This document shows, one piece after another, positions 1 through 64,000 of a stretch of 64,000 nt of DNA. The DNA comes from Rhizophagus irregularis (lineage: Eukaryota; Glomeromycota; Glomeromycetes; Glomerales; Glomeraceae), in NCBI RefSeq assembly GCF_026210795.1, contig NC_089434.1:62001-126000 (forward strand), in the 5' to 3' direction. Positions within the stretch are counted from its first letter, which is position 1; the number at the start of each line of letters is the position of its first letter. Under the pieces are notes generated by a model. The model saw only the letters and a program-made list of their open reading frames with translations. It did no database searches and was not told the DNA's origin. The position numbers were made by a program, and so were the translations under genes.

Positions 1-2414
1 TTCTTCGTCATCAATTAATGAATGCTCATCATTATTAATTCTTTTTTTCTTTCCATAAAAATGTATAAGATCCGAAAGCTCTTCTTCACATAGTTTTGTA
101 AAGCATTTTTATACATTTTTTATCAAGCGGCACTTCATGAGGATCAAAAATTCGTAAAGAATAATATAAATTTTCATTAAGAAATCTTTTTCACAAATTT
201 GTAATAACTTTTTCAGCATAATGTTTAATAAAATCTAATTAACAAACATAATTGAGCAAAAATTTATTAATAATTAATTTAATAAATAAGTTAAAAATAA
301 ACTAGCCTGGCAAATCTTCAGGGTGTAATTCTAACTCATCTATTAACTTTCGCAAATAGGTACCATACTTCGGTAAGACATCTGCAGATCCAATAAAATT
401 TGCGGTTATAGATTCATATGCCATTTCGAGTTGTAATCATAAAGAAATATAATCAAATTGAAAAACCAATATAATTTTTTTTAAAATAAAAAAAATATCA
501 GCAAAAAATTTCGTAATAATAAGAAATTCGGTATTCACATTGCATTAAATAAGAATTTAGCCATATTAGATGAATTAACATCACGTTGTAATGCTTTTTG
601 AATGGGTTCAATTATTTGGTGAAAATTGTTAATTACATTATACCATGATAGCCATCACGTATCACATACATTAAGAATTGTTAAATCAGAAATTTCCATA
701 TCTTCTTTGATTTTTTTAATTCATACATTCGCTTATATGAATTAGAAAAATAAGAATAAATTCCTTTAATTATAGTTTTATAATGTGCGAAATATGGTGT
801 TTCATTTGCAGCTTCTTCTGAAGCTAAGTGTAAGCGATATGCAACACAATGTGTTGATGTAATAAAATTATTAAGTTTTTTTAGTTGAGTTGCAACACCA
901 TTACGAATGCCTAAGTAAAATGATAAAATATATATATATATATATTATTAAATTATATATTTTTGATTAATTAATTATTATTTAATAATTACCTGTCATG
1001 GTTGCAGCTCCGTCACTACCAAAATGTTTTAATATCCAGTTCTTTTTGAGTTATAAAAAGGTTTATTACATTCATAATTCCATCAGCCGATGCATCTGTT
1101 ATTTGTGTCAATCCAAGAAAATGAAAATAGATCCACCATTTACTAAATGTTTCGAAACTAATGCAATAGTTTTTTCAGATATAACATTTGTATTGCTTTC
1201 ATCAATAAGTAAACTCTAACATGGTGATTCTTTAACCTCAGCAACAACGCTTTCTTCAACAATAGTAAATATAGAAAAAAGTAATTTTCTTTCTGCAACT
1301 GCATTTTTATAAAGTGCATAATTATTAGTTGAAGATGATGAAGTTGTAATTTCAGAATGATTTTGAAGAAGAGGTGGACGAAGATTTTGGATAAAATTTT
1401 CATCCCCAGTTTGATATTGATAATTAATTTGATATGTAATTAAATCACAAAGAGATCTATAATTATTAAGTGCTATATTATGTTGTGTTAAATAATATAC
1501 ATTACGCATACAACAAATAATTAATGCTTGATTATGGTTCATTTGTTGCATAAAGCCTTCTTTAATTGTCAACTGATCTGAATTTTTTGCATTAATTGCT
1601 TTTATATGCCTTTCAATACAATCTTCCTTTAACCACTCCAAACCAGTAGTTGTCCACACATTAGAACTATTTGCATTTTTGCATATTTTACAAAACATAA
1701 CTTCTTTTCCATTTCTTTTTTCACAATATAACCATGGATATTTGAAAGGATCTTTTAGTGTTCCGAAACGAGTCGAGCTGACTCGCGAGTTGGTTGAGTC
1801 GAGTCGAGTCGAGTCGAGTTGAAAATTACAATCAAATCGATTCAATTTGAGTCGAGTTAATAATTTAATAAAATCGAGTCGAGTCGAGTTAAGCCGAATT
1901 AAACATAATTCCGGCCAAATTTATGGAATTTCCTTTTTTGGAAATTATGTTACACAAAATCCGAGACGAAAATTTTTTGAAAATTACAAAAATGGAATTT
2001 TGTGGAATGGCTATTACCAAAAAAAGGAAATGATTGACATAGCCGAATAAAATCACATGATTTAATTCGACTCGACTTGATTTGGTTTGACGGGCCAACT
2101 CAATTCGAATCGAGTTGAGTTTATATTTTTATAATTTTAACTCGACTCGACTCGACTCGTTCGGAGCTCTAGCCAAGATGGATTCCATTTAAGGTTATCT
2201 TTTTCTAAACATGAATATTTATTTTTTTTTATTTTTATTTTTCGCCTTAAATAATCTCATTTAATTCTCCTTCACTATTAATTTCATTATCTTCAACATC
2301 ACTAATTTGAATAACCTCTGTATTTTTATCATTTCGACTTCTTTTTTTTGTTGGTTTGTCAGTTTTTTTCTCTTGAGGAGTATAATTATTTAGATATTTT
2401 ATGATATCTTCCAT
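1..2414 (-). pseudogene. hAT-like transposase relic (ZNF862-type zinc finger), incomplete
   Basis: I read this on the minus strand from an ATG at 2414. A short acidic, Lys-rich N-terminus (to about 2245) is followed by NLKWNPSWL, the inserted element at 1756-2171, then KDPFKYPWLYCEKRNGKE and FCKICKNA, a TTF/ZNF862-like zinc finger (C..C, later H..H). Further on are SLLIDES (about 1190-1215), HCVAYRLHLASEEAANE (about 800-860) and ITANFIGSADVLPKYGTYL (about 330-420), all typical of ZNF862/hAT-type transposases. There is a stop at 1216-1218 directly before SLLIDES and there are frame changes further on, so it is dead. It runs off the window start. The first 28 residues of the longest open frame (from 1845) come from the inserted element, not from the gene. 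The family call rests on remembered motif similarity. Confidence 0.7.
1756..2171. mobile_element. Non-autonomous element with GAGTC-motif arms
   Basis: The element splits the ZNF862-like gene. Left arm: TAGTGTTCCGAAACGAGTCG and then repeated GAGTC units. Right arm: the inverse, ending CTCGTTCGGAGCTCTA. The arms are runs of CGAGT/ACTCG units around an AT-rich core without a long ORF. The right end (CGGAGCTCTA) resembles that of the 36.1-37.5 kb element (CGGAGCTTTA). No clean target duplication remains. Removing the element rejoins the host reading frame as PSWLKDPFKYPW. Confidence 0.65.
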
Positions 2415-2914
2415 TCTTATTACGCTTAAAAAAAAAGAAAAATTAGATTATCATATCATTTATCTAATACGAATATATATACGATGCATATCAAATTTTT
2501 TTGTGCGTGGAATAAAATTTTTTGTGCACGAAAATGTGCACTATTATTTGTGCACTATAGATAAACTACGTGTGAAAAAAAATTGGTGTATGGCAGTCTG
2601 CCAGATGATCAGTAATTGAAAGGGACCAATAAATTAATTAGCATAACGAAAACAATTTTTAAGAACATTGGATATCATTTAAGGATCTTATAGAAAAGGC
2701 TTTAATTTTTAGCGGCGCTGAAAATTTTGATGATAGTCATGTATTAATTATTAAGTATTATTTGATTCTTGCATCAAATCATTAAGTTTAGCATTATTTG
2801 AAGACTTTTTTATTTAATATAATAATTACAAACATGCTATTATTTTATGTATTTATTATAGCTTTGAAGGATATCGAAATGTGAATTATTATTCCGTGAA
2901 TGAAAATAAAAAAC
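2415..2914. other. Intergenic, no gene seen
   Basis: AT-rich spacer between the relic start and the 3' end of the Myb/SANT-like gene. It has a short stretch with a repeated GTGCAC-like word (about 2500-2560) and no supported ORF. Confidence 0.5.
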
Positions 2915-3814
2915 TCATTCATCATTATTGACTAAAAAAGGAAAAGAAATTAATAAATTTTATATTTACGACTAAAAAAGAAAAAAAAAATTAATAAATT
3001 TTGTACTTACCATTTTGATCTTCTATATTTAGAGTATTCGTATTTTGAGTATTCCGGCTCCCATATGCTATAAAATAATTAAGAAAATCAATAAAAATTT
3101 ATAATTTGATTAAACTTTTATACTTTACATACCATTTCTTCTGTTTCGTCTGCATTGAGTTATATTAATACCAATTGAAGCCTGTACAAACTGATCATCT
3201 AGAAACATATTAAATCATATTAAATAAAACAATTTACCTCTTTAATATAATCATTTTGTTGATTATATAATGTTGTTAGATTTAAAAGTTCTTACCTGGT
3301 TTCTCCCAAAACCGTGTATTCATGACTTCAAAAAAAAATGGCACCAGCACGGCTTCTTGCCCCTCTTGGATCATTTGCAATCACTAATAATTGATCCTAA
3401 AGTATTAAGTGTTAAATAAGTATTAAAATTACTATTACAACAAATTTTTATTAATATTTAACTCACGTAATAACCGGTCACTAATCCATTGAATTTTGTT
3501 TGGCACTGTTTGCCCAAATAATTGCTCCTACACCTCTTATTTACTTTATTCGCAACGGAATTCCAGAAATTTTTTCTATTTCTTCCTGCAATTTGATAAT
3601 GGTACTCGAAGTTTCTTAACCTCCGCTGCTCAATCAAAGCAGCGATTTGGTCATCCAACCACTCCACCCGGCCGGAAGAATAAATTATAGTGTCAAAAAT
3701 GGAGGTAGTATTGACATTGATGGTATTGGTATCATTGACGGTGGTTGAATCAGTTGAAGATGAGGACATTGTTTGAAATTTTGTTAAAAAATTATTTAGA
3801 ATATTTGGAAACAT
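2915..3814 (-). CDS. Myb/SANT-like DNA-binding protein, five exons, one frameshift
   Basis: Exons read on the minus strand: 3814-3467, 3396-3296, 3198-3133, 3067-3011, 2931-2915, each joined by GT..AG introns. The product is about 195 aa. After a Ser/Thr-rich N-terminus, residues about 45-115 form a Myb/SANT (trihelix-like) domain with WLDDQIAALIEQRR, FWNSVANKVNKR and QCQTKFNGL, followed by FFEVMNTRFWEKP. The paralogue at 16.5 kb matches both blocks (FWDSVAN, TRFWERP). Exon 2 holds a T9 run (3330-3338) that puts a stop in frame; with eight T all five exons join without a break. It may be a recent mutation or a homopolymer error. A DNA-binding role is expected; whether it belongs to a transposon or the host is not settled. 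It lies 3' of X1 on the same strand. Confidence 0.65.
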
Positions 3815-4470
3815 ATTTGATAAAAAAAAATGTATTGATTATAAAAAAAAATATGTATTGATTATTAATTAGTATAGATTATTAAAAAAATGCGAGAAAG
3901 TTCTTGTAACAATTCTAATTATGCCATTCAATTATCATGATATTACATCATTTTATTTTTTAATTATTAGTACAATTTTTAATGTAACACCATTTCAAAA
4001 TGATTTCGTTGATTCATGATATTATATCATAAAATTCACAAAACATAGAATTCGTAAAACTCTGTCTCTTGTCCATTAAAAGTGATTAAAATGTCGATCT
4101 TCCATTGTTTTCCATCGTACAAAAAAAAAAATTAGCCATTAAAAGTGATTAAAAATTTTGTAAATTAGGCCCAGTATTATTCTTACGTAAAAATTAACAT
4201 TTATTTATTACAACTTACTAATGCGAAAAAAAATTAATTAATTTTATTAATTTTACATCTCGGATTGATTTAATGTTAATTTTCAAATGTTGAATTAATG
4301 TTAAGCGTGTTAAACGAATTTGTTGAGCAAAAATTATGCTTATGTAATACGCGATTAATAATTTTTCATTTGATGAAAGTCACGAGACATACTATCTTCT
4401 TGCTTATATTATACACGATTATCACTAAGCTTGAAATGGAAATCAAATGTGTCATTATTTCTTTATTTGG
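3815..4470. other. Intergenic, 5' region of Myb/SANT gene
   Basis: AT-rich. It contains a short direct repeat (CATTAAAAGTGATTAAAA at about 4075 and 4137) but no coding signal I can support. Confidence 0.45.
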
Positions 4471-5140
4471 CACAGGTCGAAATATAATATACCGGTCATC
4501 AATCGGTCATATAACTGATTGGTACCTGATTGGTAGCTGATCTGTTACTGATTCATTCATTCAGATACCAACCGGTCATCAATCAGGCATTTATTTCAAT
4601 CGGCTACACATCAGTTGTATGACCGATTGGTGCCGATTGGTGACTGATTGGTGCCAGTTTAACAATCGGTAAACAATCAGCCATCTGTCATCTATATTGG
4701 AAGTTGACCGATTGGTTGCCGATTGGATATTGTTGACCATCAGTTATCAATCGGCTATCAGCAGGTCGAATTATTGTCAATCGGGTACCAATCAGGCATA
4801 TGTCCGATTGATACAGATTACAGCTATTTGCGAAATAATGGACCACTTACAGCTATTTGCGAAAATAATGGACCACCTAATTCATTTTCGACTGCGTATG
4901 AAATTTTCATACGCAGTCATACGCATGGTAATATCTGCCCGGACCGTTAAACTCATTTTTTGAGTTTTTCATATGTAATCATCCGCAGTTATATCACAAT
5001 AATTCTAGCAGTTAACTATGCGTATATGACTGCGTATGGCTGCATATGAAATATTCATACGCAATCAAAAATCGAATTAGCTGGTCCGTTATTTTGCAAA
5101 TAGTTGTAATAGATGATTTGTATGTAGCCGATTGATGCTC
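4471..5140. mobile_element. Element rich in CCAATCGGT/GATTGG motifs, copy A
   Basis: It starts at CACAGGTCGAAA (4471) and continues with more than a dozen degenerate copies of CCAATCGGT or its complement to about 4810. The motif returns at about 5130 (GCCGATTGATGC) after a nested foldback. Copy B (22.5-22.87 kb) ends with the inverse terminus TTTCGACCTGTG, and copy C (30.2-30.44 kb) with TTTTTTGACCTGTG. No long ORF survives and no target duplication was found; the right boundary is uncertain. Confidence 0.55.
4817..5114. mobile_element. Foldback element nested in copy A
   Basis: The ends are inverted repeats of about 29 bp: ATTACAGCTATTTGCGAAAT on the left against the complement ATTACAACTATTTGCAAAAT on the right. 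An inner inverted pair is built of GACTGCGTATGAAATTTTCA. The left end carries a second direct copy of CAGCTATTTGCGAAA..ATGGACCAC (4822 and 4849). It has no ORF and interrupts the surrounding CCAATCGGT array. Confidence 0.6.
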
Positions 5141-5730
5141 ATTCAATAAATGTGCTTTATGATTTTATCTGATCTAAGACTTATCGAAGAATAAAAATTC
5201 GATACTACTGGCCGACTTATTTTAACTGTTACTAGTAAACCGAACAATGATGGAAATCATAATAAAAATGTATGTACCCACATTCTTTTATATTGCATAA
5301 GCTAGTAAATGATTTATTCTAAATAATAAACAATTTTGTCACCAATTGTATTAAAAGATTTAATAATTCTCCTAATTACCCACTGAAAATTTATCATTTG
5401 ACTATACATGATGAAATAATGTGTACAAAATGAACAAGGAAATATACAAGGAATGATATTTAATAAAGAAAAAATAGGCAGAAAGTCAAAGATTTTTATA
5501 AAAAAGAATATCGTTGGATGATTAAAGAAATAATTGAAAAAAGAAATATTACAATAATATTATTTGAAGGAAGTATTTTTAGAAAAAAAAAAATTAACTG
5601 TATGTACTAATTAATATACATAAAATTCGCAAAAGCAGGGGAGGGGGATCGGTTATTAGTGAAAAATAGGTAAATAGAATACAAAATATAGGAAATCACC
5701 ACCATCACAACACCACCACAATCACTACCA
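5141..5730. other. Intergenic, no gene seen
   Basis: AT-rich DNA downstream of X1. A (CACCAC)-like run lies at about 5697-5730. I see no supported ORF or repeat family. Confidence 0.4.
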
Positions 5731-5759
5731 TCAATCGTCCATTTCAAGATAATCATCGT

Positions 5760-5945
5760 CAGAAAGTTGGTCAGAAGGTTGGCCAGAAGGTTGGTTGGAA
5801 GATTGGCCGGAAGGTTGTTGGTTGGAGGATTGATCGGAAGGTTGTTGGTTGGAGGATTAATCAGAAGGTTGTTGGTTAGAGGATTGGTCGGAAGATTGGT
5901 TAGAAGGTTGGTTGGAAGATTGGTTGGAAGGTTGGTCAGTACTTG
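5760..5945. repeat. Minisatellite coding the QPSNQSS tail of X1
   Basis: Imperfect 12-30 bp units (GGAAGGTTGGTTGGAAGATT) encode repeated Q-P-S-(N/D/G)-Q-S-S on the minus strand. The in-frame TAA of X1 is inside this array. The open frame on the plus strand is a shadow of it. Confidence 0.75.
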
Positions 5946-6289
5946 TTAATAAAACAGTCTCTTCCATTTCTTCCTCCCCTTCTCCAACGTCAGCATCATA
6001 TCCATCATTAAAGGACTTTTCACTTTCCGCAAATTTCATCAAGTCATACTGCTGGTCTTGACGCTGGTCCAGCTGCTGGGTGACTGCGATCTTTAACTTT
6101 CCTTTATATCTGGAACGAGTCCAATGCGGCGCCAACAAAGGCGCCGCTGGTTCATTATTACAAAAACAATTGCCCGTAACTCGCTCACGTAATTTTCTAT
6201 TATTTGGTTGTTCAGTTCTTAATCGGTCAATATATTCACGCAAAAATAATCGTAACTTAAAAAAATTAAAATAGTTGGTAAAATTAAAA

Positions 6290-6400
6290 ATAGTTAGAAA
6301 TAGTTAGAAATAGTTAGAAATAGTTAGTAAATAAATTAAAAATAGGTAGAAATAGTTAGTAAAATTAAAAATAGTCAGAAATGGTAAAATTAAAAATAAT
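6290..6400. repeat. Short tandem repeat in an X1 intron
   Basis: About eight copies of ATAGTTAGAA-like units lie in the last intron of X1, which explains why this intron is longer (about 170 nt) than its neighbours. Confidence 0.7.
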
Positions 6401-7239
6401 AAAAGCAGGAAGAAATACTCACTGTGTCAGATCTCCACTTAAGATCTTTGACAATAATATTGCTTCTCCCGTTTTCGCAATCAGTCTCGGATTCCTCGGG
6501 TGAATGGTAAGCGTTATTGTCAATTATTAATTGTAAGTCTTCGTCCTTAAATTTCTTGACTAATGAATTTTTCACCATCTGTAAATGTTTTATTAGTCTT
6601 CCCCTTTTTAATCTTTTCTGTATTAGATAAGAAGTTAGTATTAAGCAAATATATACACTGTACAAAACTTTATTTACTCACGTCATGGCGTCTGGAATTG
6701 GAATGTTTTCTTTTTTCTTGCAGTTTTTTTCTTGACGATGACCGATTCTTTTTAAGGTGCTCTTCACGTCGATGACGATGAAAGGAGTGAATTATATCAT
6801 ATAAAATTTCGTTAGAAATAGGAAATATATTATTATTAATATTTTCCATTATACTAGATATAATATCGTTAATAACACGATTTCGCTGATTAGTGAATGT
6901 TTGACCCAAATCAATCCTTCTCCCTTCTGGTAACGCATCATACTTCCAAATAACTTCCTTCTATATAAAATCAACAATATCAGTTAATAAATATATATAA
7001 AATTAATTTGAGATATCCTTATTTATTCTTAAGGCTTCTCTTAGATCTTTTGGCATATCACTCTTCGTCAAATAGAAGGGAGTATTTGAACTATTTGAGC
7101 TATAGGAGCTGTCCGAATCACTTGAATCGTCTGAACTTGATTGGACTGGGGCTTTTCCCTTTGCTTTATCGCTGATGGCTTTTCTGGAATTTTTGTCACC
7201 ATCGTTAGTATTTTTTTTTTGACGGCCTTTTTATTACCC

Positions 7240-7400
7240 CTGTATTTTTCATTAGTAGCGCTGGTTACAGCGCTTACATCTTCTTTTTCATTAGTGGCGC
7301 TGGTTACAGCGCCAGCGCTTTCATCTTCTTTTTCATTAGTGGCGCTGATTACAGCGCTTTCTTCACCTTTTTCACTAATACCGCTAGTTACAGCGGTGTC
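7240..7400. repeat. Tandem repeat of about 48-54 bp coding TSATNEKED
   Basis: Three to four units around TCATTAGTGGCGCTGGTTAC encode (A/V)TSATNEKED(E/V)SA in X1 exon 2. Unit lengths keep the frame. GC content is clearly higher than in the surroundings. Confidence 0.75.
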
Positions 7401-7928
7401 GCTTTTTCCATTTTAATTGTTATATCCTCATCTGACGATCTAAGAATTGGTTCTTGTTGAGAACCAGCCTGTGAAGAACCCCGTGAAGAAACAGCCCGTG
7501 AAGAAACAGCCCGTGAAGAACCTGGCACCCCGTAGGGTTCATTATTTTGCTGTTCTTGTTGTCCTTGTATAATATTCGCAATTTTTTCAAAAAAATATTT
7601 GGCTTGTTGGGTAAAAGCTATTAATTTAGATAATCATTAGTTTTTAGTAATATCCTGATATCTGCTGTCCGCCGATCAACTTACCCAATAGCTCGTCTAC
7701 TTTCTCTAAATCTTTCTTATTGGACATATTTAATTCAATTTTTTTAAATTTTTTTAAAAAACATAAAAATATCCACAGTATAGAAAGAAATCAGTATTTT
7801 TTTTTCAGATCGATTATTTTCATTATTTTTAACAATTTTAACAATTTTCAATTGTTCTAACAATTAACAATTAAATGATTAATAAATTTAATAAATTAAA
7901 ATCTTGACAATTAATCATTAGACTAATG

Positions 7929-8170
7929 ATGTAATGATGTAATATTATACGCGAAATTTGCAGAAATTAAGCTATGTTATATGTTATTTAATAAGATATC
8001 ATTGACTTACAACTTTTCTATAATTTATTATTTGACTGTAACGATGTAATGATGTAATATGATACGCGAAATTTGCAGAAATTAAGCAACACTGATATAT
8101 GTTATATGTTATTTAATAAGATATATCATTGACTTACAAACTTTTCTATTATTTATTATTTGACTTTATT
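7929..8170. repeat. Tandem duplication, two copies of about 120 bp
   Basis: Two copies share TACGCGAAATTTGCAGAAAT, TTATATGTTATTTAATAAGA and a following TTGACTTACAA..CTTTTCTAT segment. They lie upstream of X1, between it and the coiled-coil ORF. Confidence 0.75.
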
Positions 8171-8199
8171 ATTCGACAAATATTATATCGAAATAAGAC

Positions 8200-8520
8200 T
8201 TACTCGCATATTTCACGTATTTTAATTTTACTGTCTTCATCCTCCTCACCCTCCTCACTTCTGATATTATTTATTTTGACAGAGGATGCTAACATCAGAG
8301 CACTGCTGAACGAATTCACTTCTTGATTATTTAATAAAGTTCCCATTTCTGAATTATTAAGTAGGGATAGTTGAGTTTCTAATATATCGATCTTTTGTTG
8401 TAGAAAATCATTTGCTTCTTTCTGCATACTCATGATTTCCGTTAACGCACGATTACAGTTTTCTAATTCTACAACCTTTTTCCGAGATTCTATATCCCTG
8501 ATCGTTGAGTGATTCGACAT
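8200..8520 (-). CDS. Small coiled-coil protein, possible first exon
   Basis: 106 codons from MSNHSTIRD. Residues about 10-60 show heptad-like leucine/isoleucine spacing with charged residues between (VVELENCNRALTEIMSM and DFLQQKIDILETQLSLL), so a coiled coil is likely. The C-terminus is acidic (SEEGEEDEDSK). A good donor (GTAAGT) overlaps the last codons, so this may be the first exon of a longer gene, but I found no convincing next exon before X1, 470 bp downstream on the same strand. I do not recognise the family. Confidence 0.45.
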   Translation of the reverse strand: MSNHSTIRDIESRKKVVELENCNRALTEIMSMQKEANDFLQQKIDILETQLSLLNNSEMGTLLNNQEVNSFSSALMLASSVKINNIRSEEGEEDEDSKIKIREICE

Positions 8521-10105
8521 TATTTGTAAAGAGTCATTTACTCGCGTTAAATTCTCATTCTTTCGTATCAGATTTTGCCTAATGTATTTAAGGCTACTAT
8601 GTTTATGCTTTCAGCCCATTATAACCCCTAGGATTAAAATAAAAATCAATTTATAACCTTTGACTATTTATAAAAAAATGAGATAAAAAAAAAATGCAGA
8701 TATAAAAACCGAATATTGTGATATTCGTACGAAAGACCAATAACTATAAGAAAAAACCGGTATGAATATATAAAATAATTGTTAAGAATGTTTATTATTA
8801 TATTAAAGCGGAATCGGTTTATATAAAAGAAAATCGATAACCGTAAAAAAGAAACTGACTTGAATGTAATCTTTGTTTTCACCGACCTATTAAAATTGAA
8901 GGATATGCATTAAATTTTCAAGTAAATTTGTTCCATTTGATCATTATCGGTATACCTGTAATAAATTTTTGAAATTACAATCCACTTTCAAAAAAACTTT
9001 CAAACGTAAGAGATGACCGGCAGAAACATATCCGCCGATTTGCGGAATTGAGGCCTTTAGTCATTTAGTTTATGATAAATAAAAATGATAAAAATATTCC
9101 AAAAACCATTATGGAAATGATCAGATGGACAATACTATCACGTGCATATAACATTTGTAATAAGCGTATGTGAAATTTTCAAAAAACTCATATATTTTGG
9201 CATCCTATTATTTAAACCAAACAAAATTATGCTTAATTGAAAGCTCTATTTGAGTAGAATCTACTAATAATATTTTCATAAAAATAAATTTTTATATTAG
9301 TTAAGTTATTAATTTTTGTAATATATTATTTATTATTTAAAAAAAATTATTTTTTCTGTAACTTGTGATTCAAATATAGTAAAATTATACCAAAATAAAG
9401 CTTTAAATAAGATAATTCTAATGATATTAAAATAAACCTATTATTGACAAGGAGTTAAAGAGATCACATAAGTTTCCCACTATCAGATTCTTGAATAAAA
9501 TTTGCCTAAGTTTAAAATAAATGATAAAACTTTTTATTACTTAAAATTCTTTAAAATATGATATAAAATAAACAAATAAATAAACAAATAAATCATACCA
9601 AGTTTTGCTTTAAGTTCTAGGCTTTTACACTTTTTTACAACTTTACTACACGTTAAAAACCTTTAGAAACAAATAAAAATAGTTACTTATTATATTTAAT
9701 GTACAAATAACATGAAAGACTTTTCTATATCATAAACCCATCTAAACGTTAAAAACCCATCTTCTTTCGCGTTGTTTATTTGTGTTTATAGATAGTATAT
9801 TATTTATTTCAAAAGTAAAAGTTCCATTTTTTTTTATCAGTCCGCAAAAGATGATCATGTAACGCAATTAAAATTAGGGGTTGTGAAACAAATATCACGT
9901 TTTTCAAAATTAAATTGTTAAATCCTTAATTTAGGCCAGTTCCGAAGATCAGCGCATATGAGCTGATGAACTTATTTATCATGAGTTTTTTTATAATCGG
10001 CACGATTTTTATTGCTGCTTACAGACTAATTACTCATGCATGATTACCTTATAAGAAAATCAATCAAATAAATTATATTGGAACTTTTTTATTGTAACTT
10101 TAATG
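8521..10105. other. Gene-free AT-rich spacer
   Basis: About 1.6 kb without a supported ORF in either direction. Short open frames here have no recognisable composition. Confidence 0.5.
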
Positions 10106-10300
10106 CTGCAGTGGCGTATTGGTTAGGGAATGTAATACCTGGATTATATTTCTGAGTTCAGTACCTGCTGTATGCATTACTTTCCAGAATATTTGACCAT
10201 GACCGTGAGTTCTCTGGACCGGTTGGCTTGGATGCCGTGAGTCCTTTGGACCGGCCCGAGTCTTGATATTCTGATCTTTTTTGTATATTAACAACAGTCG
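10106..10300 (+). mobile_element. tRNA-derived SINE candidate
   Basis: A box-like TGGCGTATTGG (10112-10122) followed by GTTAG, and a B box-like GTTCAGTACC (about 10156-10165), have spacing close to a tRNA internal promoter. The stretch is far richer in GC than its surroundings and holds an internal duplication around CCGTGAGTYCTYTGGACCGG. It does not fold into a full tRNA that I can see. It ends in a T-rich stretch near 10275. Confidence 0.45.
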
Positions 10301-10477
10301 AAGGGTTATTTAACTATCATTTTAGTTACTTGAATTGAAATAGTCGTGTAACTAATTAATTACTCAAAATAAAAATATAATACATCGTACACTTCCATTA
10401 AATGTTAAAGTAAATCTGCATATTTAAAATTTATATTTTCACCAAACAATAGAATTCTATTATACCAGTAAAAATTC

Positions 10478-13400
10478 TCACAAATGAAACTGCCTATTTA
10501 TTAGGATTACAGCATTATATGTAATAGGATTCTTTTTGCCAATTACAAATTCACCAGATACAAAGCGACTATATAGGTAATGAATTGGAATTAAACAATC
10601 TCGCTCTATCTCATAAAATTCATTTCGCAAAAGTTCAATATTTGAGCTTTTTTCATCACTATCAATACTTGTATAAAATCGGGTTTTCTGGTTTGGCGCC
10701 AGTTTATACCATTTAACAAATACTAATCGATGTGTTTTAAGTTCACCCGAAATTCTCACAGTATGTTCAAAATAATACTGTACCTGACCTGGAAATAAGT
10801 CGGTCGTTTCATTGTTTTGGATAAATTTCGCCAAAACATTTGCGTTTTTCAGGTATCAGGGTGCCATTGCCGATCCAAACACTTCTGCTGAGATCCTAAC
10901 CCGCCCAAATTGATCAACCATATTTGGCACAACTATTGCATCTCTTGAACTGGTTGATGTTGACTCAGCAATTGTTACAAATTGCAAGTCGTAAGCAATA
11001 TTATAATATTCAGTTAGGATTTGATAAATATCATCAGGCAAGGCAACCCGATTTTTACATGGCGTAAGCATTTCTCCAGGAAATGGTTCGCTACCGACAA
11101 TCATTTTATCAACTTCTTGGAAGAATACCTTTCTAAATTGATACAGCTCAGTGTAATTAAAATTATCGTAAGCTGCTAAACTTCCGGAAGTTGATCGTAG
11201 TTGAATTAATTTTAAAGCTTCAACAAGCTTAACATTATTTGATTGAACGGATACAAGGTTATCAAGTCTCCAATTTCGCATTATAATTCGTAAAAGTTTG
11301 GGTTCAATTTGACGATTACTATTGGGAAAAGAGCCTATTGATATATTATTTAATAAATTATTAGCAAGCTTAAATGATTAAACAGTTCACAAAATACCTA
11401 CCGAGGATACCGTTCATTCTTTCAAAGGAAAAACACCAGAAAGAATATAATGGACCATAATCCTGGCAATAATCGGCAATATGAAGATACAAATGGAGGT
11501 TTGGGGTTATTCTTTCCGGACCATAATTTTCTTCAATTAACGTTGCAACTTTGAGCAAACGTTCGTGAGCTTCGTTCAATATGTCACAGTCAATAATTCG
11601 ATAAACTAGCAGAGAACAAGCTCTAACGAAATTCCCCAAAATTTGTCGATCTGGTTCAGCGAGCAAATCCCACATCAACGGGATAGCATAAATTAGAACA
11701 AACGTTTTATATTGGTCGGCCATAAATCCGGAAAATCCTTTTCCAGTTGTGATTTTATTTGGAATACGCCCCAAATCCGCGGGTATTTGTATGTATTTTG
11801 CTCGCTTTTCCATTTTTTCTAGATCTTGTTTCGTGATCTTGTTGCCATCGATCCATAATTTTTTAATTATCCAATGGGCTATTCCGAGGAACAAACAGTG
11901 CATTGGATCTACGACAAGGTACCTTATCGGATTAAAATACGGCAATCGAAGCAGTTCGGACCATCTAACATGGGTTGAACTCACATGACGTTTTCTTTCC
12001 TCCTCAGATTTACACAGTCTCCAAAGCTCAGCATTCCGTCAATGTTCATCCAAATCTCTTTCTACAAACCAGTCAACCATATCATCAAAGCCGCCAAAAT
12101 TTGACTTATTTCCATTTCCATTTGAATTTGCAGTTTTATAACACCTATGGCAGCTCACTGATGCCTGATATGTGACTGCGAGTTCCTCGCCGCAGGAATG
12201 TCATTCGAACAGCATATTAATGCCAATCGGATATTTTTTTCAGCGGCGGGAATCTCAATCCCATCCCAGAACTCTAATAACTCATCAACAATCGGAGCGA
12301 GATAATGGTTAATTTTGTGTAACTTAACCTCGCTTGGTCCCGGTAGTAGACCAAGCGTCAACATATTTTCTTTTTTAAATCTAATTTCACGCGGTAGGTT
12401 ACAAATAACCCCATAAATAGCCCCACAGCTGTATACAGATGACTCGAAAGGCTGAAACCAATCGAGATTAATCATAATTCCCAAGTGGGAATCTGCAGTC
12501 TCCGGTGTAAAAAATGGGACGTCTGAAGTATCTGGAAAAGTTTTCCAGATTTTACCGTCATAAATATCTGCTAACATACCATTATTTACATCCTGATTGG
12601 TCCATTTTCATAGTTGTTGCTTGAATTCTGGTCTCTGGTACAAATTGTTTATCTGTATTTTCAAATTCGGCAATGGAAATAACAATTTGGGGCGTCTTTT
12701 ATTTCCATTACCATGCGGTACTTGCACAGTTAATTCCATTCCGCAAAATTTTTCCTTCGGTTTCATTGGAAATTCTATATGCGTACATTTAAATCCTTCA
12801 TCCGCAACAACATCAGCTATATTATATAATGTATTACAGCTTAGACATACTGCGTAAGTCATAGATTGGTTGTCGATTCGTAATAACTTAGTCGCAGTGT
12901 ATAAAGAAGATGGGAAATCTTTGAATCTCGTCTGATTAGCATCCATTAATACTTGATGAAAAAACTTTATTAAAGAATCTAGTGCAACATCCGGCAAGCA
13001 AAATCTTGCTTGATATTTGAATATCCATGTTAATATCCAAGAATCTGCAATATTAACATTTGTGTTGGGATATGCAAATTCTGAATCATTTTCAGGCGCA
13101 GCAAATTGTTCAACAGGATCGTCGTCCAAATCCATATTGTCTTCTGGAGAAATGTCACCTTCATATTCATATTCATTAATCGGTTCATTGCTTTCCTTAT
13201 TGGTTTCCGGTTCCCGAAACTGGTCTTGTCTACGCCTTTTTTGAGGGACAAAACCGGCAAAATCTGATTCATAATTATTATTAAATGATGTTGACTCTTC
13301 TTGTCCGGTCATTTCTTTTGATCTTGATGATCCTTCTACGATTGGACTATGATAGACGGTATGTGCTGGCTTAATCCGATTGTTTCTGGGAAAAAGGTGA

Positions 13401-13530
13401 CAAATCCGGAAACGCTAGACGCTAAATGACGCTCTAAATCTAGATGTCTTTTTCTGGTTCTTTCATCAACATATTTGCCATTGCATTCCTTGCAATCACA
13501 TGATACTTTATATCTAAGTTTTGTAGACAT
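10478..13530 (-). pseudogene. Tnp2-like (CACTA/EnSpm) transposase, copy 1
   Basis: It starts MSTKLRYKVSCDCKECNG, an N-terminal Cys motif (C-x-C-x2-C). Then come an acidic region, FCLPDVALDSLIKFFHQVL, DWFQPF (about 12460), LGLLPGPSEVKLHKINHYL, VVDPMHCLFLGIAHWIIKK (about 11900), FERMNGILG, and a C-terminal domain with GQVQYYFEHTVR. These blocks match 'transposase domain' proteins of the Tnp2 type; the candidate acidic residues are D in DWFQPF, D in VVDPMH and E in FERMNG (inference). One intron, 11401-11335, phase 1 after NGILG, is shared with both other copies. Damage: a frame change near 13340-13390, TGA at 12608-12610, a frame change near 12170, a TGA around 12040, and TGA at 10856-10858. 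X2 is its head-to-head neighbour. Confidence 0.8.
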
Positions 13531-14228
13531 GATTATGTTTTAGTAAGATCGAAGCGTTCAATGAAAAATTTGAGAATTTCTACGTATGTATCTTATAGCC
13601 TATTTATGAATGCCAAAATCGACGAATAAAGAGCTTTTAATATGTACAATTTCATATATTAGTCCGGTCTGAATAGACTATTATTGCTTAGTGGCATGTG
13701 AAGATAGGAAATTGTACGGGGTATTAATGAAAAATTAATATTAATCGGGTTTTACTATAGCGAAACCAGAAAATTATCACGCGGTCTGTCCGTTTTGGTA
13801 ATTCGCTCAAATGATTTAGTTGCAAAAATATCGGACTTGACCCTTCTGGTGACATCATCTTGACCCTTATTAAAATATATTATGCGGGTCAGCACCGCGT
13901 GGTGGGTTAAGAACGATACCGACATTCGCGAATTAATTATATTGCAGAGCGAAACGTTGTTCTTTTTTACCATATTATAAGTCTTTTTTTTTTTTGGTCT
14001 AAAATTTTCAGTTCTTTCAGTCCTTTATAGTAAGTAAAGTTATAAAATCTTGTTGTTGGATTTCTGCAACGACCGAAGTCAAAAGCCCGAAGGCTTCTGA
14101 GCCCTCTACCAACAAGGCTTCCTAATAGATAAAGAACCGGACCTTTTTTATCCCAGAGAACCTCGGAGGCTAACCGATACATAACTTTCTCTTTTTTTTT
14201 CAACATAACTTTCAATAGAGTTTACAAA
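13531..14228. promoter_or_regulatory. Shared 5' spacer between transposase copy 1 and X2
   Basis: Divergent spacer of about 700 bp between the ATG of the transposase (13530) and the ATG of X2 (14229). The equivalent spacer of the second pair is 313 bp. GC content rises at about 13770-13900 and 14040-14170, which may be an inserted repeat. I could not identify a shared promoter element by eye. Confidence 0.35.
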
Positions 14229-17200
14229 ATGGGAAATAAAAAGCTTCGTAAGGAAGAGTAAGTAACCCTTCGTGTCAGTTAACTTATCAAAAATTGAGAT
14301 ATATTTATAAATTTATACAAAAAGCAGCCTGGAATCAGAAATCTTATACGAATCTAGTTCGGAATCAGAATCAAAATCGGAATCGGAACTAGGTACATTT
14401 AGTATGTCGTATAATTCTGCTTATTGTGTTCTAAACATTCTGATTCACTGCTTAATCATCAGGAAATTATATAGTGCGAAAAGTTGCGCAAGTTTACACA
14501 TCATAATATTTCGTAAGCTTCCAGACCCGCCGCAAGTTTGCGTAAGCGTAATATTTTGTAACTTTTTAAAATATTTCGAAATATTACGATATGCAAAGCT
14601 TCGTAATTTTACGATTTGTAATATTCCGTAATTTTGCGGTTCGCAATATTTCGTAATTTTACATATTATTTCGTAAGTTTTCAGACCCGCCGCAAGTTTG
14701 CGTAAGCGTAATATTTTGTAACTTTTTAAAATATTTCGAAATATTACTGTATGCAAGGCTTCGTAATTTTACGATTCGTAATATTCCGTAATTTTACTGC
14801 GTAATACTTCGCAACTTTTTAAAATATTTCGAAATTCTATGATGCGTAATGTTCCATAATTTGACGATTCGTAATATTCTGTGATTTTACACAACTTAAT
14901 ATTTCGTAATATTTCAAAATATTTCGATAAATAATACTTCATTTTCTGTACTATAAGTTTATATAATGTATGTTTTATTAGATATAATCATAAAAAATTA
15001 CAAGTATTTATTAATATATACAGAATACATAAAAGTAAAAAAAAGAAAGAGTAGAGTAACAATATTATTAGACGTAAAAAGAAGAGAAACAGCTATAGTA
15101 ACGTTAGTATTAGATATAAAGATAAAAGAAATATTGTTATTATTGTTAGTATTAAGGTAAAAAGAGTTAAAGAAACAGTAAAAGGAGTAAAAGAAACATG
15201 GATATTATCGTTAGTATTAAAGTACAAGTAAAAAGAAATAAAGGAAACGTAGATAGTATTGTTAGTATTACGACATAAAGTAACAAAGAGGTAAAAAAAA
15301 ACGCGTTAATATTAAAATAATTAGTATTAATAAATAAATATTTCTATACCTGCAAAGTAATTGAACAAAAGAATAAAGAAATAAAGAGAAAGGAAAAAAT
15401 AAACATGTTGTTAGTATTGTTAGTATCGTTAGTATTAAAGTACAAGTAAAAAGGAATAAAGGAAACATGGATATTATTGTTAGTATTACGATACAAAATA
15501 ACAAAGAGGTAAAAAAAAATGAAAATAATTAGTATTAATAAACAAATATTTCTATACCTGCAAAGCAATAAATTATGAAATATATGTAAATATATTGTAT
15601 ATAATTAAAGAAATAATAGAAAGAAGAGACAAAAAAATTAAAAATATTGAACAAAAGAATAAAGAAATAAGAAACAAAAATAAATAAGACAAAAACGCGT
15701 GCATAATTAAATGATTAAATGATTAAATCACATGCAAGGATCAGCCTAATTTTGATTGGCCAGAAAATACGATATCATAAAATTACATTTTAAAAAATTA
15801 TATATTGTACAGCGGGTGTGACATAAATAAATCGTGACTGAAATTTGTGTTCAATTTGTGTTTAATTTGTGTTGATAATTCTGGTAAAAAATTATTAATT
15901 TTGGCCAAATTTCGTTAAATTTGTTAAATTTGTGTTGAGTTTGTGTTGAATTTGTGTTGCGTAATTTTTTATTTATCACAAGGGGATGATATTTAGTAAT
16001 TGCATGTAACGACGTACAAGATTTTTTTTTATGATTTTTTTAAGAAATGTACGCAAAATATTTAATCAGAATATAATTGTTTTATTTTTAAATATGATAT
16101 ATTGATGATTTTTTTTTAAAAAAAAAATTGATTTTTTTAAAATTCAATAGAATGTGCTAATAATAAATTGGTTTATTTTTAAATATAATATATTGATATT
16201 TATATTTAAATAACCAAAACATGTACATGATTTTTAATTATTTTTAATTGAAATCAAACTAAGATTTTTTTTTTAAAAAAAATTAAAATAAATTAAGTGA
16301 TTTATATTTATATTTAGAATCATGATATTTATATTTAGATAATCCATATCCGCATGAGATTTAATTAATATGTTTAATGATGAAAAGTCTAATAAATTAA
16401 ATTTTAATTGAAATGAGAAATAAAATCAAACCAAAGAGGTATTGTTCAAATTTTATTTAAAGTGACATTTTACGACTTTCTTTCAAATTTTTACTCATCC
16501 CAAAATCAAATTACTAATAATGCCTCGCCACACACGTCGTCGTTCCCACTATAACGTCCATTGGAACTGGGCTATGATGGACGAACTTGTTGACATACGC
16601 CGAGACAGAAACCGCGCCTACCACAATATTAATGGTAGAAGCCGCCAAGATTTTTGGGACTCTGTTGCCAATAGGTTCATATGACTAATATCTATAATTT
16701 CTTTAAGAAAAGAATTTAAATTCAAATTAACCAATCCATTTAATTGAATCAGAATAAATAGAATATTTCGAACGAGGGTTTCCAGGCAACAGTGCAGCCA
16801 AAAGTGGAGGAACCTCGTCAGGGATTACCATGTAAGTAAATAAATAACATTACATTCATATAAATTAAATGTATTTACCGAATATTCAAACTGATTTTGA
16901 TATTTAGAACTATGTCCTTTATCGTAATGGTAACCCTGGGTGGCGGCTGTGAACGCGTACCGGCGCAAGATATTATCGCGAATTTAGAACGAGATTTTGG
17001 GAGAGGCCGGGTAATTATACTATAATAAAATTTATAATTAATATTTACGTTCATGTTTTAAATTTGATAAATTTGATCAATTTTAGTCACGCGTGACGAT
17101 CGTAGGGCAAGGAGAAACTTACCTACGTATCGTAGAAGAAGATAATTATTTTTATTTTTTTATTATTTATTAAGTGAGTAGCTAGGCCCAGTCCGTACCA

Positions 17201-19107
17201 AATATCGGCTGGAGACTCACGTTTTTTTTGGGCTGTGACTGATACTGACGTCCACGCCGTACAGCCTGGGTACTATTTTATAAAATAGTAGCGAACAAGT
17301 ATTAAATGTGTATTTTTTTTATTAAGTTATAATAAAAATTAGAATTTACTTTAATTTTTAACATAAAAATTGTAAATAATAAAAAATTCGTAAATAAAAA
17401 TAAATTTGCTTTCCCAAACTTAAAAAAAAAGGTGTTTATATAAAAGAAAAGGTGTTTATATTATTTTTGATTATTCAATAGTATCACATGCCCTTGTATA
17501 CGTTCTACTGCATATGCAGTTTACAATCTTGTAAATTTTCGAAATATTTCAACCGTAATATTACGCAGGTTTACAGTTTCGTAAATTTTCGAAATATTTC
17601 AACCGTAATATTACGCAGGTTTACAGTTTCGTAAATTTGCAGAATATTTTGACCGTAATATTACGCAGGTTTACAGTTTCGTAAATTTTCGAAATATTTT
17701 AACCGTAATATTACGCAGGTTTACAGTTTCGTAAATTTTCGAAATATTTTAACCGTAATATTACGCAGGTTTACAGTTTCGTAAATTTTCGAAATATTTC
17801 AACCGTAATATTACGCAGGTTTACAGTTTCGTAAATTTTCGAAATATTTCAACCGTAATATTACGCAGGTTTACAGTTTCGTAAATTTGCAGAATATTTT
17901 GACCGTAATATTGCGTAAATCTTACGATATTGAAAACTCACGTAATATTTTAACCGTAATATCACATAAATCTTACGAAATTGTAAACTTACGTAATATT
18001 TTGAAATTTTTCGAAATATTATGCCATAAACTTTCGTAAACTTACAAAATCGTAAACTTACGCAATTTTTCGCGCTATAAAATTTCCTGATGATGGTCAA
18101 TATACAATTGATAGAATTAAACCCGGAAGGCACTCAAATTCTTGATTCTGATTCTAGGCCAAGAGATGGCAAGAAAAGAAAAAAGTCAAAAGAACGACGA
18201 TACCAACATGTATCTGAAATGCCCAAAGATTTGAGAGAAGCATTAAGGGTAAACAAAACTTTCGCTGTATTTTTTATTTTTATAAATTTACTGATAATAA
18301 TATATTTTTAGAGAGATCTATTCTGGAATCAGGCAAGAATGCCTCAGGAAACTCAATTAGATATCGAAAAAACGTTCGAGCTTCAAAAGGATCTTGTAGT
18401 TAAAACGATTGTGCCAAATTTAATGAAAACATTGGATCTTGACACCTACACCATAGGGGAAGGTGTCATATACGAGATGATCTATCAGCGGCACCGCCAC
18501 AAAAGGGACAATCTTTGGGTCAAAAATAAATCAGAAAATGATATAAAGAAAGAAACAGGATGGAAACACCAAAATTCACGACGATCGGAGGTAAATATAA
18601 ATGTTATATTTTACTAATCATCCTAATCATCATTATTTATTTACGAGTTTTTTATAAAATAGAAAAGAAAAAAAAGATCAAAGACGATCAACAATTTAAA
18701 AAAAATTAATGATCCGTTGATTGAAAAGTTCAGTAACGAAGAATTGCGGCCAATAATTACAGAAAACGGCTATCATAGCCCGGAAATTTCAGAAAGCGAG
18801 GACGAGCGAAACATAATCGTTGTGCGTAACTTGCGATAGCGCTCCAGCACTGTAAGTGAATTTATTGAAATGGGTTACATATAACTGGCATATGCTAATT
18901 CATTTTAAAACAAAGCTGCGCAGATTTTTGTACTATGTTGATAGTAATACAACAAAAGGCGACAAAAAGCGTGAACGGGTGTACAAGCCTAGTGAGTATG
19001 TTAAAGAAACGGCGCCGAATAGCGCGCCTAGTTGGACGAAATCAGGCTACGATGGGCCATTAAAAAATCCAGTTGCCAAGGCGATTAGTAAATTACAAAA
19101 TAAATGA
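14229..19107 (+). CDS. Family X copy 2 (X2), six exons, one intron invaded by an element
   Basis: Exons: 14229-14257, 14328-14392, 18115-18248, 18312-18590 (279 nt), 18663-18851, 18916-19107; all phases agree and give 295 codons. It begins MGNKKLRKE (compare MSNKK in X1), then a Ser/Glu-rich stretch, a basic region, MPKDLREALR, RDLFWNQARMPQE, MIYQRHRHKRDN, KRKKRSKTINNLKK, NGYHSPEISESEDE, LRRFLYYVD and NSAPSWTKSGYDG. A single TAG at 18837-18839 stands where X1 has Trp (KWRSDT). The third exon is separated from the second by a 3.6 kb TIR element; without it the intron would be about 79 nt, a normal size here. The function is unknown; the basic and acidic blocks suit a nucleic-acid-binding accessory protein (inference). 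Confidence 0.65.
14470..14945. repeat. Left subterminal repeats of the 3.6 kb element
   Basis: A unit of about 162 bp occurs twice (around 14511 and 14673), each with CAGACCCGCCGCAAGTTTGC and TAACTTTTTAAAATATTTCG. The rest is made of CGTAATATTTCG / TTTACGATTCGTAAT variants. Confidence 0.75.
15190..15570. repeat. Direct duplication inside the 3.6 kb element
   Basis: Two copies about 215 bp apart share TTAGTATTAAAGTACAAGTA, AACAAAGAGGTAAAAAAAA and ATATTTCTATACCTGCAAAG. The region up to 16500 continues without a gene: repeated AATTTGTGTT words at 15840-15960, and TTTAAATATRATATATTGAT twice at about 16090 and 16175. Confidence 0.7.
16520..17145 (+). CDS. Myb/SANT-like DNA-binding protein inside the 3.6 kb element
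   Basis: Exons 16520-16674, 16762-16831, 16908-17010 and 17087-17145 join in phase to 128 codons. The start is MPRHTRRRSHYN; residues 15-75 form a Myb/SANT domain (WNWAMMDELVDIRRDRN, SRQDFWDSVANR, SRQQCSQKWRNLVRDY). ARYYREFRTRFWERP follows, then a short Arg-rich tail. The paralogue at 2.9-3.8 kb has the same order (FWNSVAN, QCQTKF, TRFWEKP). TGA at 16950-16952 interrupts exon 3 in otherwise good sequence. As the only gene in this TIR element it could be an accessory DNA-binding protein, as in PIF/Harbinger elements; that is inference, and no partner transposase is present. Confidence 0.65.
17521..17925. repeat. 50-bp tandem repeat, eight units
   Basis: The units begin every 50 bp from 17521 (TTACAGTTTCGTAAATTTTC, GAAATATTTC, AACCGTAATATTACGCAGGT) and are nearly identical; diverged units continue to about 18060. 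They form the right subterminal region of the 3.6 kb element and are built from the same TTTCGTAA/CGTAATATT words as the left one. Confidence 0.9.
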
Positions 19108-19260
19108 AATATGTTAGTAAATTTAATAAATATAAATAAATATATCAGTAAATTTAATAAATATATCAGTAAATTTAATAAATATCAGTAAATTTAATAA
19201 ATATATCAGTAAATATAATGCTTGAGTCAAACAGATTGAAAAGAAATTAAAGACTGAGAC
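19108..19260. repeat. Short tandem repeat after X2
   Basis: Five imperfect copies of ATATCAGTAAATTTAATAAAT lie directly 3' of the X2 stop codon. Confidence 0.75.
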
Positions 19261-20150
19261 AACCTTTTTGGTTCAATTTTCACAATACCTAATTTTTTTA
19301 TTTTATTTCATCAACTGACAATCATACCGATATACCGATATATCAAGCTAATCTAGCTGCGGATTACCAGCCAGATTATTTTTGACATTAATTTAGAAAT
19401 CGACATATATACGCAAAGTTGCTAAATTTTGTAAATTTCACGAGTCGGGCTAACTAATAAATCGGTATCCGTATTTGCAAATATATTGTTATAATACGCA
19501 AATAGTCCAATTTGATTAGTGATCTGGATCATTGAAATTTAATCTGATTGGCCAGATCTCTGTTTGATTACGATAAATATGGAAATAAGCACATTTTGTT
19601 TACAACAAAACCTTTTTACCTATTTGCGAATTTTTCTTTTTTTTGCCGTTTGCCTATTTGCGAATTTTTCTTCTTTTGCCGTTTTGCCTATTTGCGAATT
19701 TTTCTTATACCATCTTACGAATGCGTTGCCTATTTTTTGTTTATTTTTGCTTATTATATCACCGTTTACTTTCTACGCCCATAATATATGGTGTGAAATT
19801 ATTGGACTCGTTCACTGACAATGGTTGACATACTGGTATGTCAGTTACTTTCAGCTGTATGAGTTTATAACAAATTAATAATAATAAGCACTTTCACATT
19901 CAACAATCGTGAACGGGAATATTCCAATTTTATTCTGGAGACAGATACGGAAACTGTTATTTATCGCTAACCTTCACTATTTCCTTTTTGTAAAACAGGT
20001 TTCATTGAGTTGTGTTTCAAATATCCTCCTGTTTTTATAGGTGCGAGAACATGCCGATTTTTTGATGAATTTAATACTTCTTTTGCTCCTCACACTCAAT
20101 CAAAGTGAAATATAGAACGACAATGCATATTTCTTTCGATTTTCATTTTA
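19261..20150. other. Gene-free region with a triplicated 30-bp word
   Basis: No gene supported. At 19619-19706 the word CCTATTTGCGAATTTTTCTT occurs three times in tandem with TTTTGCCGTTT linkers; the overlapping open frames there only reflect this repeat. Confidence 0.55.
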
Positions 20151-20159
20151 CTGAGTGTA

Positions 20160-22270
20160 ACTTTAAAAATGGTAAGCGAATATTTGTACTGATCTTCACT
20201 TCTAACGAAATAAACTTTATTCGTTTTTAGCGATCAGAAATGAAATGTATATATACCGATTTTGATAAACTTCATTTAGAGGCAAGCCTGACTGATGGGT
20301 CTAATGGTATTATGGTAAGTAATAATAGGTATACTTTTTTTTGATATAACATTCTAGTTATGTATTTTTTTTCATGCATATTTTTACATATAGTACGCTG
20401 TGGTCTGGAACCACCCGAGATTTTTGACTACCTAGGGATGAAGTTGTAAGGTGCTTGTACCTGATAGGCTAGCCTCCTCTAATCTAGGGTCTCATTAATC
20501 GGGAGACGAGGTGGTTCCTAAGTACCTTCCACATCAAGGGCGGACATTTTTTGTAAAATCACACGTTGGGAATACTATCTCGTAATGAATACTTCAAAGA
20601 CAAAAGGAGCGAAAAGCCTTCAGTTTGTTGTTAGCGGTGAAGATGTAGTGGTCGTGCCATTTAATGGTTGCGTTGATTGATTGATATACTCATATTTTGT
20701 AGGATTAGCTAATACATGAGATTTCTCGAAAATCAGAAATGAACACTGCCGATTTTCACCCTACTGACATATATTTTTAAATTCGTTTTCTGCAATCAGA
20801 AACGAAGTGTATCTACCGGTGTTGAAAAACTTTAAAGGTGAGTTCATTCCTAGCACAATTCGTTTAGATAATTAACGTGACGGTATCTTTAAATTGTTCC
20901 TACTTTCAGCAATCGGCAAACTCATCTCTGATATCAGTAACTATGACCAGTTTTATGGTGGGCTAATGGAGTAAAATAGGTATGCTTTTTTTTTGATATA
21001 TAACATAGTTATGTGTATTTTTTCATGTATATCAAAAGGAGTGAAAAGCCTTCAGTTTGCTAGCGGTGAAGATGTAATAATGATCGTGCCATTTAATGGT
21101 TGCGTTGATTGATTGATTAACGTATGCCTTACTCATATTTTGTAGGATTAGCTAATACATGAGATTTCTCGAAAATCGGAAATGAACACTGCCGATTTTC
21201 ACCCTACCGACATATATTTTTAAATTCATTTTCTTCAATCAGAAGCGAAGTGTAACTACCGGTTTTGACGAACTTTAAAGGTGAGTTCATTCCTAGCACA
21301 ATTCGTTTAGATAATTAACGTGACGGTATCTTTAAATTACTCCTACTTTCAGCAATCGGCAAACTTGATTTCTGATATCAGTAACTATGACCAGTTTTAT
21401 GGTGGGCTAATGGTACAAATAGGTATGCTTTTTTTTTTGATATATAACATAGTTATGTGTATTTTTTCATGTATATCAAAGGGAGCGAAAAGTCTACAGT
21501 TTGTTAGCGGTGAAGATGTAGTGGTCGTGCCATTTGATGGTTGCGTTGATTGATTGATTAACGTACACCTTACTACTCATATTTTATTTGTAAGATTAGC
21601 TAATACGCGAGATTTCTTGAAAAATCAAAAACACTGCCAATTCTCACCCTACTGACATATTTTCTGCGATCAATAGCAAATTGTGTATTTACCGATTTTG
21701 ACGAACTTTATTAAAGGTGAGTTCATTCTTAGCACAATTCGTTTGAGATATTTAACGTGTCAATAATTAACGTTTCAGTCAGATCTAAATTGCTCCTACT
21801 TTCAGCAATTGGATAACTCGATTTCTGACGAAATGTAGAAGTACTGTGCCGAGGAGCGAAAATTAATTATTGCATTTGTCAGCGGTTCTTTATTAAATAG
21901 TTGCTCATGTTGATTAATCGATTAATGTACGCCCTTATTCATATTCTAATTCGCAAGATTTCTCAAAAAATCAGAAATGAACCGTATTTTATTTCATTTT
22001 TAGAAACGAATTTGTATATCTATCGATTTTGACGAATTTCATTCATTCGATAATTAACATGATGGTCTTTAAGCTGTTCCTACTTTCAGTAATCGGAAAA
22101 CTCGATTTCTGACGGACATTCGTTAGGAGTTTGGTAAGCAAGATTTCATCACCATTTATTTCTAATAACTTGTTTGTTCGTTTAATGTATAACATTTATT
22201 AATTCTTTATTTTTAAATTTGTTCCTGTTAGCAATCAGAACAATCAGAAACAAAAACGTACCGATTTTCG
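20160..22270. repeat. Tandem array of 350-450 bp units with splice-like borders
   Basis: Four to five diverged units. Landmarks recur at about 20703, 21145 and 21594: TAGGATTAGCTAATACATGA, ACTGCCGATTTTCACCCTAC, AAAGGTGAGTTCATTCCTAG, CCTACTTTCAGCAATCGGCA and AGCGGTGAAGATGTAGTGGT. Each unit holds a good donor (GGTGAGTT) and, about 80-100 bp later, a good acceptor (CTACTTTCAG), as a duplicated exon-intron module would. No long frame runs through; the best is 21320-21553, with VSGEDVVVVPFDGCVD. I do not recognise the encoded segments. Confidence 0.7.
20395..20606. mobile_element. Insertion in one repeat unit, type unknown
   Basis: This stretch of about 200 bp is present only in the first unit of the array and is much richer in GC. 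It contains an inverted pair, GGAACCACC (20408) against GGTGGTTCC (20510). It has no ORF; it may be a small MITE or SINE. Confidence 0.4.
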
Positions 22271-22496
22271 CTTAATCATATTACTTTTATTATGATTGTA
22301 TACATTGATATAAGTTCCCATTTGAAATAAATTATATTTACAACTATGATTGTACAATCAAATTTTTGAATATATTGTAAATTGTAATTAATAAAGCGCA
22401 TGTAGGCTGGAATTAAAACCATTGTTTTTAATAATTTGTAATTAATAATGCGTAAATAAATATATAATAAATAAAATAGGTGCATCATAAACATTT

Positions 22497-22874
22497 TATA
22501 AAACCGATTTTACCAATCGGCTATTACAAATCAGCTATTAATCAGTCATCAATACATTATCAATCGGTCATTAATACGCTACCAATCGGTCATTAATCAG
22601 ATACTGCCCGATTGCTGTCGGATTAAGCAAATCCAATAAGTCATCAATCAGTTATCAATTGACCATTAATTGACCATCGTTCGGCCATCAATTGACTCTC
22701 AATTTGTCACCAATCGGGCAGCCCGGATGATAGCCGGTTGTTGTCGGATTTTGGCGGAAATCAACTATCAATCGGGCAGCCCAATTGAAAAAATCAGTTA
22801 CCAACCAGGCATCAATCGGATACCCGATTGATGCCTGGTTGGTGACTGATTTGGCATCTTTCGACCTGTGTGGT
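22497..22874. mobile_element. Element rich in CCAATCGGT motifs, copy B
   Basis: More than a dozen variants of ATCAATCGGTCATTAAT or their complement occur, with a near-palindrome at 22800-22850 (ACCAACCAGGCATCAATCGG). The right end TTTCGACCTGTGTGG (22859-22873) is the inverse of the left end of copy A. It abuts the 3' end of transposase copy 2. No ORF, no target duplication seen. Confidence 0.55.
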
Positions 22875-22882
22875 GTGGCATA

Positions 22883-25800
22883 CTACAAGTTAAATCTTCT
22901 ATTCAAAGGTATAATCGACAAATATTTTTGTTTTCCTACCATAATATTTCTAAATTTTGTAGCTCGACATAATATCCTATGAACCGCTAACAGGGAATCA
23001 CAATTTTCTTGAAAGTATTCAGCTTTCCATAATTCGGTATTTGATATTTCTGGCTCCATAAAACTATGTTTAAACCGAATACTAGAAGAAGGTGCAGGTT
23101 TATACCACTTGACATATGCTAGGAGGTGAGTTTTCGTTCCTTCTGGAAATCTAAGGGCATGCTCAAAATAATATTGGACTTCACCCGGATAAGTGTCAAC
23201 TGAATCATCATTAGCTGCTTTCCATTTTGCAAATATATTCGCATTTTTTTCATGGTGACCAGAAATCATAGATCCAAATATTTTGGCGCCAATTTGTAGT
23301 CTTGCATGCTAATTCATATGCAAATCCATAAATCCTAACACATCTTCTTTTTCCCTTTCATATAATATTGCATACCATTCACATAGAAATTCTCGCAACT
23401 CCAAAGGCATAACGACATTGATATATGATGGGTTAAGCATTTGGCCAGGTAATGGTTCAGTGCCATATATTTTGAAAATTATAGACGTATTATGTCTCAT
23501 GAATAGAAAATGCTGCAGTTTCTCCCTTTCTGCTGTGATTGCTAAACTTTCTACAGCTTTTTTTGGTACAAGAAGATGGAGAGATTCATCTAGAAGGCCA
23601 GATGTCCATTTACATGATAAGTGATAATCCACCAAAGTGTTTTTAAGAACAATTTTCATTAATTCAGGTTCTATTTATCGGTTACTATTAGAATATGATC
23701 CTAAATAACAGGAATTTTTTTAATAAAAGTACTAAAGACAATTGAAAGACACTGAAGTAAATTTACCTATATATCCATTAAGTCTTTCAAACGGGAAAAG
23801 CCAAAAACTATATATAGGACCATAATCACGACAGCAATCAGGGATATGAAGTGCAAGATGTATATTGCTTGTTATAAATTCTGGTCCATATATATATTCT
23901 ATAAGGTAGGCCATATCTTTTAACCTCTCTTGCGCCTCCTTCAAATCATTATCTGTAATAAATCTTGCTACTAAAAAATTACAAGCTCGAACAAAATGCC
24001 CTAAGATCTTTCTATCATTATCATCTAGCATATCCCATAATATAGATGTAGAATAAATCATAATAAAGGTCTTCCATTGATCAGCAGTTAAGTTAGAAAA
24101 CCCATCATTTCCGATTGCAATTTTTGGAGGAATTCTACCAATGTCAGAAGGTAAATCAATATTATCCATTCTGTTTTGTGCTACACGAAGTTGTTCTATA
24201 GTTAATTTTTTTGGTTTACAAAAATGGATTTGATTATCCATTTTGCAACACCGAGGAAAAGACAATGCATAGGATCCACTACAGCAAATCGTATAGGATC
24301 CATGTATGGTAGGCGAAGCACTTCAGTCCATCTTATACCATATACTTTAAAATGTGCTTCTCTGGAGGACTTTGAGTTACATTGCAACCATTCATGAGCA
24401 TATTGCCTATGTAATAAAAGATCTGCAGGCTTTGTTACCCATTCATTATAGTCTTGCATTCTTCTGTAATGAGTTTTTCTAAATTTCCCGCTATAAGTGG
24501 TATATTTGTCACATCTATAGCATTTCATTACTGCAGATCTATGACCAAATAACTTTCGTGTAGCTGGAGTATCAGACGATCCAACAATTAACGCAACTTT
24601 TTTTTCTAAACCATTGGAAAATTGGTGAGTTTTTGGTACTTTCCACCCCTTCCAAAGTTCTAATAACTCATCTACAATAGAAGCTAGATAATGATTAATG
24701 CGTTCCAACCCTGCCTCTTTTGGTCCTGGTAAGAAACCCAAATATATAATATTTTCAGGCTTATTCCTTTCTGACCTTAGAAGATTACAAATAGACGCAT
24801 AAATAGCGCCAGTACTATGCTGCGTGTAGGAGAATGGTTGGAACCAATCAAGATTAAGGAGAAGACCTAGATAGGTTGTGGCAGTCTCTGTTGTAAAAAA
24901 GGTACTACCATCAAATGGAAAATTTTTCCATACCTTACTATCGTAAATATCTGAATAGATATTATTTTTGTTTCTTTGAGTCCCTGATAATTTTAACATG
25001 TTCTCAAAATCTGGTCGTTGATATAAAATGCTCAATTGCTGACGAATGTTTGGCTTAAGATAAAGCATGCGAGGTACCGCAATTGTTGCATTTTTATTTT
25101 TTTTGAGAATGGAAAGTGGATTATTGCATTAGTGATTACGACTTGATATTGGATTATTTGAATATTCTTTATACGGGCAATTCATTATAGTAACTTTTCC
25201 TTCTTCCTTATATGCAATAATATCTTTAACATTATGCAATTTATGGCAATCGGTACATGCAGCTAATTGCATTTTCGGTTGAAAAATGTTTAACCATATT
25301 TTTGCCATATATAATAAGGTAGGAAAATTTTCAAATTGCAACTTATTAAAGCGCATAAGAATTATATGAAAAAATTTTATTAAGGATTTAAGTGCAATAT
25401 CAGGCAATCGAAATCTTTGTTGAAATTTAAATAGCCATATTATAATCTCAGTATTAATAGAATCACTTAAGCTTTCCACTATAAATGCTTCTTCATTGTC
25501 ATTGTCAATCTTAGGAGATGCGAAAAAATCTTCTACATCATCATTCTCCTCTCATTCATCCACATCATCATTCTCTTCCTCATCCATATTATCTACATCA
25601 TCATTCTCCTCTCCTTCATTCACATCATCATTCTCTTTCCCATCCATATTATTTACATCATCATTCTTCTCTCCCTCATTCACATCATCATTCTTTTCCT
25701 CATCCATATTATTTACATCATCATTCTCTTCCCCCTCATTTATATTATCTACATTATAATTCTCACCAAAATAATTGATTTCATCATTATTTTCATTAAT

Positions 25801-26262
25801 TGTAGATGCTGGAATACGAAAACATAAAGGTTTTGATGAAAATAATGTTATATTTTCTTCAATATATTGGAAAGAGGGACCAGGATGGGAAGAGTCCTGA
25901 TTCGAACTAGATGTACCGGAGTAATTATTTCTTTTTCGCTTTTTTGATATATTCAATTTTATTTCTGTATTTATATATGTATTATTAACAGATGATGTTT
26001 TTTTCTTTCTTATCATGATGGTATTTTCCTGATTTTTTCTAAAATCTTTTGATCTCGATTTTCACAAACTATCATCATACGTATGTTTCTCTTGAGTGCG
26101 AAAATCAACTTCTGCACCTTTGCAACGAGCACAATTGCAAATATACAAATACTTTTTTTTGGGCTTTATTAAATCAGCCACAAAGGTTTCAGAGGTTTCA
26201 ACTTTACGTTTTTTATTACTCTTTATTAATTCAGATACAGAGTTACATTTTTTATTACTCAT
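22883..26262 (-). pseudogene. Tnp2-like (CACTA/EnSpm) transposase, copy 2
   Basis: It starts MSNKKCNSVSELIKSNKKRK; the Cys motif ICNCARCKGAEVD corresponds to copy 1. It continues with acidic repeats (25552-25745), FRLPDIALKSLIKFFHIIL, DWFQPFSYTQHSTGAIYASI, LGFLPGPKEAGLERINHYL, CYRCDKYT, VVDPMHCLFLGVAKWIIK (about 24260), IPDCCRDYGPIYSFWLF, FERLNGYIG, one phase-1 intron (23766-23701), and a C-terminal EVQYYFEHALRF domain. It is better preserved than copy 1. Damage: a stop at 26065-26067 with frame change, TGA at 25552-25554, TAA at 25129-25131, a -1 frame change at an A7 run (24206-24212), TAA at 23675-23677 where copy 1 has Gln, and TAG at 23309-23311. X3 starts 313 bp away in the opposite direction. 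Confidence 0.85.
25552..25745. repeat. 60-bp coding repeat, acidic 20-residue units
   Basis: Three and a half units encode ENDDVNNMDEEENDDVNEGE-like blocks in transposase copy 2. The DNA is pyrimidine-rich on the plus strand (CATCATCATTCTC), so the plus-strand open frames here are shadows. Confidence 0.85.
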
Positions 26263-26575
26263 TTTTATTAAAATGTATAAAATATATTTTTTATTCTATC
26301 ACTTTTAATAGTTAGTAATCAAGACGTTCAGAAACGAGCTTTTATTAATCCTTATCATACAAAAGAATTGCACAAGAATTTTATGAGCGCGTTACTTTTA
26401 CCTGGTGAGAATTGTGCAAACGCGTTGCTAACTCTGAGCCTTGATCTGCATCCTGAAATTTCCAAAATCATTATAAATTTGCACACAATCAACTTTTCTT
26501 GCATTCTGAAATCTCTACTTTATATGGGATTTTTTTATTTTACAAAATAACAAAAAGATTTTATACTTCGTAACA
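26263..26575. promoter_or_regulatory. Shared 5' spacer between transposase copy 2 and X3
   Basis: 313 bp between two divergent ATG codons, short enough for a bidirectional promoter. I see no clear TATA pair or operator; AT-rich runs flank a segment with higher GC at about 26390-26460. Confidence 0.4.
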
Positions 26576-27765
26576 ATGAATAGTGATAATGTATCATCTA
26601 GTGATGAATCATCGTCATCATCCTCCTTCTCCTCCTCCTTCTTCTCCTTTTCTTCTTTTTCTTTTTTTTCTAAAAGTTCTTATAACATAATAAAAGCAAG
26701 TATTTAATTATTTTATATATTATTTCTGCTTTTATCCTATTTACATTTATCTATTATTTTACAGAAAGAAGTGTTTATTTGGAGCGACTTCAAGCTAAAA
26801 GACGTATACAGTATTAACTATGAGCTCACATGGGCTGAGCAAAAAGATAATATAATCACCAAGTTGCTTCCACCACTTTACAAACTTGTAAATAAAAAAT
26901 ATAAAGTCTCAAATAGTGATTTATTAAAGATGTTATATGGACGTTGGTGATCTCGCCATCACGTTAGTAATATTAGAAAGCAAGGAAAGCCCAAATAAAA
27001 CGTAACAAAAGAAGAGCAATGAAGAATTCAAGGATGCAAGATGTAAATTATTTAATTAACAGAAGCTATTAAATTTAGTTTTTTTTTTAAATTAATTATA
27101 TTGTGCTTTATAATTAACATTGTTAGAAAAAAAAGAATAATAAACGTGGCTAATTACCTAATACAAAACAAAGATAAGTACATTTGCCGATATCCTGAAA
27201 AGGATCTAGTTCAAATTTTAAAAGATTCAGGCTACCATTCCAAAGAATGGGAGAAAACTGACGAAGATGATGAAGATGATGAAAATGATGAAGAAGAAGT
27301 AGTCACAAAAAAAAATTTGATATATATTTATGAAAGATGTTGGACATCTCCTGCTGTATGTATATTTTATTATTTTTTATCAAAGTATAAACACTAATTT
27401 ATAGTTTAATTTCTTTATTTAAGCTTCAACGTTTATTACATGATCGTATTGATCCAATGGTAGAGTTATTAAGGAAAAAACCACCAAACTTAAAATGTAA
27501 AAGAGTTCTAGACAAAACAGAAATAGCTAGTGTGCCACCTGCTGGCGCACCAAGCTGGTGTTTGAATAGAAAAGCACTTGAAAAATTCAACCGTTTAACC
27601 AAAAATATCCCGGTTTATGATTATGATACTGATGAAAGCATTATTCAAGACAACAATGGTGCCGATGATGATGTTGATAATAATGTCGTAAATAACAAAA
27701 ATAACAACAAAAGGAAAAAAAAGAAAAATAAATCTAAATCAAAAAATAAAAAAGCAAAAAAATAA
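26576..27765 (+). pseudogene. Family X copy 3 (X3)
   Basis: Likely exons: 26576-about 26702 (MNSDNVSSSDESSSS, a Ser/Phe-rich low-complexity start), 26765-27042 (278 nt, from KEVFIWSDFKLKD, with the same exon borders as X1 and X2 but one base short), 27127-27355 (SGYHSKEWEKTDEDDEDD, the YHSPE-like box) and 27424-27765 (LQRLLHDRIDPMVELL, GAPSWCLNRKALEKF, acidic stretch, Lys/Asn-rich tail). The missing base and the stops following YGRW in the second exon show decay. MPKDLREALR is not visible. It is a diverged third copy of X1/X2, head to head with transposase copy 2. Function unknown. Confidence 0.6.
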
Positions 27766-29277
27766 ATTTTACAATTATTACACTTTTGCCTAAATAGGTT
27801 TATCGTAAAAAATACTAATCAGACTTTAATAAAAATCAGAATTCAAACATTTTCATTTAATTTTTTTAATAATTGATTGATTAAATTAAAAATATCATGG
27901 TTTGATAAAGCTATAGATTACAGTTTATTTTTTATTAATAAACAAGTTACGGTACTGATTACTTTATTACAGTAACAATTTAATTACGAATAAGGTATTT
28001 AATAAGATATCAAAAACTGATTAATAAAATTTTCTATATTAACATACGATAAATTAGATTAATGAGCTAAATACGATAATATTATTTTTTCAAAAAAATT
28101 AAAATGAAAATATACACAAATTTTTGTTTTTGGTATGTAAGTCAAATTAAATTACTATATGCTTAAATCATAACTCATAACCCAAAGTTGAGAATTAACC
28201 GGGTACCTTGCTTTAGATTTAGCGACACTTCCCAAGTCAGATGAGGTGCCACAGGTACGCTTTAAGAAAACTCGCTATGATAATAAGGATAAGTATATTT
28301 GAAAATATCATTTATGAATGAACATAGGATACGATGAATAATCTCAAATAGAAAAATAAAAAATAAAAAAATAAAATAAAATAAAAATAAAAATATAAAA
28401 AATAAAATAAAATAAAATAAATATTTTCAATTAGACAAAGCATCCTCGTTCCTTCCTGGAATTCTTATTTGACTAAATTATTATTGTTTGTAATTTGATC
28501 CATTTGAATCCACCATAAATTGCCAGACAGGGCGAACCCTTATTAGACAATTATAGCTTCATCACCAAATGGCTGCGATGTGTTTAATGATATGGCAACC
28601 TGTTTAATTCATTTTTAAATGAGCAAACGTGGCCATAAAACTCATTAAAAAGGTAGGCTACAGAGTGCAATGCAACCTACCTAACCTAATAAGTAGGTCT
28701 AAGGGTTAGGGAATAAAATATACCCTAAACCCACTCAGTTGGTATGGAAATAAAAGTTTACAAATAGAAGTTTTAGACTGTGCCTGATGACAAAATGGGT
28801 GAGGTGCAATCAGGACTTTTTCCTCTAATTCAGCCCGGAATTATAGAGGCAACATTGTTATCGTACAAAGCACATCGACGAAAACGTCTCTTAAAGAAAT
28901 TAATCAATAAAGAGTATACTTGGGCAATAGCTGATCTTTATCATCACCCTATAAACTCCAAAAGGACAGTGATCAGCACAGGTATTTTGGCTTACGTATT
29001 TCTTTAAGGATTAATTAAATTGAAAGATAGGATCCAAATTCAATATGACTGAATCGATCGCCTCCGGTTATCAAACTTCCATCAGAAGTGATCGCTAGAA
29101 TCAAAGATACCAATAATCACCCTTATCAGTAACGATCAAACTAAAGATGTTGGAGAAATAAAATCCGTCATTTATATGGAATTAGTTTGTATTACAATTT
29201 TATTACGATTTGGGTAAAAAAAATATCTCCTTAAAATTTATTTTTTTTCAGGTATCCTGGCTATATGGAAAGATTCC
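27766..29277. other. Gene-free region with one short unassigned ORF
   Basis: AT-rich, with an (AAATA)n run at 28345-28425. An open frame at 28780-29007 (75 aa, with AHRRKRLLKKLINKEYTWAI) has a plausible basic composition but no recognised family. Short TTAGGG/CCCTAA words near 28695-28735 are isolated. Confidence 0.4.
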
Positions 29278-29285
29278 TAATATGG

Positions 29286-29709
29286 AGGACCGTTAAAGCA
29301 GGGTAGAATCACGTGACTTTCGAAATTTTTCTTTTTTTTAAATAAAACTCTTTATTATATATAAAACCTTCCAAATAAACTTATACTAAGTGCATTTTGA
29401 CCTGTTCTGCAAGTTTACTTAGAGCACAAAATAAGGTTTAGAACACCGTTTTCGATTTATTCAACTTTTTCAATTTCGTTAAAATTGATCTATCCTTTTT
29501 TGGGTATGATCAGCAAAATTCGTTTGCTCATATGTAAAGTCAAAAACATTGTTCTTTTTCCACTTTTTCTCCCTAAGTAAACTTGTGGAGCAGGCCGAAA
29601 TACACTTATTTAACGATTTTTAAGTTTACTTTAATTTTAGTTTATAAAAAATTTATCAAATCATAATAATTTTAAATCACGTGATTCTACCCCGCTTTAA
29701 CGGGCCCCC
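29286..29709. mobile_element. hAT-type MITE with 8-bp target duplication (CACGTGA family)
   Basis: TAATATGG occurs on both sides (29278-29285 and 29710-29717). The termini are inverted: AGGACCGTTAAAGCAGGGTA then GAATCACGTGA on the left, against the complement ending CGGGCCCCC on the right. 424 bp, no ORF. The interior (CTGCAAGTTTACTTAG, TCATATGTAAAGTCAAAAAC, CAGGCCGAAATACACTTATT) recurs in the 56.94 kb element. The 8-bp duplication fits hAT elements. Confidence 0.85.
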
Positions 29710-29717
29710 TAATATGG

Positions 29718-30199
29718 TAATAGTACAATACACTTTATACGCCATTTTGCAAATTCAGTGTAATAGTTTACAAAGAAAAAAGGGGAACGTATTTATTTTT
29801 TTGCCATGAGAAATTTAATTACAATAAGTGGATTTCAGAAAATCGCGGTAATTTGAATAATTTGTATATGCTTTTGATAACAGGTTTGAAGTTTAGGTAT
29901 TCTCTGGCCGCACTCTTGTATTACTATGATCACTGAGAGTTGGCTTGCTTATATAATAATCTTATCATTCAATATTTTCTAAAAAAGTAAATAAACATCA
30001 TCTATTTATAAGTATTCATGATTTGGAAAAACTCCGTATGAAGTTGAATCAAGCATTCCATAGCAATTATCTTTTTTCGTACACTGTATTACATTTTTAC
30101 AAAGTATAAAGCGTACAAAGCCAATACCAAATAGGCAGAAATCAGTAGCTGTTTTCTATACTACGATAATATTAAATAAACACACAAATTTTTTTAAAG
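29718..30199. other. Intergenic, no gene seen
   Basis: AT-rich; I see no ORF or repeat that I can support. Confidence 0.4.
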
Positions 30200-30436
30200 A
30201 TTGTACAAATATCAGTGACCGATATATATTAGATAACGGATCGGTGACTAATAGTTTGGATATCAGACACTTGGTAATTTACATTTTTTTTAACCATATT
30301 TGAAATTTGCGCATTATGTGACAAATCGGGTACTCGATATGTTGTTAATATGTAAAAATGCCCGATATGTACCTAATTAGTCACCGATATATAGGTATCC
30401 GATATGTATGAGATAGATCGTTTTTTGACCTGTGAA
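30200..30436. mobile_element. Possible CCAATCGGT-family element, copy C
   Basis: Degenerate GTGACCGATATATATTAG / ATCGGTGACTAAT words in both orientations, ending TTTTTTGACCTGTG like copy B. It is flanked by a short similar word on each side (GCTGTTTTCTATA at about 30148, GCTGTTTTCTGTATA at about 30444). The boundaries are tentative. Confidence 0.4.
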
Positions 30437-33400
30437 TACATGGCTGTTTTCTGTATAGCAGCATTAGGAGGCGAAGTAAAGTCAGTTACAATAATCTCTT
30501 CAATAGGTCTTTAAAGAATTTGGTTAGTTTGAATAGATCTTGGATTTTAAGATGAACTGGATTGTGATTGATTAATATACATAAAACCTTGGATTGGAAT
30601 TGGAGTTGTCAAGTATTCTCTGATTTTGCTTTTAATATCTTTCTCAGGTTTATATTAAATTTCTTTCTATACATTATTACTTTCTGTACACAAACTAATT
30701 TTTTAATATACTAGTATAGGGTTTTTTACATTTACCATACAATGATATTCAAAAGTATTGCAAAACCTTTAGTATTAGTTTATAGAAGTTTTATAAATAT
30801 AAAATTTATTGTATTTCAGTGTAGTTAGAAAAGACTGCATGTTAAAGTCTCAAATATAAAAATTTTTTACAAGAATTTTCAATGATCAAAATTTCACAAA
30901 TCACGTTAGATAAGAGATTACTGGATTATCATATATATTAAAACTTATTTTTTTTTGCGATATATTGATAATACATGTAATTTTAAAATTTTTGAATTCA
31001 TTAATATATTTTAAAATAAATAAATATTTAAAAATAACTTTTGCGTTATAAAATTAAAAAAGTTTTTATATAAAAATAAAGTATTACATTTTGTATTAAT
31101 AAAAAAAAGATTTAAATGATATCAAATTGATTACATAATAATAAATCTTACAAGAGGAAAAGAGGACAGCTTTAACCCTATAATGACATAATATGTGTCA
31201 CTTTCCTTATTGTAAAAATTGGCAAATCTTACGCAAATAGTTCAAATAGTTAAATCTTACAACAGAAATAAGCTTTTTATATGTATCAAATTTATAAGCT
31301 TCATTTTTTTCACTTGAATATTTTGTTTGAAAAACATACTTTTATTTTTTTTCACTTGAATATTTTGTTTGGAAAACATACTTTTGAGATTGTTGCAAAT
31401 ATGATTTCAAAACTAGAAGGTCCAGAAGAATTAGAAAACCTGTATTTCAAAATACAAAGCATCCTTAAATCACATAATCTTGTTTAAAAGAATTTTACAA
31501 GCAGTGAATACTAATCTACGTTAACATATTCTTACTGTTTAGTAGTATTATTTAAGGATGACCAAGCCTTATTTATCTTATGTTTTAACTCTATTTTAAT
31601 GTTTGATATGTATTTAAGAAAAAAAGATTTGGAGATTTTTATTAAGATTGCAAGAACATATGTTACCAATATCCAATTAGCGGTATCTTATGAAAATGAT
31701 CAAATTGCACTCTTTGAAGTAAAATACAGTGAAACTATTAAAAATTTGGCATTTACATTATGTAAATTTGAAAAGAACTGTTGTGAACAATGCGGTAAGT
31801 TTTTCTTTACAGACTCAATCTATTTGAAATATTAGTACCCCTATAGTATTTCTTATATATAGATAATTCTTTAAATCTTGATCATTCAGACATCATATAT
31901 AAAGGTATTTCAAAAACTTGAGATAGACGTGATATTATTTGCAATTTCTGTATTCTTAACAATCTTTAGTTGTGGTATGGAAATGAGAAAAATATTTAAT
32001 AATGTACTGATGTGAACAGTGAACCTATTCATAATTTATTATTTATTCCGCATTCTGATAATAATGAGAAAAATAATTATAACTATTTTGACAACAAGAA
32101 ATTGATTAAAAATTAATTATTCTGGTAGGATTTGTTGAAAGAAAGAAAACATTTGAAATTTAATTCAATTTCGTTCAATTATGGCATGTGGGAAACTAAA
32201 TAAGTAAGATCAAAGGACAAATACATACAAAACTTTTATGGTCATATTCATCTTAACTTTAATGATATAGATTAGGAGAATTTAAAAACTAAGATTTCTG
32301 AGGATTTTAATTTTTCATCATTAACTATTTATTGTATAAGTTTGATGTTAATAGTTTGAAATTTTTCTCAGTCAAATAATTTTTTTAAAAACTGTCTTAA
32401 ATTAGAATGTTTCGGTTACAAATAGTCAAACCATAGTTGATGGTAGAAAATTTAATCAAACTTACAGGAAAGGTAGATAATATCATTATAGCTCTTTCTG
32501 TAACTAATAAAAAAATATCCACACTTATCGATTTGTTAACAAAAAAACATAGTGTATAATTTGCAAAGTTTTACCATTTTCACATATGATTTTTGCTTTT
32601 TCTTTTTTATCAGTTATATTTTTTTTATCTAACCTTTTCTCTGTACTTTAAAGGCTATTACATGTATATTCTATATGAAGAATACTTGAAAAAAAAAATA
32701 TCACATAATAATACATAGCAATATTAATATAAAGATTTCTTTATATCATCTCATATCATTAGTATATATTTTTTCTAACAAAATATACTTCAGTGAAAAT
32801 ATTTTGGATTTTAGGCTGCACATTAACTATATGTCTTTTATTAACTTTGTTTTCTATTATTATTTGTTCTTTACCTTGTTAGCAAGCAATTAATATGAAG
32901 TTAGTTTGGATTAGTCTTAGTTGATTTGGATTGATTTTACTTTAAATTTCACTTTTTATTTATAATTAGTGTATAGAATTTAATAAAGTTTAAAAATAAT
33001 ATACAGTTTCTCTTTACCATAAAAAAAAAAGAAATAATTTTAATTTTTGACTTTTAATTTCCATATGGGCCGATCCTTGGAATCTAATTTTTTTACACAA
33101 AAATAATTTTATTAAAGCAAATATAAATTATCATTTATATAAGAATAATAAATTTATACTAGATAATGCAAAAAAAAACTAATTAATTATATAATTTTTA
33201 TTTTTTTTTAATATAAGATATCATTAAAATTTAAAAGATCAAATATAACTCTCATGACAAAATCATTGATAATTCTTCGTAGAAATAAGCTATACAAATA
33301 AATTTACATTCATTTGAAAGAGAAAATCGAGATCTATCTAATGAATCTAAAATCAAGTGAATTGAATCACTAGTTGTTCAGTAATCATGTTCAGTATATT

Positions 33401-35039
33401 TATTGAATTTTATCTAAATTTGATCATTAATTACTTCACATGTAGTGATTCAATTTGAATGATCTTTGCTCCCTAAGGTGATGCCAACTTTTATCTTTAA
33501 AATAAATTTAAAATAATTCGTTTAATATATGTAGATGTTTAGGAATCATCAATTATATTATTAATATAAAATTTTATAAGTTTGATAAAATCTGATATAA
33601 AAAAATTTATTAAATACCTGTAGATGCAAGCTACACGAATGAAATTATATTCATTTGAAAGAGAAAATTGAGGTCTATCTAATAAGCCTAAAATCGAATG
33701 AATTGAATCACTGGATTGTGAATAATTACGTCTAATATATTTATTTTTAATTTTTAAATTTGATTTGACTTTGATCGTTAATTACGCCTCGTCCAGTGAT
33801 CCAATTTTCCTGATCTTTGATTCTTACGATTGAGCAAATTCTCAGCTTTCAAATGAATATAAAATGATGACGTTAGCATATCTCCGGGAATAATAATGCA
33901 CGATTTTGTCACCTGCATAAAGTCCGATCTGAAAATTTTATTTCTTACCAAAAAATGCTTTTATAAGAGAATCCCAAATTCTTTTACTTTATTTAAAAGA
34001 TTTTATTTGCCATTTAAGGATTTTAGTAGAATAAATCTAATAAAATAATTTTAAAAGATAAAAAACAAATATATAATTAGTTATTTTGAAAAAAAAGAAT
34101 ATCTTATTATTCATTTTACAACTATTTTACATCATAATTATTTTTTATTTGCATGTATTTTTTACAAAGAAAAAACAATAAATTAAAGCTAAAAATTATG
34201 AAAAAATATGTCTTATCTATGTATATAAAATATTAAGTTTTTTCTTTTACTTACCACTTAAAAATAACTGCTATATTTGCTTATAAACTTTTTTGTCATA
34301 TTTAATAAAAGTGAATAGAAAAATGATGGAAAAGTAATGGGCAGTGATGGGGAAAAAGAAGTGGTTATTACCATTATTTTTGAATATTGATTAAAAAATT
34401 TTTTTTATTTTTTATTAAATCTGAGTTACGTAAATATGTAACACATATTTAATTTAGATTTGTGTAATGTTAATTTTGCTAAAATATTAAATTTTTATAA
34501 AAATCTTAATTTAGACTAATTCCAAAAATTGGCATATATGCAATTTATATATAATATTGACCTTATTTCTTTTGTGTTTAGTGCCTAATTTGCAATAGTT
34601 CATGTCAATTTTGAATCTCCTGATAAACTGAATTAACATCTAATCAGTTTTTAACTATAATAATAGCATTGTTGATCCTGCAGGCAGTCAATATAATAAA
34701 ACAGGAAAAACAGAAAAAAAGTAATGATATTACTTCTATTTCATGAGAAACTATGTTATTATTTATTGAATCATATAATTGTACTTATCATGAATTATCT
34801 AAGACGTTTTTTTTTTACATACAATATATAAGAAAATATTTCTAAATCTGATAATATGATGAAGACTTGTTAAAATTATAATCATGAATCTTATAAAAAA
34901 CTATTAGTGCAATACAGATTTACTGATGTTATTAATTTGAATAAATTTTTTTGAGGCTTCATCTACTTATATTAAGACAGACAACATACATTTAAATCTT
35001 TTATTATAATCAAGAAATTAACTTTTATGAAAAAAATAA
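30437..35039. other. Gene-poor 4.6 kb region
   Basis: Very AT-rich. Two short frames may be remnants: ISKLEGPEELENLYFKIQ (31402-31487) and the frame at 31599-31835 with LEIFIKIARTYVTNIQLAVS and a CCEQCG motif directly before a donor. Neither is recognised. At 31290-31385 TTTTCACTTGAATATTTTGT occurs twice in tandem. Confidence 0.4.
33295..33850. repeat. Diverged direct repeat, two copies about 350 bp apart
   Basis: Both copies hold CATTCATTTGAAAGAGAAAA, GGTCTATCTAAT (or a variant), TGAATTGAATCACT and, further on, GATCTTTG. Inside each, a word and its complement around ATCACTRGT/CCAGTGAT allow a hairpin, so these may be old foldback elements. Confidence 0.55.
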
Positions 35040-35300
35040 AATAAGAATGTACTTACAAATGACTTTTATATATTTTTCAATTGCTTTTTTGCATTCTGAT
35101 GTCATTTTAACACTAGCTATGTACAACCATTTAAGAGTAACATCTTGTGTTGACCATTTCATTTTGTGAACTTTTGCATTCTACCTTAGTTTATAACCAC
35201 TAATTGCAGTTAGTTTGTTAAATGTGATCCCTCCCAAAAATTCAGATGCTCTTTCAATTCTAATATGCACATTTCGATTGATGCTCCTGTCCATTAACTT
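35040..35300 (-). pseudogene. Unassigned coding remnant
   Basis: From an ATG near 35293 a frame of about 80 codons (MDRSINRNVHIRIERASEF, WSTQDVTLKWLYIAS, CKKAIEKYIKVIC) is broken by one TAG and ends at a donor-like TTTGTAAGTAC. Amino-acid composition looks like a real protein, but I do not know the family. It could be a downstream part of the SAM/Crinkler-like locus on the same strand. Confidence 0.35.
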
Positions 35301-36088
35301 TTTAATTGTGTCAACTCAATTACTTTCAAATAATGTTATATTGTAGTGATACAGAAGGCAGGTATATCATTCAGATATCATCTCGCAGACATCATCAGTG
35401 GCATCTCAGAGGTTCTCGTTATAACACATTATTTTTGTATCATTTCTTGTATCTTTAGAAAAATAAAATCATATAAAAGTATTGAAAGTACTTTGGGTGG
35501 ATTGAGCCATTGAGGAATATTTACCTCTTTTAAGGATGATTATATTACTACAAATATTAACATCCTCATTCTGAGACTTTTCTTGTATACTCAGTTTATA
35601 GAATGTAACTTTATCACTTAATTGAATATGACTTGATCTGTTTGGATTTATGTTCACATCATTCCAGCACTTCCCAATCTTCTCAAAAATTTTTTTTTTT
35701 CCATTTTCTAATGAGTTGGAGAGGAGGACTATAATAATGAAAGATAGCCTGAATATATATTAATCTCACGTGACTGTTTTAGCAACACATAAAAAAATTG
35801 AAATTATTTTTATCTCAATGCATTTAAACACTCTTACACTCACTCAGTGTAGTTGACTTTATTCAAAAGCATCTTGATGTCATTGATGCATATAATTCGA
35901 TTTAGTCCATAATAAGAAAGGGAAATGTTTCTATACAGCATATTTCAGTCTTGATGACCTGCTTTCTCACATTTGCTCAAAACTAGAATAACACTATTCT
36001 GCTAATTTCCTGAAATAATTTCTTTAAAAATAATCTCTAATTTGCTCTTGCTATTTGTTTTCTGCAATCTTAATATCACGCCTAGCAT

Positions 36089-37495
36089 AAAGCTCCACAT
36101 GAGCCGAGCCGGCTCACGAGCTGGCTCGAGTTTTTCAATCTAAGCCGAGCTGAGCCACGATTAAATTGGCTCAGTGGCTCGCGAGCCAGCTTGAAATGAG
36201 CACAGTGATAGGCTATTTCAATCAAGCCAGTAATAGGCTCGGCTCAAAAAGCTCGAGCTGGCTTGAGTTATCATACTAAAAACATTGCGAAAATGTTTTT
36301 TGTATAATATTATATTAAAAAAACGTTTCGCAACATTTTTTTAATTCTTTAATAAAAAAACATTGCGAAAACATTTTTTTCACTATATTATATTGAAAAA
36401 AAATGTTTTGCAACATTTTTTTAATTCTTTAGTAAAAAACATTGCGAAAACGTTTTTTTCACTATATTATTTTAGAAAAAAACGTTTCGCAACGTTTTTT
36501 AAATTCTTTAGTAAAAAAACGTTGCGAAAACGTTTTTTCACTATCTAATATTAAAAAAAAACGTTTTGCAACGTTTTTTTAAGTTCTTTAATAAAAAAAC
36601 GTTATGAAAACATTTTTTTCACTATATTATATTAGAAAAAAATATTTTGCAACGTTTTTTTAAGTTCTTTAATAAAAAAACGTTGCGAAAACATTTTTTA
36701 ACTATATTATATTGGAAAAAAACGTTTGCAACATTTTTTTTAATTCTTTAGTAAAAAGCGTTGCGAAAATGTTTTTTTCACTATATTATTTTAGAAAAAA
36801 ACGTTTTCGCAACATTTTTTAAATTCTTTAATAAAAAAACATTGCGAAAACGTTTTTTTCACTATATTATATTAGAAAAAAATGTTTCGCAACGTTTTTT
36901 TAAGTTCTTTAATAAAAAAATGTTGCGAAAATGTTTTTTTCACTATATTATTTTAGAAAAAAATGTTTCGCAATGTTTTTTTAAGTTCTTTAATAAAAAA
37001 ACGTTGCAAAAACGTGTTTCGCAACGTTTTTTTTAATTCTTTAGTAAAAAATGTTGCGAAAACGTTTTTTTCACTATATTATTTTAGAAAAAAATGTTTT
37101 CGCAACGTTTTTTTTAAATTCTTTAGTAAAAAAATGTTGCGAAAACGTTTTTTTCACAATATTATATTAGAAAAAAACGTTTTGCAATGTTTTTTTAAGT
37201 TCTTTAATAAAAATTTTGCGAAAACGTTTTTTTCACAATATTATTTTAGAAAAAAATGTTTCGCAATGTTTTTTTTAATTCTTTAATAAAAAAATGTTGC
37301 AAAACGTTTTTCTGAAGATAAAGCTCGAACCTGGCTTGGCTCGAGCCATCGAAAATCATCGCTCGGCTCAGCTCACTTTAGCTTGAGCTGAAATTTTTAT
37401 GGCTCGGCTTATTCTGGCTCAGGCCAGAATTTTTTTTTTTGAGCTGAGCCGAGCCAGACTGTGGCTCGGCTCAAGCTGGCTCATGCGGAGCTTTA
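36089..37495. mobile_element. 1.4 kb element with GGCTC-motif arms and 9-bp target duplication
   Basis: GCCTAGCAT occurs at 36080-36088 and again at 37496-37504. The ends are inverted: AAAGCTCCACATGAGCC on the left, complement TAAAGCTCCGCATGAGCC on the right. Each arm (about 36089-36270 and 37315-37495) is packed with GGCTC/GAGCC words. The core is a tandem array of hairpin units. No transposase. A 9-bp duplication fits Mutator-like elements. It interrupts the SAM/Crinkler-like pseudogene. Confidence 0.85.
36280..37312. repeat. Hairpin satellite, about 13 units of about 78 bp
   Basis: Each unit is an inverted pair, AACGTTGCGAAAACGTTTTT then AAAAACGTTTCGCAACGTTT, with spacers CACTATATTATATTAGA and AATTCTTTAATAAAA. 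Open frames across it (repeated FFHYIILEKNV peptides) only reflect the repeat. Confidence 0.9.
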
Positions 37496-38043
37496 GCCTA
37501 GCATAATATCCACTCTACTTTTCTTCCAATTCCTTGATTCTGGATTTAACCTCCTTAATTTCATAATCAGCTCATCCAGAACTTTCTTCTGATCTTCTCC
37601 AATTATTTCAAATTCAGGCCTCATGCTAAATTTCTCCTCCATTAAGTCTCCTGTGATATGAAGGAAGGTATGAAGTATGGTGGAGACATATTCATTGTGT
37701 ATAGATTCCAAACTATTCACGACCAATAATCCATAATGTTTTATTCAAAATAAAAATATCATTCATACAATGTTCAAAATATTTATTATTGTCCTGAATT
37801 TCGTGGATCTGAAGGAAAAATAATAGAATAGTTTTTGTGCCATTAGAGTCAATGCAGTATTTCTCCAACACCTCCTTTAAACTGCGATAGGTTGAAAGTA
37901 AACATTTCTTTTTTCTTGCAAAGTCCGCTAACCTTTTCACTGCAAACAATTTCCAAGTCCATCTTTGTTAAGTTCCAAGTCCTTCTTATACAAAAAATTG
38001 ATAAGTTCTGCTGTATTATATTTTTTTATTTCATCTGCTAACA

Positions 38044-39241
38044 TGAGACAGAGACAAGGCAGGTGTGTTTGACTATTTTTTTTCTGAGAAAAATGTGAAA
38101 AATTAATATATCGTACAGATCTGCTGTTCTATTTTTCTTTTGTAACACAAAATAGGAGATATGCATGTGGCTTGACAAAAAAATTTTCCAATCACCATTG
38201 CATAATATCCTGATTATTAGCGAAGAAGAAAAAAATCTGAGTAAGGTGATCACTGATCACTGATCACTGCTCCTGTGCTCCGGACTGGTCTTAGAAAATA
38301 TGTTCACTCACTATCTAAATCTGACCAATTAGACAATATTTTGATCAAGCCTTTTCATTACTTTTCTACTTCTACAGAGCTCTAAGCCAAGGTATTTTAA
38401 GTTAAGACATGAATAAGCAATTTCTACAATAGATGAATTACCAATCTTATACTGACCGAGGTCAATATGTTTAAGTTAGGACATGAATGCACAATAGCAT
38501 GAATACTTAAATCAGTAACTTATATATATTGAGATGCTTTAATATTTCACTATTACTTTTATAGTAGTATCAGTAATATTACGACAATTCCATAGATCTA
38601 AATATCTAAGGTTTCGCTATAAACGTGCAAAAATACATATTATGTCTTCCAAGGTCAAGCTGCTCTAATTTATGACATATTTCCTTACATATGAATAGGA
38701 ATTATATAAAAAGGTGTCACCCGGTATGGCATGTATTATTTACTTCTTATGACTATCATAATGTCCAGTAAAGTAGAGTTAAATACGCAGTAATATTATA
38801 GTAATTATTACATGTATCATAGGAACAAGTAATTGTGTGAAATAATTTATTCTCAAACTTTCTTGCACATTCTCAAAATTATGTATAGCCCCTTGATGAT
38901 CTTTACATATGGATTTATTATTGTTAAATTAAGGGGATGCCATTGATCAGATTTTCATAATGTGTTCATATTAACGTAATTTTCCCAAAAACGTATTCCA
39001 AGATCGATCCTGCAAATTGTATAAAAAGGTGATGCCTTAATTAGTGAATCCTTTTTTCTGCCTCATGCAAGTAAAATAAAAATCAATCAAAGCTAATCAA
39101 ACCAATCTAACCTACCATTATTTGCATTAATAATATCTCTAATCAACCAAACAAAGTAATAATAAAGTAAGTTGGTTTATTATTCAGCTAGATTCTAGAA
39201 ACATGTCATCATGACATTAATTGATTTTCCCGCCTCTATAG
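38044..39241. other. Gene-free region
   Basis: AT-rich, between the SAM/Crinkler-like start and the small secreted-protein candidate. It holds a TGATCACTGATCACTG word at about 38250 but no supported gene. Confidence 0.45.
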
Positions 39242-39590
39242 ATGTTCCAAAATAAAACGTATATATTACTCTTATTGTTATATATCAGCATTTTGATCTT
39301 TACCGAGAAAATCTTTGATAATCAGCACGTGTATAATAGGTGCAATGAAATTACTCACATGAATCTCATCACATGCAACAGTACAGCAAAAGTCTGGCAC
39401 AGTATATCAAATGGCATAAGCATCTTCACGTGCCGAATTCTTGAAACTTTGCGCAGTATCATGCAGAAAAAATCAAGTAATCAATTCCTTGTATATGAGG
39501 TGGAATGGAATATTGTGAAAATGAAGTATATCGGTAAGTGGGAATTGGAAATACTGTATTATTTTTTTTTACCTCAGTTGCTAATCTCAG
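39242..39590 (+). CDS. Small secreted-protein candidate
   Basis: It starts MFQNKTYILLLLLYISILIF, a strong signal-peptide-like hydrophobic stretch, followed by three spaced cysteines (NRCNEI, LITCNS, FTCRIL) and a Gln/Lys-rich region. A donor GTAAGT at 39532 and an acceptor CCTCAG near 39575 would give a protein of about 102 aa; unspliced it is 129 aa, with its end in the foldback at 39.6 kb. I do not recognise the family. Small cysteine-bearing secreted proteins are the usual candidates for symbiosis effectors, but nothing here proves that. Confidence 0.45.
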
Positions 39591-39612
39591 CTAATTCTTC
39601 CTTTGTTCCTGA

Positions 39613-40128
39613 CATCAGGAAATTTGTTTAGGTGTAATTTAGTGTAATATTTCGGAGGTAGTGTAAAATTTCGAAATATTACACTAAAAACGTAATATTA
39701 CAAAAGTTTACGCTTTTAAATTTGAATAATAATAGTAATTTAAGAATATCTCGCTATCTACTGATCCAATCAAGACGATCTATAGCTCATTGGAATCAGC
39801 TCATCAAGACGAATCGAAAGGTAGTAAAATCATATTTCTACATTTGATAGATGACTTCTATTAATTTAAAACTTTATTGCATACTATAGAGCGTTCTATC
39901 AACTGTAGAAATGTGATTTTACTACCATTCGATTCGTCTTGATGAGCTGATTCCAATGAGCTATAGATCGTCTTGATTGGATCAGTAGATAGCAAGATAT
40001 TCTTACTATAATTATTCAAATTTAAAAGCATAAACTTTTGTAATATTACGTTTTTAGTGTAATATTTCGAAATTTTACACCACCTTCGAAATATTACACT
40101 AAATTACGCCTAAACAAATTTCCTGATG
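39613..40128. mobile_element. Foldback element with about 200-bp arms
   Basis: It begins CATCAGGAAATTTGTTTAGG and ends with the complement. The arms pair over most of their length: TAATTTAGTGTAATATTTCG, AATATCTCGCTATCTACTGA, ATCTATAGCTCATTGGAATC, and TACCATTCGATTCGTC against GACGAATCGAAAGGTA. The loop is about 50-70 bp. It has no ORF and shares its terminus with the 3.6 kb element and its core with the foldback at 44.0 kb. Confidence 0.85.
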
Positions 40129-40259
40129 GAGTATTTATTTTCCCACTCATTAATAATTTTGGGAAGTTTCTCGTTAGAAACAGTATATATATTTTCACCA
40201 ATACTTGAATCATATATAATATTACCATTTTCTAAAGCCTTTTTTAATGACTCTTCCAT
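40128..40259 (-). pseudogene. Short ORF remnant cut by the foldback
   Basis: 44 codons from MEESLKKALENGNIIYDSS to INEWENKYS at the element border. On the other side of the foldback the minus strand offers SGTKEELAEISN followed by a stop, so the element may have split a small gene. The family is unknown. Confidence 0.35.
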
Positions 40260-40739
40260 TTTAAAACAAAAACTTGTAATTATGAGATGAATAAGATCCC
40301 ATTATATATTTAAAACAGTGGCACGTGAAATATATGCGATATCAGCATAGCGGACATCCTTCATTTTATCACAATTTTAACAATCATTTGACGATCATTT
40401 GTCGATTACTTATTCAATCTTATCACGTAAAGTAAATGCCGTTATTTATAAATTTTGCATAATAATAAATAATAATATATGCTTAAATTTTGCAAATAAA
40501 CTTAATTTTTTAATTTTTAAATATTAAATTGTATTAAAATTGTATTATTATTGAATAATTTGCATATAGAAAACTTTTTAAATTTAATAAAATTGCAAAA
40601 TTAATTTATTATTATAAAATTTAATACAGGAGCTTGAATTAATTATTTATATTTTGTTTTAGTTTTCTAAAAAATTAATAAAATTAGCAAAATCTGTTTA
40701 ATTATATTGTACTATCATAATTTAACCATGTTTGATCTA

Positions 40740-41380
40740 ATATTTCAGGTTTTTCATTATCTTTTAATGGTGTTAGTAATCTTTTTTTTAAACTAATAAT
40801 ATTTTTTTCAATATTTGAAGATAAATAACTAAAACAATGCTCACAATTATCTTTCAATAAATTTAAGCATTGTTTATGATAAGCATGCTATGTTCACATG
40901 TTAAAATAATATCATCAGATAGTAAACTTAAATTATTATCAGATAATAAACAATTCTTTGCATTACAAAATTTATTATCAGAAGGTTTAGTTTCTGTATT
41001 CCAAGCTAATGGTAAAACTTTTACATTAACATTAATATTAAAGGTTGAAAGACTGAAATTTGGATATTTTTTTCTATTAATTTGTTATACATTTCCTATG
41101 TTATGATATATATTATTAAAGAGAGATAATAAAAATAATGAAACCTTTTTTTCTAAATAATCCAATTTAATATGAATAATAGTTAGATTTCTTGAGTTAA
41201 CAAAAGCATTTTTAAAAGAAAAATTATTGGTTCTTTTAACATCAATAATTTTTGCTTTTTGAATAATTCGTTGTGCAGAATTTGATTCAGCTGTTTGATT
41301 TCTAATAGAACTATAAAAATTTTCAACAAAATAATCATTAAAAATTGGCAAATTATCCTTTAAAATATTAATTATTGGAT
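40740..41380 (-). pseudogene. C-terminal fragment of a transposon-type protein
   Basis: The minus strand reads HPIINILKDNLPIFNDYFV, NFYSSIRNQTAESNSAQRI, INVNVKVLPLAWNTETKP and a Cys-containing end (KFCNAKNCLL, ILTCEHSML) that resembles a broken zinc-binding motif. Stops separate the parts. I associate this peptide with repeated proteins of Rhizophagus, but cannot name the superfamily. A MITE sits directly upstream. Confidence 0.45.
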
Positions 41381-41382
41381 GT

Positions 41383-41545
41383 AAGGTTGCTTGCCAGAAC
41401 CTGTTTGGTTTAATGCCAAAAGGTGAAACCTCTTATATAATGCCAAAATACTGAAACACCAAAACTGCGAAATCTATCAAAATTGCGAAACTGCTGAAAC
41501 ATGCTGAAACCTCTATAATAGGTTTCTCCGTAATTTTGGCATAGT
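41383..41545. mobile_element. TAAGGTTGCTTG-family MITE, truncated or diverged
   Basis: The left end TAAGGTTGCTTGCC is the same as in the 47.57 kb element, followed by GAAACC/GCCAAAA words. No matching right end or target duplication was found. Confidence 0.5.
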
Positions 41546-42301
41546 TGATCATAAGATTTGCATATAGTTACGCCAAGTTACACCAATTAATAATATAATT
41601 TAGATGATCAAATATTTTACCGTTGTCTTAGTTCTTTTAAGCTTTATCTAGTGTTAGAATTTTCATTTCTAACTCCCATATTAATATTATAATATTAAAC
41701 GTTTTTGCAGTTTTTTTTAAGGGGCTTATATTCATTAAAGGAAAATGCGTAACATGCATTTAATAAACCCAATTCCATCATCTCCTTTAATACTAAACTA
41801 AAGTTTCTTTTACTTTCTTCCATTTTCTTAATAATAAAATTAATAATAAACTGTTTCAAATGACTGATCATATAGAAGATTCACCCATTAAAAAGAAAAA
41901 TAGAGCACTTGTCAGAATAGTCCATTTTGTCCAAATTTCAAATTGACGAATGTTGGACAAAAGTTGGTCTAAATTCGGCCGATCATTGCCAAAAAAATTG
42001 TCAAAGTTATTATGGACGATTTGCACAGTTCACCTGCCACTTGACAATCACAAATTGGCAAAAATTTATTAAAAAATTGGAAATAAACTATTCGTCAACT
42101 TTTACTAGACATTCGTACAAATTTTAAATTGCCAAATGTTAGATGAAATTAAGTCTAATTTTGTCTAATTGTTAATGATTTTATGTATTTAGCTTATTTT
42201 TAATTTTGTAATAACAATCAATTGATTAAATTTTATTATTTCGCTTTATTAAAATTACATATTAAAAATTATCATATTAAATATCTAATATCTATATTTT
42301 A
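41546..42301. other. Intergenic with possible small inverted repeat
   Basis: No gene supported. At 41915-42140 TGTCCAAATTTCAAATTGAC and a later ACAAATTTTAAATTGCCAAA with ACATTCG words may be the ends of a decayed element. Confidence 0.3.
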
Positions 42302-42470
42302 CAGTATCTGTCTATTTACACCTACCATCTACCATTTACCATTTACCATTTACCATTTACCATCTATTGTCAACCATCGTCAACCATCCTTCACATCCAT
42401 CGTCTACTACCCATCATCTACCATCCATCATCTACCATCATCCATCATCATCCACTCATCCAAAATTATC
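42302..42470. repeat. Simple repeats (ACCATTT)n and (CCATCATC)n
   Basis: Four exact ACCATTT units at about 42325-42365, then CATCATCTACCATCCATCAT-type repeats. Confidence 0.85.
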
Positions 42471-42494
42471 TACGACTTACTCTATCTGACAAAG

Positions 42495-43716
42495 TATGAA
42501 AGAGAAACCTACAAAAAAAAAATAAAGAAACGGTTAGTAAACCATTATTATTACAATAAAAAAAGGTCAAAGTTTTGAAGATTCAAAACCTACCCATTCA
42601 ATAGAAGTCCAAAGGAAAATCTACAAAAAAAAATAAAGAAATGGTTAGTAAACCAATTCTTTAATAAAAAAAAATTTAAGTTTTGAAATATTTCGAAACT
42701 TACCCAACTAAAAATCTGAAGTGGAAACTTACCCATATATCCAAAATCCAACTGAAAGCCGAAACCTACAAAATAGAAAAAAAAAATTAAAAATTATTCT
42801 TTAAAGAGTTTCGATTCTTTCACTTCAAAACTTACCTATATATCTAACGTCCAATAATCGAAAGCCAAAACCTACAAAATAGAAGAAAAAAATATTAAAA
42901 AAAAATACTTTTTTTAAAAAAAAGTTTCGAAGTTTTAACTTCGAAACTTACCCATATATCTAACGCCCAATAATCAAAAGCCAAAATCTACAAAATTGAA
43001 GATAAAAAATTTAAAATATTAAAAAAAATATTTTTTTAAAATAAAAGTTTTGAAGTTTCACTTCGAAACTTATCCATATATCCAACGCCCAATAATCGAA
43101 AGCCAAAATTTACAAAATTGAAGATAAAAATATTAAAAAAATACTTTTTAAAAGAAAGTTTTGAAGTTTTAACTTCGAAACTTACCCTTATATCCAAAGC
43201 CTAAGAACCAAAAGTCGAAACCTACAAAATAGAAAAAAAAATTAAAAAAATTATTCTTTAAAGAGTTTCGATTCTTTCACTTTGAAACTCACCTATATAT
43301 CTAAAATCCAACTAAAAGTTGAAACCAACAAATAGAAAAAGAAAATTAAAATAAAATTAAAAAAGTAATTTTTTTTTAAAATAAGTTTCGAAGTTTCACT
43401 TCGAAACTTACCCATATATTCAAAGCCCAAGAATCGAAAGTCAAAACCTACAAAATAGAAGAAAAAAAAATTAAAAACATTTAATAATTTTTTTTAAAAA
43501 AAGTTTTGAAGTTTTCACTCCAAAACTCACTCATATATCTAAAGCCCTATAACTGAAAGAACCTACAAAATATAAGAAAGAAAAAATTACAAAAAATAGT
43601 TTTTTTTAGAGTTTCGAATTTTTTACTCCGAAACTCACCTATATATATAACAATTTTTTTAAAAAAAGTTTCAAAGTTTTCACTTCGAAACTTCATATAT
43701 CCAAAGCCCAAGAACT
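42495..43716. repeat. Hairpin tandem array, units of about 105-145 bp
   Basis: About ten units. Each holds AAACCTACAAAATAGAAG, an A/T run, a hairpin (AAGTTTCGAAGTTTTAACTT / CGAAACTTAC) and CATATATCCAAAGCCCAAGA. One more partial unit lies beyond the inserted element (44650-44690). No coding signal. Confidence 0.85.
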
Positions 43717-44649
43717 AAGAATGGTCATCGGTCCTACCGGTCCTACTCGGTCCTGGACCGGTCAGTCCCAGGACTTGTAAGACCGGACCGCGGTCTTGCA
43801 TTTTTTTGTGGCGCAGTAGGACCGGTCCTGAGGACCGACTAGTCCTCATACCGGTCTTCATATAATAAATGAGTTTTATATTGAATAAACCTATTAATCT
43901 GATAAAGGTCTTCATAAAATAATATAAAGACTGGCTATTTCCAAACCAATAAATAATGACAATCACTCTTCCCACTTGTAGAGTTTCTTGTCAAAACGCT
44001 GAAACTCCGAAACTCCAAAAAAAGCGTTTAAGCAGAATATCTCGTCATCCAGTGATCATAAAAGGATGAAACTACCACCATTCGAATCGTCTCAGCGAGA
44101 CGCGTCGAATGGTGACTAAATCATGTTTCTAGAATCGATAGATAGTCAGTAATTATTGAATTTATTATCAAATAGTTTTGCCGACGTAATTTTTTTTATC
44201 GATTCTAAAATCATGATTTTGATACCATTCGACACGCCGTAGCGAGACGATTCGAATGGTGGTAAAATCATCCTTTTATAATCACTGGATAGCGAGATAT
44301 TGCGTTTTGAAGTATTTTTTCTCAAAGCTTTAAATTTTGCATGACGTTGTGATGATATCCAGGTGATTTGTAAAAAAAAAATTTATATTAAAAATCATTC
44401 CAATTAGTGTTCATTTATAAAATAAGGCTATTCCTAATAAAGTTAGGGAAGAAAATCTTTTTTTATTTGCAAAAAAAGAAAAAAGACTGATCGGTCTTAA
44501 AAAGACTGCGGTCCTTAAAAAGACCGACGGTCTTATTATATGTGATACAGGATCGAAAGACCATGGTCCTACACTAAGACGGACTGGTCCGTCTTTTTAT
44601 GGTGTAGGATCGTAGGACCGCGGTCTTCTAGGACCGATGACCATCTTTA
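43717..44649. mobile_element. 933-bp element with GGACC-motif arms and 9-bp target duplication
   Basis: CCAAGAACT flanks it at 43708-43716 and 44650-44658. The ends are inverted: AAGAATGGTCATCGGTCCTA against TAAAGATGGTCATCGGTCCT. Both arms are runs of GGACC/GGTCC words. Removing it restores a normal unit of the surrounding hairpin array (CCAAAGCCCAAGAACT then GAAAACTGAAACCTAC), which proves the insertion. No transposase. A second foldback lies inside. Confidence 0.9.
44017..44320. mobile_element. Foldback nested in the GGACC element
   Basis: Arms of about 90-130 bp: AATATCTCGTCATCCAGTGA, TCATAAAAGGATGA and ACCACCATTCGAATCGTCTC pair with their complements at 44230-44310. Core and arm words match the foldback at 39.6-40.1 kb. 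Confidence 0.8.
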
Positions 44650-44689
44650 CCAAGAACTGAAAACTGAAACCTACAAAATAAAAAAATAT

Positions 44690-45738
44690 AAATAAAAAAT
44701 TTTTTTTTCCTATTAACGCCAATAGAAGAATAAGGGTGAAAGAAAGAAAAAGAACGAAATAAGGGAGGGAAATAACGAAATAAGGGAGAGGAAAAAAGGG
44801 AGAAAGAAATAGATAGGGATGAAGGATCCACATTAAAAAAACATGCTTTTTTTTAATTTAATCTGGATAATCTCACGTTAAAGATAGTGCCGCAAATAGG
44901 TAATTGCAGCAAATAATCTGTAATTGCGGATAAATTGCAGAATCGCAAAAAAATATACAATTTTAAACTTATTAATCGAAAATGATTATTTCTTATCATT
45001 AAAGTAAAAGAAAAAAATCGTTTTTCATTAATAATTTTTAAAAAAGAACGATTTTTTTTAAAAAAAAACAAATCAGCCGGTCAATTTGACGGTTATTGAT
45101 AGTCCAGCTGATTTGATTTTTTTAATATTCAGTCATAACAAATATTGGATAATCCATCAAATTATCCAGCCAAAACACCTTTTTTTGGTTTTTTTTTTAT
45201 GTATTAATTAATTTAAAAATGATATATACAGTATATTAAATATTAATATTTTTATATTAATTAAATTAAAAAGATAAAAAAAGATAAAAAAAGGCGATTT
45301 GGCCAGAAAATTCGATGGATATTGGATAATCTGTCAAATTATCTGGCTGAATTTGGATTTCTTTATTTGTGAAAATGCATTTTTTTACCAATTCAAATGC
45401 AAATATGATAGAAACTGTCAGTAAAATGTGTTTATAATAATACCACAGTTCCACATTTGCAGACTAATTGCGAAATTGCGCAATTGATTGTCAATATTAT
45501 TGATATTAATTAATTAAAAATTTGGTTAAAAATCGTCAAAAAAGTTTTAAGTCGATTGTCATTGTTAATAAAAAATTGATAAAAAAAAGTATTGGTCGAT
45601 TTATGATTTTTTTTATATTACAACTCAACCAAAAATCGACTAAAAATCTTTATGCCAAACTTTTATGATTAGCCGAATGTGTGACAAATCACGTGATGAC
45701 GATGATGAACTTTGACGAAAGGTATTAATACCGAAAAA
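44690..45738. other. Gene-free region with small inverted and direct repeats
   Basis: ATATTGGATAATCCATCAAA occurs at 45142 and, slightly changed, at 45318, each followed by TTATCCAGCC or TTATCTGGCT. AAATCAGC..GCTGATTT forms a short hairpin at 45069-45117. No gene. Confidence 0.5.
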
Positions 45739-46165
45739 ATGATTTCAACCAGTAGAGGTCGGCCACCTAATAGCATTTGGGAAGATATTAATAAAGGAAA
45801 AGCTATTAGTTCTAACAAATTTGCCGTCTTCTGCAAGTACTGTAAAAATACATGATCACGCAATGAAGTTTTAAAGCTCAAAGAGCATCTTTTAAACTAT
45901 TGTCCAGATGCGCTAGTAGTAGTTGTTAGAAGGTATATGACTAAAGTAATGGAACGGTAAGATAAATCCAAGTCATTCAAAAAAAGAAAATACTCTGAAA
46001 GTCAAAGTAATATGGATGATTACCATGATTTAACAGAGCTTAACAAACAAAGATGTATATGAATTAATCGTGTATTAGTTAAATTTTTATTGCGTGCAGA
46101 ATTGCGTTTAAAATAGTGGAACATCCCTTTTTCATCAATTTTATAAAAGATCTTAATGCTAGATA
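45739..46165 (+). pseudogene. BED-finger hAT transposase, N-terminal fragment
   Basis: It starts MISTSRGRPPNSIWEDINKG, then FCKYCKNT (BED-type Cys pair), LKEHLLNYCPDA (the second half with His/Cys), VMER, KSKSFKKRKYSESQSN, and near 46120 HPFFINFIKDLNARYN-like sequence. These are hallmarks of a BED-hAT transposase family I know from Rhizophagus genomes. TGA at 45853-45855 replaces the usual Trp, and TAA at 45958-45960 the usual Gln; the catalytic part is absent. Confidence 0.75.
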
Positions 46166-46189
46166 CAATACACTATACTAGTCGTAATA

Positions 46190-46400
46190 AGAAATTTCAG
46201 AAATGTGACTTTTGGCTAGGTTTCAGAATAAATTTCAGCCAATATTTATCTGAATTCAATTTCAGCTTAATTTCGACTCACATGATTTCCGAAATTCTTT
46301 TCTGAAGTTTTTCTGAAGTTCTTCTGAAGTTCTGATTTTTCGAAGTTCCAATATTTATATAAAACTCAGTTTCCAAAATTTATTATGAATAAGTGGTACT
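46190..46400. mobile_element. Possible small element with TTTCAGAA/TTCTGAA words
   Basis: TTTCAGAA-type words to about 46260 face TTCTGAAGT repeats at 46300-46345. The pattern resembles the motif-armed elements, but ends and target duplication are not clear. Confidence 0.3.
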
Positions 46401-46639
46401 TATGTATAACTCAAAAAAAGAATTTATGTAAAATCCAATAAAAAGCAACAACTTGTCAAATTTTGACTAACAAAAATGAAAATTTATTATTATTATTTTT
46501 AACGAATGTTAAATTTTCTATTAATAGGATTTACAGCCAAATATTCTCTCGCATTTTTCCTATCCAAAATTTTAGCACAAATCTACTGAGAATATTATGC
46601 ACTGGAATTATGCAATCTCAACCTTTAGAATAAACTTCA

Positions 46640-48240
46640 GTACCCCAAAGTTTGACATTGCAAATTTCATCATTTTCAATACTGAAATAATAACAAGAAT
46701 TCACTAGTTGATACCATTGAATGAATGCCAAATTATGTTCCAATTCTCCATCTGGTAAGTCAACCTTGTGGGAAAAAAAGAATTGAACTTGTCCAGGATA
46801 ACAATTGACGCTACCATTTTATGTTATAAATTTGGCTAAAACATATGAGTTCTTTACATGATGAGTTGACATATTTGACCTAAATGTCTCTGAACTGATT
46901 CTGCATCTACTGAACTGTTTCATTTTGACGGGAATGATCCTTGAATTCTCATGGCCTTTTCTGAATGGCTTTTGAAACTCAAGTGTTTTATAAGTCACCA
47001 AATAGTATTCAACCAGTAAATCAAGCATTAAATTTGACATTACTACATTTTCAGAGGTAGGACCCAACATTTCACCTGAAAACGACTCGCTTTCAGTGAC
47101 TATTGATTGTTAAATATTCTGTGAATTCAACTAAAATCGTTCCATTTCATCAGCTGAAAACTCATCAGCCTCTGCTAAGGAACCAACAAACGCTCGGTTG
47201 TAGAAAAGTTTTAATTCCTTTACATTTTCTCCAGAATTTATAATACTATCAATGTGGATATCAGCCATCATTCGTCACATAATTTCTGGTTCTATTTTCC
47301 TATAACTGTTCAGTAAGGTGCCTAAAATTTAAAATTACGATTATGCATAAATTAAGAATAAGAATATTAAACCTAAATAAATAGTTATAGTTTACCTAAT
47401 ATACCGTTCATATGTTCGAAGGAAAAACACCAGAATGCGTATAAAGATCCAAAATCATATGTACATTCACTCAAATAAAGTGAAAGATGAAGATTAGGAG
47501 TAATTTCATCTTGTCCATAATGTTTCTCAATCAACTTCACAATTTCAATCAATCTCTCATGTGATTCTCTCTAAGGTTGCTTGCCGAAACCTAGAGGTTT
47601 AGGCAAGATGGCGTTTCACCGAAAAGCGAAATTCTGCCAAAACTATATTAAAGTTATATTAAAAAACTGGCGAAACTTTGGAGAAAGGCAAAACTGCCAA
47701 AACTTATTATAAATGCCGAAACTGCCAAAACTCTGCCAAAACTATAATAAATCTATAGTAAAATTTTGACGAAACTAATTGTAGGATTTTGAAGAGGTTT
47801 AGACAAGCAACCTTAATTCTCTCACAGCATTAAATTCTAAAATTCGATTTACGAAAACTGTACAAACTTTTACAAAATGATGAAGAATTTTCCGATCATG
47901 TACCAAAAGGTGACTCCATAGCAATACCATAGCGTAAATTGTGAAAAAGATTCACCATTGATCTGCTGTAAAATTTGAAAATCCTTCTTCACAATGGATT
48001 TTACCAGGAATTCGTCCCAAATCAGATGGAATCTGAAACTCATCCATTTTTTTGAATTTTTATAAACGATTGTTAGTTCAAAATTCCTTCATCAACCCAA
48101 ATTCTTTTCACTATCCATCTATATAAACCTCAATAGAAATATATGATAAATTATCCAAAAATTCTACTGGTTTTTCAACCCATGCATGTCATTGTCCACA
48201 TTTTTCATTAAAAATCCGTTTTTGCATAAGGATAAATGTG
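46640..48240 (-). pseudogene. Tnp2-like transposase, copy 3, truncated
   Basis: The minus strand begins in the middle of the gene (KPVEFLDNLSY at about 48160), then DEFQIPSDLGRIPGKIHCEE, FSNFTADQW, the MITE at 47572-47815, RESHERLIEIVKLIEKHYG, TPNLHLSLYL, FWCFSFEHMNGILG, a phase-1 intron (47395-47322) in the same place as in copies 1 and 2, GTLLNSYRKIEPEIM, GEMLGPTSENVVMSNLML and GQVQFFFSHKVDLPDG. The N-terminal third and DWFQPF are missing, and there are several stops (TGA after EPEIM, TAG, TAA). Removing the MITE and one target copy rejoins NAVRESHERL exactly. Confidence 0.75.
47572..47815. mobile_element. hAT-type MITE (TAAGGTTGCTTG family) with 8-bp target duplication
   Basis: ATTCTCTC flanks it (47564-47571 and 47816-47823). 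The termini are perfect inverses: TAAGGTTGCTTG and CAAGCAACCTTA. 244 bp, filled with GCCAAAACT / GCGAAACT words. It is inserted in transposase copy 3. Relatives: 41.38, 56.19 and 57.72 kb. Confidence 0.92.
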
Positions 48241-48309
48241 GCCAGACCAAGGTCTATTACTAAATAAATAATAATTATTAACAAATAAAATTATTTTTTA
48301 CAATATAAA

Positions 48310-51090
48310 ATAAAAAAATTTTTTACCTAATGTATTGTTAGATAATGTTTTTAGTCTTTTTCTTATTATCTGCCATTATTTCAGTAATAAGTTTATTTAT
48401 AACATTTTCATTAATTTTATTATTATTTTCATCTATTGTAGTTTGATGCAAATGATTGTAATTAGCTTTTAAATTGCGTGAAAATGCTTCATGACTTTGA
48501 CGAATTTGTAAAAGAGTTGGATATTTAAAATATCATCTGTAAAAAGTTGTTTAAATGGATGAAAGGAAGCAGGAATAGGTTGAGGATGATGAATGATATA
48601 TTGAATATCGGGAACTTTCCAACTGATGGTAATTCTTGTGTTATTTCTACTTCTTCATAATCGTCTAAATTTTCATCTTCATGTAACTGACTATTTTCAT
48701 TTTGTGGATCTGATAATATACGTGTTATTTCTAGGGCTGTATTACCAGCTGTAAATGAATGGTTTAAACCAGTTTCAGGTATAGTGTTATGTAGTAATTA
48801 TTTATTATATTTAATTAATTATTTAGTAAATGTAATATATATAACTCGTCACTTTCAACATCATCATCCGTCATTCTTCTTTGAAGGTTCTTCACGTCTA
48901 TCTATATGAATATATTTTGCTAATGATGTAGCTCCATCAAACGCAACTCTAGCACATTCTTGTATATCATCAGTGGTAGGCTATGTGCGAATTCTTTCGA
49001 TTATCTCATGTGGAAGTGATGTACCATCTATATCAAAAATGTAACCTGAAAAAGTATTTTTATTAATTATTTGATGAAGTATTTTAAATAAGAAAATGAA
49101 TTTCAAATTACCTGCTGCAGAATTTCGTTCTCTATTGGTATCAATTATTCCTGCTCGTGAAATTTTATCACGATATGAAACTCTTTGTTGTATTTTAAAA
49201 AACTTGTAAAAATTAAAATCAGGAAGTATTCTTCGTGAAATTCCAAATACATGCTCTAATGCTTCATCAGTTCCATGTTCCCATAGAAATAAAGGAAATT
49301 GTGAATATATTCACGGTGTGCTATTACAAGCATTACCAGGGATTCTACCATACTAATAAAAATATCATAACTTTGAATTGAAATAAAATTTTTTTGTAAA
49401 CTATACCATTTTGTTGAATATTGAATACTACAATGTTCAATATAATTTTTCCATATGTTTTAAAAAAAATAAGCACGTAATACCATTTCAATCCGTGTTT
49501 TGTGATCAATTGTCCTATTTAAATAAGCATCACATAATTCTCCTAAGATAAAAATAAATAAATTAATTATTTAAAATTAGATTAAATATATATATATAAT
49601 TATATGTATAAATTACCTAATATAAATAAATATACAAAAAGTCCAATGTAAAGTACCATTAACCAGAATTTGCATGAGACTATTTAAATGAAAAGTACGT
49701 AAAAAAGCACCGTCGTCTTGTTTATCAACATTAAAACATCACGTTTCAAAAGAAAATGTTGTGACTGATGTGCTAATTCAAAAAAGTTGAACATAACGTA
49801 CAGTTTCAATTCCAGGTGATAAAAGTTTTACTCCAGAAAATATCTGATTCCTAACCCTTTTTTAGCATGCTTGAGATCTTGAATTCTAATAAATGGGTTA
49901 CCATTATACATTGGTGCCTTAAAGTGAATTTTATAAAAGAAATCTTTATATTCAAGAAAATTTGATGGTTCATTCATAATAATTGACTGTGCATTAAACT
50001 CTGATCTAGCACCATCAGCTCCAAAACTTAAAATATTCAAGTTCGCAATATGTGATATTTCAATTACTTGACGCATTAAGTATGCAATTTATTCAGCCCC
50101 TTCATTACCCTTTGTAGGAATCATTGCTCAGTAGGAACCTAGATAAAATAAATAATAATTAATCTGATTTTTAATTAAAAAATTGTAAATTTTAATGACT
50201 AACCTTTAATGCTATAGCACGAACTTGCGTAGCAATTACATTATTCTCTAATATATAATTGATTTTAGGATGTATATCTTCAAGTACTTTAATACTTATT
50301 TTGGAATATAGTAAAGCTGATCCAGCAATGTAATTAAGTTCTTCAGCATATACAAGTTTTTCTCGTAATTTGGTAGAATCTGTCATAACTATAATTGGCC
50401 CATTCCATTTAATGCTTGATACAATTTATGAAAATTTCATAAAGTTTTCTAATACTAAATCAGGATTAGTAATTATAATGATGAATTTGTCTGTTTTAGA
50501 AAATTAATAAATTATCAACTTGTATATTTGTGATATAAAGTATTTAGACAATGAACTATAATTACCGAATTCTTTGAACTGAAAGTCCAGCAAAGGCCTT
50601 CCTAAAAATTTCATATTCCCGGCTGCTTTCAGATAATAAACTAAAAAAATGCATTAAATGTTCAGAATACCGAAGTCCCATTAATTAAGCTTTGCCCTTT
50701 AATTTTTTTTTCTTTGATTTGTACCATTAAGGCTACAAGTTCAGTAAAAGTACCATCTCCATTAAATGCTCCTTAAACCAAGTTGAGCTAATTTGTCCAA
50801 AAATTAACACCATTAGCTTCATTACTTGCAGCAGCCCAAATTTGCTGTAAATTAGAATTTTTAAGGAGATTTAATAATGGTTCGTTATAATAATGCCGAG
50901 GACCCCTTAATTCTTCACATTTATCACATATAGCATTTTTATTCTTTGTTTTTTTTTCACATTACATATGATATATTGCTATAGCTTCTTTATCCAAACG
51001 CCAAGTTGCTTCAGATTCTAATGCTTTTTCAAATTCTTTTAGTTGGATTTCTCGAAAATGGAGTTTTGTCTGGAAATTTCTCTGGAAAAA
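48310..51090 (-). pseudogene. Unassigned transposase-like relic, copy P-a
   Basis: Read on the minus strand: EKALESEATWRLDKEAIAIY (about 51000), CDKCEELRGPRHYYNEPLL, SSREYEIFRKAFAGLSVQRI (about 50620), MTDSTKLREKLVYAEELNYI (50386), ILSFGADGARSEFNAQSII, IRIQDLKHAKK (about 49870), FPLFLWEHGTDEALEHVFGI (about 49270), DFNFYKFFKIQQRVSYRDKI and AFSRNLKANYNHLHQ (about 48480). Several introns and many stops. The copy at 56.7-62.6 kb shows the same order. The D-x-K-H-x2-K box recalls the D..H..K..RN box of P/THAP9-type transposases, but the superfamily is not established. Dead. Confidence 0.6.
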
Positions 51091-51775
51091 GTTGTTTTAC
51101 CACAACTTCCGGTTTTTTACCACCGCCGAAGCTAGCAGGACTATTTATAACATAATTAACATGTCAAAGACTTTGACACAGAGATTTATTTTTTGGAAAA
51201 TACATTGTTTAATTACAATTTTTGCTTTGAGAATGTCTTTGAAAATTAGCAACTTTGATAGGTGGCTCCAAGCGAAACAATTTTACCACATTCACAGAGA
51301 ACTTTTTTGTCACTAATAAATTTTTTAAAGTTATTAAAAGAGGTCGGCTTTGACGTGAATCGTAATCGTAAGGGGGTGACTTATTTATAAAATCTTTGTT
51401 ACACTAATTTTAATATGATGAACCTGTCCTTAACGTGGGGATGTCGTACAAACTGGCCCGAGTTTAGGAGTTATGCACTTACACGTGATAGCGTTAACGT
51501 TAATTCCGGCCAGTTTGTACGTTAATATCGTACACCCTCACTGTACATTAAGGACCTCGAACCTAAAGTATTAATTAATGCGAATCTCCTCTTTATAAAA
51601 ATCCAACTCCCCCAAAAAAAGCACTGGTTGGCCGGCATTGTGCGGAATTATGCACTGTCACGTAAACAGTTGTGTGAAAAGCACGTCTGAAATCTGTGAC
51701 GAATTGTAAATTTTTTTTTAATAAAATATAGCTAAATAAATATTATTTAAATGATATTAAATAAATATATATTTT
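51091..51775. other. Spacer 3' of the YEATS2-like gene
   Basis: Between two convergently positioned units. It contains a foldback-like element at 51426-51563 and short words such as GGCCGGCATTGTGCGG (about 51632). The open frame at 51092-51316 is not supported. Confidence 0.4.
51426..51563. mobile_element. Short inverted-repeat element
   Basis: Left: TGTCCTTAACGTGGGGATGT then CGTACAAACTGGCC. Right: GGCCAGTTTGTACG then CACTGTACATTAAGGACC. The arms pair around a 40-bp centre. No ORF, no clear target duplication. Confidence 0.6.
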
Positions 51776-54700
51776 TTATTTAATTTTATCAGATGCTAAA
51801 CCTTCACCTGTTAAAAAATCAAAAATATTTAAATGTAATTGTATAGTTTGGTATACATGATATGGAACTAATAATTTTTTTATAGTTATATTATTATTTA
51901 TATTAGATGGACCTGAATTATCATATTTTTCATATTTATATGTTCTTATTGATTTATTAAGTAAATCTTTCAAAAAAACTTTTGTTATCTAAATATTAAT
52001 ATTAAGTATATTAATAATAATATAATGAAAGTTTTAAATAAAATGATTGGTTAATACTTACTTGATATAATAAATTACCAATTTCTAAGTGTTGTTGCAT
52101 AGCAATACTTTGATCTCCATTCTCAATACTAATTATACCATTTTTATTTATTAATTTGGTAGCAATAACACCTTCTAATTGCAACTTGTCAACTACGGAC
52201 CATATCCAATCAATTTCCAGTGGATTCGAAATGTTTGTTGCTGTATACCACTCTTTCATTTTACTTATTGTTGTTTCTTTACTTTTTAGATTAAAAGTTT
52301 CATCCCCACCAATGTCAATATTCATTGCATCGTCGCCTATAATTTAAATATTTTATTTGTACATAACATAACGTGTAAAATTAAATAAAAATAAGAATTT
52401 ACCTTGATAATTATCGTTATCCTCCAGTTCTTCTAAAATTTCTTTTGCAGACGTTAAACTAACTAATCGACGCTTTTTTGTTTGTAAAATATGTGGCCTA
52501 AATTTGCATTTATAAGAAAATACTATACCATTACTAGATTTAGTTGAACTTGCATTAATTTCATGCCAACTTTCAGGGCATCCGCAAGATTTACAATAAT
52601 TTTGATGATGTCGTCTTTTAATTAGTGAAACAGATACATTGATATTATTTGGAAGTAAAGATGATTTAGTCGCAATACTCTGATTAAGTGCATTTGAATT
52701 TGGGGAATCTTCAAAATTTACAGGTGTGTATTCTTTTTCACGACACCAAAGAACAACTTGTCTAGTGGTCAATGATTGAGTAATTGTTTTGACCTTTTCA
52801 TTAAGTGATGTACGTGCTAATGATTGAACTAATGAACGTATTAATTTCGCTCTGTTTATTTCTGAAGCTTTACGACGATCAAGGTCCCAAGAAAGAAATG
52901 CCTTTGCTGACGTTGCAGTAGAATAAGGGAGAGTTGATTTTTGCGTAGCTAAAGCAGCTAAAGATAAGACTAATGGATAACTTTGAACAGCTTCTTTCAA
53001 CAACGGTTCTAAATAATTCATATCTTCTGAGGTAAGCCTTTTATTATTCCATTCACTTTGTTTTTGATCATTAGAAATTTGTTTCTTATTAGGTACAAAT
53101 TGTTGAGGACTCTCTTGAACTATATTTAACTTGCGCTTCCGTTTATTATTTTCAGGAACAGGAGCAATAAATTCTGTATTTCTATCCAATTCAAGATCAA
53201 ATGCATGTTCATCTCCAAGTCTTTGCTTCCCACTATGAGTGTCATCAAGTTTCAATGCATGAATCACATCTACGGGCTTGTTCCTCTTATCAACAAAGAA
53301 TATTTGTATTCGTATTGGAAATTCACCCCATCCATATCTAGTTAATTGGAAAGGAGGATCAATTACATCAACAATATCGTGAGGTTTATAACTTGGATGA
53401 AGATAAAATCGAACTTTGCGTATGAATGGTGTGACATTTAAATCATGAGGTGGACCGGCAACGTATACCATCCATTTATGTGTATATTTTTGAAGATTTG
53501 GATCTCTTTTTTCTGAAGCAATCCATTTAGAAACATTACCAACGACAATACGACGCTTTACGTAAAATCGTGAACCATGATCAATTGGATCAAATACACT
53601 GCTACACGCAGGGATTGTAAATGCCGCAGAAATCGTAGTAACTTCCCGCTGTTGTAATGTTCCAGGTGAATTGTTTTGATCGCTTGTTATTGAAACACGT
53701 GTAGCTTTGACCATCTCGTTATTGTGATTGTTAATGAATTTAGACTTATCATGTTGAAAGCTTTCAGCTTCATTATTTATTTTTAGTGGATTAATATCCG
53801 GAGGAGTAGCCTCATTTTCATTTTTCTCGATAGTGTTATCTGATTCTTTTGAAAGATAATTCTCAGTATTATTCTTAGAAGAAATGTCGTTATTTGTGTC
53901 TACGATATTTTTTTCGGGTTTTACTTTATCCTGATAATGAGGTGGTGTAGTTTTATTAAAAGGTGAAAAGTCTAAATCACTGGAATTACTGCTAATCTCG
54001 TCATCATCAATGTCTGACGAAGTATAATTTAAGCCTGAAACGTCAGAAGAATCTAGATTCATGTCATTTTCAGAATAGTTTATATCACGGTCAGACGTAG
54101 TATACAAAGTAGGCAAGTTTTCGGAATACCCACTTTCTTGATTATTAAAATACGATTTATCATGGCGAATGGAATTTTCTTCTACTCCAGGATCAATATC
54201 TTCTTCAAATACTTTAATCGTTGGCTATCATAAATAGAAATTCAATTAATTAGCGGATAATGGCATATCTGTTCAATACAAACAAGCAACATACCCTGCT
54301 TTCGCTAATGGAACAATAATTGGAAATTAAATACGTTTATATTATTAGTTTTGTATTTCCAAGTTATTATAATTTTCTCGCATGTGAATAAAAAATGAAT
54401 ATACTTTGAACGACTTAACGATCCATTCGACTGACCCAATATTGTACGAAGCGAAGGTGGTCTAGTGACAACTCTGGATCTTGCAGGATGATCCAGTGGA
54501 ATAATATTTTCATCCTATAAATTTAATTTAAACCTAGATTAATATAATTACTCAAACACTAAATAATAATACTGATAATTTACCACTGGGGTACCACAGA
54601 TTAGGAGAGCTTCTTCATGATTAGGGAATTCTATCTTATGAGAGAGACGGCAATGGTTCAAAAATCCTTGAACATTGATGAATTTGGAACGATGACATTC

Positions 54701-55316
54701 AGGGCAAGCCAATCTATAAATTCGAAACAGCATATATTTTGACCTGATAGCTAATCAGATGTATTAAACACAGTTTAAGACTTACTTTACGTAAGTACCA
54801 TCATTTCTACGCGAATACAAATCTCTACATGGATCAAAATAGTAATAATCGTTATCTCTAGTAGAATAAATTTTACGAGTCGAATGACGCGTTGAGGTCA
54901 ATGAAGAAGATATAGATTGACTACTATTAGATGCCGATAAGTTACAGATTGAATCTTGGAACTTGTCTGGGGGTGCTGTTTAAACTTGCAAAATTAATAG
55001 TTTTCCTGATAATTGATTATTTTTGAATAAAAAAAGCGTTCAGTTTTACTGTTAAACTTACGTTCCAAAATACAATGTTTAAGAGTTTCGAGAACCTTTT
55101 CCGCTTTTTCCAATTCTTTTTGAATTTTTTGCATTTCTCGATGACGTAGCAAAATTTCTAAATCAAAGTGCGCATCAATGACCTTAGTGGCCTTTCGTAT
55201 AGTCTCTTCATCTATAAATTATAAAAAATTAAATTTTCTTTTAACGTAGTTTTATTCTCGGACAAATTCTATATACCTCTTAGAATTGGTCTTCGTAGTT
55301 GGGCAGAGCGATTCAT
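51776..55316 (-). CDS. YEATS2-like YEATS-domain protein, eight exons, intact
   Basis: Exons: 55316-55277, 55211-55062, 54975-54786, 54713-54584, 54514-54405, 54304-54295, 54224-52403, 52336-52062 and 51988-51776; counting the 10-nt microexon there are nine. Phases agree throughout and give 979 aa. Residues about 14-60 form a helical segment (FDLEILLRHREMQKIQKELE); about 128-165 a C2H2-like finger (LACPECHRSKF, LNHCRLSHKIEF); then DHPARSRVVTRPPSLRTILG and a long acidic region. The YEATS domain is at about 429-557 (FYVKRRIVVGNVSKWI, HKWMVYVAGP, GWGEFPIRIQIFFVDKRNKP); a Cys/His cluster (YCKSCGCPESWHEI) lies near 755 and a C-terminal VPYHVYQTIQ..FDFLTGEG segment near 945-970. In animals YEATS2 reads acyl-lysine on histone H3 in the ATAC acetyltransferase complex; a similar nuclear role here is inferred. 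No damage is seen, unlike all its neighbours. Confidence 0.93.
54295..54304 (-). other. 10-nt microexon of the YEATS2-like gene
   Basis: CGAAAGCAGG is preceded by an acceptor (CATTAG) and followed by a donor (GTATGT). Joining the flanking exons directly breaks the frame; including these 10 nt restores it (..SRS-NESR-PTIKVF). The introns on its sides are 100 and 70 nt. An unseen alternative donor cannot be excluded. Confidence 0.6.
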
Positions 55317-55896
55317 ACTGAACTAGAAATAATTTGAAGCTCGTTTAATTTTCGGCATTTTTAATCATCAGCCACGTTATTCGTGTAACATTTACCCATC
55401 GGCGGGGCAAAAGTATCGATCAGGGTCGATATATCAATAATAAAAATCATACCGCGGGATCCACGGAGTAATTTAAAATACTAATTTAAAATACTGGATT
55501 ATAATAATTAATTTATTTATATATATATTTTTTGAAAATAATTAAATAATTACAATTAATAATTTGTTAGAAATCTGTTAAACATGTGGAACTTTAAAAT
55601 GGGAAAGTCAAAAGCTGCATAAAAAAATTAATGTACCAAAACTGTACCAAATTCATACATATAAAGATCCATTTAATATTAATTTAGGTGAAACTGAATT
55701 TACAACTATTTGGTGATTTTTTATAGAAAACAATTTTTCAGAAGGAAAGATTATTTAGTGTTAATTAGCATTAAATTATTTTCAGTTATACCTTATACAA
55801 AAGATTAGTATTATAATATATATATATATATATATAATAAAAATATAAAATTAGGTAAATTTCAAATATTAACAGTTTATAAATAATTTATATTTA
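55317..55896. promoter_or_regulatory. 5' region of the YEATS2-like gene
   Basis: No gene. The first 100 bp upstream of the ATG are comparatively GC-rich (CATCGGCGGGGCAAAAGTAT at about 55395), as expected for a promoter in this genome; the rest is AT-rich with an (AT)n run at about 55815-55835. I cannot point to a specific element. Confidence 0.35.
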
Positions 55897-56079
55897 CAGT
55901 TAGGCCTCTATAATTGCATCCACTATGTATACCCTTTCTAAATATACCCTCTGATTCGGTCCCAGGCTTATATAATCTCTAATTATTTTACCTCTATAAA
56001 TGCACATCCTGTTTAAATGCACTATTTTGAAAATTATGCATATAGTCCCAAGAGGTGTGCAATTATGAAGGTCTGACTG
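55897..56079. mobile_element. Tc1/mariner (pogo/Tigger-like) MITE
   Basis: TA-CAGTTAGGCCTCTATAATTG at the left and the complement CAGTCAGACCTTCATAATTG at the right, with TA on both sides (55895-55896, 56080-56081). 183 bp, no ORF. CAGT(C)AGACCTC termini and the TA target are typical of pogo/Tigger elements. Confidence 0.75.
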
Positions 56080-56191
56080 TATAAGGTAAAAATGGTAGTT
56101 TCAAATTTTAAAAATTTTTAACTTTTTTTTTTCTTTAAATAACTTGCTAATTATTAATATTAACAAGTTTCCCTGTAAATTTTCTATAAGT

Positions 56192-56335
56192 AAGGTTACT
56201 TGCCTATTAAAACCTCTTCAAAATCCTACAATTAGTTTTTCCAAGAATTTACTATAGTTTATTATAATTTTAGCAAAGTTTTGGCAGTTTTGACATTTAT
56301 ATTAAGTTTTAAAACCTTTTAATTTTTCCAGTAAC
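56192..56335. mobile_element. TAAGGTTGCTTG-family MITE, diverged
   Basis: TAAGGTTACTTGCC at the left and AGTAACCTTA at the right, with TTTTAGCAAAGTTTTGGCAG words inside as in the 47.57 kb element. The flanks TCTATAAG and ATTATAAA match at only 5 of 8 positions, so the target duplication is decayed or absent. Confidence 0.6.
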
Positions 56336-56939
56336 CTTAATTATAAAAACCAATTTTTTAATATTATATTATCTTAAATATGGATTTTATTTGTAATTGC
56401 TAAATATAGAAAATAGGATTATATAAGGACCCTGGACATCTCTGATATAACTTACATTTTAGTTTTCGCGAATTGATTCAAATTTAGTTCGAAGTCACAA
56501 TTTGAGTTTAAGCAAATCAATCCAAATTTGGCCTCAAGTCACATTTTTGGGTTTTAGCAAATCAGATGGATTTTCACAAAGTCACTTTTCACATTTGGGC
56601 AATTTGATCGCTTTTTATAATAATATCTATAAATTTAAATTTTTTTTTGATTATTACTTAATAAAACATTTTTACACAATTTTTTCTAAAAAAAATAAAC
56701 CATTTTTTCCCAATTATAATGAAGTGAAAGCATACAAAAGAGCGTTTAGCTAAAAATAAATTTTGTGAAGCTATTATAAATGAACGTGCAGTATTTTGCA
56801 TATGTGGTCAAAAGTAATACTTGATAAAAATTATGACAAGTCCAGGCTTAATGAACATTCAAATAATTTAAGATATAAATTAAATAATAAAAAACGTCAA
56901 CTTGGTTTGCCAGGTTTGTTTCCTATTATACCTAAAAAA

Positions 56940-57337
56940 GGGGCGTCTAAAGCCGTGTTCGATCATGTGACTTGTAAAAATTTATTTTTCACAAATAAAA
57001 CTTTTTGCCAATACATAAAACTTTCAAGTTACACATAATATGTGTATTTTAGCCTGATGTGCAAGTTTACTTAATGCGCAATATGGGTTTTGAACACCAT
57101 TTTTGACTTATTTGAATTTTTTCATTTTTGTCATCCATTTTTGGATATGATCAGTAAAGATTATTCGTTCATATGTAAAGTCAAAAACAGTGTTTAAAAC
57201 CAGCTTTTTTTCATTAAGTAAATTTGTAAAGCAGGCCAAAATACACTTATTTTATAACATTCACATTAACATTAATCTTAGTTCATAAAAAAATGGCTTA
57301 TTTATAAAATGTCAAGTCACATGATCGAACAGACCCC
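56940..57337. mobile_element. hAT-type MITE (CACGTGA family), second copy
   Basis: The termini are inverted: GGGGCGTCTAAAGCCGTGTT then CGATCATGTGACTTG on the left, and the complement GGGGTCTGTTCGATCATGTG on the right. The flanks CTAAAAAA and TTAAAAAA agree at 7 of 8. Its interior matches the 29.3 kb element (GTGCAAGTTTACTTAATGCG, TCATATGTAAAGTCAAAAAC). 398 bp, no ORF. Confidence 0.8.
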
Positions 57338-57714
57338 TTAAAAAAGCAAAAAATACACCTTCAGACTCAGAATCTTCACTATCACCATTAGAATCTTTAA
57401 CACTAAATATACCATGTCCTGGACTTATTTCTGAATAAATATTCATATATATCAATTGAACACCAGTTACATACGGAGGTACATGCCGATGAGAAATTAT
57501 TGGAAAAGAAATGTTTTCAGATAAATTTTCATGTGGAACACAATTTGATTTTAAAAAGCTTAATGACGATGAAATAATTCAATTTAATAAGCAAATTGCA
57601 GCCGAGTCTGAATGGTTTATTGACCGTCTTGGTAAAAAAATTTATTTATAACTTTAATTAGTATCAATAAAAATTTAATTTATCTTTTTTAACATTAGGG
57701 ATGTGTGTTCGATC

Positions 57715-57911
57715 TAAGGTTGCGGGCTAAACTAGTTTTTGAATTTGGTAAAACATCTAAACCTCAGTTTCGTCAATTTTATTATAAAAGTTTATTATAG
57801 TTTTGTCATTTCATATGATTTTTATAGTCAAGTTTCGCCAAATTTTTATTAATATTTTAATATAGTTTTGTCAAGTTTCACATTTACTATAGAGTTTCGC
57901 CCGTAATCTTA
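57715..57911. mobile_element. hAT-type MITE (TAAGGTTGC family) with 8-bp target duplication
   Basis: GTTCGATC flanks it (57707-57714 and 57912-57919). The ends TAAGGTTGCGGGC and GCCCGTAATCTTA are inverse. 197 bp. Removing it restores the frame MCVRSVNCERR of the host relic. Confidence 0.92.
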
Positions 57912-60900
57912 GTTCGATCAGTCAATTGCGAAAGAAGATCTTATAGACAGACCTGTTCACCATATTCTCTTATTCAGCAGAATCCTTATTTCTGGAGTCA
58001 TGTTCGAATTGCTGTTCCTGATCCAAAAAATATTAAGCATATACCAAAATTTTATTATTCTAATGATCCGTTATTAACGTATTTGAAGAATAATCAAATT
58101 AAACAATTGAATAAACTTCTCGGTACTGAAAATTCATCATCTACTGAATTATGGTTAGAAAGCTGCCGATGGTGCATTTGATCAAAAACCAGTATTTAAA
58201 GGCTTTTGCTATATTATACTACAAACCACAGAACGTGAAAAAGATAATAAAGGCATATAAAATCTTAAGTATTCAAATGAATTTTTAGATTTTCTTGTTA
58301 TTTTAGGAAGTATTAGTCTAAAAGCATTGGATTTATTTTGCCAAAACTTGGCTGGTATGACGATTCGTACAATTAGGTAATTAAAATTATATAATATTTA
58401 TGTTCAAATCTATTTTATTAAATTGAATTAATTACAGACGCCATAGAAGTGCTTCGGAGGATGCTATTAATAATCCTGATCTCTGCTATGAAAATGTTGC
58501 TAGATTCAAAAGACTTTTAGATGTATTAAATTATAAAGGTTCAGTAGCGGCAATGACCGATTGTACAAAATTAAAAACAGGACTGCAATATTTATCAAAA
58601 TTAGGTTGCATTGTCAGATCAACTTTGAACTATAGTGATTGTAAGATTAAAACTTATGACAATATATATAATACAGTTTCTAATATTAAGAATAAAAATG
58701 CAATTACGAAAGATGTTAAAATTTATATTCTTCAGGTAATTTCTAATATAATACATTCAATTATTCTAGCATTAAATTATTTAAATTTTATTTAAATTAT
58801 TAGGTACCTCTTCTGAAGTTTCTACCTATAGTTGTTGCATTAATTCCAACTAGAAATAATAATGCTGAAAAAGTTTTTGCATTTCATCAAAAACTTATCA
58901 ATATTGCGACAAGACTTGATATACATATCATTTCTATTGGATTGGATGGAGCAGCTACGTAACTTTGCAGCACAAAACCTGCTAGCAAGCAACTAAAACT
59001 AATATGCGTATTCAACATCGAAACATCCAATTTGGTATTAATTTCAACTGTCCTGTATTCCCTAAAATTGGCCCATGATTCATATATAGGACCTAAAGCA
59101 TAGGAAAAAAACAGCAAGAAACGCTGCTATGTCTGGTGCCCGCTTACTCACTTTTGGCAATTCTACTGTCCGATTTGATCAGTTGTTAAAATTGTCTCTT
59201 AAAGAAGATAGTGTCATGTATAAACGGGATATTATAAGATTAGATCGATAAGATGATAATACAGCATATCAAAGAATCTGGAACAGTTACTAGATGAAAA
59301 AAAAGATTTGCCTTTTAAACAACATAACCTATTCGTTTATCTTTTTATTATGGGTAAGTATTGTTTAATTTGTATTTAATTTTAAATTCTTAATTTATGA
59401 AGTATTTTTTAATAAAATTTTTTATTTATTAACTAAATTAACTTTAGGCAAACTTATTGATAGTTATCTCAATCAAAATATTACATATTATAAAAGGATC
59501 TAAATGGCTATTACTGCATATTTCTTTTTACATCTTTGGAAATATCATATTGAAACTTTTAGTACATTTTATCCTTCTCATATATCCATTTCAAGGAACT
59601 TTTTAGTAATGCAAACTTTTAATATTATGATTAGTCTAGTTGAATCCTTAGTTCTTTTAATTAAGATCCATCGAGATTATTATAAAAATATTCCGTTATT
59701 ACCGTGGAAATATGGCACTGAATCATGTGAACATATTTTTGGTATTTCTTGCCAATTTTGTGCTAATTTTAATTATTTAGAAATCGTTCAAATGGTTCCA
59801 AAAATTAATCAATATCTTAGATCCGTTAAATCTGATGATTTGATGATGTTTAGGAAGGAAAAAAAGTGAGTATTATTTATTTTTTAATCATATTTATTTT
59901 GCAATTACATGATTTATTTTATTTGATTTATTTTAGGTTATGATTTTAATGAATATGGAGAAATCAATCTTATAGATGATAATCTTGAATGCTTACGCTA
60001 CTGGCTATCTGATACTGAGATTGATAATGCAATCAAAGTGGGTTATGAAAAAGCCGTTCATCTAGCAAAATATTTGGAAATGACTGCCATACCACATAAT
60101 GCTCATTATTTTGCTATTTATTAAAGACTTCCTACCTTATGGCTAGAAGATTTTTGGGATGACAATTCAAAGTTTAGGTATACTGACAATAATGAAAAAA
60201 TTAATAATGATAATCTAAATATTTCTCAAAGTATAAACTGTGCAGTATCTAAATTATCAAATCAAGAAAACCAAGAAGAGCTTAATTCATCAGATTTGGA
60301 TGTTTCGTCCTTGCTAAAAAAAAATTATGGAACCTGTCAAGTAATTGTGGAACATATCCAAAAATTACCTGATATTTTATGGTATCCAAATTGTAAGTAA
60401 TTTAGTTATTATATTTTAATATTTCTTTACAAATCTAATTTCATTTTTTTTATTATTTATATAATTATAGATTCTAAGGACTTTGATTATCCTTTAAACA
60501 ATAGATTATTAAATATTGAACACTTTTTAAATTTGCGTCAACATCATGATGCTTATTTAAATAGAAAACTTGAATGCAAAAATATCTTATTAAAAAATTA
60601 TAACAACGAAACTGATGGTGAATTTGACATTAATAAATAAAACAAGTGGTTTGATTTCTGTATTTGACTAAAAATGATTCTATTTCTATTAAATCACGAA
60701 AAAATCGATGGAAATCAGATGGAATGACTAATTGTAACATGCATAAAAAGCAAAATTTACCAGGTAAACTTAATGTAATAATGTTCTTATTTTAATTTTT
60801 TAATTTTTCTAACTTTATTTTTATATTTTTAGAAAATCTTTCATGTGCTAATGTAACTACTTTTTTTCCATTACAAGTTGGTTCTTATGTAATAGTTAAA

Positions 60901-61144
60901 TTTGATAATACACTTTGTATTGCTCAAATTATTGCTATGTACGAAAAAAAAGTTTCAATACATTCTTATATCAATACACTCATTTCAAATCTCAAATCTC
61001 TTTCTTATATACTGTATCTATGAAAATTTATTTTCATATTAATGGTGCAATTTTTTCAGAAATCCATGATTATTCTTTTTGTATTTTTTCTCATGTTGAA
61101 CCTTTACATATTACTTATCATTTGGCTTCTAAAGATATTAGTAT

Positions 61145-62523
61145 AGGACCCCGCTTACTTCTAATAGAGGTCTCCGAAAATATAAGGTAAAATTTATATT
61201 AAAAAAAAATTTTAGGTCTCTTAATAGATAAAGGTAAAATTATATATATGACAAATAAAAGGTCTCCGGATATGTAAGGTAAAGTTAAAATAGGTTTCCG
61301 GTTTTATAAGGTAAAATCAAATATAAGTTTACAAATGTTTCGGTAAATAATAAGGTAAAATTGTATATAAAATTTAATATTTACCTTATATATACTAATT
61401 TGAAATATTGTACAACAATTATTACAATATTTGGTAATATACGTTTTATAATTTTTTCTCAAAATAAAAAATTTATTCTCCTCTTTATACTTGTAAAAAC
61501 CATTTTATATTTTTAATTTTATTTGCATTAGCACTATCTTTTTGAAAATTATTACAAAAATTAGCTTTTAAAATATAAAAATTCGTACAGCAATTAGCAA
61601 CTTCAGAATTTAATTTCAGTACTTTGGTTAAATCAAATCATATTTTACTATCTAAGAAAGTTGTTTAGTAAGGTCGAACTACTTATATTTGAATTTTTAT
61701 AGCAGTTGGAGTAATATTTATTGCATACGAGCATTTTTTTATTTTAATATTAACTTAAAATTTACGTTTTTTGTTTATTAAATTCGGAGCGTAATTTGGG
61801 CATTTTAGTCAAATGAAATCACCTTTTTAAGCTTAAGTAATATTGTTCGGCGAGATCGAAACTACCTGAATATTAATTTTCATAAGAATCAGTTTAATAT
61901 TTACGGAATACGAGCAATTTTCGCACTTTTAATTTTTTTTTATTTTCCCGATCAGTAATTATAGGGCGTAATTTGGGCACTTTGGTCAAATGAAATCACT
62001 TTTTCATGCTTAAGTAAAGTTGTTCGGCAAGGTCGAAAATATTTAGATAAATATTTTCATAGCAGTTGGATTAATACTTATGGGGTACGAGCATTTTTTC
62101 ATAATAATACCAATTACGAATTTATTTTTTTTAAAAAAAAATTAATTAGATTTTTTTAAAGAAAGTAAGTGAATAATAGTTTCGAAGTAAAGTTAAAGAT
62201 GTGTGTCTTTAAGATTTTTTTTATAGTATTTTTGTAATTCAAAGTACTTTTTTTACTAATAAAAGTTATTTATCTTTAAAGAATAAGAATTAAACTTAGT
62301 AAAAATAAAAAATTTTTAAAATTTATTGTAATGATTATAAAATATTTTGTTTATTTAATATTTAAAAAAATTTAGGTCTCTGAAAATCTAAGGTAAAATT
62401 TAATATAATTTTAAAAGGTCACTATATATATATGGTAAAATTATGAGATAAGAAAGGTTGGTAAAATTACTAGTAAATCTGAAATTTTGCCCGGAGACCT
62501 TTATTAGAAGTAAGCGGGGTCCT
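61145..62523. mobile_element. 1.38 kb element with 8-bp target duplication (GGTCTCCG arms)
   Basis: ATTAGTAT flanks it (61137-61144 and 62524-62531). The termini are inverted: AGGACCCCGCTTACTTCTAA then TAGAGGTCTCCG, against the complement at 62490-62523. Arms repeat GGTCTCCGGATATATAAGGTAAAA-like words. No transposase. The host frame rejoins as KDISINEEAL. Confidence 0.9.
61605..62110. repeat. Three tandem units of about 180 bp in the 1.38 kb element
   Basis: Units near 61613, 61790 and 61970 share GGCGTAATTTGGGCACTTTG, TCAAATGAAATCAC, AAGTTGTTCGGCAAGGTCGA and TACGAGCATTTTTT. Confidence 0.75.
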
Positions 62524-62607
62524 ATTAGTATCAATGAAGAAGCATTAATTCTTAAAGGAAATGCAAAAAAAACTTTTAATGAACTTATAAAACTTGATAG
62601 TATATAA

Positions 62608-64000
62608 ATTATATATCTATAAAGTTTCGAATTAGATAAACAATAAAAATATATTGATAATCAAGTCATATTTCAAATTTTAGCAAATTTTATATAAATT
62701 TAGATGTGATAATTCAATTTTGAGCAGATTAGGCTAATTTTGAAAGGAGCAAAAAGTGTCTAATTTCATGCAGATCAGTTGTGAGTTATATATATAATGT
62801 CTGGGGTCCTGTTATATAGCTAAGAATAATATGTTTCAAATGATATTTACCATTTTACTTATTGAGTTAAATTGACTACTTAATAATGCATATGTAGTAT
62901 TGTTATAAAATACATACATGAACATTGGACAATTTTAAACTGGATAGTACAGTTCATGTCAGCTATAATTTCATACTTGGAATATTTTGTTTGCATTAAT
63001 GCCAGCCATTTTTCTTGTTAATTTCAGCCAAAAGATTTTTAAGGTTGGTTATTAACTTATCTATATTTGCAAAATCTATAGACTATAAACATATATGAAC
63101 ATGAATTCGTTTAGATATTCGTATCCACAAAAAATTGCCAGATAATATTCTATATACAATATTGTATATATGTGAGGTATAATGAGTAGATTGTATTTTA
63201 ATAATATTATATTAAAATTTATATTAAATAATTACTTTCATGTATTTTTTTTATTAATTTTACTTTAACATATAATGTAAAAAAAAATAAAAATAAAAAA
63301 ATATTTTAAGTATAAAATTTAAATAATTAGCTGATAATTATTTGTGTTAAAATAATTATATAAACTATTAAATTAGTTAAATTAAATAAATTAAGTTTAG
63401 CAATTCTAATTAAATTAAGTACTAGTTAAATTGGCTCAAATTTTGATTTAGTCCAATTTATGCAACTTTATATTAGAATAATTTTTAATTTTATTTAATA
63501 AATTTAAAAAGCTTCTTGTTAAACCAAATTTTACCTATTAAAAAATTTATAATTTAATAAATTTAATAATATTTCAAAATTTTAATTCATTTAATCACTT
63601 AAGTAAAAAATGGTAATGAAAACTTCTAATTTTACATGAAAAGTACAATGATTAAATATAAGTATTTATAAAAAAAAAAATTGACAAAAAAGTAAATTTA
63701 AAATTGCAACAGTTTTGCCATCTGTCTAATTAATGATAAATTGAATTCAAATATTAAGATAAATTTCAATATTTTGAATCTTAAAATGGTATTTAATAAT
63801 TACTATATATTGCAAGGTATAGTATCCTAAGTATAATACAAATTTCAGATGATTAATTTTATATTACTATTACATTTATCTATAACATAAATTTTATTAC
63901 AATGGCATATATTTCAAAAGCTTGTTTTATAATAATCAGAAAATTACTATTTACATATAATTTCTGGGTAAAATTCAATTCTCTAAATAATAACTGAAAA
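62608..64000. other. Gene-free AT-rich end of the window
   Basis: 1.4 kb with very low GC. I see no ORF, RNA gene or repeat family that I can support. Confidence 0.5.

What the first reader, a model, noticed from the sequence alone, without database searches (positions are those of the whole stretch)
5731..27765. Family X: three copies sharing an exon of 279, 279 and 278 nt and matching intron positions
Exons 6960-6682 (X1), 18312-18590 (X2) and 26765-27042 (X3) have the same borders and near-equal length, and the 1-nt shortage in X3 coincides with its frame break. MPKDLREALR (X1, X2), YHSPE-like and AP(S/H)W motifs recur in order. The proteins start M(S/G)NKK in X1 and X2. I know no domain with this combination.
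Basis: seen in the sequence. Interest (0 to 1): 0.75.

Follow-up and report, generated by a model that had tools for sequence, protein, structure and literature searches.

The report
Accessory gene family of jumping genes
The three look-alike genes are not host genes but helper genes of two nested cut-and-paste transposons in a plant-symbiotic fungus, and they belong to a protein family seen so far only in such fungi, which may help the transposase recognise the transposon's own ends.

Summary
X1, X2 and X3 are homologous genes sharing a phase-0 GT-AG exon of 279, 279 and 278 nt (279 in both X3 copies fetched elsewhere). The genome is, by inference, Rhizophagus irregularis. They are not three independent host genes. 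X1 and X2 are diverged paralogues inside ONE transposon (element A, window 4471-22870), on either side of its transposase. A has CACAGGTCGAAA termini, 3-bp target duplications and subterminal repeats: CACTA/EnSpm-like. X3 belongs to a second, related element (B: Tnp2 transposase 22.9-26.1 kb, right end 30434) into which A inserted; two B copies elsewhere show the empty site. Of 72 X3-type matches, 48 lie head-to-head with a listed Tnp2 match. The family is large here (72-86 matches per single-exon query); the named relatives listed are all arbuscular mycorrhizal fungi; no Pfam family matched more than 3 of 37 members, no PDB fold matched, and nine literature searches found no description. Best mechanism (inferred, not shown): X is a TnpA-like accessory protein binding element-specific subterminal repeats (CAATCGG in A, TATCGG at the right end of B). 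All three window copies are damaged.

The parts
4471..22870 (.). Element A: CACTA/EnSpm-like DNA transposon, TIR CACAGGTCGAAA...TTTCGACCTGTG, TSD TGG; carries X1 (-), Tnp2-related transposase (-), X2 (+)
   Evidence: Common left border in 9 of 10 fetched copies; the 18 best genome matches other than the window itself start at window 4466-4472; TSD and empty site
4471..4830 (.). A left subterminal repeats: 10 CAATCGG motifs (both strands)
   Evidence: Dinucleotide-shuffle mean 0.06, max 1 of 200 shuffles; motif chosen from k-mer counts of the same ends
22480..22870 (.). A right subterminal repeats: 8 CAATCGG motifs
   Evidence: Shuffle mean 0.12, max 2
5857..7727 (-). X1 gene (exons by eye 7727-7685, 7617-7027, 6960-6682, 6617-6423, 6255-5857); frames broken in exon 2, splice donor after exon 2 reads AT, early stop ending at 5857
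   Evidence: relatives P0037, P0039
6682..6960 (-). X1 shared exon, 279 nt, phase 0
8200..8610 (-). Small ORF starting MGRKHKHSS, coiled-coil-like by eye, in A upstream of X1; separate gene or 5' exon, unresolved
10478..13414 (-). A transposase (interrupted frames); 43% and 49% identical to the B transposase of L055 over 370 and 268 aligned residues
14229..19107 (+). X2 gene (exons by eye 14229-14257, ~14326-14392, 18115-18248, 18312-18590, 18663-18851, 18916-19107); 3.6-kb insertion in the putative second intron; frame break and stop in exon 5
   Evidence: relatives P0001-P0005, whose models disagree on the second intron
18312..18590 (+). X2 shared exon, 279 nt, phase 0
9027..9960 (.). 934-bp insertion in the window copy of A
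   Evidence: Absent from the 9 fetched copies that cover the place; the tenth, C16, does not cover it
14457..18092 (.). 3636-bp insertion (43-nt inverted ends) in the window copy of A
   Evidence: Absent from all 10 fetched copies; inverted ends
22883..26061 (-). B transposase, Transposase_21 (Tnp2) and DUF4218 domains; broken here, 854-aa open frame in copy L055
26576..27765 (+). X3 gene of B (exons by eye 26576-26699, 26765-27042, 27127-27355, 27424-27765), divergent from B transposase; stop and frame break in exon 2; the exon 1/2 junction is uncertain
   Evidence: relatives P0042, P0046, P0059
26765..27042 (+). X3 shared exon, 278 nt here, 279 nt in L055 and L056
1..30434 (.). Element B (runs off the left end of the window; interrupted by A at 4470/22871); right terminus CACAGGTCAAAAAA (inward) at 30434
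30085..30434 (.). B right subterminal region: 4 TATCGG motifs, no CAATCGG
   Evidence: Shuffle mean 0.23, max 2; motif chosen from then on the same end

Best explanation
X1, X2 and X3 are accessory genes of CACTA/EnSpm-type DNA transposons of arbuscular mycorrhizal fungi. Shown: they lie inside elements with CACAGGTC termini and a Tnp2-type transposase; A carries two X paralogues and made 3-bp target duplications; A inserted into B. Inferred: X is a nuclear DNA-binding accessory that does the job TnpA does for maize En/Spm. It would bind the element's own subterminal repeats through its basic helical region, bring the two ends together for the transposase, and perhaps regulate the promoter region shared with the transposase. 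A (CAATCGG ends) and B (TATCGG right end) would each be served by their own X type. The two paralogues in A may divide this work (for example one per end, or one activator and one repressor). The window copies are decayed and probably inactive.
For: Element borders, TIR and TSD. Natural empty site: L055 and L056 run through window 4470/22871 with a 3-nt overlap. X1/X2 pairing at 12 of 13 places (by eye). Linkage to Tnp2: 76 of 157 X matches have a listed Tnp2 match within 8 kb against a random mean of 3.0 (max 9 in 200 draws); 48 of 49 linked X3-type matches are divergent head-to-head; 41 of the 47 best transposase matches have an X within 8 kb. Element-specific subterminal motifs. Basic helical stretch in the two proteins computed: net +14 over residues 99-160 of an X2-type and +13 over 89-150 of an X3-type. 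Plant TnpA binds subterminal repeats, and TnpA and TNP1 share little similarity (PMC2613891, passages).
Against: No DNA binding is shown, and no known DNA-binding domain recurs in X. B also carries a Myb/SANT-like ORF that could be the end-binding protein instead. 58 of 85 X2-query and 23 of 72 X3-query matches have no listed Tnp2 match within 8 kb, and only 21 of the other 82 listed transposase matches have an X near (the Tnp2 list was cut at 129 of 583 candidates), so some X may be solo or domesticated and some Tnp2 elements may lack X. CAATCGG is also somewhat enriched in the interior of A (6 in 13,079 bp, shuffle mean 1.16, max 5), and both motifs were picked from the ends they were then counted in. 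Only one end of B was seen, and only two element families were compared.
Confidence: 0.6

Rival explanations
1. X is an element-encoded anti-silencing or transcriptional regulator of the transposon (as VANC is recalled to be for VANDAL elements), acting at the promoter between X and the transposase rather than in the transposition complex.
For: Head-to-head arrangement with a shared upstream region in 48 of 49 linked X3-type matches; serine-rich N-terminal tails followed by basic helices.
Against: No catalytic or methyl-related domain found; the dense element-specific subterminal repeats fit end recognition at least as well. VANC is recalled, not looked up.
Confidence: 0.2
2. X is a protein that interacts with the transposase (dimerisation, nuclear import) without contacting DNA itself; end recognition is by the transposase or, in B, by the Myb/SANT-like protein.
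For: Myb_DNA-bind_4 ORF in B, E 1e-6; X has basic clusters; no DNA-binding family match.
Against: No Myb/SANT-like match among the A ORFs that were scanned (not every A ORF was scanned); X is present in both element types whereas the Myb-like ORF was seen only in B.
Confidence: 0.15
3. X is a host multigene family that happens to lie near or be captured by transposons.
For: Many X matches have no listed Tnp2 match within 8 kb; sources name the relatives as hypothetical, uncharacterized or unnamed proteins, one as 'zinc finger protein 318 isoform X1'.
Against: X1 and X2 sit inside bounded elements found at many loci, main blocks 93-99% identical to the window in 9 fetched copies; X3-type matches are divergent from a Tnp2 match in 48 of 49 linked cases.
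Confidence: 0.04

Closest known systems
CACTA/EnSpm DNA transposons, fungal EnSpm (PMC12730594, PMC1636069; passages seen)
   Same: 5'-CAC..GTG-3' ends, 3-bp TSD, Tnp2/Transposase_21 transposase, subterminal repeats, a second gene besides the transposase
   Different: The second gene belongs to a family for which no known domain was found; element A has two diverged copies of it on either side of the transposase and on opposite strands; a separate divergent gene rather than alternative splicing of one transcript
TnpA of En/Spm and TNP1 of Tam1 (PMC2613891, passages seen)
   Same: Accessory protein encoded with a Tnp2-type transposase in an element with repeated subterminal motifs
   Different: TnpA itself was not fetched or compared; Pfam and PDB scans give X no family; DNA binding of X not shown
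Plavaka elements, reported as prevalent in several R. irregularis strains (PMC11075540, PMC12730594; passages seen)
   Same: CMC-type transposase lineage in fungi
   Different: Plavaka ends are TGT..ACA or CATCA..TGATG per PMC12730594; A and the right end of B end in CACAG
SmTRC-PrA of the Schistosoma CACTA-like element (PMC1636069, passages seen)
   Same: Fast-evolving second protein proposed by its authors to do TnpA's work
   Different: Different organism; sequence not compared here

Membership tests
CACTA/EnSpm superfamily (element A) | Terminal inverted repeats beginning CAC | tested here: met
   CACAGGTCGAAA, first 12 bases identical at both ends
CACTA/EnSpm superfamily (element A) | 3-bp target site duplication | tested here: met
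   TGG (window), TTA (C31), CTA (C15): the 3 copies for which both ends were read; 3-nt overlap at the empty site in L055 and L056
CACTA/EnSpm superfamily (element A) | Tnp2/Transposase_21 transposase | tested here: inconclusive
   No Pfam hit above cut-off in the broken A ORFs scanned, but 43-49% identity to the B transposase, which has the domain
CACTA/EnSpm superfamily (element B) | Tnp2/Transposase_21 transposase | tested here: met
   34.9 bits, cut-off 28.6, in the window; 46 bits in copy L055
CACTA/EnSpm superfamily (element B) | CAC terminal inverted repeats on both ends and 3-bp TSD | tested here: inconclusive
   Right end CACAGGTCAAAAAA found; the left end lies outside the window and was not found in L057, L058 or L059, so neither the pair nor a TSD could be read
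CACTA/EnSpm superfamily | Repeated subterminal motifs | tested here: met
   10 and 8 CAATCGG at the ends of A against shuffle means 0.06 and 0.12; 4 TATCGG at the B right end against 0.23; A interior 6 CAATCGG in 13,079 bp against 1.16. Motifs chosen post hoc
CACTA/EnSpm superfamily | Catalytic acidic triad and C2C/H-H motifs | not tested
   Not aligned to characterised transposases
TnpA (En/Spm) | Sequence homology to TnpA | not tested
   TnpA was not fetched; in the Pfam scan no family matched more than 3 of 37 members
TnpA-like function | Binds the element's subterminal repeats | not testable with these tools
   Needs a binding assay
Plavaka | Termini TGT..ACA or CATCA..TGATG (PMC12730594, passage) | tested here: not met
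   A ends are CACAGGTC; right end of B likewise

The most novel reading that the evidence does not exclude
X is a new, fold-orphan class of transposon end-binding protein restricted to arbuscular mycorrhizal fungi, an independently evolved counterpart of plant TnpA. Element A carries two diverged paralogues that act as an asymmetric pair, and the subterminal repeat code co-diverges with the X type between element families.
Probability: 0.35. Interest if true: 0.6.

Novelty: new variant of a known kind. Interest (0 to 1): 0.42.

Why it matters
About half of the R. irregularis genome is repeats and two thirds of its TEs are unclassified (PMC11075540, passages). Placing this uncharacterised multi-copy protein family as the second gene of CACTA-like elements would turn many annotated hypothetical genes into transposon genes. 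It gives TE annotation a diagnostic marker and offers a natural set of paired proteins and end motifs for testing how accessory proteins and subterminal repeats co-evolve.

Tried and rejected
BEN-domain-like fold: suspected from the HRHQR helix; BEN was not among the families matched by the 37 members scanned and no PDB fold matched, dropped. Independent host genes: rejected by the element borders. CTE_TERT (E 0.0014), SopD (E 0.96), PF15862 (precomputed label on two Gigaspora proteins, not checked) and other weak matches: below cut-off, isolated or unchecked, not pursued. B left end: not found in the pieces fetched. Third homology search, aimed at relatives further out: 78 hits at E<=1, none with a name from outside the arbuscular mycorrhizal fungi (only the 7,991 candidates sharing most words were scored). 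Literature searches for this family; none of the listings or passages that I saw describes it.

Full report
What was claimed and what is there. The exon lengths (279, 279, 278 nt), GT-AG borders and motif order are correct. Two other copies of the X3 type, L055 and L056, have 279 nt and an open frame there, so the short exon is a defect of the window copy. X1 and X2 find each other at 29% identity (E 3.5e-12; E 4.6e-12). The X1/X2-type and X3-type profiles align over 206 columns with probability 99.2% and E 2.7e-19. The family is real.

Where it comes from. The window is G000:C6:62001-126000 of a 146.7-Mb genome in 32 contigs. The lengths of contigs C16 and C31 equal those given for the proteins named OCT59_008584 and OCT59_022376 of Rhizophagus irregularis, so I take the genome to be that species; that the OCT59 tags belong to strain DAOM197198 is recalled, not looked up.

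Element A. A single-exon search with X2 gave 85 matches in the genome and one with X1 gave 86 (the lists overlap and are lower bounds). At 12 of the 13 places with a strong X1 match (74% or better) an X2 match of 88% or better lies on the opposite strand, 6.9-7.9 kb away at 11 of them and 11.6 kb in the window (counted by eye; the exception is C18:3467610). I fetched ten places with X2 matches. In nine of ten, similarity to the window begins at 4466-4471 and runs through X1, the transposase region and X2; C16 keeps only the right part. Main blocks are 96-99% identical in eight of the nine and 93-97% in C23. The 18 best genome matches to the left end other than the window itself start at window 4466-4472. 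The ends are CACAGGTCGAAA and its inverse. Target duplications are TGG in the window, TTA at C31 and CTA at C15, the three copies for which I read both ends. Element A is therefore window 4471-22870, 18.4 kb here, including two insertions: 14457-18092, absent from all ten copies, and 9027-9960, absent from the nine that cover the place.

Element B and the nesting. L055 and L056, two copies of the X3-type region, match the window up to 4470 and again from 22871, contiguously with a 3-nt overlap. They show the empty target of A. So A inserted into B just downstream of the B transposase. B has a Tnp2 transposase (Transposase_21, 34.9 bits, cut-off 28.6; 854-aa open frame with 46 bits in L055) and X3 divergent from it. 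Its right end is at 30434: the 23-nt terminus CACAGGTCAAAAAACGATCTATC has 46 matches in the genome with up to two mismatches and none for the reversed control. Its left end is beyond the window and was not found in the pieces fetched, so B's assignment to the superfamily rests on the transposase and one end.

Linkage. Of 85 X2-query matches 27, and of 72 X3-query matches 49, have a listed Tnp2 match within 8 kb; random placement of all 157 on the same contigs gives 3.0 on average, maximum 9 in 200 draws. In 48 of the 49 linked X3-type cases X is divergent head-to-head with the transposase, and in 19 of the 27 X2-query cases. Of the 47 best transposase matches 41 have an X within 8 kb; of the other 82 only 21 do. 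Against a simple reading, 58 of 85 and 23 of 72 X matches have no listed transposase near; the transposase list was cut at 129 of 583 candidates, so this may be incompleteness, fragments or solo genes.

The proteins. Annotated relatives support most exon borders, although gene models disagree on the second intron of X2 and on the start of the shared exon in X3. A search with one X2 model gave 36 proteins, all named Rhizophagus irregularis or R. clarus. A profile of seven sequences gave 152 at E<=0.01, of which 120 were listed: the named ones are Rhizophagus, Gigaspora, Glomus and Dentiscutata; 32 were not seen. A third profile gave 78 at E<=1, the named ones Rhizophagus, Gigaspora, Racocetra and Diversispora (only the 7,991 candidates sharing most words were scored). 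The rest are unnamed or metagenomic. That all these genera are arbuscular mycorrhizal fungi is recalled. In the Pfam scan of 37 members no family matched more than 3, best E 0.0018. Two Gigaspora proteins carry a precomputed PF15862 label that I did not check, and one R. clarus protein is called zinc finger protein 318 by its source without support in the Pfam scan. AlphaFold2 gave an X2-type model with mean pLDDT 80.1, pTM 0.55 and an X3-type model with 64.3 and 0.44; both begin with the same series of five helices, the fourth 33 residues long. The two input alignments share members, so this is not independent evidence. Neither model matches a solved structure (Foldseek best E 4.8 and 5.1; VIA none of 19 chains, first model only) nor, for the first, a viral model (best E 2.1). 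No match does not prove a new fold.

Subterminal repeats. The ends of A hold 10 and 8 CAATCGG motifs in 360 and 391 bp against shuffle means of 0.06 and 0.12; the right end of B holds 4 TATCGG in 350 bp against 0.23 and no CAATCGG; A ends hold no TATCGG. Controls: the interior of A holds 6 CAATCGG in 13,079 bp (shuffle mean 1.16, max 5), so it is also above chance, at about one fiftieth of the density of the ends; the interior of B holds 2 of each (means 0.38 and 2.0). The left ends of eight of the ten fetched A copies have 6-11 CAATCGG each; C23 and C16 were not scored because the exact end was not found. The motifs were picked from k-mer counts of the same ends, so the shuffle figures overstate their surprise. 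Each element family thus seems to have its own end motif and its own X type, but this is two families only.

How it may work. In maize En/Spm the TnpA protein binds subterminal repeats and is needed with TnpD for transposition, and TnpA and the Tam1 counterpart share little similarity (PMC2613891, passages). X occupies the same place: a second gene beside a Tnp2 transposase in an element with repeated subterminal motifs. The two X proteins computed have a strongly basic helical stretch at the same place in the fold (net +14 and +13 over 62 residues). I infer that X binds the ends and assists the transposase. None of this is shown biochemically. The Myb/SANT-like ORF in B is a competitor for that role, which is why confidence stays near 0.6 for the whole statement while the transposon assignment itself is close to certain.

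State of the window copies. X1 has broken frames in its long second exon, a lost splice donor after it and an early stop in the tail; X2 has the 3.6-kb insertion, a frame break and a stop in exon 5; X3 has a stop and a frame break in exon 2; both transposases are interrupted. Copies in which the shared exon is open exist elsewhere. By eye, several of the frame breaks are in runs of one base, so assembly error cannot be excluded for some.

Literature. Nine full-text searches found no description of this family. I saw passages of PMC11075540, PMC8647823, PMC2613891, PMC12730594 and PMC1636069, not their full texts or supplements. TE papers on R. irregularis report CMC-EnSpm and Plavaka families; whether their curated libraries contain A or B I could not check.

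Verdict. The superfamily is known; the accessory family and the two-paralogue layout appear undescribed. Hence new variant of a known kind, moderate interest.

Noticed in passing
window 14457-18092: 3636-bp insertion in A with 43-nt inverted ends and about 50-bp tandem repeats at 17.5-17.9 kb; related DNA in L059 408-1050.
   Followed up: partly
window 9027-9960: 934-bp insertion in A, absent from the nine fetched copies that cover the place; not identified.
   Followed up: no
window 29284-29710: About 426-bp MITE-like insert in B with 36-nt inverted ends; CTAATATGG on both sides.
   Followed up: partly
window 3458-3838 (-): Myb/SANT-like (PF13837, E 1e-6) ORF inside B, left of the A insertion point.
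   Followed up: partly
window 1219-1920 (-): ORF with zf-C17orf113 domain, E 2.3e-10, in the left part of B that about 14 genome copies share and others lack.
   Followed up: no
window 20601-21830: Tandem repeat of about 440 bp, about three units, in the right part of A downstream of X2.
   Followed up: no
G000:C4:3939164-3939440: 277-bp stretch bounded by two inverted B-like termini (2 mismatches each): a likely MITE of the B family.
   Followed up: no
window 42001-44000: Strong GC skew (-0.29) with AT skew 0.15, unlike the rest of the window.
   Followed up: no

Follow-up and report, generated by a model that had tools for sequence, protein, structure and literature searches.

The window (the whole stretch of 64,000 nucleotides of Rhizophagus irregularis DNA analysed here) contains two head-to-head gene pairs, in each of which a tnp2-type transposase gene faces a gene of a protein family designated X (Table 1). 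The strands and coordinates given for these pairs in the initial annotation, in which transposase 1 faces X2 and transposase 2 faces X3, were confirmed, and the pairs are indeed diverged from each other, with the transposases of element B approximately 57% identical to those of element A (query residues 13-205). The stretch between the head-to-head genes is 0.7 kb in A and 0.3 kb in B in the window copies. To this description we add that the window copies are decayed, that X1 and X2 lie in one element, that A is nested in B, and that B carries a Myb/SANT gene.

Table 1. Positions of genes, element ends and other features in the window
Feature	Positions	Strand	Basis or remark
Left remnant of element B	2576..4470		alignment with B copies
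Myb/SANT ORF of element B	3458..3838	minus	ORF listing and match to contig 27 B copy
Target duplication TGG, left copy	4468..4470		empty site in contig 27 B copy; unbroken alignment in five B copies
Element A, CACTA-type, both ends	4471..22870		edges from alignment with a copy; ends and target duplication
Left terminal inverted repeat of A, CACAGGTCGAAA	4471..4482	plus	end analysis
Left subterminal array of A (ATCGG core, CCAATCGG/CCGATTGA)	4471..4970		counted on contig 27 A copy
X1, second X-family gene of A	5857..7727	minus	X homology; several exons, borders by eye
Coiled-coil-like ORF of A	8200..8610	minus	by eye
Transposase 1 (tnp2 type)	10478..13530	minus	element A; frame broken at several places
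X2, head-to-head partner of transposase 1	14229..19107	plus	X homology; insert interrupts; exon borders by eye
3,636-bp insert in X2, CATCAGGAAATT inverted ends, 2-bp AT duplication	14457..18092		PlavakaB-like ends
Right subterminal array of A	22371..22870		counted on contig 27 A copy
Right terminal inverted repeat of A	22859..22870	minus	end analysis
Right part of element B, ending TTTTTTGACCTGTG	22871..30434		B-copy alignment, end search
Target duplication TGG, right copy	22871..22873		same empty site and B-copy alignments as left TGG
Transposase 2 (tnp2 type)	22883..26262	minus	element B
X3, head-to-head partner of transposase 2	26576..27765	plus	one in-frame stop; exon borders by eye
Right terminal inverted repeat of B	30423..30434	minus	end search

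Elements A and B and their transposases

Transposases 1 and 2 match the Pfam family Transposase_21/tnp2 with 44.2 and 34.9 bits, respectively (cut-off 28.6), and transposase 2 also matches DUF4218 (30.3 bits; cut-off 27). Both window copies carry frameshifts and stops; the contig 27 copy of transposase 2 retains two open frames, of 854 and 278 aa, and the window copy is broken further. With the DDE/CxxC/HxxxH motif order taken from PMC12730594 and residues assigned in this analysis, nine transposase copies showed the first D in 9, the second D in 7, CxxC in 9, HxxxH in 7, and E in 9, i.e., a DDE arrangement with CxxC and HxxxH between the second D and the E. An N-terminal C-x-C-x2-C...H motif, recognised by eye, is also conserved in the transposases, and X hence need not be the sole DNA binder.

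Element A measures 18,400 bp in the window as compared to 13,868 bp and 13,792 bp in its contig 27 and contig 31 copies, respectively; the right end of the contig 7 copy was not found. X1 and X2 belong to one element, A, and X1-type and X2-type matches lie 6.9-7.9 kb apart at 11 further places among the matches listed. A recent duplication as the origin of X1 and X2 was rejected, as X2 groups with the X of the C4 family (support 85/89, below the starred level) and X1 stands apart. X2 is decayed in the window, where it carries a stop in addition to the 3.6-kb insert. This insert also holds a short Myb-like ORF, recognised by eye and without a Pfam match; the coiled-coil-like ORF of A likewise yielded no Pfam match when its contig 27 copy was searched.

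Three B copies elsewhere are 13.1-13.2 kb long, each with 3-bp duplications; for the B copies of contigs 2 and 31, no left end was located. The first 3.77 kb and the left end of B have no match in window positions 1-2575. The Myb/SANT ORF of B matches PF13837 at 3.8e-10 in the contig 27 copy. Element A sits inserted inside element B: the A site is uninterrupted in all five B copies elsewhere, with alignments that cross it with a 3-bp overlap, and the contig 27 B copy represents the empty A site, identical letter by letter. This insertion rules out that the two pairs arose as one large block or by tandem duplication.

Element ends, target duplications, and subterminal arrays

Either CACAGGTC or CACTGGTC was found at both ends of 14 copies from four families, forming inverted 5'-CAC..GTG-3' ends of the form CAC(A/T)GGTC; A and B end in CACAGGTC (CACAG), and the exact pentamer CACTA is absent. 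Inverted repeats that enclose both genes, which the initial annotation had not detected by eye, are present, with internal genes known from search matches for the 6 of the 14 copies of which only the ends were fetched. Matching 3-bp duplications flank 13 of the 14 copies (A, 5/5; B, 3/3; C16, 1/1; N, 4/5), against an expectation of 1 in 64 per copy; as the C16 copy and the contig 23 N copy were found by requiring a duplication, the independent count is 11 of 12. The flanks of the contig 26 N copy are unmatched. Both ends were not found for three of the seven families fetched (D_C12, D_C4, and N_C6), nor was the right end of the N copy in contig 6.

Plant CACTA ends are rich in TnpA sites (PMC2613891), and the ends found here carry arrays of their own. 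ATCGG, a motif selected after inspecting the ends, was the top 5-mer for end enrichment in the four families with known ends, with 66 occurrences in the terminal 400 bp versus 93 in all middles (9-fold). Enrichment was found in each of these four families, with 16, 16, 15, and 13 occurrences in the two terminal 300-bp stretches versus shuffle maxima of 5-7. In element A, where counts refer to the contig 27 copy and the window copy was inspected by reading, the first and last 500 bp contain 10 occurrences each versus 2.8 per kb in the middle. The two C16 ends differ, one with 3 and the other with 12 occurrences in 300 bp, and element middles are not free of ATCGG either (1-3.7 per kb). The bases that flank the ATCGG core vary by family, with CCAATCGG in A, ATATCGGG in B, TTAATCGG in C16, and GAATCGG in the contig 23 N copy.

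Recurrent pairing and the proposed role of X

Across the genome, the nearest listed transposase lies head to head within 7 kb at 164 of 296 listed X loci, as compared to a chance expectation of 1.4 (1.41) and a maximum of 6 in 300 shifts; the spacing varies within a narrow range, with a median of 3.6 kb and quartiles of 3.0 and 4.5 kb. Because many of these loci are copies within the same families, the number of independent events is smaller than 164; with this caution, chance is excluded as the cause of the head-to-head pairing. All locus totals are lower bounds, drawn from best-scoring candidates with further matches beyond those listed in several searches; positions were entered by hand, such that slips are possible, with a single start taken for each locus that had several listed exons and with 150 of 155 PF02992 matches included. 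On these listings, the 7-kb neighbourhood is free of any listed transposase at 93 of 296 X loci and of any listed X at 113 of 287 transposase loci. X would have spoken against a two-gene transposon had it mostly stood alone; in this one genome, 203 of the 296 X loci have a listed transposase within 7 kb.

Our first listing, taken at a 6-kb radius, had 81 transposases head to head with X and 199 of the 287 without it, so that most appeared to lack X; this reading was rejected after two more X queries placed 165 of the 287 head to head with X (7-kb radius). Five of five sampled transposase loci that had been listed without X carry X on the expected side and strand; these were picked non-randomly for long frames, and four represent one family by the X tree. 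In two families chosen for having no listed X nearby, X was likewise present where expected, as to both side and strand, and each of the seven families fetched (five chosen with and two without a listed X) shows the head-to-head arrangement of X and transposase. The smallest element with both ends, at 6,444 bp, contains only the transposase and a divergent X as recognised genes; this X was absent from the first lists. X does not, however, accompany all tnp2-type genes, as no X was seen at either of two distant loci that PF02992 alone had detected (the contig 4 locus over the approximately 2.4 kb upstream that were examined). The two-gene transposon proposed initially is thus supported, within one genome, by recurrence of the head-to-head arrangement and by inverted repeats that enclose both genes.

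X1, X2, and X3 are homologous (28% identity for X1/X2 and 23% for X1/X3, in one exon). Seven X sequences from six families share 12 invariant columns, including H-S-x-E, W-R-S, and P-x-W; six of the seven are only 23-46% identical to X2, and all seven are basic (pI 8.9-10.0). A B/C12 group is common to the X and transposase trees, as is an A/C4/C16 group when the X tree of 16 rows is used; most X branches are approximately twice as long, and the deep forks of the 9-row X tree lack resolution. Searches with the seven sequences yielded no credible Pfam family, no recognised DNA-binding domain in Pfam, and no sequence relative in the PDB; a known domain was rejected, as the best Pfam match (PADR1_N, 0.0064) is below the cut-off and concerns one of the seven members only. 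Predicted models of two X exons are weak (pLDDT 75 and 64), and none of the papers seen in a literature search describes the family.

That these elements have a two-gene CACTA anatomy is close to certain. Taken as a whole, the region probably represents two CACTA/EnSpm cut-and-paste transposons of one fungal lineage, A inside B, with X as a TnpA-like end-binding partner; for that role of X by itself we have a slight preference. The core of the lineage would be a two-gene unit, transposase plus X, transcribed outward from the intergenic stretch, which may act as a bidirectional promoter. X, basic and fast-evolving, would perform the function of plant TnpA, i.e., bind the arrays of ATCGG-core repeats that occupy the outermost 0.3-0.5 kb at each end, bring the ends together, and recruit the transposase, which would cut at CAC(A/T)GGTC and give rise to the 3-bp duplication. 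Such elements need a helper protein that binds their DNA ends, and X may be this helper; X would then be needed for transposition.

Alternatively, X could be a regulator of the element or an anti-silencing protein (with a role in promoter control, demethylation, or nuclear function) rather than a structural component of the transposition complex. We consider this unlikely, although the failure to recognise a DNA-binding domain in X fits it; the subterminal arrays, present in each of the four families with known ends, point to a reader encoded by the element itself, and X is retained even in the 6.4-kb element, two observations that weigh against a regulator without being decisive. The promoter of its own element is also a target of maize TnpA (PMC1636069), which indicates that the roles of regulator and end-binder can be joined. 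That X is a host gene captured and carried along as passenger cargo is improbable. While these elements do carry other ORFs, including the Myb gene in B and, by eye, a zinc-knuckle-like ORF in C16 and the coiled-coil-like ORF in A, each was seen in one or two families only (as incidental sightings rather than in a systematic search); X, by contrast, is head to head in every family fetched and present at all five further sampled loci, with narrow spacing. The X of the N family also gave identical scores at approximately ten places among the matches listed, which indicates that young copies keep X. Copying of a few duplicated blocks could inflate the number of pairs, given the many same-family copies counted, but is a very improbable source of the pairing itself, as the diverged X sequences all lie in pairs or elements and copies have separate flanks and duplications (e.g., B in contig 27, TGT, and contig 8, TAT, 99.8-99.96% identical where aligned).

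With X as end-binding partner preferred, we tentatively propose, as a reading that could well prove wrong, that X represents a new end-reading family: one homologous, fast-evolving helper, retained throughout a fungal CACTA lineage, that co-evolves with arrays of a common ATCGG core and family-specific flanks. If true, this co-evolution would keep families from mobilising one another, and the additional X gene present in A, as in one other family, would represent a way to gain or switch specificity. For a repeat-rich genome, the present data provide exact ends, duplications, and a second-gene marker, which would help avoid counting X genes as host orphan genes.

Comparison with known transposon systems

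Two-gene Harbinger elements similarly combine a DDE transposase with a DNA-binding helper (PMC12730594, Nuwa). Their partner is a Myb/SANT protein, whereas X has no Myb match and the Myb ORF is an additional gene of B, distinct from X. CMC and Plavaka families have been reported in R. irregularis (PMC11075540). Plavaka elements (types A and B) are of CMC type and end in TGT..ACA or CATCA..TGATG (PMC12730594); elements A and B, by contrast, end in CACAG and neither carries Plavaka ends, while the 3.6-kb insert in X2 has ends of the PlavakaB type described in the same source. Transposase_21 (TRC/CACTA) has been described in animals and fungi, including Glomus intraradices, and a rapidly evolving TNPA-like second protein has been proposed in Schistosoma (PMC1636069); where that paper treats Transposase_21 elements, terminal repeats are not characterisable outside three animals and a fungal second protein is not named.

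The closest likeness is to plant CACTA elements (TnpD and TnpA of En/Spm; TNP2 and TNP1 of Tam1), which share the tnp2-type transposase, CAC...GTG ends, 3-bp duplication, subterminal repeats, and a second protein. In Spm/En, TNPA recognises the subterminal repeats and both proteins are required (PMC2613891). X is likened to plant TnpA by element anatomy, with sequence searches of X that covered Pfam and the PDB. The two Spm proteins derive from alternatively spliced transcripts of one gene, whereas separate, divergently placed genes are found here. Plant TNPA and TNP1 share little similarity (PMC2613891), which makes the evolution of these second proteins hard to follow; X, by contrast, forms a single homologous family across all element families fetched, and one recognisable partner beside the transposase in many families of one genome, together with readable end arrays, renders co-evolution of helper and sites directly testable.

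Two nested elements in the window

The initial annotation had read two head-to-head pairs of a transposase and a partner protein, X, as a possible two-gene transposon. All four genes were confirmed at their positions in the window, and the idea is borne out in this genome (146.7 Mb in 32 contigs searched; window at contig 6, 62001-126000). Both transposases match the Pfam family Transposase_21, and transposase 2 additionally matches DUF4218; a Pfam search with the X proteins found no family at a credible level. Outer inverted repeats, missing from that annotation, were located at the ends of the two CACTA/EnSpm elements that carry the pairs, here termed A and B.

A sits inside B, 12 bp beyond the stop of transposase 2, since TGG lies on either flank of A and a contig-27 copy of B, with flanks identical to the A insertion site, carries a single TGG, and since the alignment of five B copies to the window stops at 4470 and resumes at 22871, with a 3-bp overlap in the copy. 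Target duplications in four further A copies are TAG, TTA, ATA, and TAG. The contig-27 copy of A aligns with window 4466-9026, 9961-14456, and 18093-22591, and matches the contig-31 copy at 97.4% over 13.6 kb. In A, the transposase shares its strand with the X gene X1 and a coiled-coil-like ORF, and a second X gene, X2, faces the transposase; among the matches listed, X1-type and X2-type matches occur together in at least 11 other places, spaced 6.9-7.9 kb apart.

Copies of B start with CACAGGTCAAAA, and three were located at full length: 13,220 bp (duplication TGT), 13,064 bp (ACA), and 13,168 bp (TAT). Recent movement of B is pointed to by the contig-27 and contig-8 copies, which are 99.8-99.96% identical in their aligned parts yet differ in flanks and duplications. 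B encodes a Myb/SANT ORF (PF13837, 3.8e-10, contig-27 copy), a transposase, and X3, and a related contig-12 family has a Myb-type ORF as well (2.8e-6); no match to the first 3.77 kb of B was found in the window.

Locations of elements, inserts and a neighbouring gene (window coordinates unless a contig is named)
Feature	Location	Description	Basis
Element A	4471-22870	CACAGGTCGAAA at 4471, TTTCGACCTGTG at 22870
Insert in A, 0.93 kb	~9027-9960	Imperfect inverted ends near CATATCCGCC	Contig-27 copy lacks it
Insert within X2	14457-18092	CATCAGGAAATT inverted ends and AT duplication (PlavakaB-type ends); repeat arrays inside and, near 16520, a short ORF resembling Myb; no ORF for a transposase was seen	Myb-like ORF by eye, no Pfam match
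Insert in B, 0.42 kb	29286-29708	Inverted ends around GGACCGTTAAAGCAGGGTAGAATCACGTGA; resembles a MITE	Absent in all five compared B copies
623-aa open frame, minus	52353-54224	Probably a host chromatin gene	YEATS (1.8e-25) and three-helical-bundle (1.1e-23) domains
C16 element	contig 16, 4263044-4272925	Zinc-knuckle-like and other ORFs beside the pair	By eye

Element ends and related families

The core ATCGG, counted on both strands over both terminal 300-bp stretches, occurs 16 times in A, 16 in B, 15 in the contig-16 element C16 (unequally, 3 left and 12 right), and 13 in the contig-23 element N23; shuffled controls averaged 1.6-1.9, with 5-7 as their highest counts. The core's density is 1-3.7 per kb in the middles of the elements and 0.47 per kb in window sequence belonging to neither A nor B, and the PlavakaB-like insert lacks it in its ends. 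The bases flanking ATCGG vary from family to family, and a longer motif is weak in N23.

C16 (9,882 bp, duplication ATA) combines a transposase-X pair with further ORFs. N23, the smallest element (6,444 bp, CACTGGTC ends, duplication AAT), contains a transposase and X, and no third gene was recognised among its ORFs of at least 60 aa. In a further transposase family, whose frames reach 812 aa (contigs 3, 11, 24, 2, 1, 14, and 15), X-type matches come in twos: among the matches listed, one is head to head and the other tail to tail, as at C3:5786779 and C3:5794512 around the transposase at C3:5788600. With this second family flanked by two X-type matches, the double X is not confined to A.

Pairing of X with transposases

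A first count (queries X2 and X3, 6-kb radius) gave at least 131 X loci; the 131 listed comprised 81 head to head with a transposase, 14 on the same strand (at least 10 being X1 of A copies), three tail to tail, and 33 with none listed, the 81 comparing with a mean of 0.48 and a maximum of 3 in shifted controls. When divergent X from two families without a listed X at first were added and the radius set to 7 kb, at least 296 loci were obtained. By nearest transposase, the 296 listed were head to head in 164 cases (shifted controls: mean 1.41, maximum 6), tail to tail in 20, and on the same strand with X downstream in 18 or upstream in one; 93 had none listed. Counted from 287 listed transposase loci, 165 were head to head, nine otherwise arranged, and 113 without a listed X, and head-to-head distances were narrow (median 3.6 kb, match start to match start). 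Profile searches at five long-frame loci sampled from these 113 found X on the expected side and strand in all five, and X was not found in the stretch examined at two distant loci known from PF02992 alone. Together, these counts and loci suggest that X accompanies one clade of these transposases.

Both proteins and known elements

All nine transposase copies carry LDWFQPF or IDWFQPF, CxxC, and [FY]ER[ML]NG, and seven of nine carry the [SCN]D-x-PA[AT]R stretch; the second D is missing in two A copies (N in one, out of frame in the other). HxxxH is likewise present in seven, the exceptions being the contig-4 and contig-6 copies C4 and N_C6. The X alignment (seven sequences, six families, 267 columns) has 12 invariant positions, and the seven sequences are basic (pI 8.9-10.0); structure models of two X exons contain helices only (pLDDT 75 and 64). 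A 16-row X tree recovers the groups A/C4/C16 and B/C12 (C12 being the contig-12 family), matching the 9-row transposase tree; at the starred level, a 9-row X tree retains B/C12 and within-family groups alone. X branches are mostly about twice as long as transposase branches. The 16-row tree does not join X1 with X2 of A as sisters, though the fork in question falls below the starred level.

Searches of open-licence full texts, with passages of PMC12730594, PMC11075540, PMC1636069, PMC8647823, PMC2613891, and PMC12810828 among them, turned up no account of fungal CACTA elements having a conserved second gene in divergent orientation. A, B, and their kin are members of a known superfamily; what is new is the family of partner proteins, X, the head-to-head position in which it recurs, and the ATCGG core common to the ends.
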